NCBI GenBank assembly: GCA_964017235.1
Contig: OZ024933.1
Coordinates: 57,952,255-58,016,254, forward strand
Origin: Sabellastarte sp. h YS-2021
Lineage: Eukaryota; Annelida; Polychaeta; Sabellida; Sabellidae
Direction: 5' to 3'
DNA length: 64,000 nucleotides
This document shows, piece after piece, positions 1 to 64,000 of this stretch. The position numbers and the translations under genes were made by a program. Position 1 is the stretch's first letter. Each line of letters starts with the position of its first letter. Under the pieces are notes generated by a model. That model had not been told where the DNA came from. It did not search any database and was given only the letters and a program-made list of their open reading frames with translations.

Positions 1-274
1 TTCAATTCATGGCAAAGAACTAATTACTTCTTAATTTATTTCAAGATAAAAAGTAAGTGATTGAACTGATATAATGATTTTTTTTTTATGTTAAAGCATC
101 TTTAAAGCAAAATACTTTATAATGTATATCATAGTCTTGTGCCTCAATTTATGTCATCTTAGTGTCTCCAAGATGATGCTAACATGTGCTCGAAAGTAGC
201 ACACAGAGGCCTATAAACTACTGGGTGTGAAGAGGAAAGGTGAAAGTTGTAGAGGTAATGGTTAGATTACTCAC
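1..274. other. Intron sequence at the left edge
   Basis: AT-rich sequence with no open frame or splice pair that I could support. It should be the intron that follows MNT exon 8. Confidence 0.5.
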
Positions 275-382
275 GGCCACTTTGTTGCATGGAAACCATG
301 GTAACAGGAGTTGGGAGGGGAGTCATTTCCAGTTTTGGAGACTTTAGTGGAGATTGTGTTGGATGGCCAAGTGCTGATGTAT
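275..382 (-). CDS. MNT: MNT exon 8: Pro/Ser/Thr-rich region
   Basis: Codes for residues 202-236 after a split Asn codon, TSALGHPTQSPLKSPKLEMT then PLPTPVTMVSMQQSG, ending with one base of the next codon. The acceptor is ctttacactttcag with a good pyrimidine tract; the donor is GGCC|gtgagt. The composition (repeated SP and TP pairs) suits the disordered C-terminal part of MNT. No domain is recognisable. The next exon must lie left of base 1. Confidence 0.72.
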
Positions 383-443
383 CTGAAAGTGTAAAGATTA
401 TGATATGTACAAATTTACAATTAATATTTTTGGATCTTTTTAC

Positions 444-468
444 GTGCCAGCGGTAGCGAGGCTGGCAC
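444..468. repeat. Short perfect hairpin in MNT intron 7
   Basis: GTGCCAGC and GCTGGCAC form an 8-bp perfect GC-rich stem with a 9-nt loop, flanked by T runs on both sides in otherwise AT-rich intron. It may be the terminal hairpin of an old transposon. Function unknown. Confidence 0.5.
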
Positions 469-525
469 TTTTAGAGACTGCTTTTATTTTATGTTTTTTT
501 TTTGGTCTCCAGACTTTCATGAATT

Positions 526-625
526 GTGGCATAGCGTGATGAGTGCCTATCTCTTCACAGAAGTTAGCAGTGATGGACTACGTTAGTACTTGGATGGGTG
601 ACCCTTTCAGTGCACTATTTGTGTC
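526..625 (+). other. 5S rRNA-derived sequence (pseudogene or SINE3-type head)
   Basis: The stretch at 582-603, TTAGTACTTGGATGGGTGAC, matches the internal control and helix IV region of animal 5S rRNA almost exactly. Upstream, GGCATAG, TATCTC and AGAAGTTAGCAG align in order with the 5S 5' half (GCCATAC, GATCTC, GGAAGCTAAGCAG) with gaps. The 3' end of 5S is not preserved. It is either a decayed 5S copy or the head of a 5S-derived SINE. It directly abuts the truncated left end of a Helentron-like element at 649. Confidence 0.55.
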
Positions 626-648
626 TCTGATGATTTTGCACCTCACGC

Positions 649-1632
649 TAGTAGAGAAAATAATATCTAACAGAAAGAAACTGCATGTAAAGATTAAATA
701 TTAAAACAAGACAATTCAGTAAAGTAAAAATGATGAAGCTTCAAGACTTCTCCCATTTTGATTTTCAGCTGTATGGTCGAATTATGGTTTGGATGTTTTG
801 AATATTACCCATACATACAGATGTGGCAATACATGCTTTTATGTGGAGTTGGGGCAAAACCTGATGCTCACTTGATGCAATACCATCTGTTACAATGGGA
901 AGTTGGAAAAGTAAAACGGTTAATGAATTCTAATATGACTTTAACAGTGCTTAATCTACATTAAAAGACACCCAAAGGTGCAACAACCAAGATTCAAGTA
1001 AAAAGATATAAGAGAGGTAAAATAGTATCAGACATGCAAGATCAAAGGTCAAATCCAGGTCACACCATGACGTTGCACACATATAACCCTTGACCAATGT
1101 CCCTACCAAATATCAACTTCCTACACCTTACGGTTTCCAAGATATACCCCGGACAAGATTTTATAGGTCAAGGTCACTACGGCAAGGTCAAATCAAGGTC
1201 ACGCCATGACGGTGCACACCTACACCTCCTAACCAATGTCCCTACCACGTATCAACTTCCTACACCTTATGGTTGCTGAGATATAGCCCGGACAAGATTT
1301 TATAGATAAAGGTCACTATAGCAAGGTCAAAGGTCAAATCAAGGTCACATCATGACGTTGCACACCTACACCTCCTAACCAATGTCCCTACCAAGTATCA
1401 ACTTCCTACACATTACAGTTTCGGACATATAGCCCGGACAAGTTTTTATAGGTTAAGGTCACTACGGCAAGATCAAAGGTCAAATCAAGGTCACACCATG
1501 ACGTTGCACACCTACACCCCCTAACCAATGTCCCTACCAAGTATCAACTTCCTACACCTTATGGTTTCTGAGATACAGGCCGGACAAACTTCTTCCCGCC
1601 ACCCGCCCACCATGGGTGAAAACAATAGCAGA
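649..1632 (+). mobile_element. Helentron-like element, copy 1 (truncated at both ends)
   Basis: From 649 it matches the 5' unique region of the copies at 12790 and 20323 (for example the shared TTAATGAATTCTAATATGAC). It then holds about four inner repeat monomers (about 1010-1600) and ends in the pre-terminal CACCATGGGTGAAAACAATA. The 5' hairpin and sub-terminal repeat and the 3' terminal hairpin are missing. There is no transposase or helicase frame. Confidence 0.65.
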
Positions 1633-1694
1633 GTTTGATATCAACAATTGAAACTGCTTTACAATTCCTACAGTAGCTTTGAATTTCTACTCAC

Positions 1695-1769
1695 TTGGTG
1701 TGGAGGTTGTAGATAGTGTAGAACTAGACATTCCATCATCGTCACTGAGTATAGGATCATCTCCATCAG
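1695..1769 (-). CDS. MNT: MNT exon 7: acidic/serine-rich segment
   Basis: Codes for residues 177-200 (ADGDDPILSDDDGMSSSTLS and TTSTP) with split codons at both ends. The acceptor is tattttgtag. The donor is CCAA|gtgagt at 1694; the same bases contain an in-frame TAG at 1687-1689 if the intron is retained. The donor is preferred because the next exon (275-382) continues in the matching phase and MNT proteins have a long C-terminal region. Confidence 0.78.
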
Positions 1770-2279
1770 CTACAAAATACACACACTGAAGCAATGAATA
1801 TGAATGTAATTTATTAGTGGCTGGATGGCCAGATTATCATAGGTGGAAGTGTACAACCACGGTCGGTCACTGAGAATTTCTAGAATTGTGACAAGTTGTC
1901 AAAATCGACCCCCCGAGAGCCGAGCAAACAAAATTTGTCTCGCTACTCGGTATTCCCATGGTTTAGTATGCACAGTTTTTCTTCTCCAGAAAAACAATGA
2001 TGGTTTCCAGAAATAATGTCTTTGCCTTAAAATAGTTGTGAAATCTATGCAAAATTTATAATATTGTTGTAAAATGAGAAATATTATATAAAATTCTCCA
2101 ATACACAAAGTATGTGTTGTTATGTTGTACTAAAAACGTGACCAAGGGGGTGACAGTATAATATACTAGCAACTATCAAGTGGACTAGAAACTTAGAAAG
2201 CACTCGAGATCTTCCCAAATCGACCCCAACTGCGAATATCAACCACCCGGTAACAGCCTTTATTTCTAATAATTGATTT
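1770..2279. other. Intron 6 sequence without recognisable genes
   Basis: AT-rich sequence next to MNT exon 7. A short minus-strand frame at 1899-2108 has no family resemblance. I see no supported feature. Confidence 0.4.
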
Positions 2280-3265
2280 TTCAGCTGACAGCTTACCTTT
2301 CATATGTATCTGAATATCCAAGTGTTTTTCATATACTTTATGCATTTTTATTGAATACATTGACAGATTCGGTCACAAATTTCAAGTTTGCTTATGTTTT
2401 TACCATATTTACAGCAAGTGAGCATTTTTGCAGATGTTAAATGTCGGACATGTACAAAGCACCCTTAATCTTACCAGACTTGACAATCGTCATAAACTTT
2501 TATGGTTTCATGGCAAACAATCTAGTAAAGAAACAATCATGGCTCAATCGTCGGTTGTACAAAATGGAAAATAAATCGACCATGAAACTTGGGTGCGATT
2601 CCTAGCAATAGGGATGGGTTGGTAGGAATCGTGTCTTCACGCTGTCTTGGTATCTAGAGCATTTTCCTGAAATACCGTGATTTTTCAATAGCCACTTCAC
2701 TTGTAAATGTATACAATTCAAGAAAAACTTCAAATAGTAGACACAAACCCTCAATCTGCAGAAACTCTAAGCTTTTATCCTATATCTTTTGTACATTTGC
2801 AGACTTTATACCGTAATGATTTCATTGAGCAGAACTAACATACTTTGGTAAATAAGTTACAAAATGTTATAACCTCAATCTCGCTTCTCAACATATATAA
2901 TGGGAAGAAAACTTAAAATATTGGAAACAAACCACAAATTTGAAGAGATTGCACAAATTTATCCAACATTTTGTGCTTCTGGGGACTTTTATTATGACTT
3001 CACGGAGAGGAAACATCCATGTTCCACTTGGCTGTACTATCATGCAGAGTCCCAGAATTGGAATGGTTATGTATTGGTGACCTCCAAATCCCGATTTTTG
3101 ATACTGAATCATCACTATATTTTGTGCATCTGTTGACTTTTATTGTGATTTCACTGAGAGGAAACACCCATGTTCCACTAGATTGTACTTTAATGCAGAG
3201 TCTCAGAATCAGAATGGGTTTGTATTGACGACCTCCCGATCTACACATTTTTGATACCGACCCAT
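2280..3265. repeat. Dispersed repeat family D, longest copy, with an internal duplication
   Basis: Parts of this stretch recur at 19380-19560 and 22370-22750 (shared signals include a GTTTATGT...CCATATTTACAG block and an ACATTTTTGATA end). Within it, about 2973-3130 and 3131-3260 are a diverged direct duplication built around TTCACTGAGAGGAAACACCC. It is a decayed interspersed element of unknown class. Confidence 0.5.
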
Positions 3266-3528
3266 AACACACACACACCCCCCCACCCCACACCAAAATT
3301 TATACAGTCTGGGACCAATGAGTAGAACTCTATAAAGCAGAATTCCCCGTCAAGAAGACAATAAATACTCTAGGGATGGGCCCGTAGCATGCTGTAAAAG
3401 TAGAAATATGAGCCACCAAAAACATCACTAATTCTTCACAAGAATTAAAACTAGAAATAGGCCGCCCTGTTGATAGTAGATGCGAATAGAAACAGGATAG
3501 CATAGAAGAACACACATTATCATGTGTA

Positions 3529-5119
3529 ATGTCCACCCATGAACCTTTTGCCCAAATTGTACAGTAGTCTTACAAGACCTTGTTTCATTTGTAAAATATA
3601 TCAATGATGCTTAAATATTTGTTAGTGTAGATGTAAATAATTTCAGCTTCATGCCTTTTTGCATTGGTTGGGTTGAAAATTTTGACGAAATCACTCTATC
3701 TTGCACGGTTAAGAAGATAGAAGCAAATTCCTGTTTTTCTATTTTTGGCAAAAATTTGAAAATTCAAAATGGCCGCCATTTTTGGGAAAAGGAAATTTTT
3801 TTGAAAATTGCCAAGAGTACATTTCTTAGATACCCTATGGGTCGAAAATTTCAACGAAATAACTCTATTTTGCACGGTTAAGGCCAGTTTGTGTTTTTCC
3901 ATTTTGGGCAAAAATTCGAAAATTCAAAATGGCTGCCATTTTTGGGGAGGGGAAAATTTTTTGCAAATTGCAAAGATTACATTTCTTAGACACCCTGTGG
4001 GTCGAAAATTTCGACGAAATCGCTCTATCTCGCACGGTTAAGGAGATAGAAGCAAATTAGTGTTTTGCCATTTTTGGCAAAAATTCGAAAATTCAAAATG
4101 GCCGCCATTTTTGGGGAGGGGAAAATTTTTGAAAATTGCAAAGATTGCATTCCTTAGATACCCTGTGGGTCGAAAATTTCGACGAAATCGCTCTATCTCG
4201 CACGGTTAAGGAGATAGAAGCAAATTTGTGTTTTGCCATTTTTGGCAAAAATTCGAAAATTCAAAATGGCCGCCATTTTTGGGGAGGGGAAAATTTTTTG
4301 AAAATTGCAAATATTACATTCCTTAGATACCTTGTGGGTCGAAAATTTCGACGAAATCGCTCTATCTCGCACGGTTAAGGAGATAGAAGGAAATTTGTGT
4401 TTTGCCATTTTTGGCAAAAATTCAAAATGGCCGCCATATTTGGGGAGGGGAAAACTTTTTAAAAATTGGCAAGAGTAGAATTTTCAGATACCCTGCGGGT
4501 CGAAAATTTTGCCGAAATCGCTCTATCTCGCACGGTTAAGGAGATAGAAGCAAATTAGTGTTTTGCCATTTTTGGCAAAAATTCAAAAATTCAAAATGGC
4601 CGCCATTTTTGGGGAGGGGAAAATTTTTGGAAAATTGCATAGATTGCATTCCTTAGATACCCTGTGGGTCAAAAATTCTGTCGAAATCGCTCTATCTCTT
4701 ACGGTTTCTGAGATATTAGCAAATTACTCAAAAGTAGTACTGAAAATACACAATGAAGTACCTAAATGGCTATTACTCATGTACTGACAAAGCTATCAGT
4801 CCCAAATGCAATACCAAGCGAGCTATGGACATAACAATCTTGTATTCAAAATTGTAGTAAAATATCTTTAATTATTTTGGCTTAAATGCACGGAAACCAA
4901 TGGGTACTGAAAATAGCTGTACTTAAGTATTACTCAGTAAGCAAAAGAGGTACAACAGCCAAAAGCAATCCCAAGCAAGCTACTGACCCAATAAGCCTGC
5001 ATACCAAATTTGGTGACAATAGCTCTAATACTTTTCCTTTAAATGAGCGGAAACCATGCGTGACGCCGGACAACGAAAAAAGCAAAAATAATATATCCAC
5101 CCCCTAGGGGGGTGGACAT
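3529..5119 (+). mobile_element. Non-autonomous element with inner 165-bp repeats and terminal hairpin
   Basis: The left end carries ATGTCCACCC (3529-3538). The right end is a hairpin TCCACCCCC-TA-GGGGGGTGGA (5096-5116) whose right arm continues to GGGTGGACAT (5110-5119), the exact complement of the left end. Between them lie about seven diverged repeats of about 165 bp (3640-4730) and a unique segment. No coding capacity. The layout (left end complementary to the right arm of a 3' hairpin, plus inner tandem repeats) is like Helentron-associated elements, though the sequence is unrelated to the family at 20323. Confidence 0.6.
3640..4730 (+). repeat. Tandem repeat of about 165 bp, seven diverged units
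   Basis: Units recur near 3669, 3837, 3997, 4165, 4336, 4496 and 4665, marked by GTGGGTCGAAAATTTCGACG and CTCTATCTCGCACGGTTAAG. Most carry AAAATGGCCGCCATTTT, a near-perfect palindrome that contains GCCGCCATTTT, the YY1-type consensus. Short frames through the units are repeat artefacts. Confidence 0.8.
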
Positions 5120-5122
5120 AAT

Positions 5123-5727
5123 TCACAAATGGTTAGTTTCTACTTGAGATATTAATGCAGATTTAAACTAGAAAAAGGTTTTTGCTGACAAAAAACGAGC
5201 GGCCAGGATGGAGACTTGGGTTAATAAAGCTGTAGTAGTTGCAGTATGAGACTGTAAGCAGAAAGTAAGCTTTACTGTGTTTTGTTATCTGATAAAAAAT
5301 TGGATTATTTAAAAACTGTAGCAGTTGCAGACTGTAAGCAGAATGTGAGCTATTACTTCCAGAAGGATCCACTTCTATGAACCTAAATATAAATCTCCTT
5401 GTTTGAACTGTTTACCCCAAAGAAGATTTACTGTAAGCATATCCCTTAATGAAAGGAAATGAATACATCTTGATATCCCTTATCAACCTTTTCACTCAGT
5501 GTGCAGAAGGGGATGAATAGCACCGCAGACCACAAGAGAGTCAGTGGGACTTCCTATGAATGTGTCTCCAGATATATATCACACAAAAGCAAATACCGAG
5601 TTGGATGAGAAAGAACAACTCATTCCCTCTCAATTAGCTGGAGATACATAAAATACTGTACAAGAAAAACTATTTTTGAGAAAGTGTTTTTTTCCCAGTC
5701 ATCTTATCTTCTGAAAGAAGTCAAGTC
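5123..5727. other. Intron 6 sequence without recognisable features
   Basis: AT-rich. A short segment is repeated around 5224-5265 and 5310-5350 (GTAGCAGTTGCAG...CTGTAAGCAGAA). No gene seen. Confidence 0.4.
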
Positions 5728-6339
5728 TATATGTTATGTACAAGTTGAGATTTTGTACAAGTTGCAAGTTGTACAAGCTGAACTTTTTTCAGTTAAACAA
5801 TGTATTTTAATGAATTTTATACTTGAAAATTCATAAAATCAACATATCCGATCTTCATAAATAACAAATTCACTATAAATTATACTTCTTTGATGAGAAA
5901 GTAAATTGTTGACCTGTACATTTTCACATTTTTTGACAATTATGAAACTTTTAATGTATATCTTTATATTATTTTAAAAGTTTGAGTCACACTGGCCCAA
6001 GTAAAGCTTGTATCTGATTTTGAGTTTGTTGGTGTTTATAACTTAATGATTTATAATCAGGTTTTTGTCAACAATTCTCCTGACATTACTTGTTTCAAAA
6101 CAATAGGATACATAAAATTAATTATTTCATGATGATAAAACCACATTTGAATTTTAAGAATATACAAGGCTTTTATTAATGAAAAGCATGCATCAATTAC
6201 AATTATGATTGTACTATCATCTGTCCTTTGATGCTTTCCCTTACCCACTTGTGATCCTAGTTTATTGCCTAGAGGTAAATGACAAAATAGCTCTGTTGCT
6301 ATAGGAAGCCACACCCAGACAGTTGATTGCATTTAGAAG

Positions 6340-8060
6340 ATTTCAAGTTTGTTTCTTTCGGGACCATGTCAGAGGAAGAAGTCCTTACATTTCATAAAGT
6401 CCACACCAAATAAATCATGTGACTTGGATCCCATCCCAACATCATTGGTCCTTGAATGTATCAATGTGCTCCTGACTCCTATTACAAATATTGTGAACTA
6501 CTCTCTACAGGAGGGCAGTTTCCCTTCCTGTTTTAAGACTGCACATGTTACACCCTTGTTGAAAAAAGCTGGTCTTGATAAGAATATTCTCAAGAATTAT
6601 CGACCAGTGTCCCACCTCAGCTACATCTCCAAACTCATAGAGAAAGCTGTGGCTAAGCAGATAAATGAGCATATTGCTCACGAGGGTATATCTAACGAAA
6701 ACCAGTCCACATATAGAGCTTTTCACACTACTGAAACGGCGTTGCTCAAAATACAAAATGACATTGCCACATCAATGGACAAGGGTGCAGCTGTTGGATT
6801 AGTCCTTTTGGACTTGTCTGCAGCTTTCGATACAATAGGATACTCAATCCTATTCAACTGCCTTCAGCACTGGTATGGCATTGATGGGGTAGTGCTTAAG
6901 TGGGTCCAGTCATACCTCAACTCACGCAAGCAGCGCATCAAAATAGATGGACATCTTTCAGATGCTTTTCAACTCCCTTACAGGGTTCCCCAGGGCTCAG
7001 TTCTAGGGCCACTGCTTTTTACCCTATACACAACCCCTCTCAGTTCAGTCATATCTAAATTCAATGTCACCCACCACTTATATGCAGATGACACACAAAT
7101 TTACTTGGAACTCGACTCTAGGAACTTCGATTCCAGTATCACTGAATTAACAAATTGCCTTGAGGCGGTCCAGGCTTGGATGGGAAATAATAAGCTTAAA
7201 TTAAATCCTGACAAGACAGAATTCATAGTGATTGGTGATGATCAAATTAGAAGTTCCCTGAAGTCATCTTTCCCAGTGAGTTTGCTTGGCAACACCATGG
7301 AACCAGCTGAATCGGTAAAAAACCTTGGTGTCATCCTGGATGCTGAAAATTCAATGCAAAGACACGTGGCTAATCTATGTCGCATAAGTTACTACCATCT
7401 CCGGGAACTACGAAGGGTCCGCAGGTACTTAAATCATGAAACAGCTGTAAAGGTGGCAAATGCCTTGGTAAGCAGTCGTCTGGATTACTGTAACTCACTG
7501 CTTTATAACACAAAACAGGCATATACTAGCAGACTACAGAGAGTTCAAAATGCCTTATGTCGGACGGTGTGCAAGCTAAATAAATACTGTCATGTTACAC
7601 CCTTCCTGCACAAACTACACTGGCTCCCCATTCATTACCGTGTACTGTTCAAATATAATCTCCTCATTTATAAAGCAATACATTTGAGCCAACCTCCATA
7701 TCTCTCCACTCTAATTAGGCGGAGTGATCTCACACGGGGCAATCGCCTATCAATTTCCTCATCTAAACCAAATAAACGCTCAGGGCTACGCAGTTTCATA
7801 GCAGGGGCTCCCACAGAGTGGAACAAGCTTCCTCAAGCCATCAGAACCATAGAAAGCATTTCTGGTTTTAGGAAACAGTTGAAAACATACCTTTTTAGAT
7901 TGGCTTATCCTCCACCATAGCCTATCTCCCCTACCGGATGCTAATATGGAAACGGACATCTTTCTGGAACTGGACTATCCCTTTTTGCACATCAGCGCCT
8001 TAGAGGATGTTTACATCAAATTCGGCGCTATATAAGTGTTTCTTACTTACTTACTTACTT
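6340..8060 (+). mobile_element. 5'-truncated CR1/L2-type LINE
   Basis: Holds the reverse transcriptase frame, a 3' UTR ending in GGCGCTATATAAGTG and a (TTAC)n tail at 8043-8059, a typical CR1/L2 3' end. The endonuclease and any ORF1 are missing, as expected from 5' truncation. It sits inside the TIR element 5730-8691 and so arrived after it. Target duplications were not identified. Confidence 0.8.
6349..7920 (+). CDS. LINE reverse transcriptase (CR1/L2 clade), partial
   Basis: A 523-residue frame covering most of a non-LTR reverse transcriptase. Visible motifs are NKSCDLDPIPTSL (21-33), LLDLSAAFDT (153-162), VPQGSVLGPLLF (213-224), YADD catalytic residues (245-248) and LGV (about 325). The C-terminal part has SSRLDYCNSLLYNT, RVQNALCR and LHWLPI, typical of CR1/L2. 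The listed start is not a true initiator. The family motif SEEEVLTF is readable in another frame at 6367-6390, so a 1-nt frameshift near 6390 separates it from the rest. No other break is seen. Not expected to be active. Confidence 0.88.
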   Translation: MFLSGPCQRKKSLHFIKSTPNKSCDLDPIPTSLVLECINVLLTPITNIVNYSLQEGSFPSCFKTAHVTPLLKKAGLDKNILKNYRPVSHLSYISKLIEKAVAKQINEHIAHEGISNENQSTYRAFHTTETALLKIQNDIATSMDKGAAVGLVLLDLSAAFDTIGYSILFNCLQHWYGIDGVVLKWVQSYLNSRKQRIKIDGHLSDAFQLPYRVPQGSVLGPLLFTLYTTPLSSVISKFNVTHHLYADDTQIYLELDSRNFDSSITELTNCLEAVQAWMGNNKLKLNPDKTEFIVIGDDQIRSSLKSSFPVSLLGNTMEPAESVKNLGVILDAENSMQRHVANLCRISYYHLRELRRVRRYLNHETAVKVANALVSSRLDYCNSLLYNTKQAYTSRLQRVQNALCRTVCKLNKYCHVTPFLHKLHWLPIHYRVLFKYNLLIYKAIHLSQPPYLSTLIRRSDLTRGNRLSISSSKPNKRSGLRSFIAGAPTEWNKLPQAIRTIESISGFRKQLKTYLFRLAYPPP

Positions 8061-8693
8061 CTCACTCATTACTTTCATCAACTTTCATCTTTGAAGTCTG
8101 ATTGTTACTATTAAAACATTTCTGCCTTAGTATTTTTGAAAAGAAAAATGACTCCAGTCCACAGTTCCACAAAAAACTCCAATGAGAACAAAGCTAGAGT
8201 CTTATAAGCATCAATAAGGAACAGCTCATATTTATACTGAACTTAGTATTTAACACAAAAGCTTAATCTTTTTTCTGCATGATAAACAATAAATAATTTG
8301 ACCCATGAGTTATAAAGTACAAACTTAATATATTAATGTGTATATAAGTATTTTAAGTGTTTCGGGTAAAATTTTTCAAGGTTTTCTGTCAATTCAGTGT
8401 TAATTTTTTTATGGAAAAAATATTTATATGCGACCCTCTAACGTTAATTTGGATATTTCTGCACATAAAATAAGAAATATTTTCAATAAAATTGTTAATT
8501 TAACCAAAATTCTTTTTAAATCCAACTTGTACAACAGTATTGTACAAGTTGGGATTACTTGATGGTGAAATTCTGTACAAGTTACAACTTGCATAGCCAA
8601 TCTTGTATGAGTTGCAACTTGTACAAACTACTTGTACAGGCTCTTTGTACAAGTTGCAACTTGTACAAAATCTCAACTTGTACATAACATATA

Positions 8694-9209
8694 CATTGGA
8701 CCAATTTAAATAGTCTATGTGAAGAAGTAGCTACATCAACAACTCCTGCTGCAAAACAAAAGCTGAATTAATTAAAGCCTTTTCCTCCCCCAAAAAAGGA
8801 AAAGACATAGCCACACAATTCCACAAGAATGGAATCAGAAGAATGTGGGACATTTTTAACGTGTCTAAAATTGGGAATTTATATTATATAAACATCGATC
8901 AGCTACAATATGTTAATAACCACATCAGTGCATGCTAAATACCTCATTTTTTTGAAGATGCCAAAACTTCATAAACTGTAGGAGCTTAGCTTTGCCAGAT
9001 AACAGAAATTTTGTTTTAAGTATACATGTGCCAGGTGTGGTTTTAAAAAGTCTTAAAAATAAATGGGGTGTGAGTAAGAACTATATATTTATTATCATGT
9101 TAAGATGGCCAAAGTCTCTGAAATACAAGAATTTTAAGTAAAAAGGTAAAAAAAAATCTTCCTTAAGCTTAATCAATGTGTTAAGTTAAACTGATCTTAT
9201 TGAACAGTT
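8694..9209. other. Intron 6 sequence without recognisable features
   Basis: AT-rich, no open frame or repeat boundary that I can support. Confidence 0.4.
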
Positions 9210-10010
9210 AGTCAGTTGGCGGCTGAAAACCCTCATTTTTACTTCAAGATGGCCATGGCTGTACTTGTATTGGAACTCCAAGGTGGAAAGAAAATAAGAA
9301 TGTCCCTATTGTCATCTTTAATAAGTATGCAAAATTTAACTGAGGTGAACAATATGATAGCTATAGATGAAAAACTCCATAATTTCACTGCAAGGTGGCC
9401 ATAAGTTCATTAATATTGGGACTTAAAGGTGACCATAAAATAAGAATGTCCCTTTTGTCATCCTTTATAAGTGTACAAAGTTTAGCTGAGGTCAGATGAA
9501 CAATAAGATAGCTGTAGGCTGAAAACTTCCGTTTTTCACTTTAAGGAGACCATAGCTTCATTCATATTGGGACTTTAAGGTGACCATAAAATCAGAATGT
9601 CCCTTCTGGCAACCTTTATAAATGTGCCAACTTTTATTTTAAAAATTTAAATATTAACTGTGCTTAGGGCTGAAAAACCCTATATTTCAAGTTTAAGATG
9701 GCCATAACATTATTAATATTTAAATCATTCGGTAGTAAGAGCCTTCTTTTGATCTACCTCAATATCAATTTATGTTAGGTTTAAAAAAAATGAAAAAATA
9801 AAGGGGCCAGTCAGTTTTATTATAATTTTATGACTTGGGAGGGGGGGGGGGGCATAGCTCCAATAACATTAACAGTTTAAGATCACCATAAGGTCAAGAT
9901 AATCCTTTGGTAAATCTTAATATATATGCCAAGTTTGGTTGAAAAAAGTGAAAAACTTAAGTGAACTAGAGGGTCAAAACCCCCTTTTTTGACATTAAGG
10001 TGACCTAAGA
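9210..10010 (+). repeat. Diverged repeats related to the element at 15325-18551
   Basis: Motifs such as TTAATATTGGGACTTAAAGG followed by TGACCATAAAAT recur near 9410 and 9560. The same text, more diverged, is found at 16310-16330 and 18340-18440. A G run of 12 lies at 9841-9852. It appears to be a decayed partial copy of the same repeat family. No terminal hairpin was found. Confidence 0.5.
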
Positions 10011-10984
10011 TTGCACGTACAAGGCTAAAACTTCGGCATGTGAAAGATTATCAAAAAGTAGCTGAATAAGTTATCCCACAAAACGCCGAAATCCTGACCA
10101 TTTTTCAGATACAGACAAAGTACCCATTTTAAAAAAATTTACGAAAATCAAACGCCTCCCATTTATTTAGGCATCTATGGTCCGATTGATGAGAAAATCC
10201 TTTCTGACCTGCGAAATTGGTCTAGAATGTACCTGGTAAATTTTATAATACTGGTGTGTGTGTTTTTTAGGAAACGTGATGACAGGGTGTTTTTGAAAAA
10301 TGCTTACGGTTACCTTAAGTAAAGCTTAAGGTCTCCTGAAAGTATCCCAAAAATTTTTCCCGCCCCTATAGTCTTAAAGAAAGATAAGCAGGAAAGAAAA
10401 ATTTGAAAGCCCATGAAGTTGTTCAAGGGAGACCATAATCCGCGGTGGCGGTGATCAGTCGAACTTACGTGAAAACAAATAAGCGCCCCCTGACGGAATT
10501 AATTTTCACTATCCAAGCTCATTAGTTAGAAATACCCAAAATTAAAGTGAAAATTTCAACGCGTACATTCTTTAAATTTCTTTTCCATTTTGGTAAACTG
10601 CCAATGCAAAACTGATTCAATTTTGGGATTTCAAAAGGAAATAGAATATCGCCAATCAAACCAATACACATGAAAACAGTTCGATTGCTACAAAAGTTTT
10701 AAAATCTGCAAAAGATAGGATAAAATTTACAACTTCATCAGATTTAGGGTTTGTTTTCACATCTCTAAGTTCTACCACAAATATATCTGACAACATTTGA
10801 GATGGCCATTGTAAAGTGTCCAGCAGTATTCTACTGAAATGGTCTTGAAACCAAGATACTGGTGACTCAGACCCATCCCTAATAAATACCAGGTAATTTG
10901 ATAACTGAAATTTTCCAATGAAATGTATCCCACTATATAGGGAGTGGGGGTGAGGGCTTACCTAATTTATTTTAGAAGATTAAG
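10011..10984. other. Intron 6 sequence, probable old repeat
   Basis: No coding signal. A small inverted repeat ACCTTAAG-(5 nt)-CTTAAGGT lies at about 10313-10333. The stretch reads like old transposon sequence but I cannot name it. Confidence 0.35.
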
Positions 10985-12213
10985 GTATGATTAGGTCAAA
11001 TCAAGGTCACACCATGACGTTGCACACCAACAAGTCCCAGCCAATGTTCCTACCAAGTATCAACTACTTACGCCTAACAGTTTCCGATATATAGGCGGGA
11101 CAAGATTTTACATGTAAAGGTCACTACGGCAAAGTTAAAGGTCAATCAAGGTCACACCATGACGTTGCAGACCTACACCCTCTAATCAATGGCCTTTCTA
11201 AGTATCAACTTCCCACATCTTTGAGTGTCTCAGACATAGCCTGGACAAGATTTTCAAACTAAAGGTCGATACAGCAGGCTTAAAGGTCAAATCGAGGTTA
11301 CATCATGCAGTGCAAACCTACAACCCCCAACACATGTCCCTACCAAGTATCAACTTTCTGCACCTTACAGTTTCAAGATATAGCCCGGACGAGATTTACA
11401 GATCAAGGTCAATACGTCAAATCAAGTAATGTCCCTACCAATAGTGCTGTGAAATCGCTTCGAATATCGGGTTCGATGTTTGGTACCTGTACAAGCTAGC
11501 AAACTTCAGTCTAGTTCGATCTTCGAAACAACGTTTTCAAAACCAGTTAAAATGCAGAAATCTCACATAAAATCTTGTCACTTTATTGAAAACATAGCAA
11601 AAATATAAAATCCATATATATTTTAAATAAATTCCCCCATATTTTCAACAAAAGAAACAAGTTTTATAGATGGGCGAAAATAGGATCCGTTGGGATGTGG
11701 TGTGATATTGGGGATTTCTAAATGTTTTGCAAAGTTCGAATTTCAGACGTTTAAAACCGAACTCCGAAATCGGGGCAGTAAACGAGCGAACTATCGAACT
11801 TCTTCAAACATCGTCGCAGCACTACCACCAAGTATCGACTTCCTGCACCTTACAGTTTCACAGGCAAGATTTTATACATCAAGGTCACTAAGGCAAGGTC
11901 AAAAGTCAATTGAAGTCGCACCATGAGGTTGCACACCTACAACCCCCCAACTAATGTCCTTATCAACTTGCTACACCTCACAGTTCCCAGATATAGCCTG
12001 GACAAGATTTCAAACTCAAAGTCATTACGGCAAAGTCAAATCAAGGTTACACCATGAAGTTACACATGTACACCACTAATCAATGTCCTTACCAAGTATC
12101 CACTTCCTAAACTTCACACTTTCTGAGATACAGGCTGGATAAACCACCCACCCGCCCATCTTGACACCATGGGTGAAAACAATACCGACAGCCCTTAAGG
12201 GCCGTGGGGTAAA
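10985..12213 (+). mobile_element. Helentron-like element, copy 2 (diverged, 5'-truncated)
   Basis: Begins directly in the inner repeat array (ATCAAGGTCACACCATGACG) and runs through diverged monomers to the 3' terminal hairpin ACAGCCCTTAAGGGCCGT and GGGGTA at about 12188-12212. The 5' unique region is absent. It is interrupted by a 380-bp hAT-like MITE. Confidence 0.65.
11441..11822. mobile_element. hAT-like MITE inserted in a repeat monomer
   Basis: Interrupts the normal array text CCCTACCAAGTATC. Its ends, TAGTGCTGTGA and TCGCAGCACTA, are near-perfect inverted repeats of the hAT type (TAGTGCTG). Flanking bases share a CTACCA-like word but the 8-bp duplication is imperfect. The 380-bp interior is AT-rich with scattered TTCGA words and no transposase. 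Confidence 0.5.
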
Positions 12214-12504
12214 TTCATATCTAAAGTTTTGTGATCTGATTATTCTTAAATTTTGTACTTCAGTACCTTTTTTCCTTTACTCCACTACTTAACAGGTACT
12301 GGAATGTAAAGAGCTATTTCTTCCCTTATTTTCTTGTGAAAGTTGTATAAAACAGAAATTTGATCAATGACAATGTTTGCTCATTTTTTTAATATTACAC
12401 AAGAAAACGAGTCTCTTAATTTTGTACTTCAAAATCTCTATTCTTTTATGAGCAATGTACTATTCTGTACAGCAATAAAGGATTATCTATATTTAGACGC
12501 AAAC

Positions 12505-12583
12505 CTGTAGCTGTTGAGGTCGAGTGAGCATCATCTTCTTGTACAAATGAAGAGAGGTCTACTTTAATATTCATTGCATTCAC
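12505..12583 (-). CDS. MNT: MNT exon 6: end of zipper and acidic/Ser-Thr tract
   Basis: Codes for residues 150-175, VNAMNIKVDLSSFVQEDDAH followed by STSTAT, plus one base. The acceptor is tttacacag and the donor ACAG|gtttgc, a weaker site. The EDD...STSTA run fits the acidic Ser/Thr tract that follows the zipper in vertebrate MNT. The exon sits in the gap between two Helentron-like copies (ending at 12213 and starting at 12790). Confidence 0.82.
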
Positions 12584-12789
12584 CTGTGTAAACAATAAAG
12601 AAAGACAAACCCATCAATGTGGTAAAAAAGAAAAACAAACAAATTCAGAGAATTCTGTTCCCCTGCTTCGGGATAAAATTGGTTTATATGGTTACATTAT
12701 TCATAAAGACATTACTGAAAATTATTGGAAACCTTGAACTATTATACTCTTTACAGGGTAATGTCAGCGGCAACAAAGTCCAAAAATTT

Positions 12790-14287
12790 CATCAGAGATG
12801 CCCGTACCCCACAGCCTGGGGAAATATTTTTCAACACCATGAGATATAGAAGTAGTGTAACAGTACAAAGTTCAAGATACATTCAGAGCGGTGTCAGTTA
12901 TATTAAGGTCCAAATAATGCTTAAGTAGAGAAAATAATATCTAAGGAAAAGAAAAGTATGTAAAGATGAAGTATTAAAACAAGACAATTCAACAATAAAA
13001 TGACAGCATTTATCAGTAAACCAAAAATGGCCAAAATATGGTCTGGATGTTTTGAATATTACCATGCATACAGAAGTGGCAATACATTCAATGAATGCTT
13101 CTGTGTGGTGTTGGAGAAAGCCTGTGGCTCACTTGATGAAATTCCATCTGTTACAATGGGAACTTGCAAAAGGAAATTCTTAATGAATTCTAATATGACT
13201 TTAACAGTGCTTAATCTGCATCAACAGACAGACTTAAAGGCGCAACAAGATTTTAAAGGTCAATACAGCAAGGTCAAAGGTCAATCAGTGTCACACCATG
13301 ACGTGACACACCTAAAACCCTCAACCAATGTCCCTACCAAGTATAAACTTCCTACACCTTACAGTCTCTGAGATATAGCCCGGACAAGAGTTTATAGATC
13401 AAGGTCACTACAGCAAGGTCAAATCAAGGTCACACTATGACGTAGCACACCTACACCCCCTAACCAATGTCCCTACTAAGTATCAACTTCCTACACCTCT
13501 TAGGATTTCCAAGATATAGCCCGGACCAGGTTTTATAGATCAAGTTCACTACGGCAAGGTCAAAGGTCAAATCAAGGTCACACTATGACGTAGCACACCT
13601 ACACCCCCTAACCAATGTCTCTACCAAGTATCAACTTCCTACACCTTACAGTTGCTGAGATATAGCCCAGACAAGGTTTTATAGGTCAATGTCACTACCG
13701 CAAGATCAAAGGTCAAATCAAGGTCACACCATGATGTTGCACACCTACAACTCCTAACCAATGTTCCTACCAAGTATCGAGGTCCTCAGTGGCCTAGTGG
13801 TTAGCAAGTTTGGCATCTAATCATAGGCTGTCACCTCTGTGGGTTCGAGTCCCACAAGTGGCAATTCTGAGGACCTCTCCCAATATGACCCTGGCTGTTG
13901 AACGGGACGTAAAACCCCAACTTTGACTTTGACCTACCAAGTATCAACTTCCTACACCTTACGGCTTCCGAGATATAGCCCGGACAAGATTTTAAAGGTC
14001 AAGGTAACTACGGCAAGGTCAAATCAAGGTCAGACTATGACGTTGCACACCTACAACCCCTAACTAATATCCCTGCCAAGTATCAACTTCCTACACCTTA
14101 TGGTTGCCGAGATATAGCCCGGACAAGATTTTCAAACTCAAGGTCACTACGGCAAGGTCAAATCAAGGTCAGACCATGACGTTGGACACCTACACCCCCC
14201 TGAGATACAGCCCGGACAAACTATTTCCTGCCGGACACCATGGGTGAAAACAATACCCAGACAGCCCTTAAGGGCTGTGGGGTAAAA
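12790..14287 (+). mobile_element. Helentron-like element, copy 3 (nearly full length)
   Basis: The 5' end has the CATCAGAGATG hairpin followed by GTACCCCACAGCC. A unique region of about 450 bp follows (to 13240), then about five to six inner monomers interrupted by a SINE (13779-13932). It ends in ACAGCCCTTAAGGGCTGT and GGGGTA. TACCCCACAGCC at the left is the exact inverse complement of GGCTGTGGGGTA at the right. The short frame at 13000-13371 in it has no family match. Confidence 0.7.
13779..13932 (+). mobile_element. tRNA-derived SINE with 13-bp target duplication
   Basis: The tRNA-like head has an A box (TGGCCTAGTGG) and a B box in a perfect T-arm (GTGGG-TTCGAGT-CCCAC). A body TGAACGGGACGTAAAACCCC and a short TTTGAC-repeat tail follow. 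CCTACCAAGTATC flanks it on both sides (13766-13778 and 13933-13945). The target is a monomer of the Helentron-like element, so the SINE is younger. A 3' fragment of the same family lies inside 7SL copy 25. Confidence 0.85.
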
Positions 14288-14297
14288 AGGTAAATAT

Positions 14298-14973
14298 CCA
14301 AACATAAATGGTTGTCATGGCAACAGTTTTTATTGGATCATGCCAAAAAACTAAATCAATTGTAGACCTCTGTTACATAGTATTACACCTTTCCACTAAG
14401 TTTTGTGAATATTTTGTGTTTCAAAGTTTTGGGCTAGGTTGAGGCTTTTATAATGGTAGACAAAACCTATATTATTTAAACAAAATGGCAACAGTTTTTA
14501 TTGGGTCATGCCCAAAAGTGAATGAGATGTAGCTCACTTTACACATTTTATACTATACTTTGTGAAAATCTGTCAAAGGTTTCAGTCTGTGGCAACAAAG
14601 TCTAAAATATCAAATAGTCAAACAAAAATGGTTGCCAACAGTTTTGCTAGATCATGGTGAAAACTTAATGAGAAGTAGATCTGTTCAGAGTACATATTCT
14701 CACCGATTTGATAAAAATCTGGCAAAAGGTTAAGTCAATAGCTCAAAATCTGAACATTTCAATAAAAAAATGGTTGCCATGGCAACAGTTTTCATGGGAT
14801 CTGGCTGAAAACCTAATGAATTGTAGATCTCTTTGTGATACACCTTTCCACCAAATTAGGTAAAAGCCATGAAGGGGTTTGGAAGTTATGGGCCCGGTTA
14901 AATTTTTTGTGATAGACAGAAAGACGAACAAGATTTAATGTCCCCTTTTTCTGCTAAAGCGGAAGTGGGACAA
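14298..14973 (+). repeat. Four diverged repeats of about 150-170 bp with X-box palindromes
   Basis: Units begin near 14305, 14482, 14622 and 14766, marked by AAATGGTTGCCATGGCAACA-like words. Two units carry RFX-type X-box motifs: GTTGTCATGGCAAC (14311-14324) and the perfect palindrome GTTGCCATGGCAAC (14773-14786). The right end has TGTCCC and GGGACA inverted (about 14940-14973), perhaps another terminal hairpin. No coding capacity. Confidence 0.6.
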
Positions 14974-15324
14974 AAACGATTTAAATATTACTATCTAACA
15001 ATAAATCTTCAGAAATTATAACCTTTAACCATATAGATTTTTGCATATCTTTAGCTTTTATATTGAATACATTAAGCATAAAAAGCTATGCTTTCAGTTA
15101 TAATTCCGTAAGGTAGAGCTGAAAGAGAAGACAAAACTCGTGGTCGAATATCCGCATCCCAGAATTCGGAAATTTTCGAATATTCGTTTGGTGTGTTTTA
15201 GCACTGTCCATTTATTTTGCCGAAATACCCAAATCTGGTTGTAAATGAAAGTTGTCATAAAAACATAAGTAAACGAGGTATATTCTTCTTAATTTTAACT
15301 AGATTGGGCCAACTCGGCGCCAAC

Positions 15325-18300
15325 ATATCCCCAGACAGGTCATCACTCACGCCACAGGTTTTGATCGGGAATTTTTTAAAACATAATTACCCATTATTAT
15401 ATGAACTTCAGCACATCAATCTACTCTGTTTATATCTTCCAAGGAAGATGGTGTATCCCCAGACGCCGAATACATAACTCAAATTATATTTTCAATCTTC
15501 CTGCAATGATAACTCTAAACCTATTTTCAAAGTATTTAAATGATTGATGATTGAATGTCCATTCTAAAATAATAATCCCAAAAGAGCATATCTGTTTCTA
15601 TATTTGTTGACAAATAAAATATTATTTTTAACTCAACTCATCATACTTTTCAATCTTCCTTCAAAGTATTTAAATGATTGATGATTCAATGTCCATTCTA
15701 AAATTCATAATCCCAAAAGCGCATATCTGTTTCTATATTTGTTCACAAATAAAATATTATTTAAAAAAAAATTATTTATATTATTATTTTATTATATTAT
15801 TTTTAGAATTTGCAAATTGTTTTCAGTTATTCATTTCCTCTATACCTATATATGTGGTCCATATATATGCAACCTAAATATGTGACACAATCTCAGTTCT
15901 GACTCCCCTTTGTGTTATATGTAATGAAGCCCACCACCTCCCACCCCCACCCCTCTCCCCTTCTCCACACCTCTCTCACTATTACACAAGATCTGCAACC
16001 CCATTGAGTTCTTTGTTTCTCATCTGATATCATTAAATACCTTTGTTTATTTAGTGTCACTCAATATAGCTGGAGGTCCCAGAGGTGGGTGGGGGGAATC
16101 CGGGTGGGGGATGCATAAATGGTAAACAAACAATCTATATATAAAAGGGGTACTCAAATACAAAAAGAATTGAGAATTTTAAGTATGTGATTATCAACTG
16201 AAATGAGTTCATAACTGTAGGAGCTGTGTCAAAATTAACTGAGGCAAGTTGAATAAAACTGGGCTAGTTGAGGGTTAAAAATCCCCTACTTTTACTACAT
16301 AAGGATATAATTTCATTAATATTGGGACTTAAAGCTCACTTAAAGTGTCCATTTTGTCTACTTGAATATGTTTCACCAGTTTCATTTTAAAAAGTGAAAA
16401 ACTCAGCAAGCAGAGGTATAACACACAAAAATAAGTTCTTAAAAGACTAAGATAGCCATAACATTATTAATATTCAAAATTTAAATAGACAGGCATTTCC
16501 TTTTAAAAATTCAAAGATTTCAGCTCTATAACCCACATAGTTTGACAGTTACTGGGCTTTAAAGTGGCATAATGTCCATAAATTGGGTTTCTGTGGGCAT
16601 TTTACAATTGTTAAAGAGACCTTAGCAATTAAACAACAGATCTGAAACTTTTTGGGGGACATACATAACAAACAAAAATTATATATAATACAGTTTAAGA
16701 CTTGTCACACTAAGCATTTCCAAATAACAGGGCAAAATACGGAAAAAATGTCCAAAAAGGCACTTGGGCGAGTGTCTATGGCCCTCATACACAGGTTAAA
16801 TGTCTACTAAAAACCTTGATTTTCGGCATATGTAAAAAGGACATAATAATGCATTCCCAGATGGGATTTCAGCTCCATCAATCACATAGTTTAACAGTCA
16901 CAGGGCTTAAAGGTGGTTAAAAAGTCCAAATATTGGGTCTCTGTGGGCCTTTTAGAGATCTCGATGTGGCTTTCAAATTAAAGCTTCAGACTTAAAATTT
17001 GTTACATACTAAGATTACACATAGAATATGTATCTAATAAAGTTTGAAACTTCTCAGACTTACCATTTCCAAGTTACAGAGCAAAATATGTGAAAAATGT
17101 CTTAAAAGGGTCACTCAGGTGGGTGTTTAAGGTCCTCATACACAGGTTAAATGTCTACTTGAAGCCTTGATTTTTGGCACATGTAAAAAGAACATAATAA
17201 TGTATTCCCAGATGAGATTTCAGCTCTATCAGTCACATAGTTTAACAGTCACAGGCCTTAAAATTGGCAAAAAGTCCAAATACTGGGTCTTTATGGGGCC
17301 TTCTAGAGACCTAAATGTGGCCTTCAAATTAAAGCCTCAGACTTAAAATTTGTCACATACTAAGATTACACATAGAATATGCATCTAATACAGTTTGAAA
17401 CTTCTTAGACTTACCATTTCCAAGTTACAGGGCAAAATATGTGAAAAATGTCTAAAAATGGTCACTCGGGTGGGGATTTATGGTCCTCATACACAGGTTA
17501 AATGTCTTCTTAAAGCCTTAATTTTTGGCACATATATAAATAACATACTAATATCTTCCCAGATAGGATTTGAGCTCTATCAGTCACATAGTTTGACAGT
17601 CACAGGGCTTAAAAGTAGCAAAAAGTCCAAATATTGGGTCTTTGGGAGCCTTTTAGAGACCTCAATTTGACCTTCAAAATTAAAGCTTCAGACTTAAAAT
17701 CTGTTACATACTAAGATTACACACAGAATATATATCTAATACAGTTTGAAACTTCTCAGACTTACCATTTCCAAGTTACAGGGAAAAAGATGTGAAAAAT
17801 GTCTTATAAGGGTCACTCGGGTGGGTGTTTATGGTCCTGATACACAGGTTAACTGTCTATTAAAGGCCTAAATGTTGGGGCACATATAAGAAAACACATA
17901 GATATATTCCCAGATGATATTTAACTTAGATGAGAGACATAGTTTGAAAGCTACAGTGCTTGAAAGTGGCAAAAAGTGCATAAATTGGGTCTCTGTGGGC
18001 ACTTTTGAGACCTTAAGTCGACCCCTTTGGGTAAACCTACAGCCCTAAAATTTTCTACAGACAAGGATTACATATCAAAGTTATACCTAGCGCAGTTTGA
18101 GACTCATCAGAATTACCACTTCCAAATTATAGGGCAAAATATGTGAAAAGTATAGCAAAAAATCCCCAAGTGGGGGTATTTATGGGCCTCAAACACAATT
18201 TTCTCCTCAACTTAAAGTCGTGATTTTCGGCACATGTACTAAGAACATATTAATGTGTTGTCAGGTAAAATTTCAGCCAGCTGAGCATCATAGTTTGTGA

Positions 18301-18551
18301 CCTAGAGGGCTCTAAGTGGCCAAAAGTCCAATTTCTGACCTTAAGGTGGTCATAAGTTCTTTTTTACTGGGAGTTTAAGGTCACCTTAAAATAGGGATCT
18401 TCCTTTGGGCACCCTTAACATGTGTACCAAGTTTGAAAAAAAAATATTAATTTGTTTTTGAGTTATCGCGTCCACAAGGAAATTTCTACGGCGGCGGCGG
18501 CGGCGCGACGGACCTGAATCCAATATATCCCCGACTTTCGTCTGGGGATAT
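15325..18551. mobile_element. Nested element with inner 350-bp repeats and terminal hairpin
   Basis: Left end ATATCCCCAGAC (15325-15336) is the exact inverse complement of right end GTCTGGGGATAT (18540-18551). The right end forms a hairpin TATATCCCC-(11 nt)-GGGGATATA (18524-18552). The interior has about five tandem repeats of 350-351 bp and a short (GCG)n run near 18490. It shares the left-end/3'-hairpin layout of the elements at 3529 and 20323. No coding capacity; no clear target duplication. Confidence 0.6.
16600..18330. repeat. Tandem repeat of about 350 bp, about five units
   Basis: The marker CCTCATACACAGGTTAAATG recurs near 16782, 17132, 17483, 17834 and, diverged, 18185, giving a period of 350-351 bp. 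Other shared words are TTACATACTAAGATTACACA and ATAGTTTAACAGTCACAGG. No coding potential. Confidence 0.8.
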
Positions 18552-18801
18552 AATGATTTATTATGTTATTTGACAAAAATCATAGTTGATTGTGCTAGTT
18601 GGAGTTTTGATGCCTAATTTCTGTACATATACCGAATATTTGTTTCCTCATTATCAAAGTCGAATGCGGAAAATGCAGAGCGGAGAACGAATAATGCGAA
18701 TATCCCTTTCAGCTCTACTGTAAGGTCTGTCTCATATTGTACCATGCAATTTTTGAACACTATATGACCACTAGTTTTAAGAACATCCACAATTCCTGTA
18801 C

Positions 18802-18900
18802 CTCTTGCAGCAGTGCAGTAATCCTCTCTTGGTTCATAATCTTTTCTCGTGCAACCTTCTGCATCTCCATCTCCAACTCTGTCTCTTGCCGCCGCAATGT
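18802..18900 (-). CDS. MNT: MNT exon 5: end of helix 2 and leucine zipper
   Basis: Codes for residues 117-149, TLRRQETELEMEMQKVAREK followed by IMNQERITALLQE. It is strongly helical and charged, as expected for the zipper that pairs with MAX. The AREKI segment followed by a Gln-rich stretch matches the equivalent part of MNT as I recall it. The acceptor is tttacacag and the donor GAG|gtacag; both edges are phase 0. A hAT-like transposon ends 84 bp to the left, inside intron 5. Confidence 0.88.
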
Positions 18901-19379
18901 CTGTGTAAATGAATAACTTTTTAATTTCTTTTTAATTTGACCTATGTGTAACTACATAAGTATAAAATACAGGTGTATAAGCACTGGCGAGTTATATCAC
19001 TTAAAAAACAACACAATATACATAAACAAATCTCCCACCAGCGATAAAATACTAAATGGTATAAAACATTATGTTTCATTGTCTCTCAAACAATTATGAT
19101 ATACAATCTTGTTAAAAATTTTGATGTAACACACTGTACGATCTAATATAATCTAGTCTAATCAACTGATTTGGAGATGCAACATCTTCCCCACAATGGG
19201 CTATTATAATAAAGAGTTGAACGTTAAAAAAAATAATCAACGGGCATCACATCTGACACACTGTATAATAGTGGGTGGACAATTAGACGTGTGTTTGATT
19301 GTCGGTGACAGTTTACAATTGCAGTCGGTCACGTATGTTTTCTAATGTACGATTATTCATCTTAAATCTTACCTTTCCT
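18901..19379. other. MNT intron 4 sequence without recognisable features
   Basis: AT-rich intron directly upstream (coding sense) of exon 5. Nothing supportable seen apart from the splice acceptor. Confidence 0.4.
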
Positions 19380-19560
19380 AATTTGGCTCAATATCCACGT
19401 ATTTTTAAAATATCTTAGGTACTTTTACTTTATAAACTGACAGTTTCATCTTGAATTTCTAGTTTGTTTATGTCTACCGCCATATTTACAGGAAGTGGGC
19501 ATTCTCGGTAGATTAGAAGAACACTGTTATTCTTACCAGACTGACCTGCACTTCATCCTG
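19380..19560. repeat. Dispersed repeat family D, partial copy
   Basis: Matches part of 2300-2490, including the TTTGTTTATGT...CCATATTTACAG(C/G)AAGTG block and CTTACCAGACT. Confidence 0.45.
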
Positions 19561-19576
19561 GAAAATGTTTTATGCT

Positions 19577-19740
19577 ATAATTCTAATTCTAATAGTATTT
19601 TTATAGCGCCTAATCTCTATCCAAAGACAGACTCTAGGCGCACCAAACAGAAGCAAAAAACTGTAATCATAAACCTGAGACATAGCAAGGGTCAGCGCCA
19701 CGGAGAGAAATGATGGAAAATGACCAACAATGGAACAAAA
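19577..19740 (-). mobile_element. CR1/L2-type LINE or SINE 3' end fragment
   Basis: On the minus strand the text reads TTAGGCGCTATAAAAATACT followed by repeated TTAGAA units, the same kind of 3' terminus (GGCGCTATA plus short tail repeat) as the LINE ending at 8060. Only a short 3' part is present. The left limit is clear from the tail; the right limit is a guess. Confidence 0.5.
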
Positions 19741-19845
19741 AGCCGATTCTGATTGATTATAGGTCGGACAAAATGGGTGATTAATTAACCTTGTAAATTG
19801 GGGGCAATTCCCAGCACTACTGTAAGAATAAATACCGAGTGTAAG

Positions 19846-19959
19846 GGCATTTGTTACGCTATTTATGCCTGTCAAAAACTTAAATAATGCACGACCGCCA
19901 TTAGGCGCCAGGGCATTATAAAAGAAATTCTGCCGGGCATAAATAGCGTAACAAATGCC
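19846..19959. repeat. 24-bp perfect inverted repeat with 66-bp loop
   Basis: Arms at 19846-19869 and 19936-19959 (begin GGCATTTGTTACGC and end GCGTAACAAATGCC) are exact inverse complements. It is a potential long hairpin in MNT intron 4, possibly a small foldback transposon. A minus-strand frame through it has no family match. Confidence 0.7.
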
Positions 19960-20189
19960 AGAGCATGAGGTATTTGTTGCTACTATAAAGACAGGCCTAC
20001 CTGATTTAAAGAAATATTCCTTTATTTTTATGAGGTGACACAAACAAGAGAGCCGCCATATTGTTTTGAATGCATGATCACTCTCATAAAAGCCGACCAT
20101 TACATTTCATCAGTCTTAAAAAGTGTTATATATGACCTCTATTCAATAACAGCATATTATTTTAGATTTGGTAGGGAACACTGACTCAC

Positions 20190-20301
20190 CTGAATTTGTC
20201 GAATAGCTGACTTGAGGATAAAGAGATTGGAAGCCTTCCTGTCTTCAAGTGATGGCAAGGCATTCTTTAACTGTTCAAAGCAGGCCTTAAGCTGGGCTCT
20301 C
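20190..20301 (-). CDS. MNT: MNT exon 4: helix-loop-helix
   Basis: Codes for residues 80-116: RRAQLKACFEQLKNALPSLE (first Arg shared with exon 3), then the loop DRKASN and the second helix ending SAIRQIQ. The block resembles the helix-loop-helix of MNT, with a DxKxSNL loop, more than MXD1-4 with their longer Pro-Gly-rich loop. The donor is CAG|gtgagt and the acceptor tgtatttag. A Helentron-like element begins at 20323, only about 20 bp upstream of this acceptor on the coding strand, so part of the branch point or pyrimidine region may be transposon-derived. Confidence 0.9.
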
Positions 20302-20322
20302 CTAAATACATACACAAAAATA

Positions 20323-22100
20323 GCATCAGAGATGCCCGTACCCCACAGCCGAGGGAAATATTTTCAACACCATGAGATATAGAAGTACTGTACCAGTACA
20401 AACTTCAGGATACTTTCAGAGCACTGTCAGTTATATAAAGGTCCAAACAATGTTTAAATGGAAAAATAATGTTTAAAAGAAAGATAATGCGTATAAAGAT
20501 GAAGTATTAAAACAAGATAATTCAATAACAAGATGACAGCATTAATCAGTAAACTAAAATTCAACACTCTTTATCTACATCTGCATGTCCGAATTATGGT
20601 TTAGAGGGTTTGAATATCACCATGCATACAGAAGTGGTAATACATTTAATGAATCCTTATGTGTGGTGTTGGAGCAAAATCTGTGGCTCACTTTATGAAA
20701 TTCTATCTCTTACAATGGGAAGTTATGAAAGTTATGAAAGATTTTAAAGGTCAAGGTCACTACGACAAGGTAAAAGGTCAAATTATGGTCACACCATGAT
20801 AATACACACCTATAGCCCCTAACCAAGGTCCCAACCAAATATCAACTTCCTACACCTTACGGTTTCCGAGATATAGCCCGGACAAGATTTTATAGGTCAA
20901 GGTCACTATGGCAAGGTCAAATCCTGGTCAGACCACAATGATGCACACCTACACAGCCTAACCAATGTCCCTACCAAATATCAACTTCCTACACCTTACG
21001 GTTTCCAAGATATAGCCCGGACAAGATTTTATAGGTCAAGGTCACTATGGCAAGGTCAAAGGTCAAATCAATGTCAGACCATGACGTTGCACACCTACAC
21101 CCCCTAACCAATATCCCTACCAACTATCAACTTCCTACACCTTACGGTTTCTGAGATATAGCCCGGACAAGATTTTATAGGTCAAGGCCACTACGGGAAG
21201 GTCAAATCAAGGTCAGACCATGACGCTGCACACCTACACCCTCTAACAAATGTCCCTACCAAATATCAACTTCCTACACCTAACGGTTTCCGAGATATAG
21301 CCCGGACAAGATTTTATAGGTCAAGGTCACTACGGCAAGGTCAAATCAAGGTCACACCATGACGTTGCACACCTACACCCCCTAACCAATGTCCCTACCA
21401 AATATCAACTTCCTACACCTTACGGTTTCTGAGATATAGTCCGGACAAGATTTTATAGGTCAAGGTCACTACGACAAGGTCAAATCAAGGTCACACCATG
21501 ACGTTGCAAACCTACACCCCCTAACCAATGTCCCTACCAAATATCAACTTCCCACACCTTACAGTTTCCGAGATATAGCCCAGACAAGATTTTATAGGTC
21601 AAGGTCACTACGACAAGGTCAAATCAAGGTCACACCATGACGTTGCAAACCTACACCCCCTAACCAATGTCCCTACCAAATATCAACTTCCCACACCTTA
21701 CAGTTTCCGAGATATAGCCCAGACAAGATTTTATAGGTCAAGGTCACTACAGCAAGGTCAAAGGTCAAATCAAGGTCAGACCATGATGTTGCACACCTAC
21801 ACCCCCTAACCAATATCCCCACCAAGTATCAACTTCCTACACCTTACGGTTTCTGAGATATAGCCCGGACAAGATTTTATAGGTCAACATCACTACAGCA
21901 TGGTCAAAGGTCAAATCAAGGTCAGACCATGATGTTGCACACCTACACCCCCTAACCAATGTCCCTACCAAGTATCAACTTCCTACACCTTACGGTTTCT
22001 GAGATACAGCCCGGACAAACTATTACCCGCCGCCCGTCCCGCCCATCCGGACACCATGGGTGAAAACAATACCCCGACAGCCCTTAAGGGCTGTGGGGTA
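20323..22100 (+). mobile_element. Helentron-like element, copy 4 (full length, best preserved)
   Basis: Begins with the perfect hairpin GCATC-AGA-GATGC, then GTACCCCACAGCC. A unique region runs to about 20735, followed by nine well-kept monomers of 139-146 bp (about 20736-22000), a pre-terminal CACCATGGGTGAAAACAATA, and the hairpin ACAGCCC-TTAA-GGGCTGT with GGGGTA. TACCCCACAGCC (5') and GGCTGTGGGGTA (3') are inverse complements. Such a layout, with no target duplication seen, is what Helentron-associated non-autonomous elements show in animals. No Rep/helicase gene is present. The 5' end lies about 20 bp from the acceptor of MNT exon 4. Confidence 0.75.
20736..22000 (+). repeat. Inner tandem array, about nine monomers of 139-146 bp
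   Basis: The marker GGACAAGATTTTATAGGTCA recurs near 20881, 21020, 21166, 21306, 21444 and onward. Each monomer carries TCAAGGTCA twice (after TATAGG and after AAA), and some carry AGGTCAAAGGTCA, a perfect direct repeat of AGGTCA with a 1-bp spacer. Length differences come from presence or absence of one AAAGGTC word. Confidence 0.85.
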
Positions 22101-22296
22101 AAAAGCAGTGGAATGCACTGACCAGGGAAAGTGGGGTAGAGGCCCATAAAGCCCCATATGCACCTGACAATACAATGTAAAAAATCTGTTCAATATACCG
22201 GTAGTTGGAAATGTTATGACACAGCTTTATTTTAAAATTATTTTTAATTATTTTTACAAACTTTCATTGGATTGGCAGGTATATTCAGCTCCTGTT

Positions 22297-22329
22297 AAAA
22301 AAAAAAAAAAAAAAAAAAATTTTTTTTTT
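22297..22329. repeat. A23/T10 homopolymer pair
   Basis: About 23 A residues followed at once by about 10 T residues, an A/T foldback in intron 3. It may be a decayed poly-A tail. Confidence 0.8.
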
Positions 22330-22369
22330 ATATTTCTGGTCCAATTACTTTTTTTTCCGCCATTTTCTC

Positions 22370-22750
22370 CAGTTTTAAAGTAGAGATCAGTTGGTGACTC
22401 GGCAGCCCTGGTTTCTTGATATCAAGAGCATTTTTCTGATATATCATGACATAATTTTACAACTGGCATCTCTGTTGTCCATAAATATAATGGGAGGAAA
22501 ACTTTGGAAACAAACACATAATCTGAATAAATTGCTAACTTTTATCAAATATTTTTCTATGTTTGGAGACTTTCTTGTGATTTCACTGACAGGAGACTGG
22601 CTTATTTTGGTTTCACAAGTTTCACTTCCTGTCACTTGCCTATACTTGATTGGATGATGCACTAAGATGTGTAATCCTGAGATTGGAATGACTTTGTATT
22701 GGCAGCCTCTCTACGCTCTATCTACACATTTTTGATATCGACCCATTCCA
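22370..22750. repeat. Dispersed repeat family D, partial copy
   Basis: Resembles 2640-2720 (TCTTG.TATC.AGAGCATTTT region) and 2973-3265 (GGAGACTTT...TGTGATTTCACTGA and ACATTTTTGATA). No coding support for the short frames on either strand. Confidence 0.45.
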
Positions 22751-23276
22751 AGTTTCAGGAGGCCTTATATCTGAACCTGTTGTATCACATCAGTTTGGTG
22801 GTAGGGACGTTACTGGGTATGATTTTTGCCACCCACAAATTAGTGCTTATTCTCAAAAACACTGGAGTCAAACTGCATACTCACAAGTTTAATATGGACA
22901 ATTTTTGTAAATAGATTCTCATAAAATACTTGTTCAAGCCCTTGCACTTATATATTCAATGTCTGCATATAAAAGGTGTTTTACAGTAAAATGGTTACTT
23001 TATATTATTTTGGATATTTTTCTTACACAAGTCCAATGTGCCATAACAGTTTTGGATATTTTCTCTTCCTTGTGTTATATTTATTTCACATAGCTAAGTG
23101 AAAAAGAATACTTGCTGGCCTCAAAGCCACATTTATATAATATTACATCACATAAAAGAGTCTGTACATATATAAATTTTTTTCGAATTCCTTACATTAC
23201 ATCAAGTGACGGGCTTTAAAATTTACAATTGGAGAGAAAAATATATACTCTATGTATATATAGTGCTAAAATGTTG
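22751..23276. other. MNT intron 3 sequence left of the LTR retrotransposon
   Basis: AT-rich sequence with no gene or repeat boundary that I can support. Confidence 0.4.
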
Positions 23277-23281
23277 CCAAT

Positions 23282-23420
23282 TGTTATGTTAAGAGACACA
23301 TCCTGGTCTCAGTATATATAAACACTTGTACATGAGTTGTGACTCAGTCACCATTTCCACCTAGTAGAATAAACTAGTTCTGTAGAAGCTAGTCTTTCAA
23401 TGTTACACTGTAACATAACA
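23282..23420 (+). repeat. 5' LTR (139 bp)
   Basis: Starts TGTTATGTTA and ends TAACATAACA, so its ends are an inverted repeat. Contains TATATAAA (about 23313-23320) and AATAAA (23368-23373). Unusually short for a Ty3 LTR. Confidence 0.93.
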
Positions 23421-23590
23421 TGGTACCAGAAGTAAAATACTTCTAATTATAAAGATTGTGTTCAATTTAAAGAAATCAATAACAGACTAAATCACACAGT
23501 GAATTTAGTGACAGATATAATTTACACAGTATAATTAGGATATATTAAAACAAGTATAAAGGATACTTAATTCATCAACAACGGATAAAA

Positions 23591-26500
23591 ATGAATCAGT
23601 TAAAAGCTCCAACAGAACTGAGACTCTCTGGTAATGTACAGGATAACTGGAATAAATTCAAACAAAGATTTGAATTATACTTGACTGCCACAGGCATGTC
23701 AGACAAACCAGAGCAGAGGAAGGTGGCTCTGTTCTTGACAATTGCAGGTCCCGAAGCTCTGGAAGTGTACAACACCTTCACCTTCACAGAAGATGAGAGG
23801 AACAAGCTTCAGCCAATATTAGATAAATTTGAAGCCCACTGCAGTCCTCCCACAAATGAGACTTACGAGAGATATCTCTTCCGTTGTCGAATGCAGCAGG
23901 AAGGAGAAACAATTGAGCAGTTTATTACTGATCTGAAAACCAAGGCACAGCTTTGCAATTTTAAAGATCTACAAGATTCGCTGATCAGAGACCAGATTGT
24001 CATGGGAGTCAGAGACAAGAAAATAACAGAAAGGTTATTGCGGGAGCCAGAGCTGTCCCTGAAGAGAGCTGCAGAGATTTGTCAGGCAGCAGAGGCTGCT
24101 AATGTCCAGCTTCAAACACTGACAGGTCAAACTTCAGCTGATGTTCACACAGTGAAGAAAAAGGATTTCAGGGGCCAGAAAACAGGGAAACCAGTAAAAG
24201 AGTCAACAAAAAAGAAGCAGGGAACTCCATGCAAGCGATGTGGACAGAAGCATGAAAGTGCTCCCAAAAAGTGCCCAGCATATGGACAGATATGTTTTAA
24301 ATGTAAAGGTAAGAACCACTTTGCAAGCCAGTGCTTTTCAAAGAAAATACACACAGTGGAAGATTGTGGCTCTGACACAGACAGTGAGGGATATTTAATT
24401 CAGGAGGTCACAGACTCTTCTAGTAGTAATGAATGGATATCCACGGTGCAGGTTAATGGGTCACTTATTCCTTTGAAGTTGGATACTGGAGCACAGGTGA
24501 ATATTTTATCACTGAATGACTACAAAGGACTTGCGTCACGTCCCAAACTCACCAAGAAATCTGTATTACTACGTGCGTACAATGGAAATAAAATTCCAAC
24601 AAGTGGAGTATGCAGAGTAAAGGTGACATCACAGGACAAGGTAGTAAGTGCTATTTTTGTAGTGGTGCCAATGGATACACAGTCAATTCTTGGACTCAAA
24701 ACCTGTGAACAGTTAGGGATGGTCAAAAGAGTCCATTTAATAAACAGAGACAAGATGGTTCCAAGTCACCAACTGGCAAAGAAGTATGCTGATGTATTCA
24801 AAGGCATAGGCTGCCTACCTGTGACATACAGCATAAAATTAGCTGGAGATGTCAAACCAGTGGTCAGTCCTGCACGCAAAGTACCACTGGCACTACAGCA
24901 GAGACTGAAGACAAAGTTACAGGAACTAGTGGAGCAGGGAGTGATAACTAAAGTCACTAGCCCCACAGAATGGGTCAACCCACTGGTTATAGTGGAGAAA
25001 AAATCAGGCGATCTACGGCTGTGTATGGACCCAAAGGTACTGAACAAATATATTCAACGTGAATATGAATACATCCCCACAAGACAAGAACTTGTTTCTG
25101 ACATGAATGGAGCAGCAGTCTTCACCAAATTGGATGTTTCTTCAGCCTTCTATCAAATTCCCATCTGTGAAAAATCCTCAAGACTCTGTACTTTCAACAC
25201 ACCATTTGGAAGGTACCGTTTCCTCAGACTACCATTTGGGATAAAGTCAGCCACTGAGGTAATGCACAGAACCGTCACCCAGTTACTGGAAGGTTTAGAA
25301 GGAGTTAAATCCATTCATGATGATATTGTCATATGGGGTAAAAACACTGCAGAACATGACAAGCACCTCCAGAATGTACTAGAAATAGCCAAGAAAAACA
25401 ATCTCAAGTTCAACCTGGACAAGTGTAAGTTTGCGACATCCTCTATTCTGTTCTTTGGTGAAAAGCTGTCGAAAGATGGAATTCATCCTGACCCAAGCAA
25501 AATAGAGGCAATCACTAACATGAAAGCTCCACAGTGCAAGAATGACCTACAAAGAGCCTTGGGAATGCTGAACTTTCTAGCCCAGTATGTACCAAACTTA
25601 AGTGACAAGACAGAACATATGAGATCATTACTGCGGAAAGATGTACACTGGCAGTGGGGACCAGAGCATGTTGCTGAATGGAATAAGTTGAAAGCTATAC
25701 TAACATCAGCACCAGTTTTAAAGTACTTTGACCCCAACAAGGAAACAAAGATCTCAGCAGATGCAAGCCAATGCTCACTAGGTGCAGTACTTCTTCAGAA
25801 GCATAAGGATAACTGGTGCGCAGTTGCCTATGCAGCACGCAGTCTCACAGAGACGGAGACCAATTATTCACAGATAGAAAAGGAAACATTAGGACTGGTA
25901 TTTGGATGTGAGAAATTTCACCATTTTGTGTATGGCAGAAACTTTCATATAGAAACTGACCATAAACCACTGATATCCATTGCTAGTAAACCACTGAGCC
26001 AAACTCCACCTCGTATTCAGCGGTTAATGCTCCGACTCCAAGCTTATGATTATTCACTAAGCTACACCCCAGGTACACATTTATTAGTGGCAGATGCATT
26101 GTCAAGGTCTTGTCCTCATGATCCAGCTGAACACAGTTCAACTGAAGATGATGTGAAAATACATGTAGACAGTGTGATATCAACACTACCTGTCACTGAA
26201 GCTAAGTGGCAACATATAGCCCATGAGAGTGCCAAAGATGGAACTATAACAGCTGTAATGGACAAAGTCAAACATGGATGGGATGCAGCAAAACCCATAA
26301 GGCCTTTCTATGATTTTAGAGAGGAACTTTCTGTCCATGATGGAGTACTACTCAAGGGTCTCAGGATTGTGATACCAGACTCTATGAAAGGAGAAATGGT
26401 TGAAAAAGTTCATGAAGGACACCTGGGTATTGAAAAATGTAGGCGTCGTGCCAGATCAGCAATGTATTGGGTAAACATGAACCGTGACATTGAATTGGCT

Positions 26501-26788
26501 GTGAAAAGATGTAGTATTTGTGCACAGTACAACAACAAGCAACAGAAGGAACCACTCCTTCCTCATGATAAGCCAAACCAACCATGGGTAAAAGTGGGCA
26601 CAGACCTGTTCACACTACAAGGAAAAAATTATGTGGCTGTGGTAGACTACCACTCAAACTACCCAGAAATCGCTTCTTTGGCTAACACCTCAGCAAACCA
26701 AGTAATAGTTCAGTTGAAGGGCATCTTCGCACGACAAGGAATTCCAGAAATTGTCATGAGTGACAACGGGCCACAGTTTTCTTGCTGA
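23591..26788 (+). CDS. Gag-Pol polyprotein, first 1,065 codons to an in-frame stop
   Basis: Gag-like region (1-230), zinc knuckle C-x2-C-x4-H-x4-C (235-248) preceded by a second, less regular Cys/His cluster (214-228). The aspartic protease DTG is at 298-300. In the reverse transcriptase, FTKLDVSSAFYQI lies at 511-523 and the catalytic Asp pair at 577-578, in IHDD where most relatives have Tyr or Phe then x-DD. RNase H acidic residues are at about 724, 763 and 790. Integrase has an HHCC finger (H941, H944, C974, C977) and the first two core Asp (1004, 1058). The frame stops at TGA 26786-26788 just after the second Asp, so the third catalytic residue lies beyond the stop. Confidence 0.92.
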   Translation: MNQLKAPTELRLSGNVQDNWNKFKQRFELYLTATGMSDKPEQRKVALFLTIAGPEALEVYNTFTFTEDERNKLQPILDKFEAHCSPPTNETYERYLFRCRMQQEGETIEQFITDLKTKAQLCNFKDLQDSLIRDQIVMGVRDKKITERLLREPELSLKRAAEICQAAEAANVQLQTLTGQTSADVHTVKKKDFRGQKTGKPVKESTKKKQGTPCKRCGQKHESAPKKCPAYGQICFKCKGKNHFASQCFSKKIHTVEDCGSDTDSEGYLIQEVTDSSSSNEWISTVQVNGSLIPLKLDTGAQVNILSLNDYKGLASRPKLTKKSVLLRAYNGNKIPTSGVCRVKVTSQDKVVSAIFVVVPMDTQSILGLKTCEQLGMVKRVHLINRDKMVPSHQLAKKYADVFKGIGCLPVTYSIKLAGDVKPVVSPARKVPLALQQRLKTKLQELVEQGVITKVTSPTEWVNPLVIVEKKSGDLRLCMDPKVLNKYIQREYEYIPTRQELVSDMNGAAVFTKLDVSSAFYQIPICEKSSRLCTFNTPFGRYRFLRLPFGIKSATEVMHRTVTQLLEGLEGVKSIHDDIVIWGKNTAEHDKHLQNVLEIAKKNNLKFNLDKCKFATSSILFFGEKLSKDGIHPDPSKIEAITNMKAPQCKNDLQRALGMLNFLAQYVPNLSDKTEHMRSLLRKDVHWQWGPEHVAEWNKLKAILTSAPVLKYFDPNKETKISADASQCSLGAVLLQKHKDNWCAVAYAARSLTETETNYSQIEKETLGLVFGCEKFHHFVYGRNFHIETDHKPLISIASKPLSQTPPRIQRLMLRLQAYDYSLSYTPGTHLLVADALSRSCPHDPAEHSSTEDDVKIHVDSVISTLPVTEAKWQHIAHESAKDGTITAVMDKVKHGWDAAKPIRPFYDFREELSVHDGVLLKGLRIVIPDSMKGEMVEKVHEGHLGIEKCRRRARSAMYWVNMNRDIELAVKRCSICAQYNNKQQKEPLLPHDKPNQPWVKVGTDLFTLQGKNYVAVVDYHSNYPEIASLANTSANQVIVQLKGIFARQGIPEIVMSDNGPQFSC

Positions 26789-27433
26789 GAATTCAAGAAC
26801 TTTGCCAAAACATATGGGTTTAAACATGTGACTTCTAGCCCCAAGTACAGTCAATCAAATGGAATGGTTGAAAAGTGCATTGGCACAGTTAAACGTTTGA
26901 TGAAGAAGGCACACATAGAAAAAGAGGATCCGTACCTAGCTCTTCTAGCTTACAGAAGTTCACCACTGGGAGAAGGTCAATCACCAGCTGAACTCTTAAT
27001 GGGCAGAAAGCTACGAACGCGCCTCATCAGTGCTCATCACCTATTAGGTTCACGTGCAAGGATTGATCTAAAGCAAAAGCATTTTTATGACAGAAGTGCA
27101 CGTCAACTACCTGAGCTAAAACCTGGTGACACAGTCAGATTAAGAAATATACAAGACACTGAGTGGGACAGGAAAGCAACAGTACTGAAAAAGGTAGAGC
27201 CCAGGTCATACAATGTTGTTGCAGATAATGGTGCTTTATATCGCAGGAATCGTAAACATCTACTCAAAACATCAGAGTCCACCACACTGTCAACTCCTGT
27301 GAGGGACCCAACACTATCTCCTACTAATAAAGACACTCAGGATACCGCAGAAAGTGACCAACAGATGACTGCAGCAAGTTACAAGCCAAAGAGAGAACAC
27401 AAAAAGCCAAGACGTCTCATTGAAGAGATTTAA
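26789..27433 (+). pseudogene. Integrase C-terminal part after the in-frame stop
   Basis: Same frame as the upstream gag-pol. It supplies the rest of the integrase core, including the SQSNGMVEK segment with the expected third acidic residue, and the C-terminal domain ending RRNRKHL. An internal ATG at 26828 is unlikely to be a real start. With one stop between it and the rest, this copy probably cannot make full-length integrase unless the stop is read through. Confidence 0.85.
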
Positions 27434-28386
27434 TGTTTAATTGTGACAGGGGCATAATAATCCCCTATATAGTTTATACCTACCTGGATAATTTAACTGC
27501 AGTCCAGTAATAACAAGGGATCAAGATGTGAACAACTGTGGGAACATTGAATATTATTTTTTTTTCAAGAACTAATACGCAAGACTTATAATATTAATAC
27601 ATATGTATAATATTTTTTTTTTACCATTTCTTTAAAAAGCTACTTTAATTTTTCACTTGCATGTAATTGTTTTCTGTCAGTCATTATTTTCACAAGAAGT
27701 GAACTGAACTTCACATAATTCAGTCATGTGCAGTACTCTAAAGAGGCCAAAGCCCAGTTGAAATATACAGCAGTCTCTGTTGTGAAGTTATATTACTCAT
27801 TTGATTCATAAATTAAAATAAACCATTTATGAGCTTATTTTTCTAGGAAAAAGGCAAAAGTTAACACCCATTAGCAGGTACATCAGGATACAATCACAAC
27901 CACAAGTGATGACCACAAATAGTGTATTGCCACATGGTCTGGTTCATTTGTCATTACTGTATATCAGATCACTGAATCATTTACCTAGTTAGTCTTTGTT
28001 TCAGGATCAATTAAGATGTTTAAATGTCTCAATAATGTAGTTGTTCAGTTGTTGGCCAATAGACATTTTTAAACTCTCAGTGCATTTGCCAAATACATAT
28101 CCCTGTAACATACAACTGAGATAATGTTTATATATTTATAGATGTATCTAAAAAAAAAAAACAAAAAAAAAAAACAGAAGATATGTTAATTGAGCTACAT
28201 CATAAATCCAAAGTATCAGAGAGTTCAACTTGGATAGGAGTATAAGACTTGACACTGTTAATTTTCAGAGTTATGCATATAAAAAATTAAGAGTACATGT
28301 GTGTATTAGTTTCACAAGTAACAATGAAATGTTTCAGTTATAAATGAGAATACCAAAAAAAAAAAAAAAAAAGTAAAGAAGGGAGA
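27434..28386 (+). other. Untranslated 3' region of the LTR element
   Basis: About 950 bp of AT-rich sequence between the polyprotein stop and the 3' LTR, with several A or T runs and no envelope-like frame. The length is large compared with the very short LTRs. Confidence 0.7.
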
Positions 28387-28525
28387 TGTTATGTTAAGAG
28401 ACACATCCTGGTCTCAGTATATATAAACACTTGTACATGAGTTGTGACTCAGTCACCATTTCCACCTAGTAGAATAAACTAGTTCTGTAGAAGCTAGTCT
28501 TTCAATGTTACACTGTAACATAACA
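28387..28525 (+). repeat. 3' LTR (139 bp)
   Basis: Reads the same as the 5' LTR base for base as far as I can compare by eye, implying recent insertion. Confidence 0.93.
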
Positions 28526-28857
28526 CCAATCTTTTTTGAAATATACATTTCTTAATTCAACCATCAAACACAGTTATAATTCCAACAGTCTATGAAGATG
28601 AATGTCATTTTTACCAGAATAAGTTTTCAGAAACCTACATATGTGTACATTTTTTATTATTAAGAATGTCTAGATAAATGTGCAATTGTATAGTGTAGAT
28701 AATAACTGACGTTATAGTTATATTTACTTTCAGTGTTGATTGGGTATCCACAAACAGCCTCATCTGAAGGCCTTCACAAACAAGACCACATTGCACTCAA
28801 GACAACTCATGAATATTAATGAGATAATCACGTGAGAACATAAATATAACACTGTAC

Positions 28858-28887
28858 CTGTTCTTTTCCAATCTGTTATGCAGACTC
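28858..28887 (-). CDS. MNT: MNT exon 3: 30-nt microexon with the basic region
   Basis: A 30-nt exon with acceptor ggaaatag and donor AACAG|gtacag. It codes SLHNRLEKN with split Gly and Arg codons at its ends, giving HNRLEKNRR across the next junction. His72, Glu76 and Arg80 are spaced by four, the class B bHLH set that reads CACGTG in MAX, MXD and MNT. I recall that MXD genes also place the HNELEKNR-type motif on a very short exon. Its length is a multiple of three and its phases match, so skipping it would keep the frame but remove most of the DNA-binding region. Confidence 0.85.
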
Positions 28888-29040
28888 CTATTTCCCAAAC
28901 TGGATCTACAAGTATCACATCAATAAATATATTAAATAAACAGCCAATATCTTTTGGGTTTTTAAAATTCTGAAATCAATGAAACATGATTTGGACATGA
29001 TAAATTTATAAACCATGTCAAAAGTAGTTCTGGACCTTAC

Positions 29041-29173
29041 CCGATAACCAGTTGTTTTCCAGACGAAGATTCATCATCTGTTTTAGAATTTTGGCTTTGA
29101 GTTCTCTGTCTCTGACCGTATTTGTATTTAGGTATGGTCTTGGCATAGGGGTGGAAATCGGTGGCACCTTTGG
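29041..29173 (-). CDS. MNT: MNT exon 2: polar linker
   Basis: Codes for residues 25-68 plus two bases. The acceptor is ...taaccag and the donor GG|gtaagg. The product is a basic then Ser/Asp/Glu-rich linker (PYAKTIPKYKYGQRQR followed by SQNSKTDDESSSGKQ) with no fold I recognise. MXD proteins have a comparable Pro-Tyr then Lys/Arg/Ser-rich linker between the SIN3 helix and the basic region. The 133-nt length fits the phase 1 entry and phase 2 exit required by its neighbours. Another frame is also open across this exon, but only this one agrees with exon 1. Confidence 0.8.
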
Positions 29174-29488
29174 CTGGTTAAAAATAAATAAAAACAAACG
29201 TAATTAAAATCAGGACACGTTTCAATGTTTGTTTTCGACATGTTGAGGTCACATGCCCAACCACGAAACACTTAATTACATATGCAAACAAGATTTTTTT
29301 TTCACTCGGCATGAAAACTTTATTTAGGTCAGATATTTTTAACATCAATAAGCAGTTGCAGAATAGTAAATATATTGCGGCATTCAAAGGGCTATGGTGT
29401 TACCATGAATGGTGACAAACTGGGTAGTTTATTAAATATAATAAACCGGGACTGCGCATTAATACAATATATTCCATGTGTAACTTAC

Positions 29489-29561
29489 CACGTGTACCAC
29501 CATCATTATCACGTTCACAGTCAATGAATTCAGCTGCTTCTAACAGCGTCTCCAAGCTCAT
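29489..29561 (-). CDS. MNT: MNT exon 1: start codon and SIN3-interaction domain
   Basis: Codes for residues 1-24 plus one base. It begins MSLETLLEAAEFID, which fits the amphipathic SIN3 PAH2-binding helix of MAD/MNT proteins (hydrophobic residues around a central LL-x-AA core), placed at the very N-terminus as in that family. The frame is open 87 nt further upstream to another ATG at 29648, but family members start at this helix, so the ATG at 29559-29561 is preferred. The donor is GTG|gtaagt. The last exon bases and the first intron base form a CACGTG E-box (29489-29494). The exon ends in phase 1 and joins exon 2 to make an Ala codon. Confidence 0.85.
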
Positions 29562-30010
29562 ATCTGCCAAGTTATTAAGTCCCAGGGATATCCCGATGTA
29601 TAAAATATTGTCCTCTAACAATATATCCAACAATAAAGTTCTAAACACATGATAAATCCCACAAATTTAGCCACAGTGAACATGGCTTCCTGATAGAAAA
29701 CAACCTTCCACCTGCATCGTTAACCACATGGCATTTGATTGACATGTCTTCCTGTCAGCCAATGAAAAGAGAGGATTTCTACGTCACTGATAGTCACATG
29801 GGATTGTTTTGGGACATTACCATAAATACCAAACACCAAAATTGCCGCTAAAAAGGTTGAATTTGTATAGGCAGGTAAAGTAAACAGAACAGCTTAGTTC
29901 CCGCCCACGCCCATGAAAAAGTTTATTGATCATCGAGTCTACACACATCCAGCCACTGGAAACTTTTCGAAATGGGATATCATATCGGCTTGACATTTTC
30001 AAACTTGCAC
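29562..30010 (-). promoter_or_regulatory. Putative MNT 5' UTR and promoter region
   Basis: Sequence immediately upstream of the MNT start codon. On the plus strand it shows a CCAAT box (29759-29763) and a CRE-like TACGTCAC (29780-29787), about 200-225 bp from the ATG. No clear TATA box was seen and no transcription start can be placed by eye. Assignment as a promoter follows mainly from position. Confidence 0.35.
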
Positions 30011-30160
30011 AAAAAGGTGATAATTTATATAAACACAACTGAGTTAACATTTAACAATTTTATTTTTCACTGTTTTGTCATAATTACCATCACTGTTTAC
30101 TGCACATCGCAGACTCCATTAAGACATCGATCAGCTCGACCTATATCTGGTTACACTTTA

Positions 30161-30902
30161 GACTTGCTCACGAGTCTTTACTTAGGGTGTTTTTGAGGCA
30201 ATGAATGAGTGCAATTTACACTCTCACTGGAAGCAAGGAAGAACTTTGCAAAAGGTCTAGGTACACGTACCAGGGTTAAGAGTTGAGGCTTTTTATAGTG
30301 GTGGTTCCATATCGTCGTCCCAATGCCTGAGGTCATGTCAGGACGCGCCCTCAGTGAATGACATTTGTACGTCTCACATATACCATTAAATTTAAACCCA
30401 CGACCACAGAGCCAAGAAAAAGTTACGTTACCGTGTGGCCACTGGGAGTACCAATCAAAACACAGGGGGACTGAACTGGTTTACTGTATTTTTATGGATT
30501 GTAAAATTCAATTTGATTTAATTTACAAAGATTATTATGCCTGTCCGTGATTGACTTTTTAAACATGTAAATAAAACTTCAGAAAAGAGTAATTTTAGAT
30601 TGATTAAAAATACAGAAACAATTAAATTTTCCCTGAGAAGTTTTGACTTTCAAAAATGTTCTTTAGTTTCTGAAAGAAAAACAATTTTTGAACAGTAGAT
30701 TCTATTAGTTTTCTCATTTATAATTCAGCAAACAGAACATCAAAAATGCATAGACTTGCTCAAAAGTCTTTAACTTCGGGTTTTTGAGACAATGAATGAG
30801 TGCATTTTATAACAGTATAGATTGTACACTCTCTCAGGAAGCAAGAGGGAAGTGCTGTCAGAGAATCATAGTGCACTAACGAAGGATCTTGCACAAGGTC
30901 TA
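30161..30902 (+). repeat. Local direct duplication
   Basis: 30161-30260 and 30752-30902 share, with divergence, GACTTGCTCA...AGTCTTTA, TTTTTGAG.CAATGAATGAG, ACTCTC...GGAAGCAAG and CAAAAGGTCTA/CACAAGGTCTA. The 590-bp offset and divergence suggest an old duplication or two copies of an unknown repeat. Confidence 0.5.
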
Positions 30903-31257
30903 AATATATGCATGGACATTTTTGAAGGTAATATATTTTTATATTAGTTAAAACATTGTTTACATTAAACTTTGTAACACATGTACCATTAACGGTTTGG
31001 CTGGGGGGTGTGTCCAGGTACAGGGATCACTTGTAGCAGTTCAAAACACTTTCTTTCAATTTCACTAATTTATTTCTCACAGTATTTATTCCAAATGAGA
31101 GTACCAAAACACAGTAAATGATAATCCAAATAGTTGAGCACAATTAATTCCAGCAAAATAAAACACAATTGATTCCAATAAGATTGACAATTAATTTTCG
31201 GCAAATTATATTAGTAATCACTTTGACAGCTCTTTCCCAGTTGATGAATTACTTCTA
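30903..31257. other. Intergenic sequence without recognisable features
   Basis: AT-rich, with several AATT-rich words near 31130-31200. No gene seen. Confidence 0.4.
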
Positions 31258-31917
31258 TGCCAAAGCTAGCTTCAGTGCTGTAGGGGCACATATTTATAGG
31301 GAACAACAAGGACATATATAGATAGGTAACATGCTAGGAAGGAAACAAAGAATAGCTGACTAGATAGAAAACAAGGCAATGTCATGGTCAGATAGACAAC
31401 AAGAGGGACTTACAAGAAAGGGGAAGGTTGTTGTGTACCCAGATAGAAGGGAATAGCATGCAATGTTGAGGCCAACTGCTCTAATAAGGCAGGGCCAGGA
31501 GGAAGGTAGAGGCTAGATATATTTATGAGAAAGTAATGTGAAGGTAGTTTAAGTAGGGAATGCTTGAAGGTAAAGGATGCATTAGTGAGGTGGAAGGACA
31601 CAATTTACTGAGAAGGAAGGTCACTAATAAAGGCCAAGATAGTTCTTAAAATGTCAGGGTTTTTACATAGGAAATAAATATAATGCTAAGGTTATTTCTA
31701 TAAGTTTAAGGTTAGCTTGAGCAAGGACTGTAAGTATTAATTAGTGCTGGTCAGTATTGGCCAGGAAAAACAAGGGGAGAAGAGAAAAGCAGCACAGCTG
31801 ACTTTGTAAACAAAGATGAGTAGGATGCTGGGAGAGAGATTAGATAATACATGCAGGGAGATTTCTAGCATTGCAACTAATTAGCAGTGTGCCCCTATAC
31901 TTACACTAGCTTGGCAA
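31258..31917. mobile_element. Inverted-repeat-flanked, purine-rich element (MITE-like)
   Basis: Left TGCCAAAGCTAG...TAGGGGCACA (31258-31290) is mirrored by right TGTGCCCCTA...CTAGCTTGGCAA (31888-31917) with a few mismatches. The 600-bp interior is strongly A/G-rich on the plus strand. No coding frame is credible. The superfamily is unknown and target duplications were not identified. Confidence 0.45.
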
Positions 31918-32134
31918 AGTAAAATATTCTCAAAGTAAATTTGTAAAGAAAGATTCTAAATTAATTCAAAATGTTGTTAATACTTTAATTGGTAAATTAT
32001 TTCTATCAAAATCTAAATTATTTTAATTATTTAATGAATGAAATTGGGCCGTGGTACACACATATAAAAGCTCCAAGCACGTTCATTTATATCTGCGAAT
32101 TCGGATCTTACTTATTATATTTTGAACCTTTTTT

Positions 32135-33422
32135 TACCCCACAGCCCTTATAAGGGCTGTCAGGATATTGGTTTCACCTATGGTGTCCGGATGGGTGGGT
32201 CAGTGTCTGTTCAGGCGGGTGGCGGGAAAAAGTTTGTCCGGCCTGTATCTCAGAAACCGTAAGGTGTAAGAAGTTGATACTTGGTAGAGACATTGGTTAG
32301 GGAGTGTAGGTGTGCAATGTCATGGTGTGACCTTGATTTGATCTTTGATCTTGCCGTATTGACCTTGAGTTTGAAAATCTTGTCCGGGCCATATCTCAGA
32401 AACCGTAAGGTGTAGGAAGTTAATACTTGGTAGGAACATTAGTTAGGGGGTGTAGGTGTGCAACGTCATGGCGTGACCTTGATTTGACCTTGCTGTTGTG
32501 ACCTTGACCTATAATGCCTTGTCCAGGCTATATCTTGGAAACCATAAGGTGTAGAAAGTTGGTACTTCGTAGGGACATTGATTAGGCAGTGTAGGTGTGC
32601 AACATCATGGCATGACCTTGATTTGACCTTGCCGTAGTGACCTTGACCTATAAAATCTGGTCCGGGCTATATCTTGGAAATGGTAAGGTGTAGGGACATT
32701 GGCTAGGGTGTGTAGATGTAAAACGTCATGGCGTGACCTAGATTGTACCTTTGACCTTACCGTAGTGACCTTGACCTATAATGCCTTGTCCGGGCTATAT
32801 TTCGGAAACCATAAGGTGTAGGAAGTTGATACTTGGTAGGGACATTGGTCGGGGGTTATAGGTGTGCAACGTCATGGTGTGACCTGGATTTGACCTTTGA
32901 TCTTGCATTTCTGATGCTATTTTATCTCTCTACAGGGATATGTGATACTATTTTATCTCTCTTAGATATCTCATATCTTTTTACTTGAATCGTGGTTGTT
33001 GCACCTTTCGGTGTCTTTTGATGTAGATTAAGCACTGTTAAAGTCATATTAGAATTCATTAAGTGTTTTACTTTTGCAACTTCCCATTGTAACAGATGAT
33101 ATTGCATCAAGTGAGTCCCAGGTTTTGCCCCAACCCTACAAATAAGCATAAATTGCCACATCTGTATGTATGGGTAATATTAAAAAAATTAAAACTATAA
33201 TTCGACCATACATAATTGTGATATTTTCATTGACAGCTATTCTCCAGTTAAGAAATTTTATAGCTTCATAACTTTTAGTTTACTAAATTGTCTTGTTTTA
33301 ATGCTTAATTTTTACATGCAGTGCTCTGAAAGTATCCCAATCTGTGTACTGTTTCCCTACTTCTACATCTTATGGTGTTGAAAATTATTTCCCTGGCTGT
33401 GAGGTACGGGCATCTCTGATGC
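32135..33422 (-). mobile_element. Helentron-like element, copy 5 (minus strand)
   Basis: In reverse orientation, 32135-32160 carries TACCCC and the long palindrome ACAGCCCTTATAAGGGCTGT. About five inner monomers follow, then the unique region, and the 5' end GGCATCTCTGATGC at 33409-33422 matches the GCATCAGAGATGC hairpin of copy 4. TACCCC next to the 5' hairpin has decayed to TACGGG. It lies between the MNT promoter side and the 7SL array. Confidence 0.7.
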
Positions 33423-34009
33423 TATTTTCTTCTTTTCGAACTGTATATGAGTGCATTATGGTCTCATACCACATAGAGATATGTTTTACCCATTTTTTGG
33501 TATTTTCTTTAAAATACATTTACATATGCATTCAGATGTTTTATTACCTCCACCAAGAAGAATAAGTTTTACTTTAGCTGGTTTATCTTCTACCAATTTT
33601 TTTCTTTGTAAAATAATTCAAAAAGGAATGATGGATTTTGATGAGATTTTAGAAAATGTGGACAATGGTACAAGTAACAGGTGATTCGATGCCATGGTGA
33701 TCCAGATTACTGTCTGGATCCAGAATTTTCTAAAGTATCTTTTAACATTGTTGGATATAGGACCACATTGATGGATATCTGGAAAAAAATCTGCATACAT
33801 ATAGAGTCATATTGCTTGGTGACAAAAAGAAAAACAATACAGTACATTCCCACAATAATGTCTAAAAATATCTATGACTTTCATCTGGATCATAGCACAC
33901 TTTGGGATATATATTTCCGGACCAGGAGAAAAAATGAAAATCAGCTGCTTCGAGGAGATCTACATTCAATGAGTGTTTGTCTAGAAAGTTCTTAACAAAA
34001 TTTGTACAT
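33423..34009. other. Left flank of the 7SL array, unknown repeat
   Basis: Contains GGTGATCCAGATTACTG...TGGATCCAGAA and CTCCACCAAG words that resemble a dispersed repeat I have seen in animal genomes but cannot name. At 33437-33475, ACTGTATATGAGTGCATTAT and GGTCTCAT resemble the upstream flank of the 7SL unit (34030-34062). No supported gene. Confidence 0.3.
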
Positions 34010-34141
34010 CAGTGTGTTAAAAAAATCTGTGTATGAGTACATTGTGGTCTCATCTCCCATACAGAACACTCTTGTCTTTCTCACAACACAAATATTGATC
34101 TATTTTGATGTCAAAGACCAGTCAGACAGCACTGTCTAATG

Positions 34142-34440
34142 GCTGGGAGTTGTGGGGTGCTCCTGTAATCCAGTTACTTGGGAGCCTGAGTTGAAGGACA
34201 TCTTGAGGGTAGGAGCTCTGCTGGTTACCTTCCTATGTTGATCAGGTGTCTGCACTAAGCTGTGCATCAATATGGTGGCCCTGGTGGACACTTGGGTCAC
34301 CAGGTTGTATAATGAGGGACGTACAGGCTCAGGGTGGAAACACAGCAGGCAGAAGTCTCCCTGTACAGCAGTAGTGAGATTGCACTTGTGAATAGGAGAT
34401 ATCTGGTAGCCTACTCAATACAGACGGACTCAACTCTTTT
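34142..34440 (+). ncRNA. SRP RNA: 7SL RNA gene, copy 1 (array edge, diverged)
   Basis: RNA scaffold of the signal recognition particle. The Alu-domain 5' end GCTGGGAGTTGTGG and CTGTAATCCAGTTACTTGGG match human 7SL in order. The S domain has GGTGTCTGCACTAAGCTGTG, a helix 6 hairpin, GGTGGAAACACAGCAGG (helix 8) and AGTAGTGAGATTGCAC then TGTGAATAG. It ends in TTTT at 34437-34440; 299 nt is the normal animal length. Private changes against the other copies: C15 to G, GGAAGCC to GGGAGCC, helix 6 tetraloop GGAC (34286-34289) in place of GGAG, and CTCCC for CTCCG. It may be a degenerating edge copy. Confidence 0.93.
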
Positions 34441-34870
34441 ACCCTTTCTCAGTAATTTGTTTTTATTTGCAGAGATGAGGATATTTAATTCACATTCTTA
34501 TTGCTGTCCTATACAGTTCACACAAATGTCATTCCAATTAAATAGCCTACAAATGCATGAACATCATTAGTTTTATTTGTACTCGCTAAATACACGCAGA
34601 ATTCAGTACTTGCATGAAAAGAACATCTAAAATAGTACTGATACAGATTGACAAGGTTTGAAATTAATTTGGAATTTGTAACAATATATTTTGGTATGAA
34701 TAAAAATGTTTAAATTGAAATTTCTAACACATATGACTGCTTTCACTTTTATAACTGCATGAATTTATATAGCAGTGTGTTCAAAAGAAATATGTGCACG
34801 AGTACATTGTGGTCTCATCTCCCATACAGAACACTCTTGTCTTTCTCACAACAAAAATATTGATCTATTT

Positions 34871-34906
34871 TGATGTCAAAGACCAGTCAGACAGCACTGT
34901 CTAATG
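34871..34906 (+). promoter_or_regulatory. Upstream CRE-like element of the 7SL unit (copy 2 as example)
   Basis: TGATGTCA lies at -36 to -29 relative to the inferred +1 and recurs in nearly all units (TGATGCCA before copies 4 and 5). The human 7SL gene also depends on an upstream CRE-type site. There is no canonical TATA at -25. The gene itself begins GCTGGGAGTTGTGGCGTGC, whose TGGCGTGCTCC can serve as an internal A box. Promoter function is inferred. Confidence 0.4.
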
Positions 34907-35205
34907 GCTGGGAGTTGTGGCGTGCTCCTGTAATCCAGTTACTTGGAAGCCTGAGTTGAAGGACATCTTGAGGTTAGGAGCTCTGCTGGTTACCTTCCTA
35001 TGTTGATCAGGTGTCTGCACTAAGCTGTGCATCAATATGGTGGCCCTGGTGGAGACTTGGGTCACCAGGTTGTATAATGAGGGACGTACAGGCTCAGGGT
35101 GGAAACACAGCAGGCAGAAGTCTCCGTGTACAGCAGTAGTGAGATTGCACTTGTGAATAGGAGATATCTGGTAGCCTACTCAATACAGACGGACTCAACT
35201 CTTTT
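34907..35205 (+). ncRNA. SRP RNA: 7SL RNA gene, copy 2
   Basis: Good representative of the consensus. Helix 6 reads GGTGGCCCTGGT-GGAG-ACTTGGGTCACC, a 12-position stem with one U-U mismatch closed by the SRP19-type GGAG tetraloop (35051-35054). Helix 8 has GTG-GAAA-CAC. Private change: GAGGTTAGG for GAGGGTAGG. Confidence 0.97.
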
Positions 35206-35370
35206 ACCCTTTCTCAGTAATTTGTTTTTATTTGCAGAGATGCTGATGTTTCATTCACATTCTTATTGCTGTCATATACAGTTCACACAAATGTCATTCC
35301 AATTAAATAGCCTACAAATGCATGAACATCATTAATTTTATTTGTACTCGCTAAATACACGCAGAATTCA

Positions 35371-35458
35371 GTACTTGCATGAAAAGAATATCTAAAATAG
35401 TACTGATACAGATTGACAAGGTTTGAAATTAATTTGGAATTTGTAACAATATATTTTT
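35371..35458 (+). other. U6-snRNA-like relic in the 7SL spacer (copy 2 unit as example)
   Basis: In order, GTACTTGC, ACAT, CTAAAAT, six bases, GATACAGA, CAAGG, AAATT and ATATTTTT parallel U6 snRNA (GTGCTTGC, ACAT, CTAAAAT, six bases, GATACAGA, CAAGG, AAATT, ATATTTTT). The catalytic AGC and stem-loop part between ACAGA and CAAGG is missing, and the total is 88 nt against about 107. If real it is a dead U6 copy repeated in every unit. Chance similarity in AT-rich sequence is a serious alternative. Confidence 0.25.
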
Positions 35459-35669
35459 GTATGAATAAAAATGTTTAAATTGAAATTTCTAACACATGAC
35501 TGCTTTCACTTTTATAACTGCATGGATTTATATAGCAGTGTGTTCAAAAGAAATATGTGCACGAGTACATTGTGGTCTCATCTCCCATACAGAACACTCT
35601 TGTCTTTCTCACAACAAAAATATTGATCTATTTTGATGTCAAAGACCAGTCAGACAGCACTGTCTAATG

Positions 35670-35968
35670 GCTGGGAGTTGTGGCGTGCTCCTGTAATCCA
35701 GTTACTTGGAAGCCTGAGTTGAAGGACATCTTGAGGGTAGGAGCTCTGTTGGTTACCTTCCTATGTTGATCAGGTGTCTGCACTAAGCTGTGCATCAATA
35801 TGGTGGCCCTGGTGGAGACTTGGGTCACCAGGTTGTATAATGAGGGAGGTACAGGCTCAGGGTGGAAACACAGCAGGCAGAAGTCTCCGTGTACAGCAGT
35901 AGTGAGATTGCACTTGTGAATAGGAGATATCTGGTAGCCTACTCAATACAGACGGACTCAACTCTTTT
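35670..35968 (+). ncRNA. SRP RNA: 7SL RNA gene, copy 3
   Basis: Differs from consensus by CTCTGTTGG and by GGGAGGTAC at the GGGACGTAC site. The unit is 763 bp long because AT is missing in the spacer. Confidence 0.97.
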
Positions 35969-36432
35969 ACCCTTTCTCAGTAATTTGTTTTTATTTGCAG
36001 AGATGCTGATGTTTCATTCACATTCTTATTGCTGTCATATACAGTTCACACAAATGTCATTCCAATTAAATAGCCTACAAATGCATGAACATCATTAATT
36101 TTATTTGTACTCGCTAAATACACGCAGAATTCAGTACTTGCATGAAAAGAATATCTAAAATAGTACTGATACAGATTGACAAGGTTTGAAATTAATTTGG
36201 AATTTGTAACAATATATTTTTGTATGAATAAAAATGTTTAAATTGAAATTTCTAACACATGACTGCTTTCACTTTTATAACTGCATGGATTTATATAGCA
36301 GTGTGTTCAAAAGAAATATGTGCACGAGTACATCGTGGTCTCATCTCCCATACAGAACACTCTTGTCTTTCTCACAACAAAAATATTGATCTATTTTGAT
36401 GCCAAAGACCAGTCAGACAGCACTGTCTAATG

Positions 36433-36731
36433 GCTGGGAGTTGTGGCGTGCTCCTGTAATCCAGTTACTTGGAAGCCTGAGTTGAAGGACATCTTGAGGG
36501 TAGGAGCTCTGCTGGTTACCTTCCTATGTTGATCAGGTGTCTGCACTAAGCTGTGCATCAATATGGTGGCCCTGGTGGAGACTTGGGTCACCAGGTTGTA
36601 TAATGAGGGAGGTACAGGCTCAGGGTGGAAACACAGCAGGCAGAAGTCTCCGTGTACAGCAGTAGTGAGATTGCACTTGTGAATAGGAGATATCTGGTAG
36701 CCTACTCAATACAGACGGACTCAACTCTTTT
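36433..36731 (+). ncRNA. SRP RNA: 7SL RNA gene, copy 4
   Basis: GGGAGGTAC variant; the upstream CRE-like site is changed to TGATGCCA. Confidence 0.97.
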
Positions 36732-37195
36732 ACCCTTTCTCAGTAATTTGTTTTTATTTGCAGAGATGCTGATGTTTCATTCACATTCTTATTGCTGTCA
36801 TATACAGTTCACACAAATGTCATTCCAATTAAATAGCCTACAAATGCATGAACATCATTAATTTTATTTGTACTCGCTAAATACACGCAGAATTCAGTAC
36901 TTGCATGAAAAGAATATCTAAAATAGTACTGATACAGATTGACAAGGTTTGAAATTAATTTGGAATTTGTAACAATATATTTTTGTATGAATAAAAATGT
37001 TTAAATTGAAATTTCTAACACATGACTGCTTTCACTTTTATAACTGCATGGATTTATATAGCAGTGTGTTCAAAAGAAATATGTGCACGAGTACATCGTG
37101 GTCTCATCTCCCATACAGAACACTCTTGTCTTTCTCACAACAAAAATATTGATCTATTTTGATGCCAAAGACCAGTCAGACAGCACTGTCTAATG

Positions 37196-37494
37196 GCTGG
37201 GAGTTGTGGCGTGCTCCTGTAATCCAGTTACTTGGAAGCCTGAGTTGAAGGACATCTTGAGGGTAGGAGCTCTGCTGGTTACCTTCCTATGTTGATCAGG
37301 TGTCTGCACTAAGCTGTGCATCAATATGGTGGCCCTGGTGGAGACTTGGGTCACCAGGTTGTATAATGAGGGAGGTACAGGCTCAGGGTGGAAACACAGC
37401 AGGCAGAAGTCTCCGTGTACAGCAGTAGTGAGATTGCACTTGTGAATAGGAGATATCTGGTAGCCTACTCAATACAGACGGACTCAACTCTTTT
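37196..37494 (+). ncRNA. SRP RNA: 7SL RNA gene, copy 5
   Basis: Same gene variant and upstream TGATGCCA as copy 4. One T is missing just after the gene (TTTTTATTGCAG), which breaks the accidental open frame but not the RNA. Confidence 0.97.
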
Positions 37495-37959
37495 ACCCTT
37501 TCTCAGTAATTTGTTTTTATTGCAGAGATGCTGATGTTTCATTCACATTCTTATTGCTGTCATATACAGTTCACACAAATGTCATTCCAATTAAATAGCC
37601 TACAAATGCATGAACATCATTAGTTTTATTTGTACTCGCTAAATACACGCAGAATTCAGTACTTGCATGAAAAGAACATCTAAAATAGTACTGATACAGA
37701 TTGACAAGGTTTGAAATTAATTTGGAATTTGTAACAATATATTTTTGTATGAATAAAAATGTTTAAATTGAAATTTCTAACACATATGACTGCTTTCACT
37801 TTTATAACTGCATGAATTTATATAGCAGTGTGTTCAAAAGAAATATGTGCACGAGTACATTGTGGTCTCATCTCCCATACAGAACACTCTTGTCTTTCTC
37901 ACAACAAAAATATTGATCTATTTTGATGTCAAAGACCAGTCAGACAGCACTGTCTAATG

Positions 37960-38258
37960 GCTGGGAGTTGTGGCGTGCTCCTGTAATCCAGTTACTTGGA
38001 AGCCTGAGTTGAAGGACATCTTGAGGGTAGGAGCTCTGCTGGTTACCTTCCTATGTTGATCAGGTGTCTGCACTAAGCTGTGCATCAATATGGTGGCCCT
38101 GGTGGAGACTTGGGTCACCAGGTTGTATAATGAGGGACATACAGGCTCAGGGTGGAAACACAGCAGGCAGAAGTCTCCGTGTACAGCAGTAGTGAGATTG
38201 CACTTGTGAATAGGAGATATCTGGTAGCCTACTCAATACAGACGGACTCAACTCTTTT
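37960..38258 (+). ncRNA. SRP RNA: 7SL RNA gene, copy 6
   Basis: Consensus except GGGACATAC at the GGGACGTAC site. Confidence 0.97.
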
Positions 38259-38724
38259 ACCCTTTCTCAGTAATTTGTTTTTATTTGCAGAGATGAGGAT
38301 ATTTAATTCACATTCTTATTGCTGTCATATACAGTTCACACAAATGTCATTCCAATTAAATAGCCTACAAATGCATGAACATCATTAGTTTTATTTGTAC
38401 TCGCTAAATACACGCAGAATTCAGTACTTGCATGAAAAGAACATCTAAAATAGTACTGATACAGATTGACAAGGTTTGAAATTAATTTGGAATTTGTAAC
38501 AATATATTTTTGTATGAATAAAAATGTTTAAATTGAAATTTCTAACACATATGACTGCTTTCACTTTTATAACTGCATGAATTTATATAGCAGTGTGTTC
38601 AAAAGAAATATGTGCACGAGTACATTGTGGTCTCATCTCCCATACAGAACACTCTTGTCTTTCTCACAACAAAAATATTGATCAATTTTGATGTCAAACA
38701 CCAGTCAGACAGCACTGTCTAATG

Positions 38725-39023
38725 GCTGGGAGTTGTGGCGTGCTCCTGTAATCTAGTTACTTGGAAGCCTGAGTTGAAGGACATCTTGAGGGTAGGAGCT
38801 CTGCTGGTTACCTTCCTATGTTGATCAGGTGTCTGCACTAAGCTGTGCATCAATATGGTGGCCCTGGTGGAGACTTGGGTCACCAGGTTGTATAATGAGG
38901 GACGTACAGGCTCAGGGTGGAAACACAGCAGGCAGAAGTCTCCGTGTACAGCAGTACTGAGATTGCACTTGTGAATAGGAGATATCTGGTAGCCTACTCA
39001 ATACAGACGGACTCAACTCTTTT
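38725..39023 (+). ncRNA. SRP RNA: 7SL RNA gene, copy 7
   Basis: TAATCTAGTTAC and CAGTACTGAG variants, shared only with copy 9. CAGTACTG alters the conserved CAGTAGTG strand opposite the SRP54-binding loop. Confidence 0.95.
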
Positions 39024-39489
39024 ACCCTTTCTCAGTAATTTGTTTTTATTTGCAGAGATGCTGATGTTTAATTCACATTCTTATTGCTGTCATATACAGT
39101 TCACACAAATGTCATTCCAATTAAATAGCCTACAAATGCATGAACATCATTAGTTTTATTTGTACTCGCTAAATACACGCAGAATTCAGTACTTGCATGA
39201 AAAGAACATCTAAAATAGTACTGATACAGATTGACAAGGTTTGAAATTAATTTGGAATTTGTAACAATATATTTTTGTATGAATAAAAATGTTTAAATTG
39301 AAATTTCTAACACATATGACTGCTTTCACTTTTATAACTGCATGAATTTATATAGCAGTGTGTTCAAAAGAAATATGTGCACGAGTACATTGTGGTCTCA
39401 TCCCCCATACAGAACACTCTTGTCTTTCTCACCACAAAAATATTGATCTATTTTGATGTCAAAGACCAGTCAGACAGCACTGTCTAATG

Positions 39490-39788
39490 GCTGGGAGTTG
39501 TGGCGTGCTCCTGTAATCCAGTTACTTGGAAGCCTGAGTTGAAGGACATCTTGAGGGTAGGAGCTCTGCTGGTTACCTTCTTATGTTGATCAGGTGTCTG
39601 CACTAAGCTGTGCATCAATATGGTGGCCCTGGTGGAGACTTGGGTCACCAGGTTGTATAATGAGGGATGTACAGGCTCAGGGTGGAAACACAGCAGGTAG
39701 AAGTCTCCGTGTACAGCAGTAGTGAGATTGCACTTGTGAATAGGAGATATCTGGTAGCCTACTCAATACAGACGGACTCAACTCTTTT
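39490..39788 (+). ncRNA. SRP RNA: 7SL RNA gene, copy 8
   Basis: CTTCTTATG, GGGATGTAC and CAGGTAGAAG variants, shared only as a set with copy 10. Confidence 0.96.
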
Positions 39789-40254
39789 ACCCTTTCTCAG
39801 TAATTTGTTTTTATTTGCAGAGATGAGGATATTTAATTCACATTCTTATTGCTGTCATATACAGTTCACACAAATGTCATTCCAATTAAATAGCCTACAA
39901 ATGCATGAACATCATTAGTTTTATTTGTACTCGCTAAATACACGCAGAATTCAGTACTTGCATGAAAAGAACATCTAAAATAGTACTGATACAGATTGAC
40001 AAGGTTTGAAATTAATTTGGAATTTGTAACAATATATTTTTGTATGAATAAAAATGTTTAAATTGAAATTTCTAACACATATGACTGCTTTCACTTTTAT
40101 AACTGCATGAATTTATATAGCAGTGTGTTCAAAAGAAATATGTGCACGAGTACATTGTGGTCTCATCTCCCATACAGAACACTCTTGTCTTTCTCACAAC
40201 AAAAATATTGATCAATTTTGATGTCAAACACCAGTCAGACAGCACTGTCTAATG

Positions 40255-40553
40255 GCTGGGAGTTGTGGCGTGCTCCTGTAATCTAGTTACTTGGAAGCCT
40301 GAGTTGAAGGACATCTTGAGGGTAGGAGCTCTGCTGGTTACCTTCCTATGTTGATCAGGTGTCTGCACTAAGCTGTGCATCAATATGGTGGCCCTGGTGG
40401 AGACTTGGGTCACCAGGTTGTATAATGAGGGACGTACAGGCTCAGGGTGGAAACACAGCAGGCAGAAGTCTCCGTGTACAGCAGTACTGAGATTGCACTT
40501 GTGAATAGGAGATATCTGGTAGCCTACTCAATACAGACGGACTCAACTCTTTT
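40255..40553 (+). ncRNA. SRP RNA: 7SL RNA gene, copy 9
   Basis: Carries the same private variants as copy 7; part of a duplicated 1.53-kb pair. Confidence 0.95.
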
Positions 40554-41019
40554 ACCCTTTCTCAGTAATTTGTTTTTATTTGCAGAGATGCTGATGTTTA
40601 ATTCACATTCTTATTGCTGTCATATACAGTTCACACAAATGTCATTCCAATTAAATAGCCTACAAATGCATGAACATCATTAGTTTTATTTGTACTCGCT
40701 AAATACACGCAGAATTCAGTACTTGCATGAAAAGAACATCTAAAATAGTACTGATACAGATTGACAAGGTTTGAAATTAATTTGGAATTTGTAACAATAT
40801 ATTTTTGTATGAATAAAAATGTTTAAATTGAAATTTCTAACACATATGACTGCTTTCACTTTTATAACTGCATGAATTTATATAGCAGTGTGTTCAAAAG
40901 AAATATGTGCACGAGTACATTGTGGTCTCATCCCCCATACAGAACACTCTTGTCTTTCTCACCACAAAAATATTGATCTATTTTGATGTCAAAGACCAGT
41001 CAGACAGCACTGTCTAATG

Positions 41020-41318
41020 GCTGGGAGTTGTGGCGTGCTCCTGTAATCCAGTTACTTGGAAGCCTGAGTTGAAGGACATCTTGAGGGTAGGAGCTCTGCT
41101 GGTTACCTTCTTATGTTGATCAGGTGTCTGCACTAAGCTGTGCATCAATATGGTGGCCCTGGTGGAGACTTGGGTCACCAGGTTGTATAATGAGGGATGT
41201 ACAGGCTCAGGGTGGAAACACAGCAGGTAGAAGTCTCCGTGTACAGCAGTAGTGAGATTGCACTTGTGAATAGGAGATATCTGGTAGCCTACTCAATACA
41301 GACGGACTCAACTCTTTT
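41020..41318 (+). ncRNA. SRP RNA: 7SL RNA gene, copy 10
   Basis: Carries the same private variants as copy 8; second half of the duplicated pair. Confidence 0.96.
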
Positions 41319-41784
41319 ACCCTTTCTCAGTAATTTGTTTTTATTTGCAGAGATGCTGATGTTTAATTCACATTCTTATTGCTGTCATATACAGTTCACA
41401 CAAATGTCATTCCAATTAAATAGCCTACAAATGCATGAACATCATTAGTTTTATTTGTACTCGCTAAATACATGCAGAATTCAGTACTTGCATGAAAAGA
41501 ACATCTAAAATAGTACTGATACAGATTGACAAGGTTTGAAATTAATTTGGAATTTGTAACAATATATTTTGGTATGAATAAAAATGTTTAAATTGAAATT
41601 TCTAACACATATGACTGCTTTCACTTTTATAACTGCATGAATTTATATAGCAGTGTGTTCAAAAGAAATATGTGCACAAGTACATTGTGGTCTCATCTCC
41701 CATACAGAACACTCTTGTCTTTCTCACAACAAAAATATTGATCAATGTTGATGTCAAAGACCAGTCAGACAGCACTGTCTAATG

Positions 41785-42083
41785 GCTGGGAGTTGTGGCG
41801 TGCTCCTGTAATCCAGTTACTTGGAAGCCTGAGTTGAAGGACATCTTGAGGGTAGGAACTCTGTTGGTTACCTTCCTATGTTGATCAGGTGTCTGCACTA
41901 AGCTGTGCATCAATATGGTGGCCCTGGTGGAGACTTGGGTCACCAGGTTGTATAATGAGGGAGGTACAGGCTCAGGGTGGAAACACAGCAGGCAGAAGTC
42001 TCCGTGTACAGCAGTAGTGAGATTGCACTTGTGAATAGGAGATATCTGGTAGCCTACTCAATACAGACGGACTCAACTCTTTT
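41785..42083 (+). ncRNA. SRP RNA: 7SL RNA gene, copy 11
   Basis: GGTAGGAACTCTGTTGG and GGGAGGTAC; upstream GATCAATGTTGATG. The set recurs in copy 26. Confidence 0.97.
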
Positions 42084-42549
42084 ACCCTTTCTCAGTAATT
42101 TGTTTTTATTTGCAGAGATGCTGATGTTTCATTCACATTCTTATTGCTGTCATATACAGTTCACACAAATGTCATTGCAATTAAATAGCCTACAAATGCA
42201 TGAACATCATTAGTTTTATTTGTACTCGCTAAATACATGCAGAATTCAGTACTTGCATGAAAAGAACATCTAAAATAGTACTGATACAGATTGACAAGGT
42301 TTGAAATTAATTTGGAATTTGTAACAATATATTTTTGTATGAATAAAAATGTTTAAATTGAAATTTCTAACACATATGACTGCTTTCACTTTTATAACTG
42401 CATGAATTTATATAGCAGTGTGTTTAAAAGAAATATGTGCACGAGTACATTGTGGTCTCATCTCCCATACAGAACACTCTTGTCTTTCTCACAACAAAAA
42501 TATTGATCTATTTTGATGTCAAAGACCAGTCAGACAGCACTGTGTAATG

Positions 42550-42848
42550 GCTGGGAGTTGTGGCGTGCTCCTGTAATCCAGTTACTTGGAAGCCTGAGTT
42601 GAAGGACATCTTGAGGGTAGGAGCTCTGCTGGTTACCTTCCTATGTTGATCAGGTGTCTGCACTAAGCTGTGCATCAATATGGTGGCCCTGGTGGAGACT
42701 TGGGTCACCAGGTTGTATAATGAGGGATGTACAGGCTCAGGGTGGAAACACAGCAGGCAGAAGTCTCCGTGTACAGCAGTAGTGAGATTGCACTTGTGAA
42801 TAGGAGATATCTGGTAGCCTACTCAATACAGACGGACTCAACTCTTTT
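42550..42848 (+). ncRNA. SRP RNA: 7SL RNA gene, copy 12
   Basis: GGGATGTAC, with CTGTGTAATG just before +1. The set recurs in copy 27. Confidence 0.97.
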
Positions 42849-43314
42849 ACCCTTTCTCAGTAATTTGTTTTTATTTGCAGAGATGCTGATGTTTCATTCA
42901 CATTCTTATTGCTGTCATATACAGTTCACACAAATGTCATTCCAATTAAATAGCCTACAAATGCATGAACATCATTAGTTTTATTTGTACTCGCTAAATA
43001 CACACAGAATTCAGTACTTGCATGAAAAGAACATCTAAAATAGTACTGATACAGATTGACAAGGTTTGAAATTAATTTGGAATTTGTAACAATATATTTT
43101 TGTATGAATAAAAATGTTTAAATTGAAATTTCTAACACATATGACTGCTTTCACTTTTATAACTGCATGAATTTATATAGCAGTGTGTTCAAAAGAAATA
43201 TGTGCTCGAGTACATTGTGGTCTCATCTCCCATACAGAACACTCTTGTCTTTCTCACAACAAAAATATTGATCTATTTTGATGTCAAAGACCAGTCAGAC
43301 AGCACTGTCTAATG

Positions 43315-43613
43315 GCTGGGAGTTGTGGCGTGCTCCTGTAATCCAGTTACTTCGAAGCCTGAGTTGAAGGACATCTTGAGGGTAGGAGCTCTGCTGGTTA
43401 CCTTCCTATGTTGATCAGGTGTCTGCACTAAGCTGTGCATCAATATGGTGGCCCTGGTGGAGACTTGGGTCACCAGGTTGTATAATGAGGGACGTACAGG
43501 CTCAGGGTGGAAACACAGCAGGCAGAAGTCTCCGTGTACAGCAGTAGTGAGATTGCACTTGTGAATAGGAGATATCTGGTAGCCTACTCAATACAGACGG
43601 ACTCAACTCTTTT
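43315..43613 (+). ncRNA. SRP RNA: 7SL RNA gene, copy 13
   Basis: ACTTCGAAGCC in the Alu domain, shared only with copy 28. Confidence 0.97.
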
Positions 43614-44078
43614 ACCCTTTCTCAGTAATTTGTTTTTATTTGCAGAGATGCTGATGTTTCATTCACATTCTTATTGCTGTCATATACAGTTCACACAAAT
43701 GTCATTCCAATTAAATAGCCTACAAATGCATGAACATCATTAGTTTTATTTGTACTCGCTAAATACATGCAGAATTCAGTACTTGCATGAAAAGAACATC
43801 TAAAATAGTACTGATACAGATTGACAAGGTTTGAAATTAATTTGGAATTTGTAACAATATATTTTGTATGAATAAAAATGTTTAAATTGAAATTTCTAAC
43901 ACATATGACTGCTTTCACTTTTATAACTGCATGAATTTATATAGCAGTGTGTTCAAAAGAAATATGTGCACAAGTACATTGTGGTCTCATCTCCCATACA
44001 GAACACTCTTGTCTTTCTCACAACAAAAATATTGATCAATTTTGATGTCAAAGACCAGTCAGACAGCACTGTCTAATG

Positions 44079-44377
44079 GCTGGGAGTTGTGGCATGCTCC
44101 TGTAATCCAGTTACTTGGAAGCCTGTGTTGAAGGACATCTTGAGGGTAGGAGCTCTGTTGGTTACCTTCCTATGTTGATCAGGTGTCTGCACTAAGCTGT
44201 GCATCAATATGGTGGCCCTGGTGGAGACTTGGGTCACCAGGTTGTATAATGAGGGACGTACAGGCTCAGGGTGGAAACACAGCAGGCAGAAGTCTCCGTG
44301 TACAGCAGTAGTGAGATTGCACTTGTGAATAGGAGATATCTGGTAGCCTACTCAATACAGACGGACTCAACTCTTTT
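44079..44377 (+). ncRNA. SRP RNA: 7SL RNA gene, copy 14
   Basis: GGCATGCTCC (private), CCTGTGTTG and CTCTGTTGG. Confidence 0.96.
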
Positions 44378-44843
44378 ACCCTTTCTCAGTAATTTGTTTT
44401 TATTTGCAGAGATGCTGATGTTTCATTCACATTCTTATTGCTGTCATATACAGTTCACACAAATGTCATTCCAATTAAATAGCCTACAAATGCATGAACA
44501 TCATTAGTTTTATTTGTACTCGCTAAATACACACAGAATTCAGTACTTGCATGAAAAGAACATCTAAAATAGTACTGATACAGATTGACAAGGTTTGAAA
44601 TTAATTTGGAATTTGTAACAATATATTTTTGTATGAATAAAAATGTTTAAATTGAAATTTCTAACACATATGACTGCTTTCACTTTTATAACTGCATGAA
44701 TTTATATAGCAGTGTGTTCAAAAGAAATATGTGCACGAGTACATTGTGGTCTCATCTCCCATACAGAACACTCTTGTCTTTCTCACAACAAAAATATTGA
44801 TCTATTTTGATGTCAAAGACCAGTCAGACAGCACTGTCTAATG

Positions 44844-45142
44844 GCTGGGAGTTGTGGCGTGCTCCTGTAATCCAGTTACTTGGAAGCCTGAGTTGAAGGA
44901 CATCTTGAGGGTAGGAGCTCTGCTGGTTACCTTCCTATGTTGATCAGGTGTCTGCACTAAGCTGTGCATCAATATGGTGGCCCTGGTGGAGACTTGGGTC
45001 ACCAGGTTGTATAATGAGGGACGTACAGGCTCAGGGTGGAAACACAGCAGGCAGAAGTCTCCGTGTACAGCAGTAGTGAGATTGCACTTGTGAATAGGAG
45101 ATATCTGGTAGCCTACTCAATACAGACGGACTCAACTCTTTT
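44844..45142 (+). ncRNA. SRP RNA: 7SL RNA gene, copy 15
   Basis: Matches the array consensus throughout. Confidence 0.97.
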
Positions 45143-45608
45143 ACCCTTTCTCAGTAATTTGTTTTTATTTGCAGAGATGCTGATGTTTCATTCACATTCT
45201 TATTGCTGTCATATACAGTTCACACAAATGTCATTCCAATTAAATAGCCTACAAATGCATGAACATCATTAGTTTTATTTGTACTCGCTAAATACACACA
45301 GAATTCAGTACTTGCATGAAAAGAACATCTAAAATAGTACTGATACAGATTGACAAGGTTTGAAATTAATTTGGAATTTGTAACAATATATTTTTGTATG
45401 AATAAAAATGTTTAAATTGAAATTTCTAACACATATGACTGCTTTCACTTTTATAACTGCATGAATTTATATAGCAGTGTGTTCAAAAGAAATATGTGCA
45501 CGAGTACATTGTGGTCTCATCTCCCATACAGAACACTCTTGTCTTTCTCACAACAAAAATATTGATCTATTTTGATGTCAAAGACCAGTCAGACAGCACT
45601 GTCTAATG

Positions 45609-45907
45609 GCTGGGAGTTGTGGCGTGCTCCTGTAATCCAGTTACTTGGAAGCCTGAGTTGAAGGACATCTTGAGGGTAGGAGCTCTGCTGGTTACCTTCC
45701 TATGTTGATCAGGTGTCTGCACTAAGCTGTGCATCAATATGGTGGCCCTGGTGGAGACTTGGGTCACCAGGTTGTATAATGAGGGACGTACAGGCTCAGG
45801 GTGGAAACACAGCAGGCAGAAGTCTCCGTGTACAGCAGTAGTGAGATTGCACTTGTGAATAGGAGATATCTGGTAGCCTACTCAATACAGACGGACTCAA
45901 CTCTTTT
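45609..45907 (+). ncRNA. SRP RNA: 7SL RNA gene, copy 16
   Basis: Matches the array consensus throughout; spacer also like copy 15. Confidence 0.97.
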
Positions 45908-46373
45908 ACCCTTTCTCAGTAATTTGTTTTTATTTGCAGAGATGCTGATGTTTCATTCACATTCTTATTGCTGTCATATACAGTTCACACAAATGTCATT
46001 CCAATTAAATAGCCTACAAATGCATGAACATCATTAGTTTTATTTGTACTCGCTAAATACACACAGAATTCAGTACTTGCATGAAAAGAACATCTAAAAT
46101 AGTACTGATACAGATTGACAAGGTTTGAAATTAATTTGGAATTTGTAACAATATATTTTTGTATGAATAAAAATGTTTAAATTGAAATTTCTAACACATA
46201 TGACTGCTTTCACTTTTATAACTGCATGAATTTATATAGCAGTGTGTTCAAAAGAAATATGTGCACGAGTACATTGTGGTCTCATCTCCCATACAGAACA
46301 CTCTTGTCTTTCTCACAACAAAAATATTGATCTATTTTGATGTCAAAGACCAGTCAGACAGCACTGTCTAATG

Positions 46374-46672
46374 GCTGGGAGTTGTGGCGTGCTCCTGTAA
46401 TCCAGTTACTTGGAAGCCTGAGTTGAAGGACATCTTGAGGGTAGGAGCTCTGCTGGTTACCTTCCTATGTTGATCAGGTGTCTGCACTAAGCTGTGCATC
46501 AATATGGTGGCCCTGGTGGAGACTTGGGTCACCAGGTTGTATAATGAGGGACGTACAGGCTCAGGGTGGAAACACAGCAGGCAGAAGTCTCCGTGTACAG
46601 CAGTAGTGAGATTGCACTTGTGAATAGGAGATATCTGGTAGCCTACTCAATACAGACGGACTCAACTCCTTT
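46374..46672 (+). ncRNA. SRP RNA: 7SL RNA gene, copy 17 (weakened terminator)
   Basis: Consensus in the body, but the 3' T run is changed from CTTTT to CCTTT, leaving three T residues. The next strong T run is about 25 bp downstream (GTTTTTATTT), so a read-through transcript is likely. Confidence 0.93.
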
Positions 46673-47138
46673 ACCCTTTCTCAGTAATTTGTTTTTATTT
46701 GCAGAGATGCTGATGTTTCATTCACATTCTTATTGCTGTCATATACAGTTCACACAAATGTCATTCCAATTAAATAGCCTACAAATGCATGAACATCATT
46801 AGTTTTATTTGTACTCGCTAAATACATGCAGAATTCAGTACTTGCATGAAAAGAACATCTAAAATAGTACTGATACAGATTGACAAGGTTTGAAATTAAT
46901 TTGGAATTTGTAACAATATATTTTTGTATGAATAAAAATGTTTAAATTGAAATTTCTAACACATATGACTGCTTTCACTTTTATAACTGCATGAATTTAT
47001 ATAGCAGTGTGTTCAAAAGAAATATGTGCACGAGTACATTGTGGTCTCATCTCCCATACAGAACACTCTTGTCTTTCTCACAACAAAAATATTGATCTAT
47101 TTTGATGTCAAAGACCAGTCAGACAGCACTGTGTAATG

Positions 47139-47437
47139 GCTGGGAGTTGTGGCGTGCTCCTGTAATCCAGTTACTTGGAAGCCTGAGTTGAAGGACATCT
47201 TGAGGGTAAGAGTTCTGCTGGTTACCTTCCTATGTTGATCAGGTGTCTGCACTAAGCTGTGCATCAATATGGTGGCCCTGGTGGAGACTTTGGTCACCAG
47301 GTTGTATAATGAGGGATGTACAGGCTCAGGGTGGAAACACAGCAGGCAGAAGTCTCCGTGTACAGCAGTAGTGAGATTGCACTTGTGAATAGGAGATATC
47401 TGGTAGCCTACTCAATACAGACGGACTCAACTCTTTT
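47139..47437 (+). ncRNA. SRP RNA: 7SL RNA gene, copy 18
   Basis: GGGTAAGAGTTCTG, GACTTTGGTC (helix 6 3' strand) and GGGATGTAC, a set repeated exactly in copy 23. Confidence 0.95.
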
Positions 47438-47903
47438 ACCCTTTCTCAGTAATTTGTTTTTATTTGCAGAGATGCTGATGTTTAATTCACATTCTTATTG
47501 CTGTCATATACAGTTCACACAAATGTCATTCCAATTAAATAGCCTACAAATGCATGAACATCATTAGTTTTATTTGTACTCGCTAAATACATGCAGAATT
47601 CAGTACTTGCATGAAAAGAACATCTAAAATAGTACTGATACAGATTGACAAGGTTTGAAATTAATTTGGAATTTGTAACAATATATTTTTGTATGAATAA
47701 AAATGTTTAAATTGAAATTTCTAACACATATGACTGCTTTCACTTTTATAACTGCATGAATTTATATAGCAGTGTGTTCAAAAGAAATATGTGCACAAGT
47801 ACATTGTGGTCTCATCTCCCATACAGAACACTCTTGTCTTTCTCACAACAAAAATATTGATCAATTTTGATGTCAAAGACCAGTCAGACAGCACTGTCTA
47901 ATG

Positions 47904-48202
47904 GCTGGGAGTTGTGGCGTGCTCCTGTAATCCAGTTACTTGGAAGCCAGTGTTGAAGGACATCTTGAGGGTAGGAGCTCTGTTGGTTACCTTCCTATGT
48001 TGATCAGGTGTCTGCACTAAGCTGTGCATCAATATGGTGGCCCTGGTGGAGACTTGGGTCACCAGGTTGTATAATGAGGGACGTACAGGCTCAGGGTGGA
48101 AACACAGCAGGCAGAAGTCTCCGTGTACAGCAGTAGTGAGATTGCACTTGTGAATAGGAGATATCTGGTAGCCTACTCAATACAGACGGACTCAACTCTT
48201 TT
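47904..48202 (+). ncRNA. SRP RNA: 7SL RNA gene, copy 19
   Basis: GAAGCCAGTGTTGAAGG and CTCTGTTGG, repeated in copy 24. Confidence 0.96.
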
Positions 48203-48668
48203 ACCCTTTCTCAGTAATTTGTTTTTATTTGCAGAGATGCTGATGTTTCATTCACATTCTTATTGCTGTCATATACAGTTCACACAAATGTCATTCCAAT
48301 TAAATAGCCTACAAATGCATGAACATCATTAGTTTTATTTGTACTCGCTAAATACACACAGAATTCAGTACTTGCATGAAAAGAACATCTAAAATAGTAC
48401 TGATACAGATTGACAAGGTTTGAAATTAATTTGGAATTTGTAACAATATATTTTTGTATGAATAAAAATGTTTAAATTGAAATTTCTAACACATATGACT
48501 GCTTTCACTTTTATAACTGCATGAATTTATATAGCAGTGTGTTCAAAAGAAATATGTGCACGAGTACATTGTGGTCTCATCTCCCATACAGAACACTCTT
48601 GTCTTTCTCACAACAAAAATATTGATCTATTTTGATGTCAAAGACCAGTCAGACAGCACTGTCTAATG

Positions 48669-48967
48669 GCTGGGAGTTGTGGCGTGCTCCTGTAATCCAG
48701 TTACTTGGAAGCCTGAGTTGAAGGACATCTTGAGGGTAGGAGCTCTGCTGGTTACCTTCCTATGTTGATCAGGTGTCTGCACTAAGCTGTGCATCAATAT
48801 GGTGGCCCTGGTGGAGACTTGGGTCACCAGGTTGTATAATGAGGGACGTACAGGCTCAGGGTGGAAACACAGCAGGCAGAAGTCTCCGTGTACAGCAGTA
48901 GTGAGATTGCACTTGTGAATAGGAGATATCTGGTAGCCTACTCAATACAGACGGACTCAACTCTTTT
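48669..48967 (+). ncRNA. SRP RNA: 7SL RNA gene, copy 20
   Basis: Matches the array consensus. Confidence 0.97.
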
Positions 48968-49433
48968 ACCCTTTCTCAGTAATTTGTTTTTATTTGCAGA
49001 GATGCTGATGTTTCATTCACATTCTTATTGCTGTCATATACAGTTCACACAAATGTCATTCCAATTAAATAGCCTACAAATGCATGAACATCATTAGTTT
49101 TATTTGTACTCGCTAAATACACACAGAATTCAGTACTTGCATGAAAAGAACATCTAAAATAGTACTGATACAGATTGACAAGGTTTGAAATTAATTTGGA
49201 ATTTGTAACAATATATTTTTGTATGAATAAAAATGTTTAAATTGAAATTTCTAACACATATGACTGCTTTCACTTTTATAACTGCATGAATTTATATAGC
49301 AGTGTGTTCAAAAGAAATATGTGCACGAGTACATTGTGGTCTCATCTCCCATACAGAACACTCTTGTCTTTCTCACAACAAAAATATTGATCTATTTTGA
49401 TGTCAAAGACCAGTCAGACAGCACTGTCTAATG

Positions 49434-49732
49434 GCTGGGAGTTGTGGCGTGCTCCTGTAATCCAGTTACTTGGAAGCCTGAGTTGAAGGACATCTTGAGG
49501 GTAGGAGCTCTGCTGGTTACCTTCCTATGTTGATCAGGTGTCTGCACTAAGCTGTGCATCAATATGGTGGCCCTGGTGGAGACTTGGGTCACCAGGTTGT
49601 ATAATGAGGGACGTACAGGCTCAGGGTGGAAACACAGCAGGCAGAAGTCTCCGTGTACAGCAGTAGTGAGATTGCACTTGTGAATAGGAGATATCTGGTA
49701 GCCTACTCAATACAGACGGACTCAACTCTTTT
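49434..49732 (+). ncRNA. SRP RNA: 7SL RNA gene, copy 21
   Basis: Matches the array consensus; spacer like copy 20. Confidence 0.97.
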
Positions 49733-50198
49733 ACCCTTTCTCAGTAATTTGTTTTTATTTGCAGAGATGCTGATGTTTCATTCACATTCTTATTGCTGTC
49801 ATATACAGTTCACACAAATGTCATTCCAATTAAATAGCCTACAAATGCATGAACATCATTAGTTTTATTTGTACTCGCTAAATACACACAGAATTCAGTA
49901 CTTGCATGAAAAGAACATCTAAAATAGTACTGATACAGATTGACAAGGTTTGAAATTAATTTGGAATTTGTAACAATATATTTTTGTATGAATAAAAATG
50001 TTTAAATTGAAATTTCTAACACATATGACTGCTTTCACTTTTATAACTGCATGAATTTATATAGCAGTGTGTTCAAAAGAAATATGTGCACGAGTACATT
50101 GTGGTCTCATCTCCCATACAGAACACTCTTGTCTTTCTCACAACAAAAATATTGATCTATTTTGATGTCAAAGACCAGTCAGACAGCACTGTCTAATG

Positions 50199-50497
50199 GC
50201 TGGGAGTTGTGGCGTGCTCCTGTAATCCAGTTACTTGGAAGCCTGAGTTGAAGGACATCTTGAGGGTAGGAGCTCTGCTGGTTACCTTCCTATGTTGATC
50301 AGGTGTCTGCACTAAGCTGTGCATCAATATGGTGGCCCTGGTGGAGACTTGGGTCACCAGGTTGTATAATGAGGGACGTACAGGCTCAGGGTGGAAACAC
50401 AGCAGGCAGAAGTCTCCGTGTACAGCAGTAGTGAGATTGCACTTGTGAATAGGAGATATCTGGTAGCCTACTCAATACAGACGGACTCAACTCTTTT
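50199..50497 (+). ncRNA. SRP RNA: 7SL RNA gene, copy 22
   Basis: Matches the array consensus; the spacer downstream has ACATGCAG in place of ACACACAG. Confidence 0.97.
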
Positions 50498-50963
50498 ACC
50501 CTTTCTCAGTAATTTGTTTTTATTTGCAGAGATGCTGATGTTTCATTCACATTCTTATTGCTGTCATATACAGTTCACACAAATGTCATTCCAATTAAAT
50601 AGCCTACAAATGCATGAACATCATTAGTTTTATTTGTACTCGCTAAATACATGCAGAATTCAGTACTTGCATGAAAAGAACATCTAAAATAGTACTGATA
50701 CAGATTGACAAGGTTTGAAATTAATTTGGAATTTGTAACAATATATTTTTGTATGAATAAAAATGTTTAAATTGAAATTTCTAACACATATGACTGCTTT
50801 CACTTTTATAACTGCATGAATTTATATAGCAGTGTGTTCAAAAGAAATATGTGCACGAGTACATTGTGGTCTCATCTCCCATACAGAACACTCTTGTCTT
50901 TCTCACAACAAAAATATTGATCTATTTTGATGTCAAAGACCAGTCAGACAGCACTGTGTAATG

Positions 50964-51262
50964 GCTGGGAGTTGTGGCGTGCTCCTGTAATCCAGTTACT
51001 TGGAAGCCTGAGTTGAAGGACATCTTGAGGGTAAGAGTTCTGCTGGTTACCTTCCTATGTTGATCAGGTGTCTGCACTAAGCTGTGCATCAATATGGTGG
51101 CCCTGGTGGAGACTTTGGTCACCAGGTTGTATAATGAGGGATGTACAGGCTCAGGGTGGAAACACAGCAGGCAGAAGTCTCCGTGTACAGCAGTAGTGAG
51201 ATTGCACTTGTGAATAGGAGATATCTGGTAGCCTACTCAATACAGACGGACTCAACTCTTTT
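50964..51262 (+). ncRNA. SRP RNA: 7SL RNA gene, copy 23
   Basis: Same private set as copy 18, five units (3,825 bp) earlier. Confidence 0.95.
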
Positions 51263-51728
51263 ACCCTTTCTCAGTAATTTGTTTTTATTTGCAGAGATGC
51301 TGATGTTTAATTCACATTCTTATTGCTGTCATATACAGTTCACACAAATGTCATTCCAATTAAATAGCCTACAAATGCATGAACATCATTAGTTTTATTT
51401 GTACTCGCTAAATACATGCAGAATTCAGTACTTGCATGAAAAGAACATCTAAAATAGTACTGATACAGATTGACAAGGTTTGAAATTAATTTGGAATTTG
51501 TAACAATATATTTTTGTATGAATAAAAATGTTTAAATTGAAATTTCTAACACATATGACTGCTTTCACTTTTATAACTGCATGAATTTATATAGCAGTGT
51601 GTTCAAAAGAAATATGTGCACAAGTACATTGTGGTCTCATCTCCCATACAGAACACTCTTGTCTTTCTCACAACAAAAATATTGATCAATTTTGATGTCA
51701 AAGACCAGTCAGACAGCACTGTCTAATG

Positions 51729-52027
51729 GCTGGGAGTTGTGGCGTGCTCCTGTAATCCAGTTACTTGGAAGCCAGTGTTGAAGGACATCTTGAGGGTAGG
51801 AGCTCTGTTGGTTACCTTCCTATGTTGATCAGGTGTCTGCACTAAGCTGTGCATCAATATGGTGGCCCTGGTGGAGACTTGGGTCACCAGGTTGTATAAT
51901 GAGGGACGTACAGGCTCAGGGTGGAAACACAGCAGGCAGAAGTCTCCGTGTACAGCAGTAGTGAGATTGCACTTGTGAATAGGAGATATCTGGTAGCCTA
52001 CTCAATACAGACGGACTCAACTCTTTT
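51729..52027 (+). ncRNA. SRP RNA: 7SL RNA gene, copy 24
   Basis: Same private set as copy 19. Confidence 0.96.
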
Positions 52028-52493
52028 ACCCTTTCTCAGTAATTTGTTTTTATTTGCAGAGATGCTGATGTTTCATTCACATTCTTATTGCTGTCATATA
52101 CAGTTCACACAAATGTCATTCCAATTAAATAGCCTACAAATGCATGAACATCATTAGTTTTATTTGTACTCGCTAAATACACGCAGAATTCAGTACTTGC
52201 ATGAAAAGAACATCTAAAATAGTACTGATACAGATTGACAAGGTTTGAAATTAATTTGGAATTTGTAACAATATATTTTTGTATGAATAAAAATGTTTAA
52301 ATTGAAATTTCTAACACATATGACTGCTTTCACTTTTATAACTGCATGAATTTATATAGCAGTGTGTTCAAAAGAAATATGTGCACGAGTACATTGTGGT
52401 CTCATCTCCCATACAGAACACTCTTGTCTTTCTCACAACAAAAATATTGATCTATTTTGATGTCAAAGACCAGTCAGACAGCACTGTCTAATG

Positions 52494-52846
52494 GCTGGGA
52501 GTTGTGGCGTGCTCCTGTAATCCAGTTACTTGGAAGCCTGAGTTGAAGGTCAAAGTTGGGGTTTTACGTCCCGTTCAACAGCCAGGGAAGCCTGAGTTGA
52601 AGGACATCTTGAGGGTAGGAGCTCTGCTGGTTACCTTCCTATGTTGATCAGGTGTCTGCACTAAGCTGTGCATCAATATGGTGGCCCTGGTGGAGACTTG
52701 GGTCACCAGGTTGTATAATGAGGGAGGTACAGGCTCAGGGTGGAAACACAGCAGGCAGAAGTCTCCGTGTACAGCAGTAGTGAGATTGCACTTGTGAATA
52801 GGAGATATCTGGTAGCCTACTCAATACAGACGGACTCAACTCTTTT
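52494..52846 (+). pseudogene. 7SL RNA gene, copy 25, broken by a SINE fragment
   Basis: The only copy with an indel inside the gene: 54 extra bases. They comprise a 36-37 bp fragment (52550-52586) and a second copy of 17-18 target bases, in the region following the Alu 5' domain. The insertion would disrupt helix 5, so the RNA is probably non-functional. GGGAGGTAC variant also present. Confidence 0.93.
52550..52586 (-). mobile_element. SINE 3' fragment inside 7SL copy 25
   Basis: TCAAAGTTGGGGTTTTACGT and the following CCCGTTCAACAGCCAGG are the exact inverse complement of the 3' end of the SINE at 13779-13932. It is flanked by GAAGCCTGAGTTGAAGG on both sides (52533-52549 and 52587-52603), a target duplication of 17-18 bp. 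A strongly 5'-truncated insertion. Confidence 0.9.
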
Positions 52847-53312
52847 ACCCTTTCTCAGTAATTTGTTTTTATTTGCAGAGATGCTGATGTTTAATTCACA
52901 TTCTTATTGCTGTCATATACAGTTCACACAAATGTCATTCCAATTAAATAGCCCACAAATGCATGAACATCATTAGTTTTATTTGTACTCGCTAAATACA
53001 TGCAGAATTCAGTACTTGCATGAAAAGAACATCTAAAATAGTACTGATGCAGATTGACAAGGTTTGAAATTAATTTGGAATTTGTAACAATATATTTTTG
53101 TATAAATAAAAATGTTTAAATTGAAATTTCTAACACATATGACTGCTTTCACTTTTATAACTGCATGAATTTATATAGCAGTGTGTTCAAAAGAAATATG
53201 TGCACAAGTACATTGTGGTCTCATCTCCCATACAGAACACTCTTGTCTTTCTCACAACAAAAATATTGATCAATGTTGATGTCAAAGACCAGTCAGACAG
53301 CACTGTCTAATG

Positions 53313-53611
53313 GCTGGGAGTTGTGGCGTGCTCCTGTAATCCAGTTACTTGGAAGCCTGAGTTGAAGGACATCTTGAGGGTAGGAACTCTGTTGGTTACC
53401 TTCCTATGTTGATCAGGTGTCTGCACTAAGCTGTGCATCAATATGGTGGCCCTGGTGGAGACTTGGGTCACCAGGTTGTATAATGAGGGAGGTACAGGCT
53501 CAGGGTGGAAACACAGCAGGCAGAAGTCTCCGTGTACAGCAGTAGTGAGATTGCACTTGTGAATAGGAGATATCTGGTAGCCTACTCAATACAGACGGAC
53601 TCAACTCTTTT
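53313..53611 (+). ncRNA. SRP RNA: 7SL RNA gene, copy 26
   Basis: Same variant set and upstream GATCAATGTTGATG as copy 11, 11,528 bp away. Confidence 0.97.
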
Positions 53612-54077
53612 ACCCTTTCTCAGTAATTTGTTTTTATTTGCAGAGATGCTGATGTTTCATTCACATTCTTATTGCTGTCATATACAGTTCACACAAATGT
53701 CATTCCAATTAAATAGCCTACAAATGCATGAACATCATTAGTTTTATTTGTACTCGCTAAATACATGCAGAATTCAGTACTTGCATGAAAAGAACATCTA
53801 AAATAGTACTGATACAGATTGACAAGGTTTGAAATTAATTTGGAATTTGTAACAATATATTTTTGTATGAATAAAAATGTTTAAATTGAAATTTCTAACA
53901 CATATGACTGCTTTCACTTTTATAACTGCATGAATTTATATAGCAGTGTGTTCAAAAGAAATATGTGCACGAGTACATTGTGGTCTCATCTCCCATACAG
54001 AACACTCTTGTCTTTCTCACAACAAAAATATTGATCTATTTTGATGTCAAAGACCAGTCAGACAGCACTGTGTAATG

Positions 54078-54376
54078 GCTGGGAGTTGTGGCGTGCTCCT
54101 GTAATCCAGTTACTTGGAAGCCTGAGTTGAAGGACATCTTGAGGGTAGGAGCTCTGCTGGTTACCTTCCTATGTTGATCAGGTGTCTGCACTAAGCTGTG
54201 CATCAATATGGTGGCCCTGGTGGAGACTTGGGTCACCAGGTTGTATAATGAGGGATGTACAGGCTCAGGGTGGAAACACAGCAGGCAGAAGTCTCCGTGT
54301 ACAGCAGTAGTGAGATTGCACTTGTGAATAGGAGATATCTGGTAGCCTACTCAATACAGACGGACTCAACTCTTTT
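54078..54376 (+). ncRNA. SRP RNA: 7SL RNA gene, copy 27
   Basis: Same set as copy 12 (GGGATGTAC with upstream CTGTGTAATG). Confidence 0.97.
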
Positions 54377-54842
54377 ACCCTTTCTCAGTAATTTGTTTTT
54401 ATTTGCAGAGATGCTGATGTTTCATTCACATTCTTATTGCTGTCATATACAGTTCACACAAATGTCATTCCAATTAAATAGCCTACAAATGCATGAACAT
54501 CATTAGTTTTATTTGTACTCGCTAAATACACACAGAATTCAGTACTTGCATGAAAAGAACATCTAAAATAGTACTGATACAGATTGACAAGGTTTGAAAT
54601 TAATTTGGAATTTGTAACAATATATTTTTGTATGAATAAAAATGTTTAAATTGAAATTTCTAACACATATGACTGCTTTCACTTTTATAACTGCATGAAT
54701 TTATATAGCAGTGTGTTCAAAAGAAATATGTGCACGAGTACATTGTGGTCTCATCTCCCATACAGAACACTCTTGTCTTTCTCACAACAAAAATATTGAT
54801 CTATTTTGATGTCAAAGACCAGTCAGACAGCACTGTCTAATG

Positions 54843-55141
54843 GCTGGGAGTTGTGGCGTGCTCCTGTAATCCAGTTACTTCGAAGCCTGAGTTGAAGGAC
54901 ATCTTGAGGGTAGGAGCTCTGCTGGTTACCTTCCTATGTTGATCAGGTGTCTGCACTAAGCTGTGCATCAATATGGTGGCCCTGGTGGAGACTTGGGTCA
55001 CCAGGTTGTATAATGAGGGACGTACAGGCTCAGGGTGGAAACACAGCAGGCAGAAGTCTCCGTGTACAGCAGTAGTGAGATTGCACTTGTGAATAGGAGA
55101 TATCTGGTAGCCTACTCAATACAGACGGACTCAACTCTTTT
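54843..55141 (+). ncRNA. SRP RNA: 7SL RNA gene, copy 28
   Basis: ACTTCGAAGCC as in copy 13. Confidence 0.97.
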
Positions 55142-55607
55142 ACCCTTTCTCAGTAATTTGTTTTTATTTGCAGAGATGCTGATGTTTCATTCACATTCTT
55201 ATTGCTGTCATATACAGTTCACACAAATGTCATTCCAATTAAATAGCCTACAAATGCATGAACATCATTAGTTTTATTTGTACTCGCTAAATACACACAG
55301 AATTCAGTACTTGCATGAAAAGAACATCTAAAATAGTACTGATACAGATTGACAAGGTTTGAAATTAATTTGGAATTTGTAACAATATATTTTTGTATGA
55401 ATAAAAATGTTTAAATTGAAATTTCTAACACATATGACTGCTTTCACTTTTATAACTGCATGAATTTATATAGCAGTGTGTTCAAAAGAAATATGTGCAC
55501 GAGTACATTGTGGTCTCATCTCCCATACAGAACACTCTTGTCTTTCTCACAACAAAAATATTGATCTATTTTGATGTCAAAGACCAGTCAGACAGCACTG
55601 TCTAATG

Positions 55608-55906
55608 GCTGGGAGTTGTGGCGTGCTCCTGTAATCCAGTTACTTGGAAGCCTGAGTTGAAGGACATCTTGAGGGTAGGAGCTCTGCTGGTTACCTTCCT
55701 ATGTTGATCAGGTGTCTGCACTAAGCTGTGCATCAATATGGTGGCCCTGGTGGAGACTTGGGTCACCAGGTTGTATAATGAGGGACGTACAGGCTCAGGG
55801 TGGAAACACAGCAGGCAGAAGTCTCCGTGTACAGCAGTAGTGAGATTGCACTTGTGAATAGGAGATATCTGGTAGCCTACTCAATACAGACGGACTCAAC
55901 TCTTTT
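55608..55906 (+). ncRNA. SRP RNA: 7SL RNA gene, copy 29
   Basis: Matches the array consensus. It does not match copy 14, which marks the end of the 11-13/26-28 duplicated block. Confidence 0.97.
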
Positions 55907-56372
55907 ACCCTTTCTCAGTAATTTGTTTTTATTTGCAGAGATGCTGATGTTTCATTCACATTCTTATTGCTGTCATATACAGTTCACACAAATGTCATTC
56001 CAATTAAATAGCCTACAAATGCATGAACATCATTAGTTTTATTTGTACTCGCTAAATACATGCAGAATTCAGTACTTGCATGAAAAGAACATCTAAAATA
56101 GTACTGATACAGATTGACAAGGTTTGAAATTAATTTGGAATTTGTAACAATATATTTTTGTATGAATAAAAATGTTTAAATTGAAATTTCTAACACATAT
56201 GACTGCTTTCACTTTTATAACTGCATGAATTTATATAGCAGTGTGTTCAAAAGAAATATGTGCACGAGTACATTGTGGTCTCATCTCCCATACAGAACAC
56301 TCTTGTCTTTCTCACAACAAAAATATTGATCTATTTTGATGTCAAAGACCAGTCAGACAGCACTGTGTAATG

Positions 56373-56671
56373 GCTGGGAGTTGTGGCGTGCTCCTGTAAT
56401 CCAGTTACTTGGAAGCCTGAGTTGAAGGACATCTTGAGGGTAAGAGCTCTGCTGGTTACCTTCCAATGTTGATCAGGTGTCTGCACTAAGCTGTGCATCA
56501 ATATGGTGGCCCTGGTGGAGACTTAGGTCACCAGGTTGTATAATGAGGGATGTACAGGCTCAGGGTGGAAACACAGCAGGCAGAAGTCTCCGTGTACAGC
56601 AGTAGTGAGATTGCACTTGTGAATAGGAGATATCTGGTAGCCTACTCAATACAGACGGACTCAACTCTTTT
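56373..56671 (+). ncRNA. SRP RNA: 7SL RNA gene, copy 30
   Basis: GGGTAAGAGC, CTTCCAATG, GACTTAGGTC and GGGATGTAC. Related to copies 18 and 23 but not the same. Confidence 0.95.
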
Positions 56672-57137
56672 ACCCTTTCTCAGTAATTTGTTTTTATTTG
56701 CAGAGATGCTGATGTTTAATTCACATTCTTATTGCTGTCATATACAGTTCACACAAATGTCATTCCAATTAAATAGCCTACAAATGCATGAACATCATTA
56801 GTTTTATTTGTACTCGCTAAATACATGCAGAATTCAGTACTTGCATGAAAAGAACATCTAAAATAGTACTGATACAGATTGACAAGGTTTGAAATTAATT
56901 TGGAATTTGTAACAATATATTTTTGTATGAATAAAAATGTTTAAATTGAAATTTCTAACACATATGACTGCTTTCACTTTTATAACTGCATGAATTTATA
57001 TAGCAGTGTGTTCAAAAGAAATATGTGCACAAGTACATTGTGGTCTCATCTCCCATACAGAACACTCTTGTCTTTCTCACAACAAAAATATTGATCAATT
57101 TTGATGTCAAAGACCAGTCAGACAGCACTGTCTAATG

Positions 57138-57436
57138 GCTGGGAGTTGTGGCGTGCTCCTGTAATCCAGTTACTTGGAAGCCTGTGTTGAAGGACATCTT
57201 GAGGGTAGGAGCTCTGTTGGTTACCTTCCTATGTTGATCAGGTGTCTGCACTAAGCTGTGCATCAATATGGTGGCCCTGGTGGAGACTTGGGTCACCAGG
57301 TTGTATAATGAGGGACGTACAGGCTCAGGGTGGAAACACAGCAGGCAGAAGTCTCCGTGTACAGCAGTAGTGAGATTGCACTTGTGAATAGGAGATATCT
57401 GGTAGCCTACTCAATACAGACGGACTCAACTCTTTT
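57138..57436 (+). ncRNA. SRP RNA: 7SL RNA gene, copy 31
   Basis: CCTGTGTTG and CTCTGTTGG variants. Confidence 0.97.
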
Positions 57437-57902
57437 ACCCTTTCTCAGTAATTTGTTTTTATTTGCAGAGATGCTGATGTTTCATTCACATTCTTATTGC
57501 TGTCATATACAGTTCACACAAATGTCATTCCAATTAAATAGCCTACAAATGCATGAACATCATTAGTTTTATTTGTACTCGCTAAATACACGCAGAATTC
57601 AGTACTTGCATGAAAAGAACATCTAAAATAGTACTGATACAGATTGACAAGGTTTGAAATTAATTTGGAATTTGTAACAATATATTTTTGTATGAATAAA
57701 AATGTTTAAATTGAAATTTCTAACACATATGACTGCTTTCACTTTTATAACTGCATGAATTTATATAGCAGTGTGTTCAAAAGAAATATGTGCACGAGTA
57801 CATTGTGGTCTCATCTCCCATACATAACACTCTTGTCTTTCTCACAACAAAAATATTGATCTATTTTGATGTCAAAGACCAGTCAGACAGCACTGTCTAA
57901 TG

Positions 57903-58201
57903 GCTGGGAGTTGTGGCGTGCTCCTGTAATCCAGTTACTTGGAAGCCTGAGTTGAAGGACATCTTGAGGGTAGGAGCTCTGCTGGTTACCTTCCTATGTT
58001 GATCAGGTGTCTGCACTAAGCTGTGCATCAATATGGTGGCCCTGGTGGAGACTTGGGTCACCAGGTTGTATAATGAGGGACGTACAGGCTCAGGGTGGAA
58101 ACACAGCAGGCAGAAGTCTCCGTGTACAGCAGTAGTGAGATTGCACTTGTGAATAGGAGATATCTGGTAGCCTACTCAATACAGACGGACTCAACTCTTT
58201 T
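57903..58201 (+). ncRNA. SRP RNA: 7SL RNA gene, copy 32
   Basis: Matches consensus in the gene; upstream flank has CATACATAACAC for CATACAGAACAC. Confidence 0.97.
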
Positions 58202-58667
58202 ACCCTTTCTCAGTAATTTGTTTTTATTTGCAGAGATGCTGATGTTTCATTCACATTCTTATTGCTGTCATATACAGTTCACACAAATGTCATTCCAATT
58301 AAATAGCCCACAAATGCATGAACATCATTAGTTTTATTTGTACTCGCTAAATACATGCAGAATTCAGTACTTGCATGAAAAGAACATCTAAAATAGTACT
58401 GATGCAGATTGACAAGGTTTGAAATTAATTTGGAATTTGTAACAATATATTTTTGTATGAATAAAAATGTTTAAATTGAAATTTCTAACACATATGACTG
58501 CTTTCACTTTTATAACTGCATGAATTTATATAGCAGTGTGTTCAAAAGAAATATGTGCACAAGTACATTGTGGTCTCATCTCCCATACAGAACACTCTTG
58601 TCTTTCTCACAACAAAAATATTGATCAATTTTGATGTCAAAGACCAGTCAGACAGCACTGTCTAATG

Positions 58668-58966
58668 GCTGGGAGTTGTGGCGTGCTCCTGTAATCCAGT
58701 TACTTGGAAGCCTGTGTTGAAGGACATCTTGAGGGTAGGAGCTCTGTTGGTTACCTTCCTATGTTGATCAGGTGTCTGCACTAAGCTGTGCATCAATATG
58801 GTGGCCCTGGTGGAGACTTGGGTCACCAGGTTGTATAATGAGGGACGTACAGGCTCAGGGTGGAAACACAGCAGGCAGAAGTCTCCGTGTACAGCAGTAG
58901 TGAGATTGCACTTGTGAATAGGAGATATCTGGTAGCCTACTCAATACAGACGGACTCAACTCTTTT
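58668..58966 (+). ncRNA. SRP RNA: 7SL RNA gene, copy 33
   Basis: CCTGTGTTG and CTCTGTTGG, as copy 31. Confidence 0.97.
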
Positions 58967-59432
58967 ACCCTTTCTCAGTAATTTGTTTTTATTTGCAGAG
59001 ATGCTGATGTTTCATTCACATTCTTATTGCTGTCATATACAGTTCACACAAATGTCATTCCAATTAAATAGCCTACAAATGCATGAACATCATTAGTTTT
59101 ATTTGTACTCGCTAAATACACGCAGAATTCAGTACTTGCATGAAAAGAACATCTAAAATAGTACTGATACAGATTGACAAGGTTTGAAATTAATTTGGAA
59201 TTTGTAACAATATATTTTTGTATGAATAAAAATGTTTAAATTGAAATTTCTAACACATATGACTGCTTTCACTTTTATAACTGCATGAATTTATATAGCA
59301 GTGTGTTCAAAAGAAATATGTGCACAAGTACATTGTGGTCTCATCTCCCATACAGAACACTCTTGTCTTTCTCACAACAAAAATATTGATCAATTTTGAT
59401 GTCAAAGACCAGTCAGACAGCACTGTCTAATG

Positions 59433-59731
59433 GCTGGGAGTTGTGGCGTGCTCCTGTAATCCAGTTACTTGGAAGCCTGTGTTGAAGGACATCTTGAGGG
59501 TAGGAGCTCTGTTGGTTACCTTCCTATGTTGATCAGGTGTCTGCACTAAGCTGTGCATCAATATGGTGGTCCTGGTGGAGACTTGGGTCACCAGGTTGTA
59601 TAATGAGGGACGTACAGGCTCAGGGTGGAAACACAGCAGGCAGAAGTCTCCGTGTACAGCAGTAGTGAGATTGCACTTGTGAATAGGAGATATCTGGTAG
59701 CCTACTCAATACAGACGGACTCAACTCTTTT
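59433..59731 (+). ncRNA. SRP RNA: 7SL RNA gene, copy 34
   Basis: As copy 33, plus GGTGGTCCTGG in the 5' strand of helix 6 (C to U, which would leave a G-U pair). Confidence 0.97.
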
Positions 59732-60197
59732 ACCCTTTCTCAGTAATTTGTTTTTATTTGCAGAGATGCTGATGTTTCATTCACATTCTTATTGCTGTCA
59801 TATACAGTTCACACAAATGTCATTCCAATTAAATAGCCTACAAATGCATGAACATCATTAGTTTTATTTGTACTCGCTAAATACACGCAGAATTCAGTAC
59901 TTGCATGAAAAGAACATCTAAAATAGTACTGATACAGATTGACAAGGTTTGAAATTAATTTGGAATTTGTAACAATATATTTTTGTATGAATAAAAATGT
60001 TTAAATTGAAATTTCTAACACATATGACTGATTTCACTTTTATAACTGCATGAATTTATATAGCAGTGTGTTCAAAAGAAATATGTGCACGAGTACATTG
60101 TGGTCTCATCTCCCATACAGAACACTCTTGTCTTTCTCACAACAAAAATATTGATCTATTTTGATGTCAAAGACCAGTCAGACAGCACTGTCTAATG

Positions 60198-60496
60198 GCT
60201 GGGAGTTGTGGCGTGCTCCTGTAATCCAGTTACTTGGAAGCCTGAGTTGAAGGACATCTTGAGGGTAGGAGCTCTGCTGGTTACCTTCCTATGTTGATCA
60301 GGTGTCTGCACTAAGCTGTGCATCAATATGGTGGCCCTGGTGGAGACTTGGGTCACCAGGTTGTATAATGAGGGAGGTACAGGCTCAGGGTGGAAACACA
60401 GCAGGCAGAAGTCTCCGTGTACAGCAGTAGTTAGATTGCACTTGTGAATAGGAGATATCTGGTAGCCTACTCAATACAGACAGACTCAACTCTTTT
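60198..60496 (+). ncRNA. SRP RNA: 7SL RNA gene, copy 35
   Basis: GGGAGGTAC, AGTAGTTAGATT (helix 8 flank) and ACAGACAGACTC. Confidence 0.96.
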
Positions 60497-60962
60497 ACCC
60501 TTTCTCAGTAATTTGTTTTTATTTGCAGAGATGCTGATGTTTAATTCACATTCTTATTGCTGTCATATACAGTTCACACAAATGTCATTCCAATTAAATA
60601 GCCCACAAATGCATGAACATCATTAGTTTTATTTGTACTCGCTAAATACATGCAGAATTCAGTACTTGCATGAAAAGAACATCTAAAATAGTACTGATGC
60701 AGATTGACAAGGTTTGAAATTAATTTGGAATTTGTAACAATATATTTTTGTATGAATAAAAATGTTTAAATTGAAATTTCTAACACATATGACTGCTTTC
60801 ACTTTTATAACTGCATGAATTTATATAGCAGTGTGTTCAAAAGAAATATGTGCACAAGTACATTGTGGTCTCATCTCCCATACAGAACACTCTTGTCTTT
60901 CTCACAACAAAAATATTGATCAATTTTGATGTCAAAGACCAGTCAGACAGCACTGTCTAATG

Positions 60963-61261
60963 GCTGGGAGTTGTGGCGTGCTCCTGTAATCCAGTTACTT
61001 GGAAGCCTGTGTTGAAGGACATCTTGAGGGTAGGAGCTCTGTTGGTTACCTTCCTATGTTGATCAGGTGTCTGCACTAAGCTGTGCATCAATATGGTGGC
61101 CCTGGTGGAGACTTGGGTCACCAGGTTGTATAATGAGGGAGGTACAGGCTCAGGGTGGAAACACAGCAGGCAGAAGTCTCCGTGTACAGCAGTAGTGAGA
61201 TTGCACTTGTGAATAGGAGATATCTGGTAGCCTACTCAATACAGACGGACTCAACTCTTTT
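60963..61261 (+). ncRNA. SRP RNA: 7SL RNA gene, copy 36
   Basis: CCTGTGTTG, CTCTGTTGG and GGGAGGTAC. Confidence 0.97.
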
Positions 61262-61727
61262 ACCCTTTCTCAGTAATTTGTTTTTATTTGCAGAGATGCT
61301 GATGTTTCATTCACATTCTTATTGCTGTCATATACAGTTCACACAAATGTCATTCCAATTAAATAGCCTACAAATGCATGAACATCATTAGTTTTATTTG
61401 TACTCGCTAAATACACGCAGAATTCAGTACTTGCATGAAAAGAACATCTAAAATAGTACTGATACAGATTGACAAGGTTTGAAATTAATTTGGAATTTGT
61501 AACAATATATTTTTGTATGAATAAAAATGTTTAAATTGAAATTTCTAACACATATGACTGCTTTCACTTTTATAACTGCATGAATTTGTATAGCAGTGTG
61601 TTCAAAAGAAATATGTGCACGAGTACATTGTGGTCTCATCTCCCATACAGAACACTCTTGTCTTTCTCACAACAAAAATATTGATCTATTTTGATGTCAA
61701 AGACCAGTCAGACAGCACTGTCTAATG

Positions 61728-62026
61728 GCTGGGAGTTGTGGCGTGCTCCTGTAATCCAGTTACTTGGAAGCCTGAGTTGAAGGACATCTTGAGGGTAGGA
61801 GCTCTGCTGGTTACCTTCCTATGTTGATCAGGTGTCTGCACTAAGCTGTGCATCAATATGGTGGCCCTGGTGGAGACTTGGGTCACCAGGTTGTATAATG
61901 AGGGACGTACAGGCTCAGGGTGGAAACACAGCAGGCAGAAGTCTCCGTGTACAGCAGTAGTGAGATTGCACTTGTGAATAGGAGATATCTGGTAGCCTAC
62001 TCAATACAGACGGACTCAACTCTTTT
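61728..62026 (+). ncRNA. SRP RNA: 7SL RNA gene, copy 37
   Basis: Matches the array consensus. Confidence 0.97.
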
Positions 62027-62492
62027 ACCCTTTCTCAGTAATTTGTTTTTATTTGCAGAGATGCTGATGTTTCATTCACATTCTTATTGCTGTCATATAC
62101 AGTTCACACAAATGTCATTCCAATTAAATAGCCTACAAATGCATGAACATCATTAGTTTTATTTGTACTCGCTAAATACATGCAGAATTCAGTACTTGCA
62201 TGAAAAGAACATCTAAAATAGTACTGATACAGATTGACAAGGTTTGAAATTAATTTGGAATTTGTAACAATATATTTTTGTATGAATAAAAATGTTTAAA
62301 TTGAAATTTCTAACACATATGACTGCTTTCACTTTTATAACTGCATGAATTTATATAGCAGTGTGTTCAAAAGAAATATGTGCACGAGTACATTGTGGTC
62401 TCATCTCCCATACAGAACACTCTTGTCTTTCTCACAACAAAAATATTGATCAATTTTGATGTCAAAGACTAGTCAGACAGCACTGTCTAATG

Positions 62493-62791
62493 GCTGGGAG
62501 TTGTGGCGTGCTCCTGTAATCCAGTTACTTGGAAGCCTGAGTTGAAGGACATCTTGAGGGTAGGAGCTCTGCTGGTTACCTTCCTATGTTGATCAGGTGT
62601 CTGCACTAAGCTGTGCATCAATATGGTGGCCCTGGTGGAGACTTGGGTCACCAGGTTGTATAATGAGGGAGGTACAGGCTCAGGGTGGAAACACAGCAGG
62701 CAGAAGTCTCCGTGTACAGCAGTAGTTAGATTGCACTTGTGAATAGGAGATATCTGGTAGCCTACTCAATACAGACGGACTCAACTCTTTT
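62493..62791 (+). ncRNA. SRP RNA: 7SL RNA gene, copy 38
   Basis: GGGAGGTAC and AGTAGTTAGATT, the latter shared only with copy 35. Confidence 0.96.
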
Positions 62792-63257
62792 ACCCTTTCT
62801 CAGTAATTTGTTTTTATTTGCAGAGATGCTGATGTTTCATTCACATTCTTATTGCTGTCATATACAGTTCACACAAATGTCATTCCAATTAAATAGCCTA
62901 CAAATGCATGAACATCATTAGTTTTATTTGTACTCGCTAAATACACGCAGAATTCAGTACTTGCATGAAAAGAACATCTAAAATAGTACTGATACAGATT
63001 GACAAGGTTTGAAATTAATTTGGAATTTGTAACAATATATTTTTGTATGAATAAAAATGTTTAAATTGAAATTTCTAACACATATGACTGCTTTCACTTT
63101 TATAACTGCATGAATTTATATAGCAGTGTGTTCAAAAGAAATATGTGCACGAGTACATTGTGGTCTCATCTCCCATACAGAACACTCTTGTCTTTCTCAC
63201 AACAAAAATATTGATCTATTTTGATGTCAAAGACCAGTCAGACAGCACTGTCTAATG

Positions 63258-63556
63258 GCTGGGAGTTGTGGCGTGCTCCTGTAATCCAGTTACTTGGAAG
63301 CCTGAGTTGAAGGACATCTTGAGGGTAGGAGCTCTGCTGGTTACCTTCCTATGTTGATCAGGTGTCTGCACTAAGCTGTGCATCAATATGGTGGCCCTGG
63401 TGGAGACTTGGGTCACCAGGTTGTATAATGAGGGAGGTACAGGCTCAGGGTGGAAACACAGCAGGCAGAAGTCTCCGTGTACAGCAGTAGTGAGATTGCA
63501 CTTGTGAATAGGAGATATCTGGTAGCCTACTCAATACAGACGGACTCAACTCTTTT
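63258..63556 (+). ncRNA. SRP RNA: 7SL RNA gene, copy 39 (last in window)
   Basis: GGGAGGTAC variant. Its spacer runs to the window edge, 22 bp short of where a 40th gene would start. Confidence 0.97.
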
Positions 63557-64000
63557 ACCCTTTCTCAGTAATTTGTTTTTATTTGCAGAGATGCTGATGT
63601 TTCATTCACATTCTTATTGCTGTCATATACAGTTCACACAAATGTCATTCCAATTAAATAGCCTACAAATGCATGAACATCATTAGTTTTATTTGTACTC
63701 GCTAAATACACGCAGAATTCAGTACTTGCATGAAAAGAAAATCTAAAATAGTACTGATACAGATTGACAAGGTTTGAAATTAATTTGGAATTTGTAACAA
63801 TATATTTTTGTATGAATAAAAATGTTTAAATTGAAATTTCTAACACATATGACTGCTTTCACTTTTATAACTGCATGAATTTATATAGCAGTGTGTTCAA
63901 AAGAAATATGTGCACGAGTACATTGTGGTCTCATCTCCCATACAGAACACTCTTGTCTTTCTCACAACAAAAATATTGATCTATTTTGATGTCAAAGACC

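Follow-up and report, generated by a model that had tools for sequence, protein, structure and literature searches.

A stretch of 64,000 bp from the sabellid polychaete Sabellastarte sp. h YS-2021 (contig OZ024933.1, positions 57,952,255 to 58,016,254, forward strand; hereafter the window, numbered from its first base) ends in a long run of 7SL genes. Is such a run a functional SRP RNA locus whose copies are kept alike by exchange between units, or a satellite that has grown out of a 7SL gene and is largely silent?

The array and its units

In this work, the metazoan SRP RNA model of Rfam (RF00017) gave 39 matches in the window, all on the forward strand between 34142 and 63555. Each of the 39 spans model positions 1–299, so they represent full-length 7SL genes. 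The scores ranged from 239.3 to 260.7 bits (best E 8.9e-71) against a gathering score of 70 bits, and a chance origin of these 39 matches is out of the question. The first-pass annotation had proposed 39 tandem 7SL genes and asked for a check with this very model, which bears the proposal out. No other Rfam family reached its own cut-off in the window and no tRNA gene was predicted there by ARAGORN. Positions 1–34141 contain no SRP match even at E up to 1, so older 7SL copies in the left flank were not found. The genes, all on the + strand, start at 34142, 34907, 35670, 36433, 37196, 37960, 38725 and 39490 (units 1–8), at 40255, 41020, 41785, 42550, 43315, 44079, 44844 and 45609 (units 9–16), at 46374, 47139, 47904, 48669, 49434, 50199, 50964 and 51729 (units 17–24), at 52494, 53313, 54078, 54843, 55608, 56373, 57138 and 57903 (units 25–32), and at 58668, 59433, 60198, 60963, 61728, 62493 and 63258 (units 33–39). 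The gene length is 298 nt and not the 299 nt first proposed, with the exception of the copy at 52494 (352 nt). The proposed period of about 765 bp holds, since 32 of the 38 gene-to-gene steps measure 765 bp, five measure 763–764 bp and one measures 819 bp. The left edge was also shifted slightly, from 34010 to 33999, where homology begins according to blastn: the first gene is preceded by 143 bp of 5' flank (33999–34141, + strand), which shares 93% identity with the corresponding flank of a central unit. The array was said to be open on the right, and it is: the window edge cuts it, and the spacer behind the gene of unit 39 (63258–63555, + strand, an RF00017 match and the last gene in the window) runs to 64000. 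By the RF00017 matches, the spacing and the left boundary, the array (33999–64000, + strand) is composed of at least 39 head-to-tail 7SL genes.

The GC content of a unit is 50% in the 298-bp gene and 31% in the 467-bp spacer. The gene of unit 15 (44844–45141, + strand, RF00017 match) can serve as the typical gene, because its sequence is the commonest and occurs in 8 of 39 copies. It is followed by a typical spacer of 467 bp (45142–45608, + strand), which carries TGATGTCA ahead of the next gene. This element stands upstream of 37 of the 39 genes, at −36 to −29 in the typical unit, and we take it to resemble a CRE/ATF site. In human 7SL, an ATF site is located upstream of the gene. A box A-like stretch at gene positions 5–14 and a box B-like stretch at positions 73–83 of unit 15 were placed by eye against the boxes quoted in a passage of an earlier report (PMC7245038). 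Unconstrained folding of unit 15 gave an elongated, 7SL-like structure, the energy of which is unexceptional (z −1.64; 14 of 200 shuffles were equally good).

The motifs had been ascribed to every gene. This is right for the helix-8 core GTGGAAACACAGCAGG (GGAAAC/AGCAG), unchanged in 39/39 genes, and nearly so for the helix-6 GGAG motif GGTGGAGAC and the 3' end CTCTTTTACC with its terminal T-run, which are each present in 38/39. In the gene of unit 1 (34142–34439, + strand), the most diverged unit, the tetraloop reads GGAC and not GGAG. The gene of unit 17 (46374–46671, + strand) has a terminal run of three T, because gene position 296 has changed from T to C, whereas the other units have four. 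The gene of unit 25 (52494–52845, + strand, recognised by RF00017 and blastn) is interrupted by 36 bp on the opposite strand (52550–52585), which correspond to a 5'-truncated SINE 3' end and lie between two copies of an 18-bp segment of the gene (52532–52549 and 52586–52603). A tRNA-like SINE at about 13785–13927 has a 3' end identical to the insert in reverse, and on sequence grounds this is the source family. We read the insert as a truncated SINE retroposed into one gene, and it is absent from all other 7SL genes in the window.

Exchange between units and variation within them

The results on identity, distance, linkage and site counts are based on an alignment of 38 units that excludes unit 39, while the RF00017 matches, the gene comparison, the motif counts and the pair-breaking count per gene include it. 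Unit 25 was excluded from the gene comparison and from the pair-breaking count per gene, and columns private to it were excluded from the unit distances. The mean identity between units was 98.98%, and 32 of the 38 units have distinct sequences. Units 14–19 match units 19–24 in order with 0–2 differences each (44079–52493, + strand), so that a block recurs five units further along the array; this ordered run of 6 units is the longest, and shuffling the order 2000 times gave none above 4. Moreover, the differences between units rise with their distance along the array (Mantel r 0.23, p 0.0002), also when units 1–5 are removed (r 0.18, p 0.007). Linkage was evaluated on 33 sites, from which gapped, three-allele and singleton sites were excluded. 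All four gametes were found in 59 of 528 pairs of informative sites and in none of the 85 pairs less than 60 bp apart, and the association between sites falls with distance (p 0.017). A share of these pairs could be due to recurrent mutation at CpG sites. The block, the distance effect and the four-gamete pairs would all fit a combination of exchange within units and unequal crossing-over with a shift of one to several units. The window holds what is expected of a tandem array, namely head-to-tail units with homologous spacers and exchange between them. The earlier suggestion of a locus in concerted evolution is supported by the sequence pattern, that is, by the block duplication, the recombined site pairs and the likeness that falls with distance.

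The gene is not more conserved than the spacer: 25 of 298 gene positions and 30 of 467 spacer positions are variable (p 0.32). We regard such conservation as common in arrays under selection but not as part of their definition. The gene/spacer ratio of variable sites was 1.31 (95% interval 0.74–2.30) and outside CpG 1.12 (0.59–2.09). Because of the width of these intervals, a reduction of gene variability by up to about 40% is still compatible with the data. Diversity was 1.04% in the gene and 1.01% in the spacer. The proportion of variable sites was 8.4% in the gene, 9.6% in the 5' flank and 4.7% in the distal spacer, so that any difference from the distal spacer is in the direction of more variation, for the gene (p 0.07) as for the 5' flank (p 0.048, both uncorrected). 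Standard pairs are broken by 12 of the 27 changes in the gene, against 11.9 under random placement, and at least one pair-breaking change is carried by 24 of the 38 genes without the insert. Neither the variable-site nor the pair-breaking tests within the array gave a sign of selection on single copies. Across the 38 aligned units, small indels were absent from the genes and of three kinds in the spacers, a contrast built on too few events to decide. The hot spots of variation are CpG positions, 9 of 14 of which are variable, compared with 46 of the 751 others (p 4e-8). Since CpG positions are over-represented among the variable sites, germline CpG methylation of the array (33999–64000) is suggested. 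The CpG ratio of the unit, 0.25, is not unusual locally, as 31% of 665 left-flank windows are equally low. The TpG/CpA ratio of 1.47 is high and is reached by 2.3% of left-flank windows.

Functional locus or satellite

These are 7SL genes in an array with traces of exchange between the units, and we hypothesize that the array is a functional, redundant SRP RNA locus, transcribed by Pol III and homogenised by exchange, a reading that we hold to be fairly probable. Every 765-bp unit has its own 5' flank, a full 7SL gene with box A- and box B-like stretches, and a T-run, so each could serve as a separate RNA polymerase III transcription unit; jointly the units would supply SRP RNA, which gives the array a presumed dosage role. 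Misaligned exchange would keep the copies alike, through unequal crossing-over with a shift of one to several units and through exchange within units. Damaged copies such as units 1 and 25 would be tolerated because the remaining copies suffice, and for the same reason single copies would be almost free to vary. The 39 full-length matches, the motifs and TGATGTCA kept in nearly all copies, the 143-bp 5' flank of the first unit, the high identity between mostly distinct units with its traces of exchange, the genes free of small indels and a published precedent for the arrangement speak for such a redundant locus; the negative tests for selection on single copies, the CpG decay and the unexceptional fold energy speak against it.

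On the other hand, a functional 7SL gene and its flanks may have been amplified by unequal crossing-over into a satellite, the copies of which are mostly or all silent or neutral, with the SRP RNA of the cell provided by a few units or by another source. The equal variability of gene and spacer, the random rate of pair-breaking changes, the hot CpG positions and the SINE fragment tolerated in one gene would all follow from this, and yet we consider it unlikely, although a serious competitor. Nearly all copies have kept the motifs, the aligned genes are free of small indels, the low CpG ratio is nothing unusual in this region, and redundancy alone could mask selection on single copies. The stronger picture of an essential-RNA gene turned satellite, in which the array decays at CpG and drifts neutrally and single copies are no longer selected, yet the consensus keeps every tested SRP RNA motif while the RNA comes from a few units or another locus, seems to us improbable. 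A functional dosage locus would be the likelier reading.

The number of units is taken from the assembly only, so the assembler might have multiplied a few real units. This is very improbable, because 32 of the 38 units differ in sequence, blocks of units recur in order, the unit at the edge is diverged and the DNA to the left of the array is unique; an assembler error would hardly produce the block, distance and four-gamete pattern. A 7SL-derived SINE or another retroposed family turned tandem deserves next to no credence. Such SINEs do exist in Euarchontoglires and hagfish, but the known families described in the relevant passages of PMC7245038 are without the middle of 7SL, and here the full model is matched in 39/39 genes. 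The spacers are homologous between units, and no A-rich tail was seen by eye behind the genes in 33000–38000. The SINE reading is already contradicted by the full-length genes and the homologous spacers.

The published precedent for this arrangement comes from Hydractinia, whose genome paper reports ncRNA genes in regularly spaced arrays of tens or hundreds (PMC11067881). In the sections of that paper concerned with these arrays, SRP RNA is named among the tandem arrays of the older draft assembly of the hydroid Hydractinia echinata, and it is not listed among those of the two newer Hydractinia assemblies. The annelid array resembles the Hydractinia ncRNA arrays as described there in its near-identical genes, even spacing, tens of copies or more and homologous spacers; unit details of the SRP RNA array are not given in those sections. 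It also resembles 5S rDNA arrays, in which a Pol III gene and a spacer stand head to tail and evolve in concert, with the difference that the gene here is 7SL. According to the title of one study (PMC3215682), 5S genes can reportedly show strong purifying selection within arrays, whereas none is detectable in this 7SL array. In the dinoflagellate Karenia brevis, the SRP RNA gene is clustered with SL RNA, tRNA and U6 genes in the account given by the relevant part of PMC7022241. That is a mixed cluster in a protist, unlike the present array, which contains 7SL alone and of the animal type. Human 7SL genes, which encode the same RNA as the array, are described in a passage of PMC10498592 as having an internal and an upstream promoter (type 2-hybrid). 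For Schistosoma mansoni, eight probable SRP RNA candidates are reported and 12 are given in a table, with no array mentioned in these parts of the paper (PMC2770079). Besides Hydractinia, no animal SRP RNA tandem array was found in the literature searched, a coverage that leaves most subscription journals outside. The rarity claimed in the first-pass annotation is therefore weakened by the H. echinata array named in PMC11067881, though such arrays are still rarely described in animals. Because the Hydractinia precedent is in print and no other animal array was found, the SRP RNA tandem array is a kind already known in animals, but rarely described. Searches elsewhere have little bearing on animals: a helix-8 pattern gave 10 loci in viral contigs, none of which matched any Rfam family at its gathering score, a stricter pattern gave 0 in viral contigs, and another gave 0 in genome contigs, the two collections being of viruses and prokaryotes. 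The array adds a large, sequence-resolved case of SRP RNA to an apparently very short animal list. Since its units carry many readable variants, the number of expressed copies in a redundant ncRNA array, and the strength of selection on each copy, could be addressed directly.

Surroundings of the array

The segment at 30930–30982 and 50 bp of the array spacer are 79% alike (45.5 bits); when the left flank was resampled at random (first order, 60 times), no score exceeded 34.6 bits. Part of the array spacer may derive from an old dispersed repeat. A likeness of 31 bp to the 5' flank at 33449–33479 (30.1 bits) was rejected as a relic, being below the random maximum of 34.6 bits. Three weak U4 snRNA-like matches at 4107–4576 (23.7–28.5 bits against a gathering score of 46) sit inside a 169-bp tandem repeat and are probably due to chance. 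Two retroelements were recognised in the left flank. The first, at 23549–27433, has stop-split frames of the Ty3/gypsy type with reverse transcriptase, RNase H and integrase domains. The second, at 6337–7920, is a LINE-like element with a reverse transcriptase frame (RVT_1), and close matches to it are abundant. The best matches of the two retroelements' proteins are 96% and 95% identical (among the best 120 of 283 and the best 120 of 7882); for one of the proteins, the matches listed with a species group are more distant and mixed, from fish, frog, annelid, oyster, wasp and ant. Minisatellite blocks of related units of about 139–146 bp were found at 1036–1587, 10993–11421, 13256–14199, 20738–22018 and 32234–32897, the last on the opposite strand to the other four. 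The tRNA-like SINE at 13785–13927 sits within minisatellite; by eye, it has box-like stretches and seems to be flanked by a 13-bp direct repeat.
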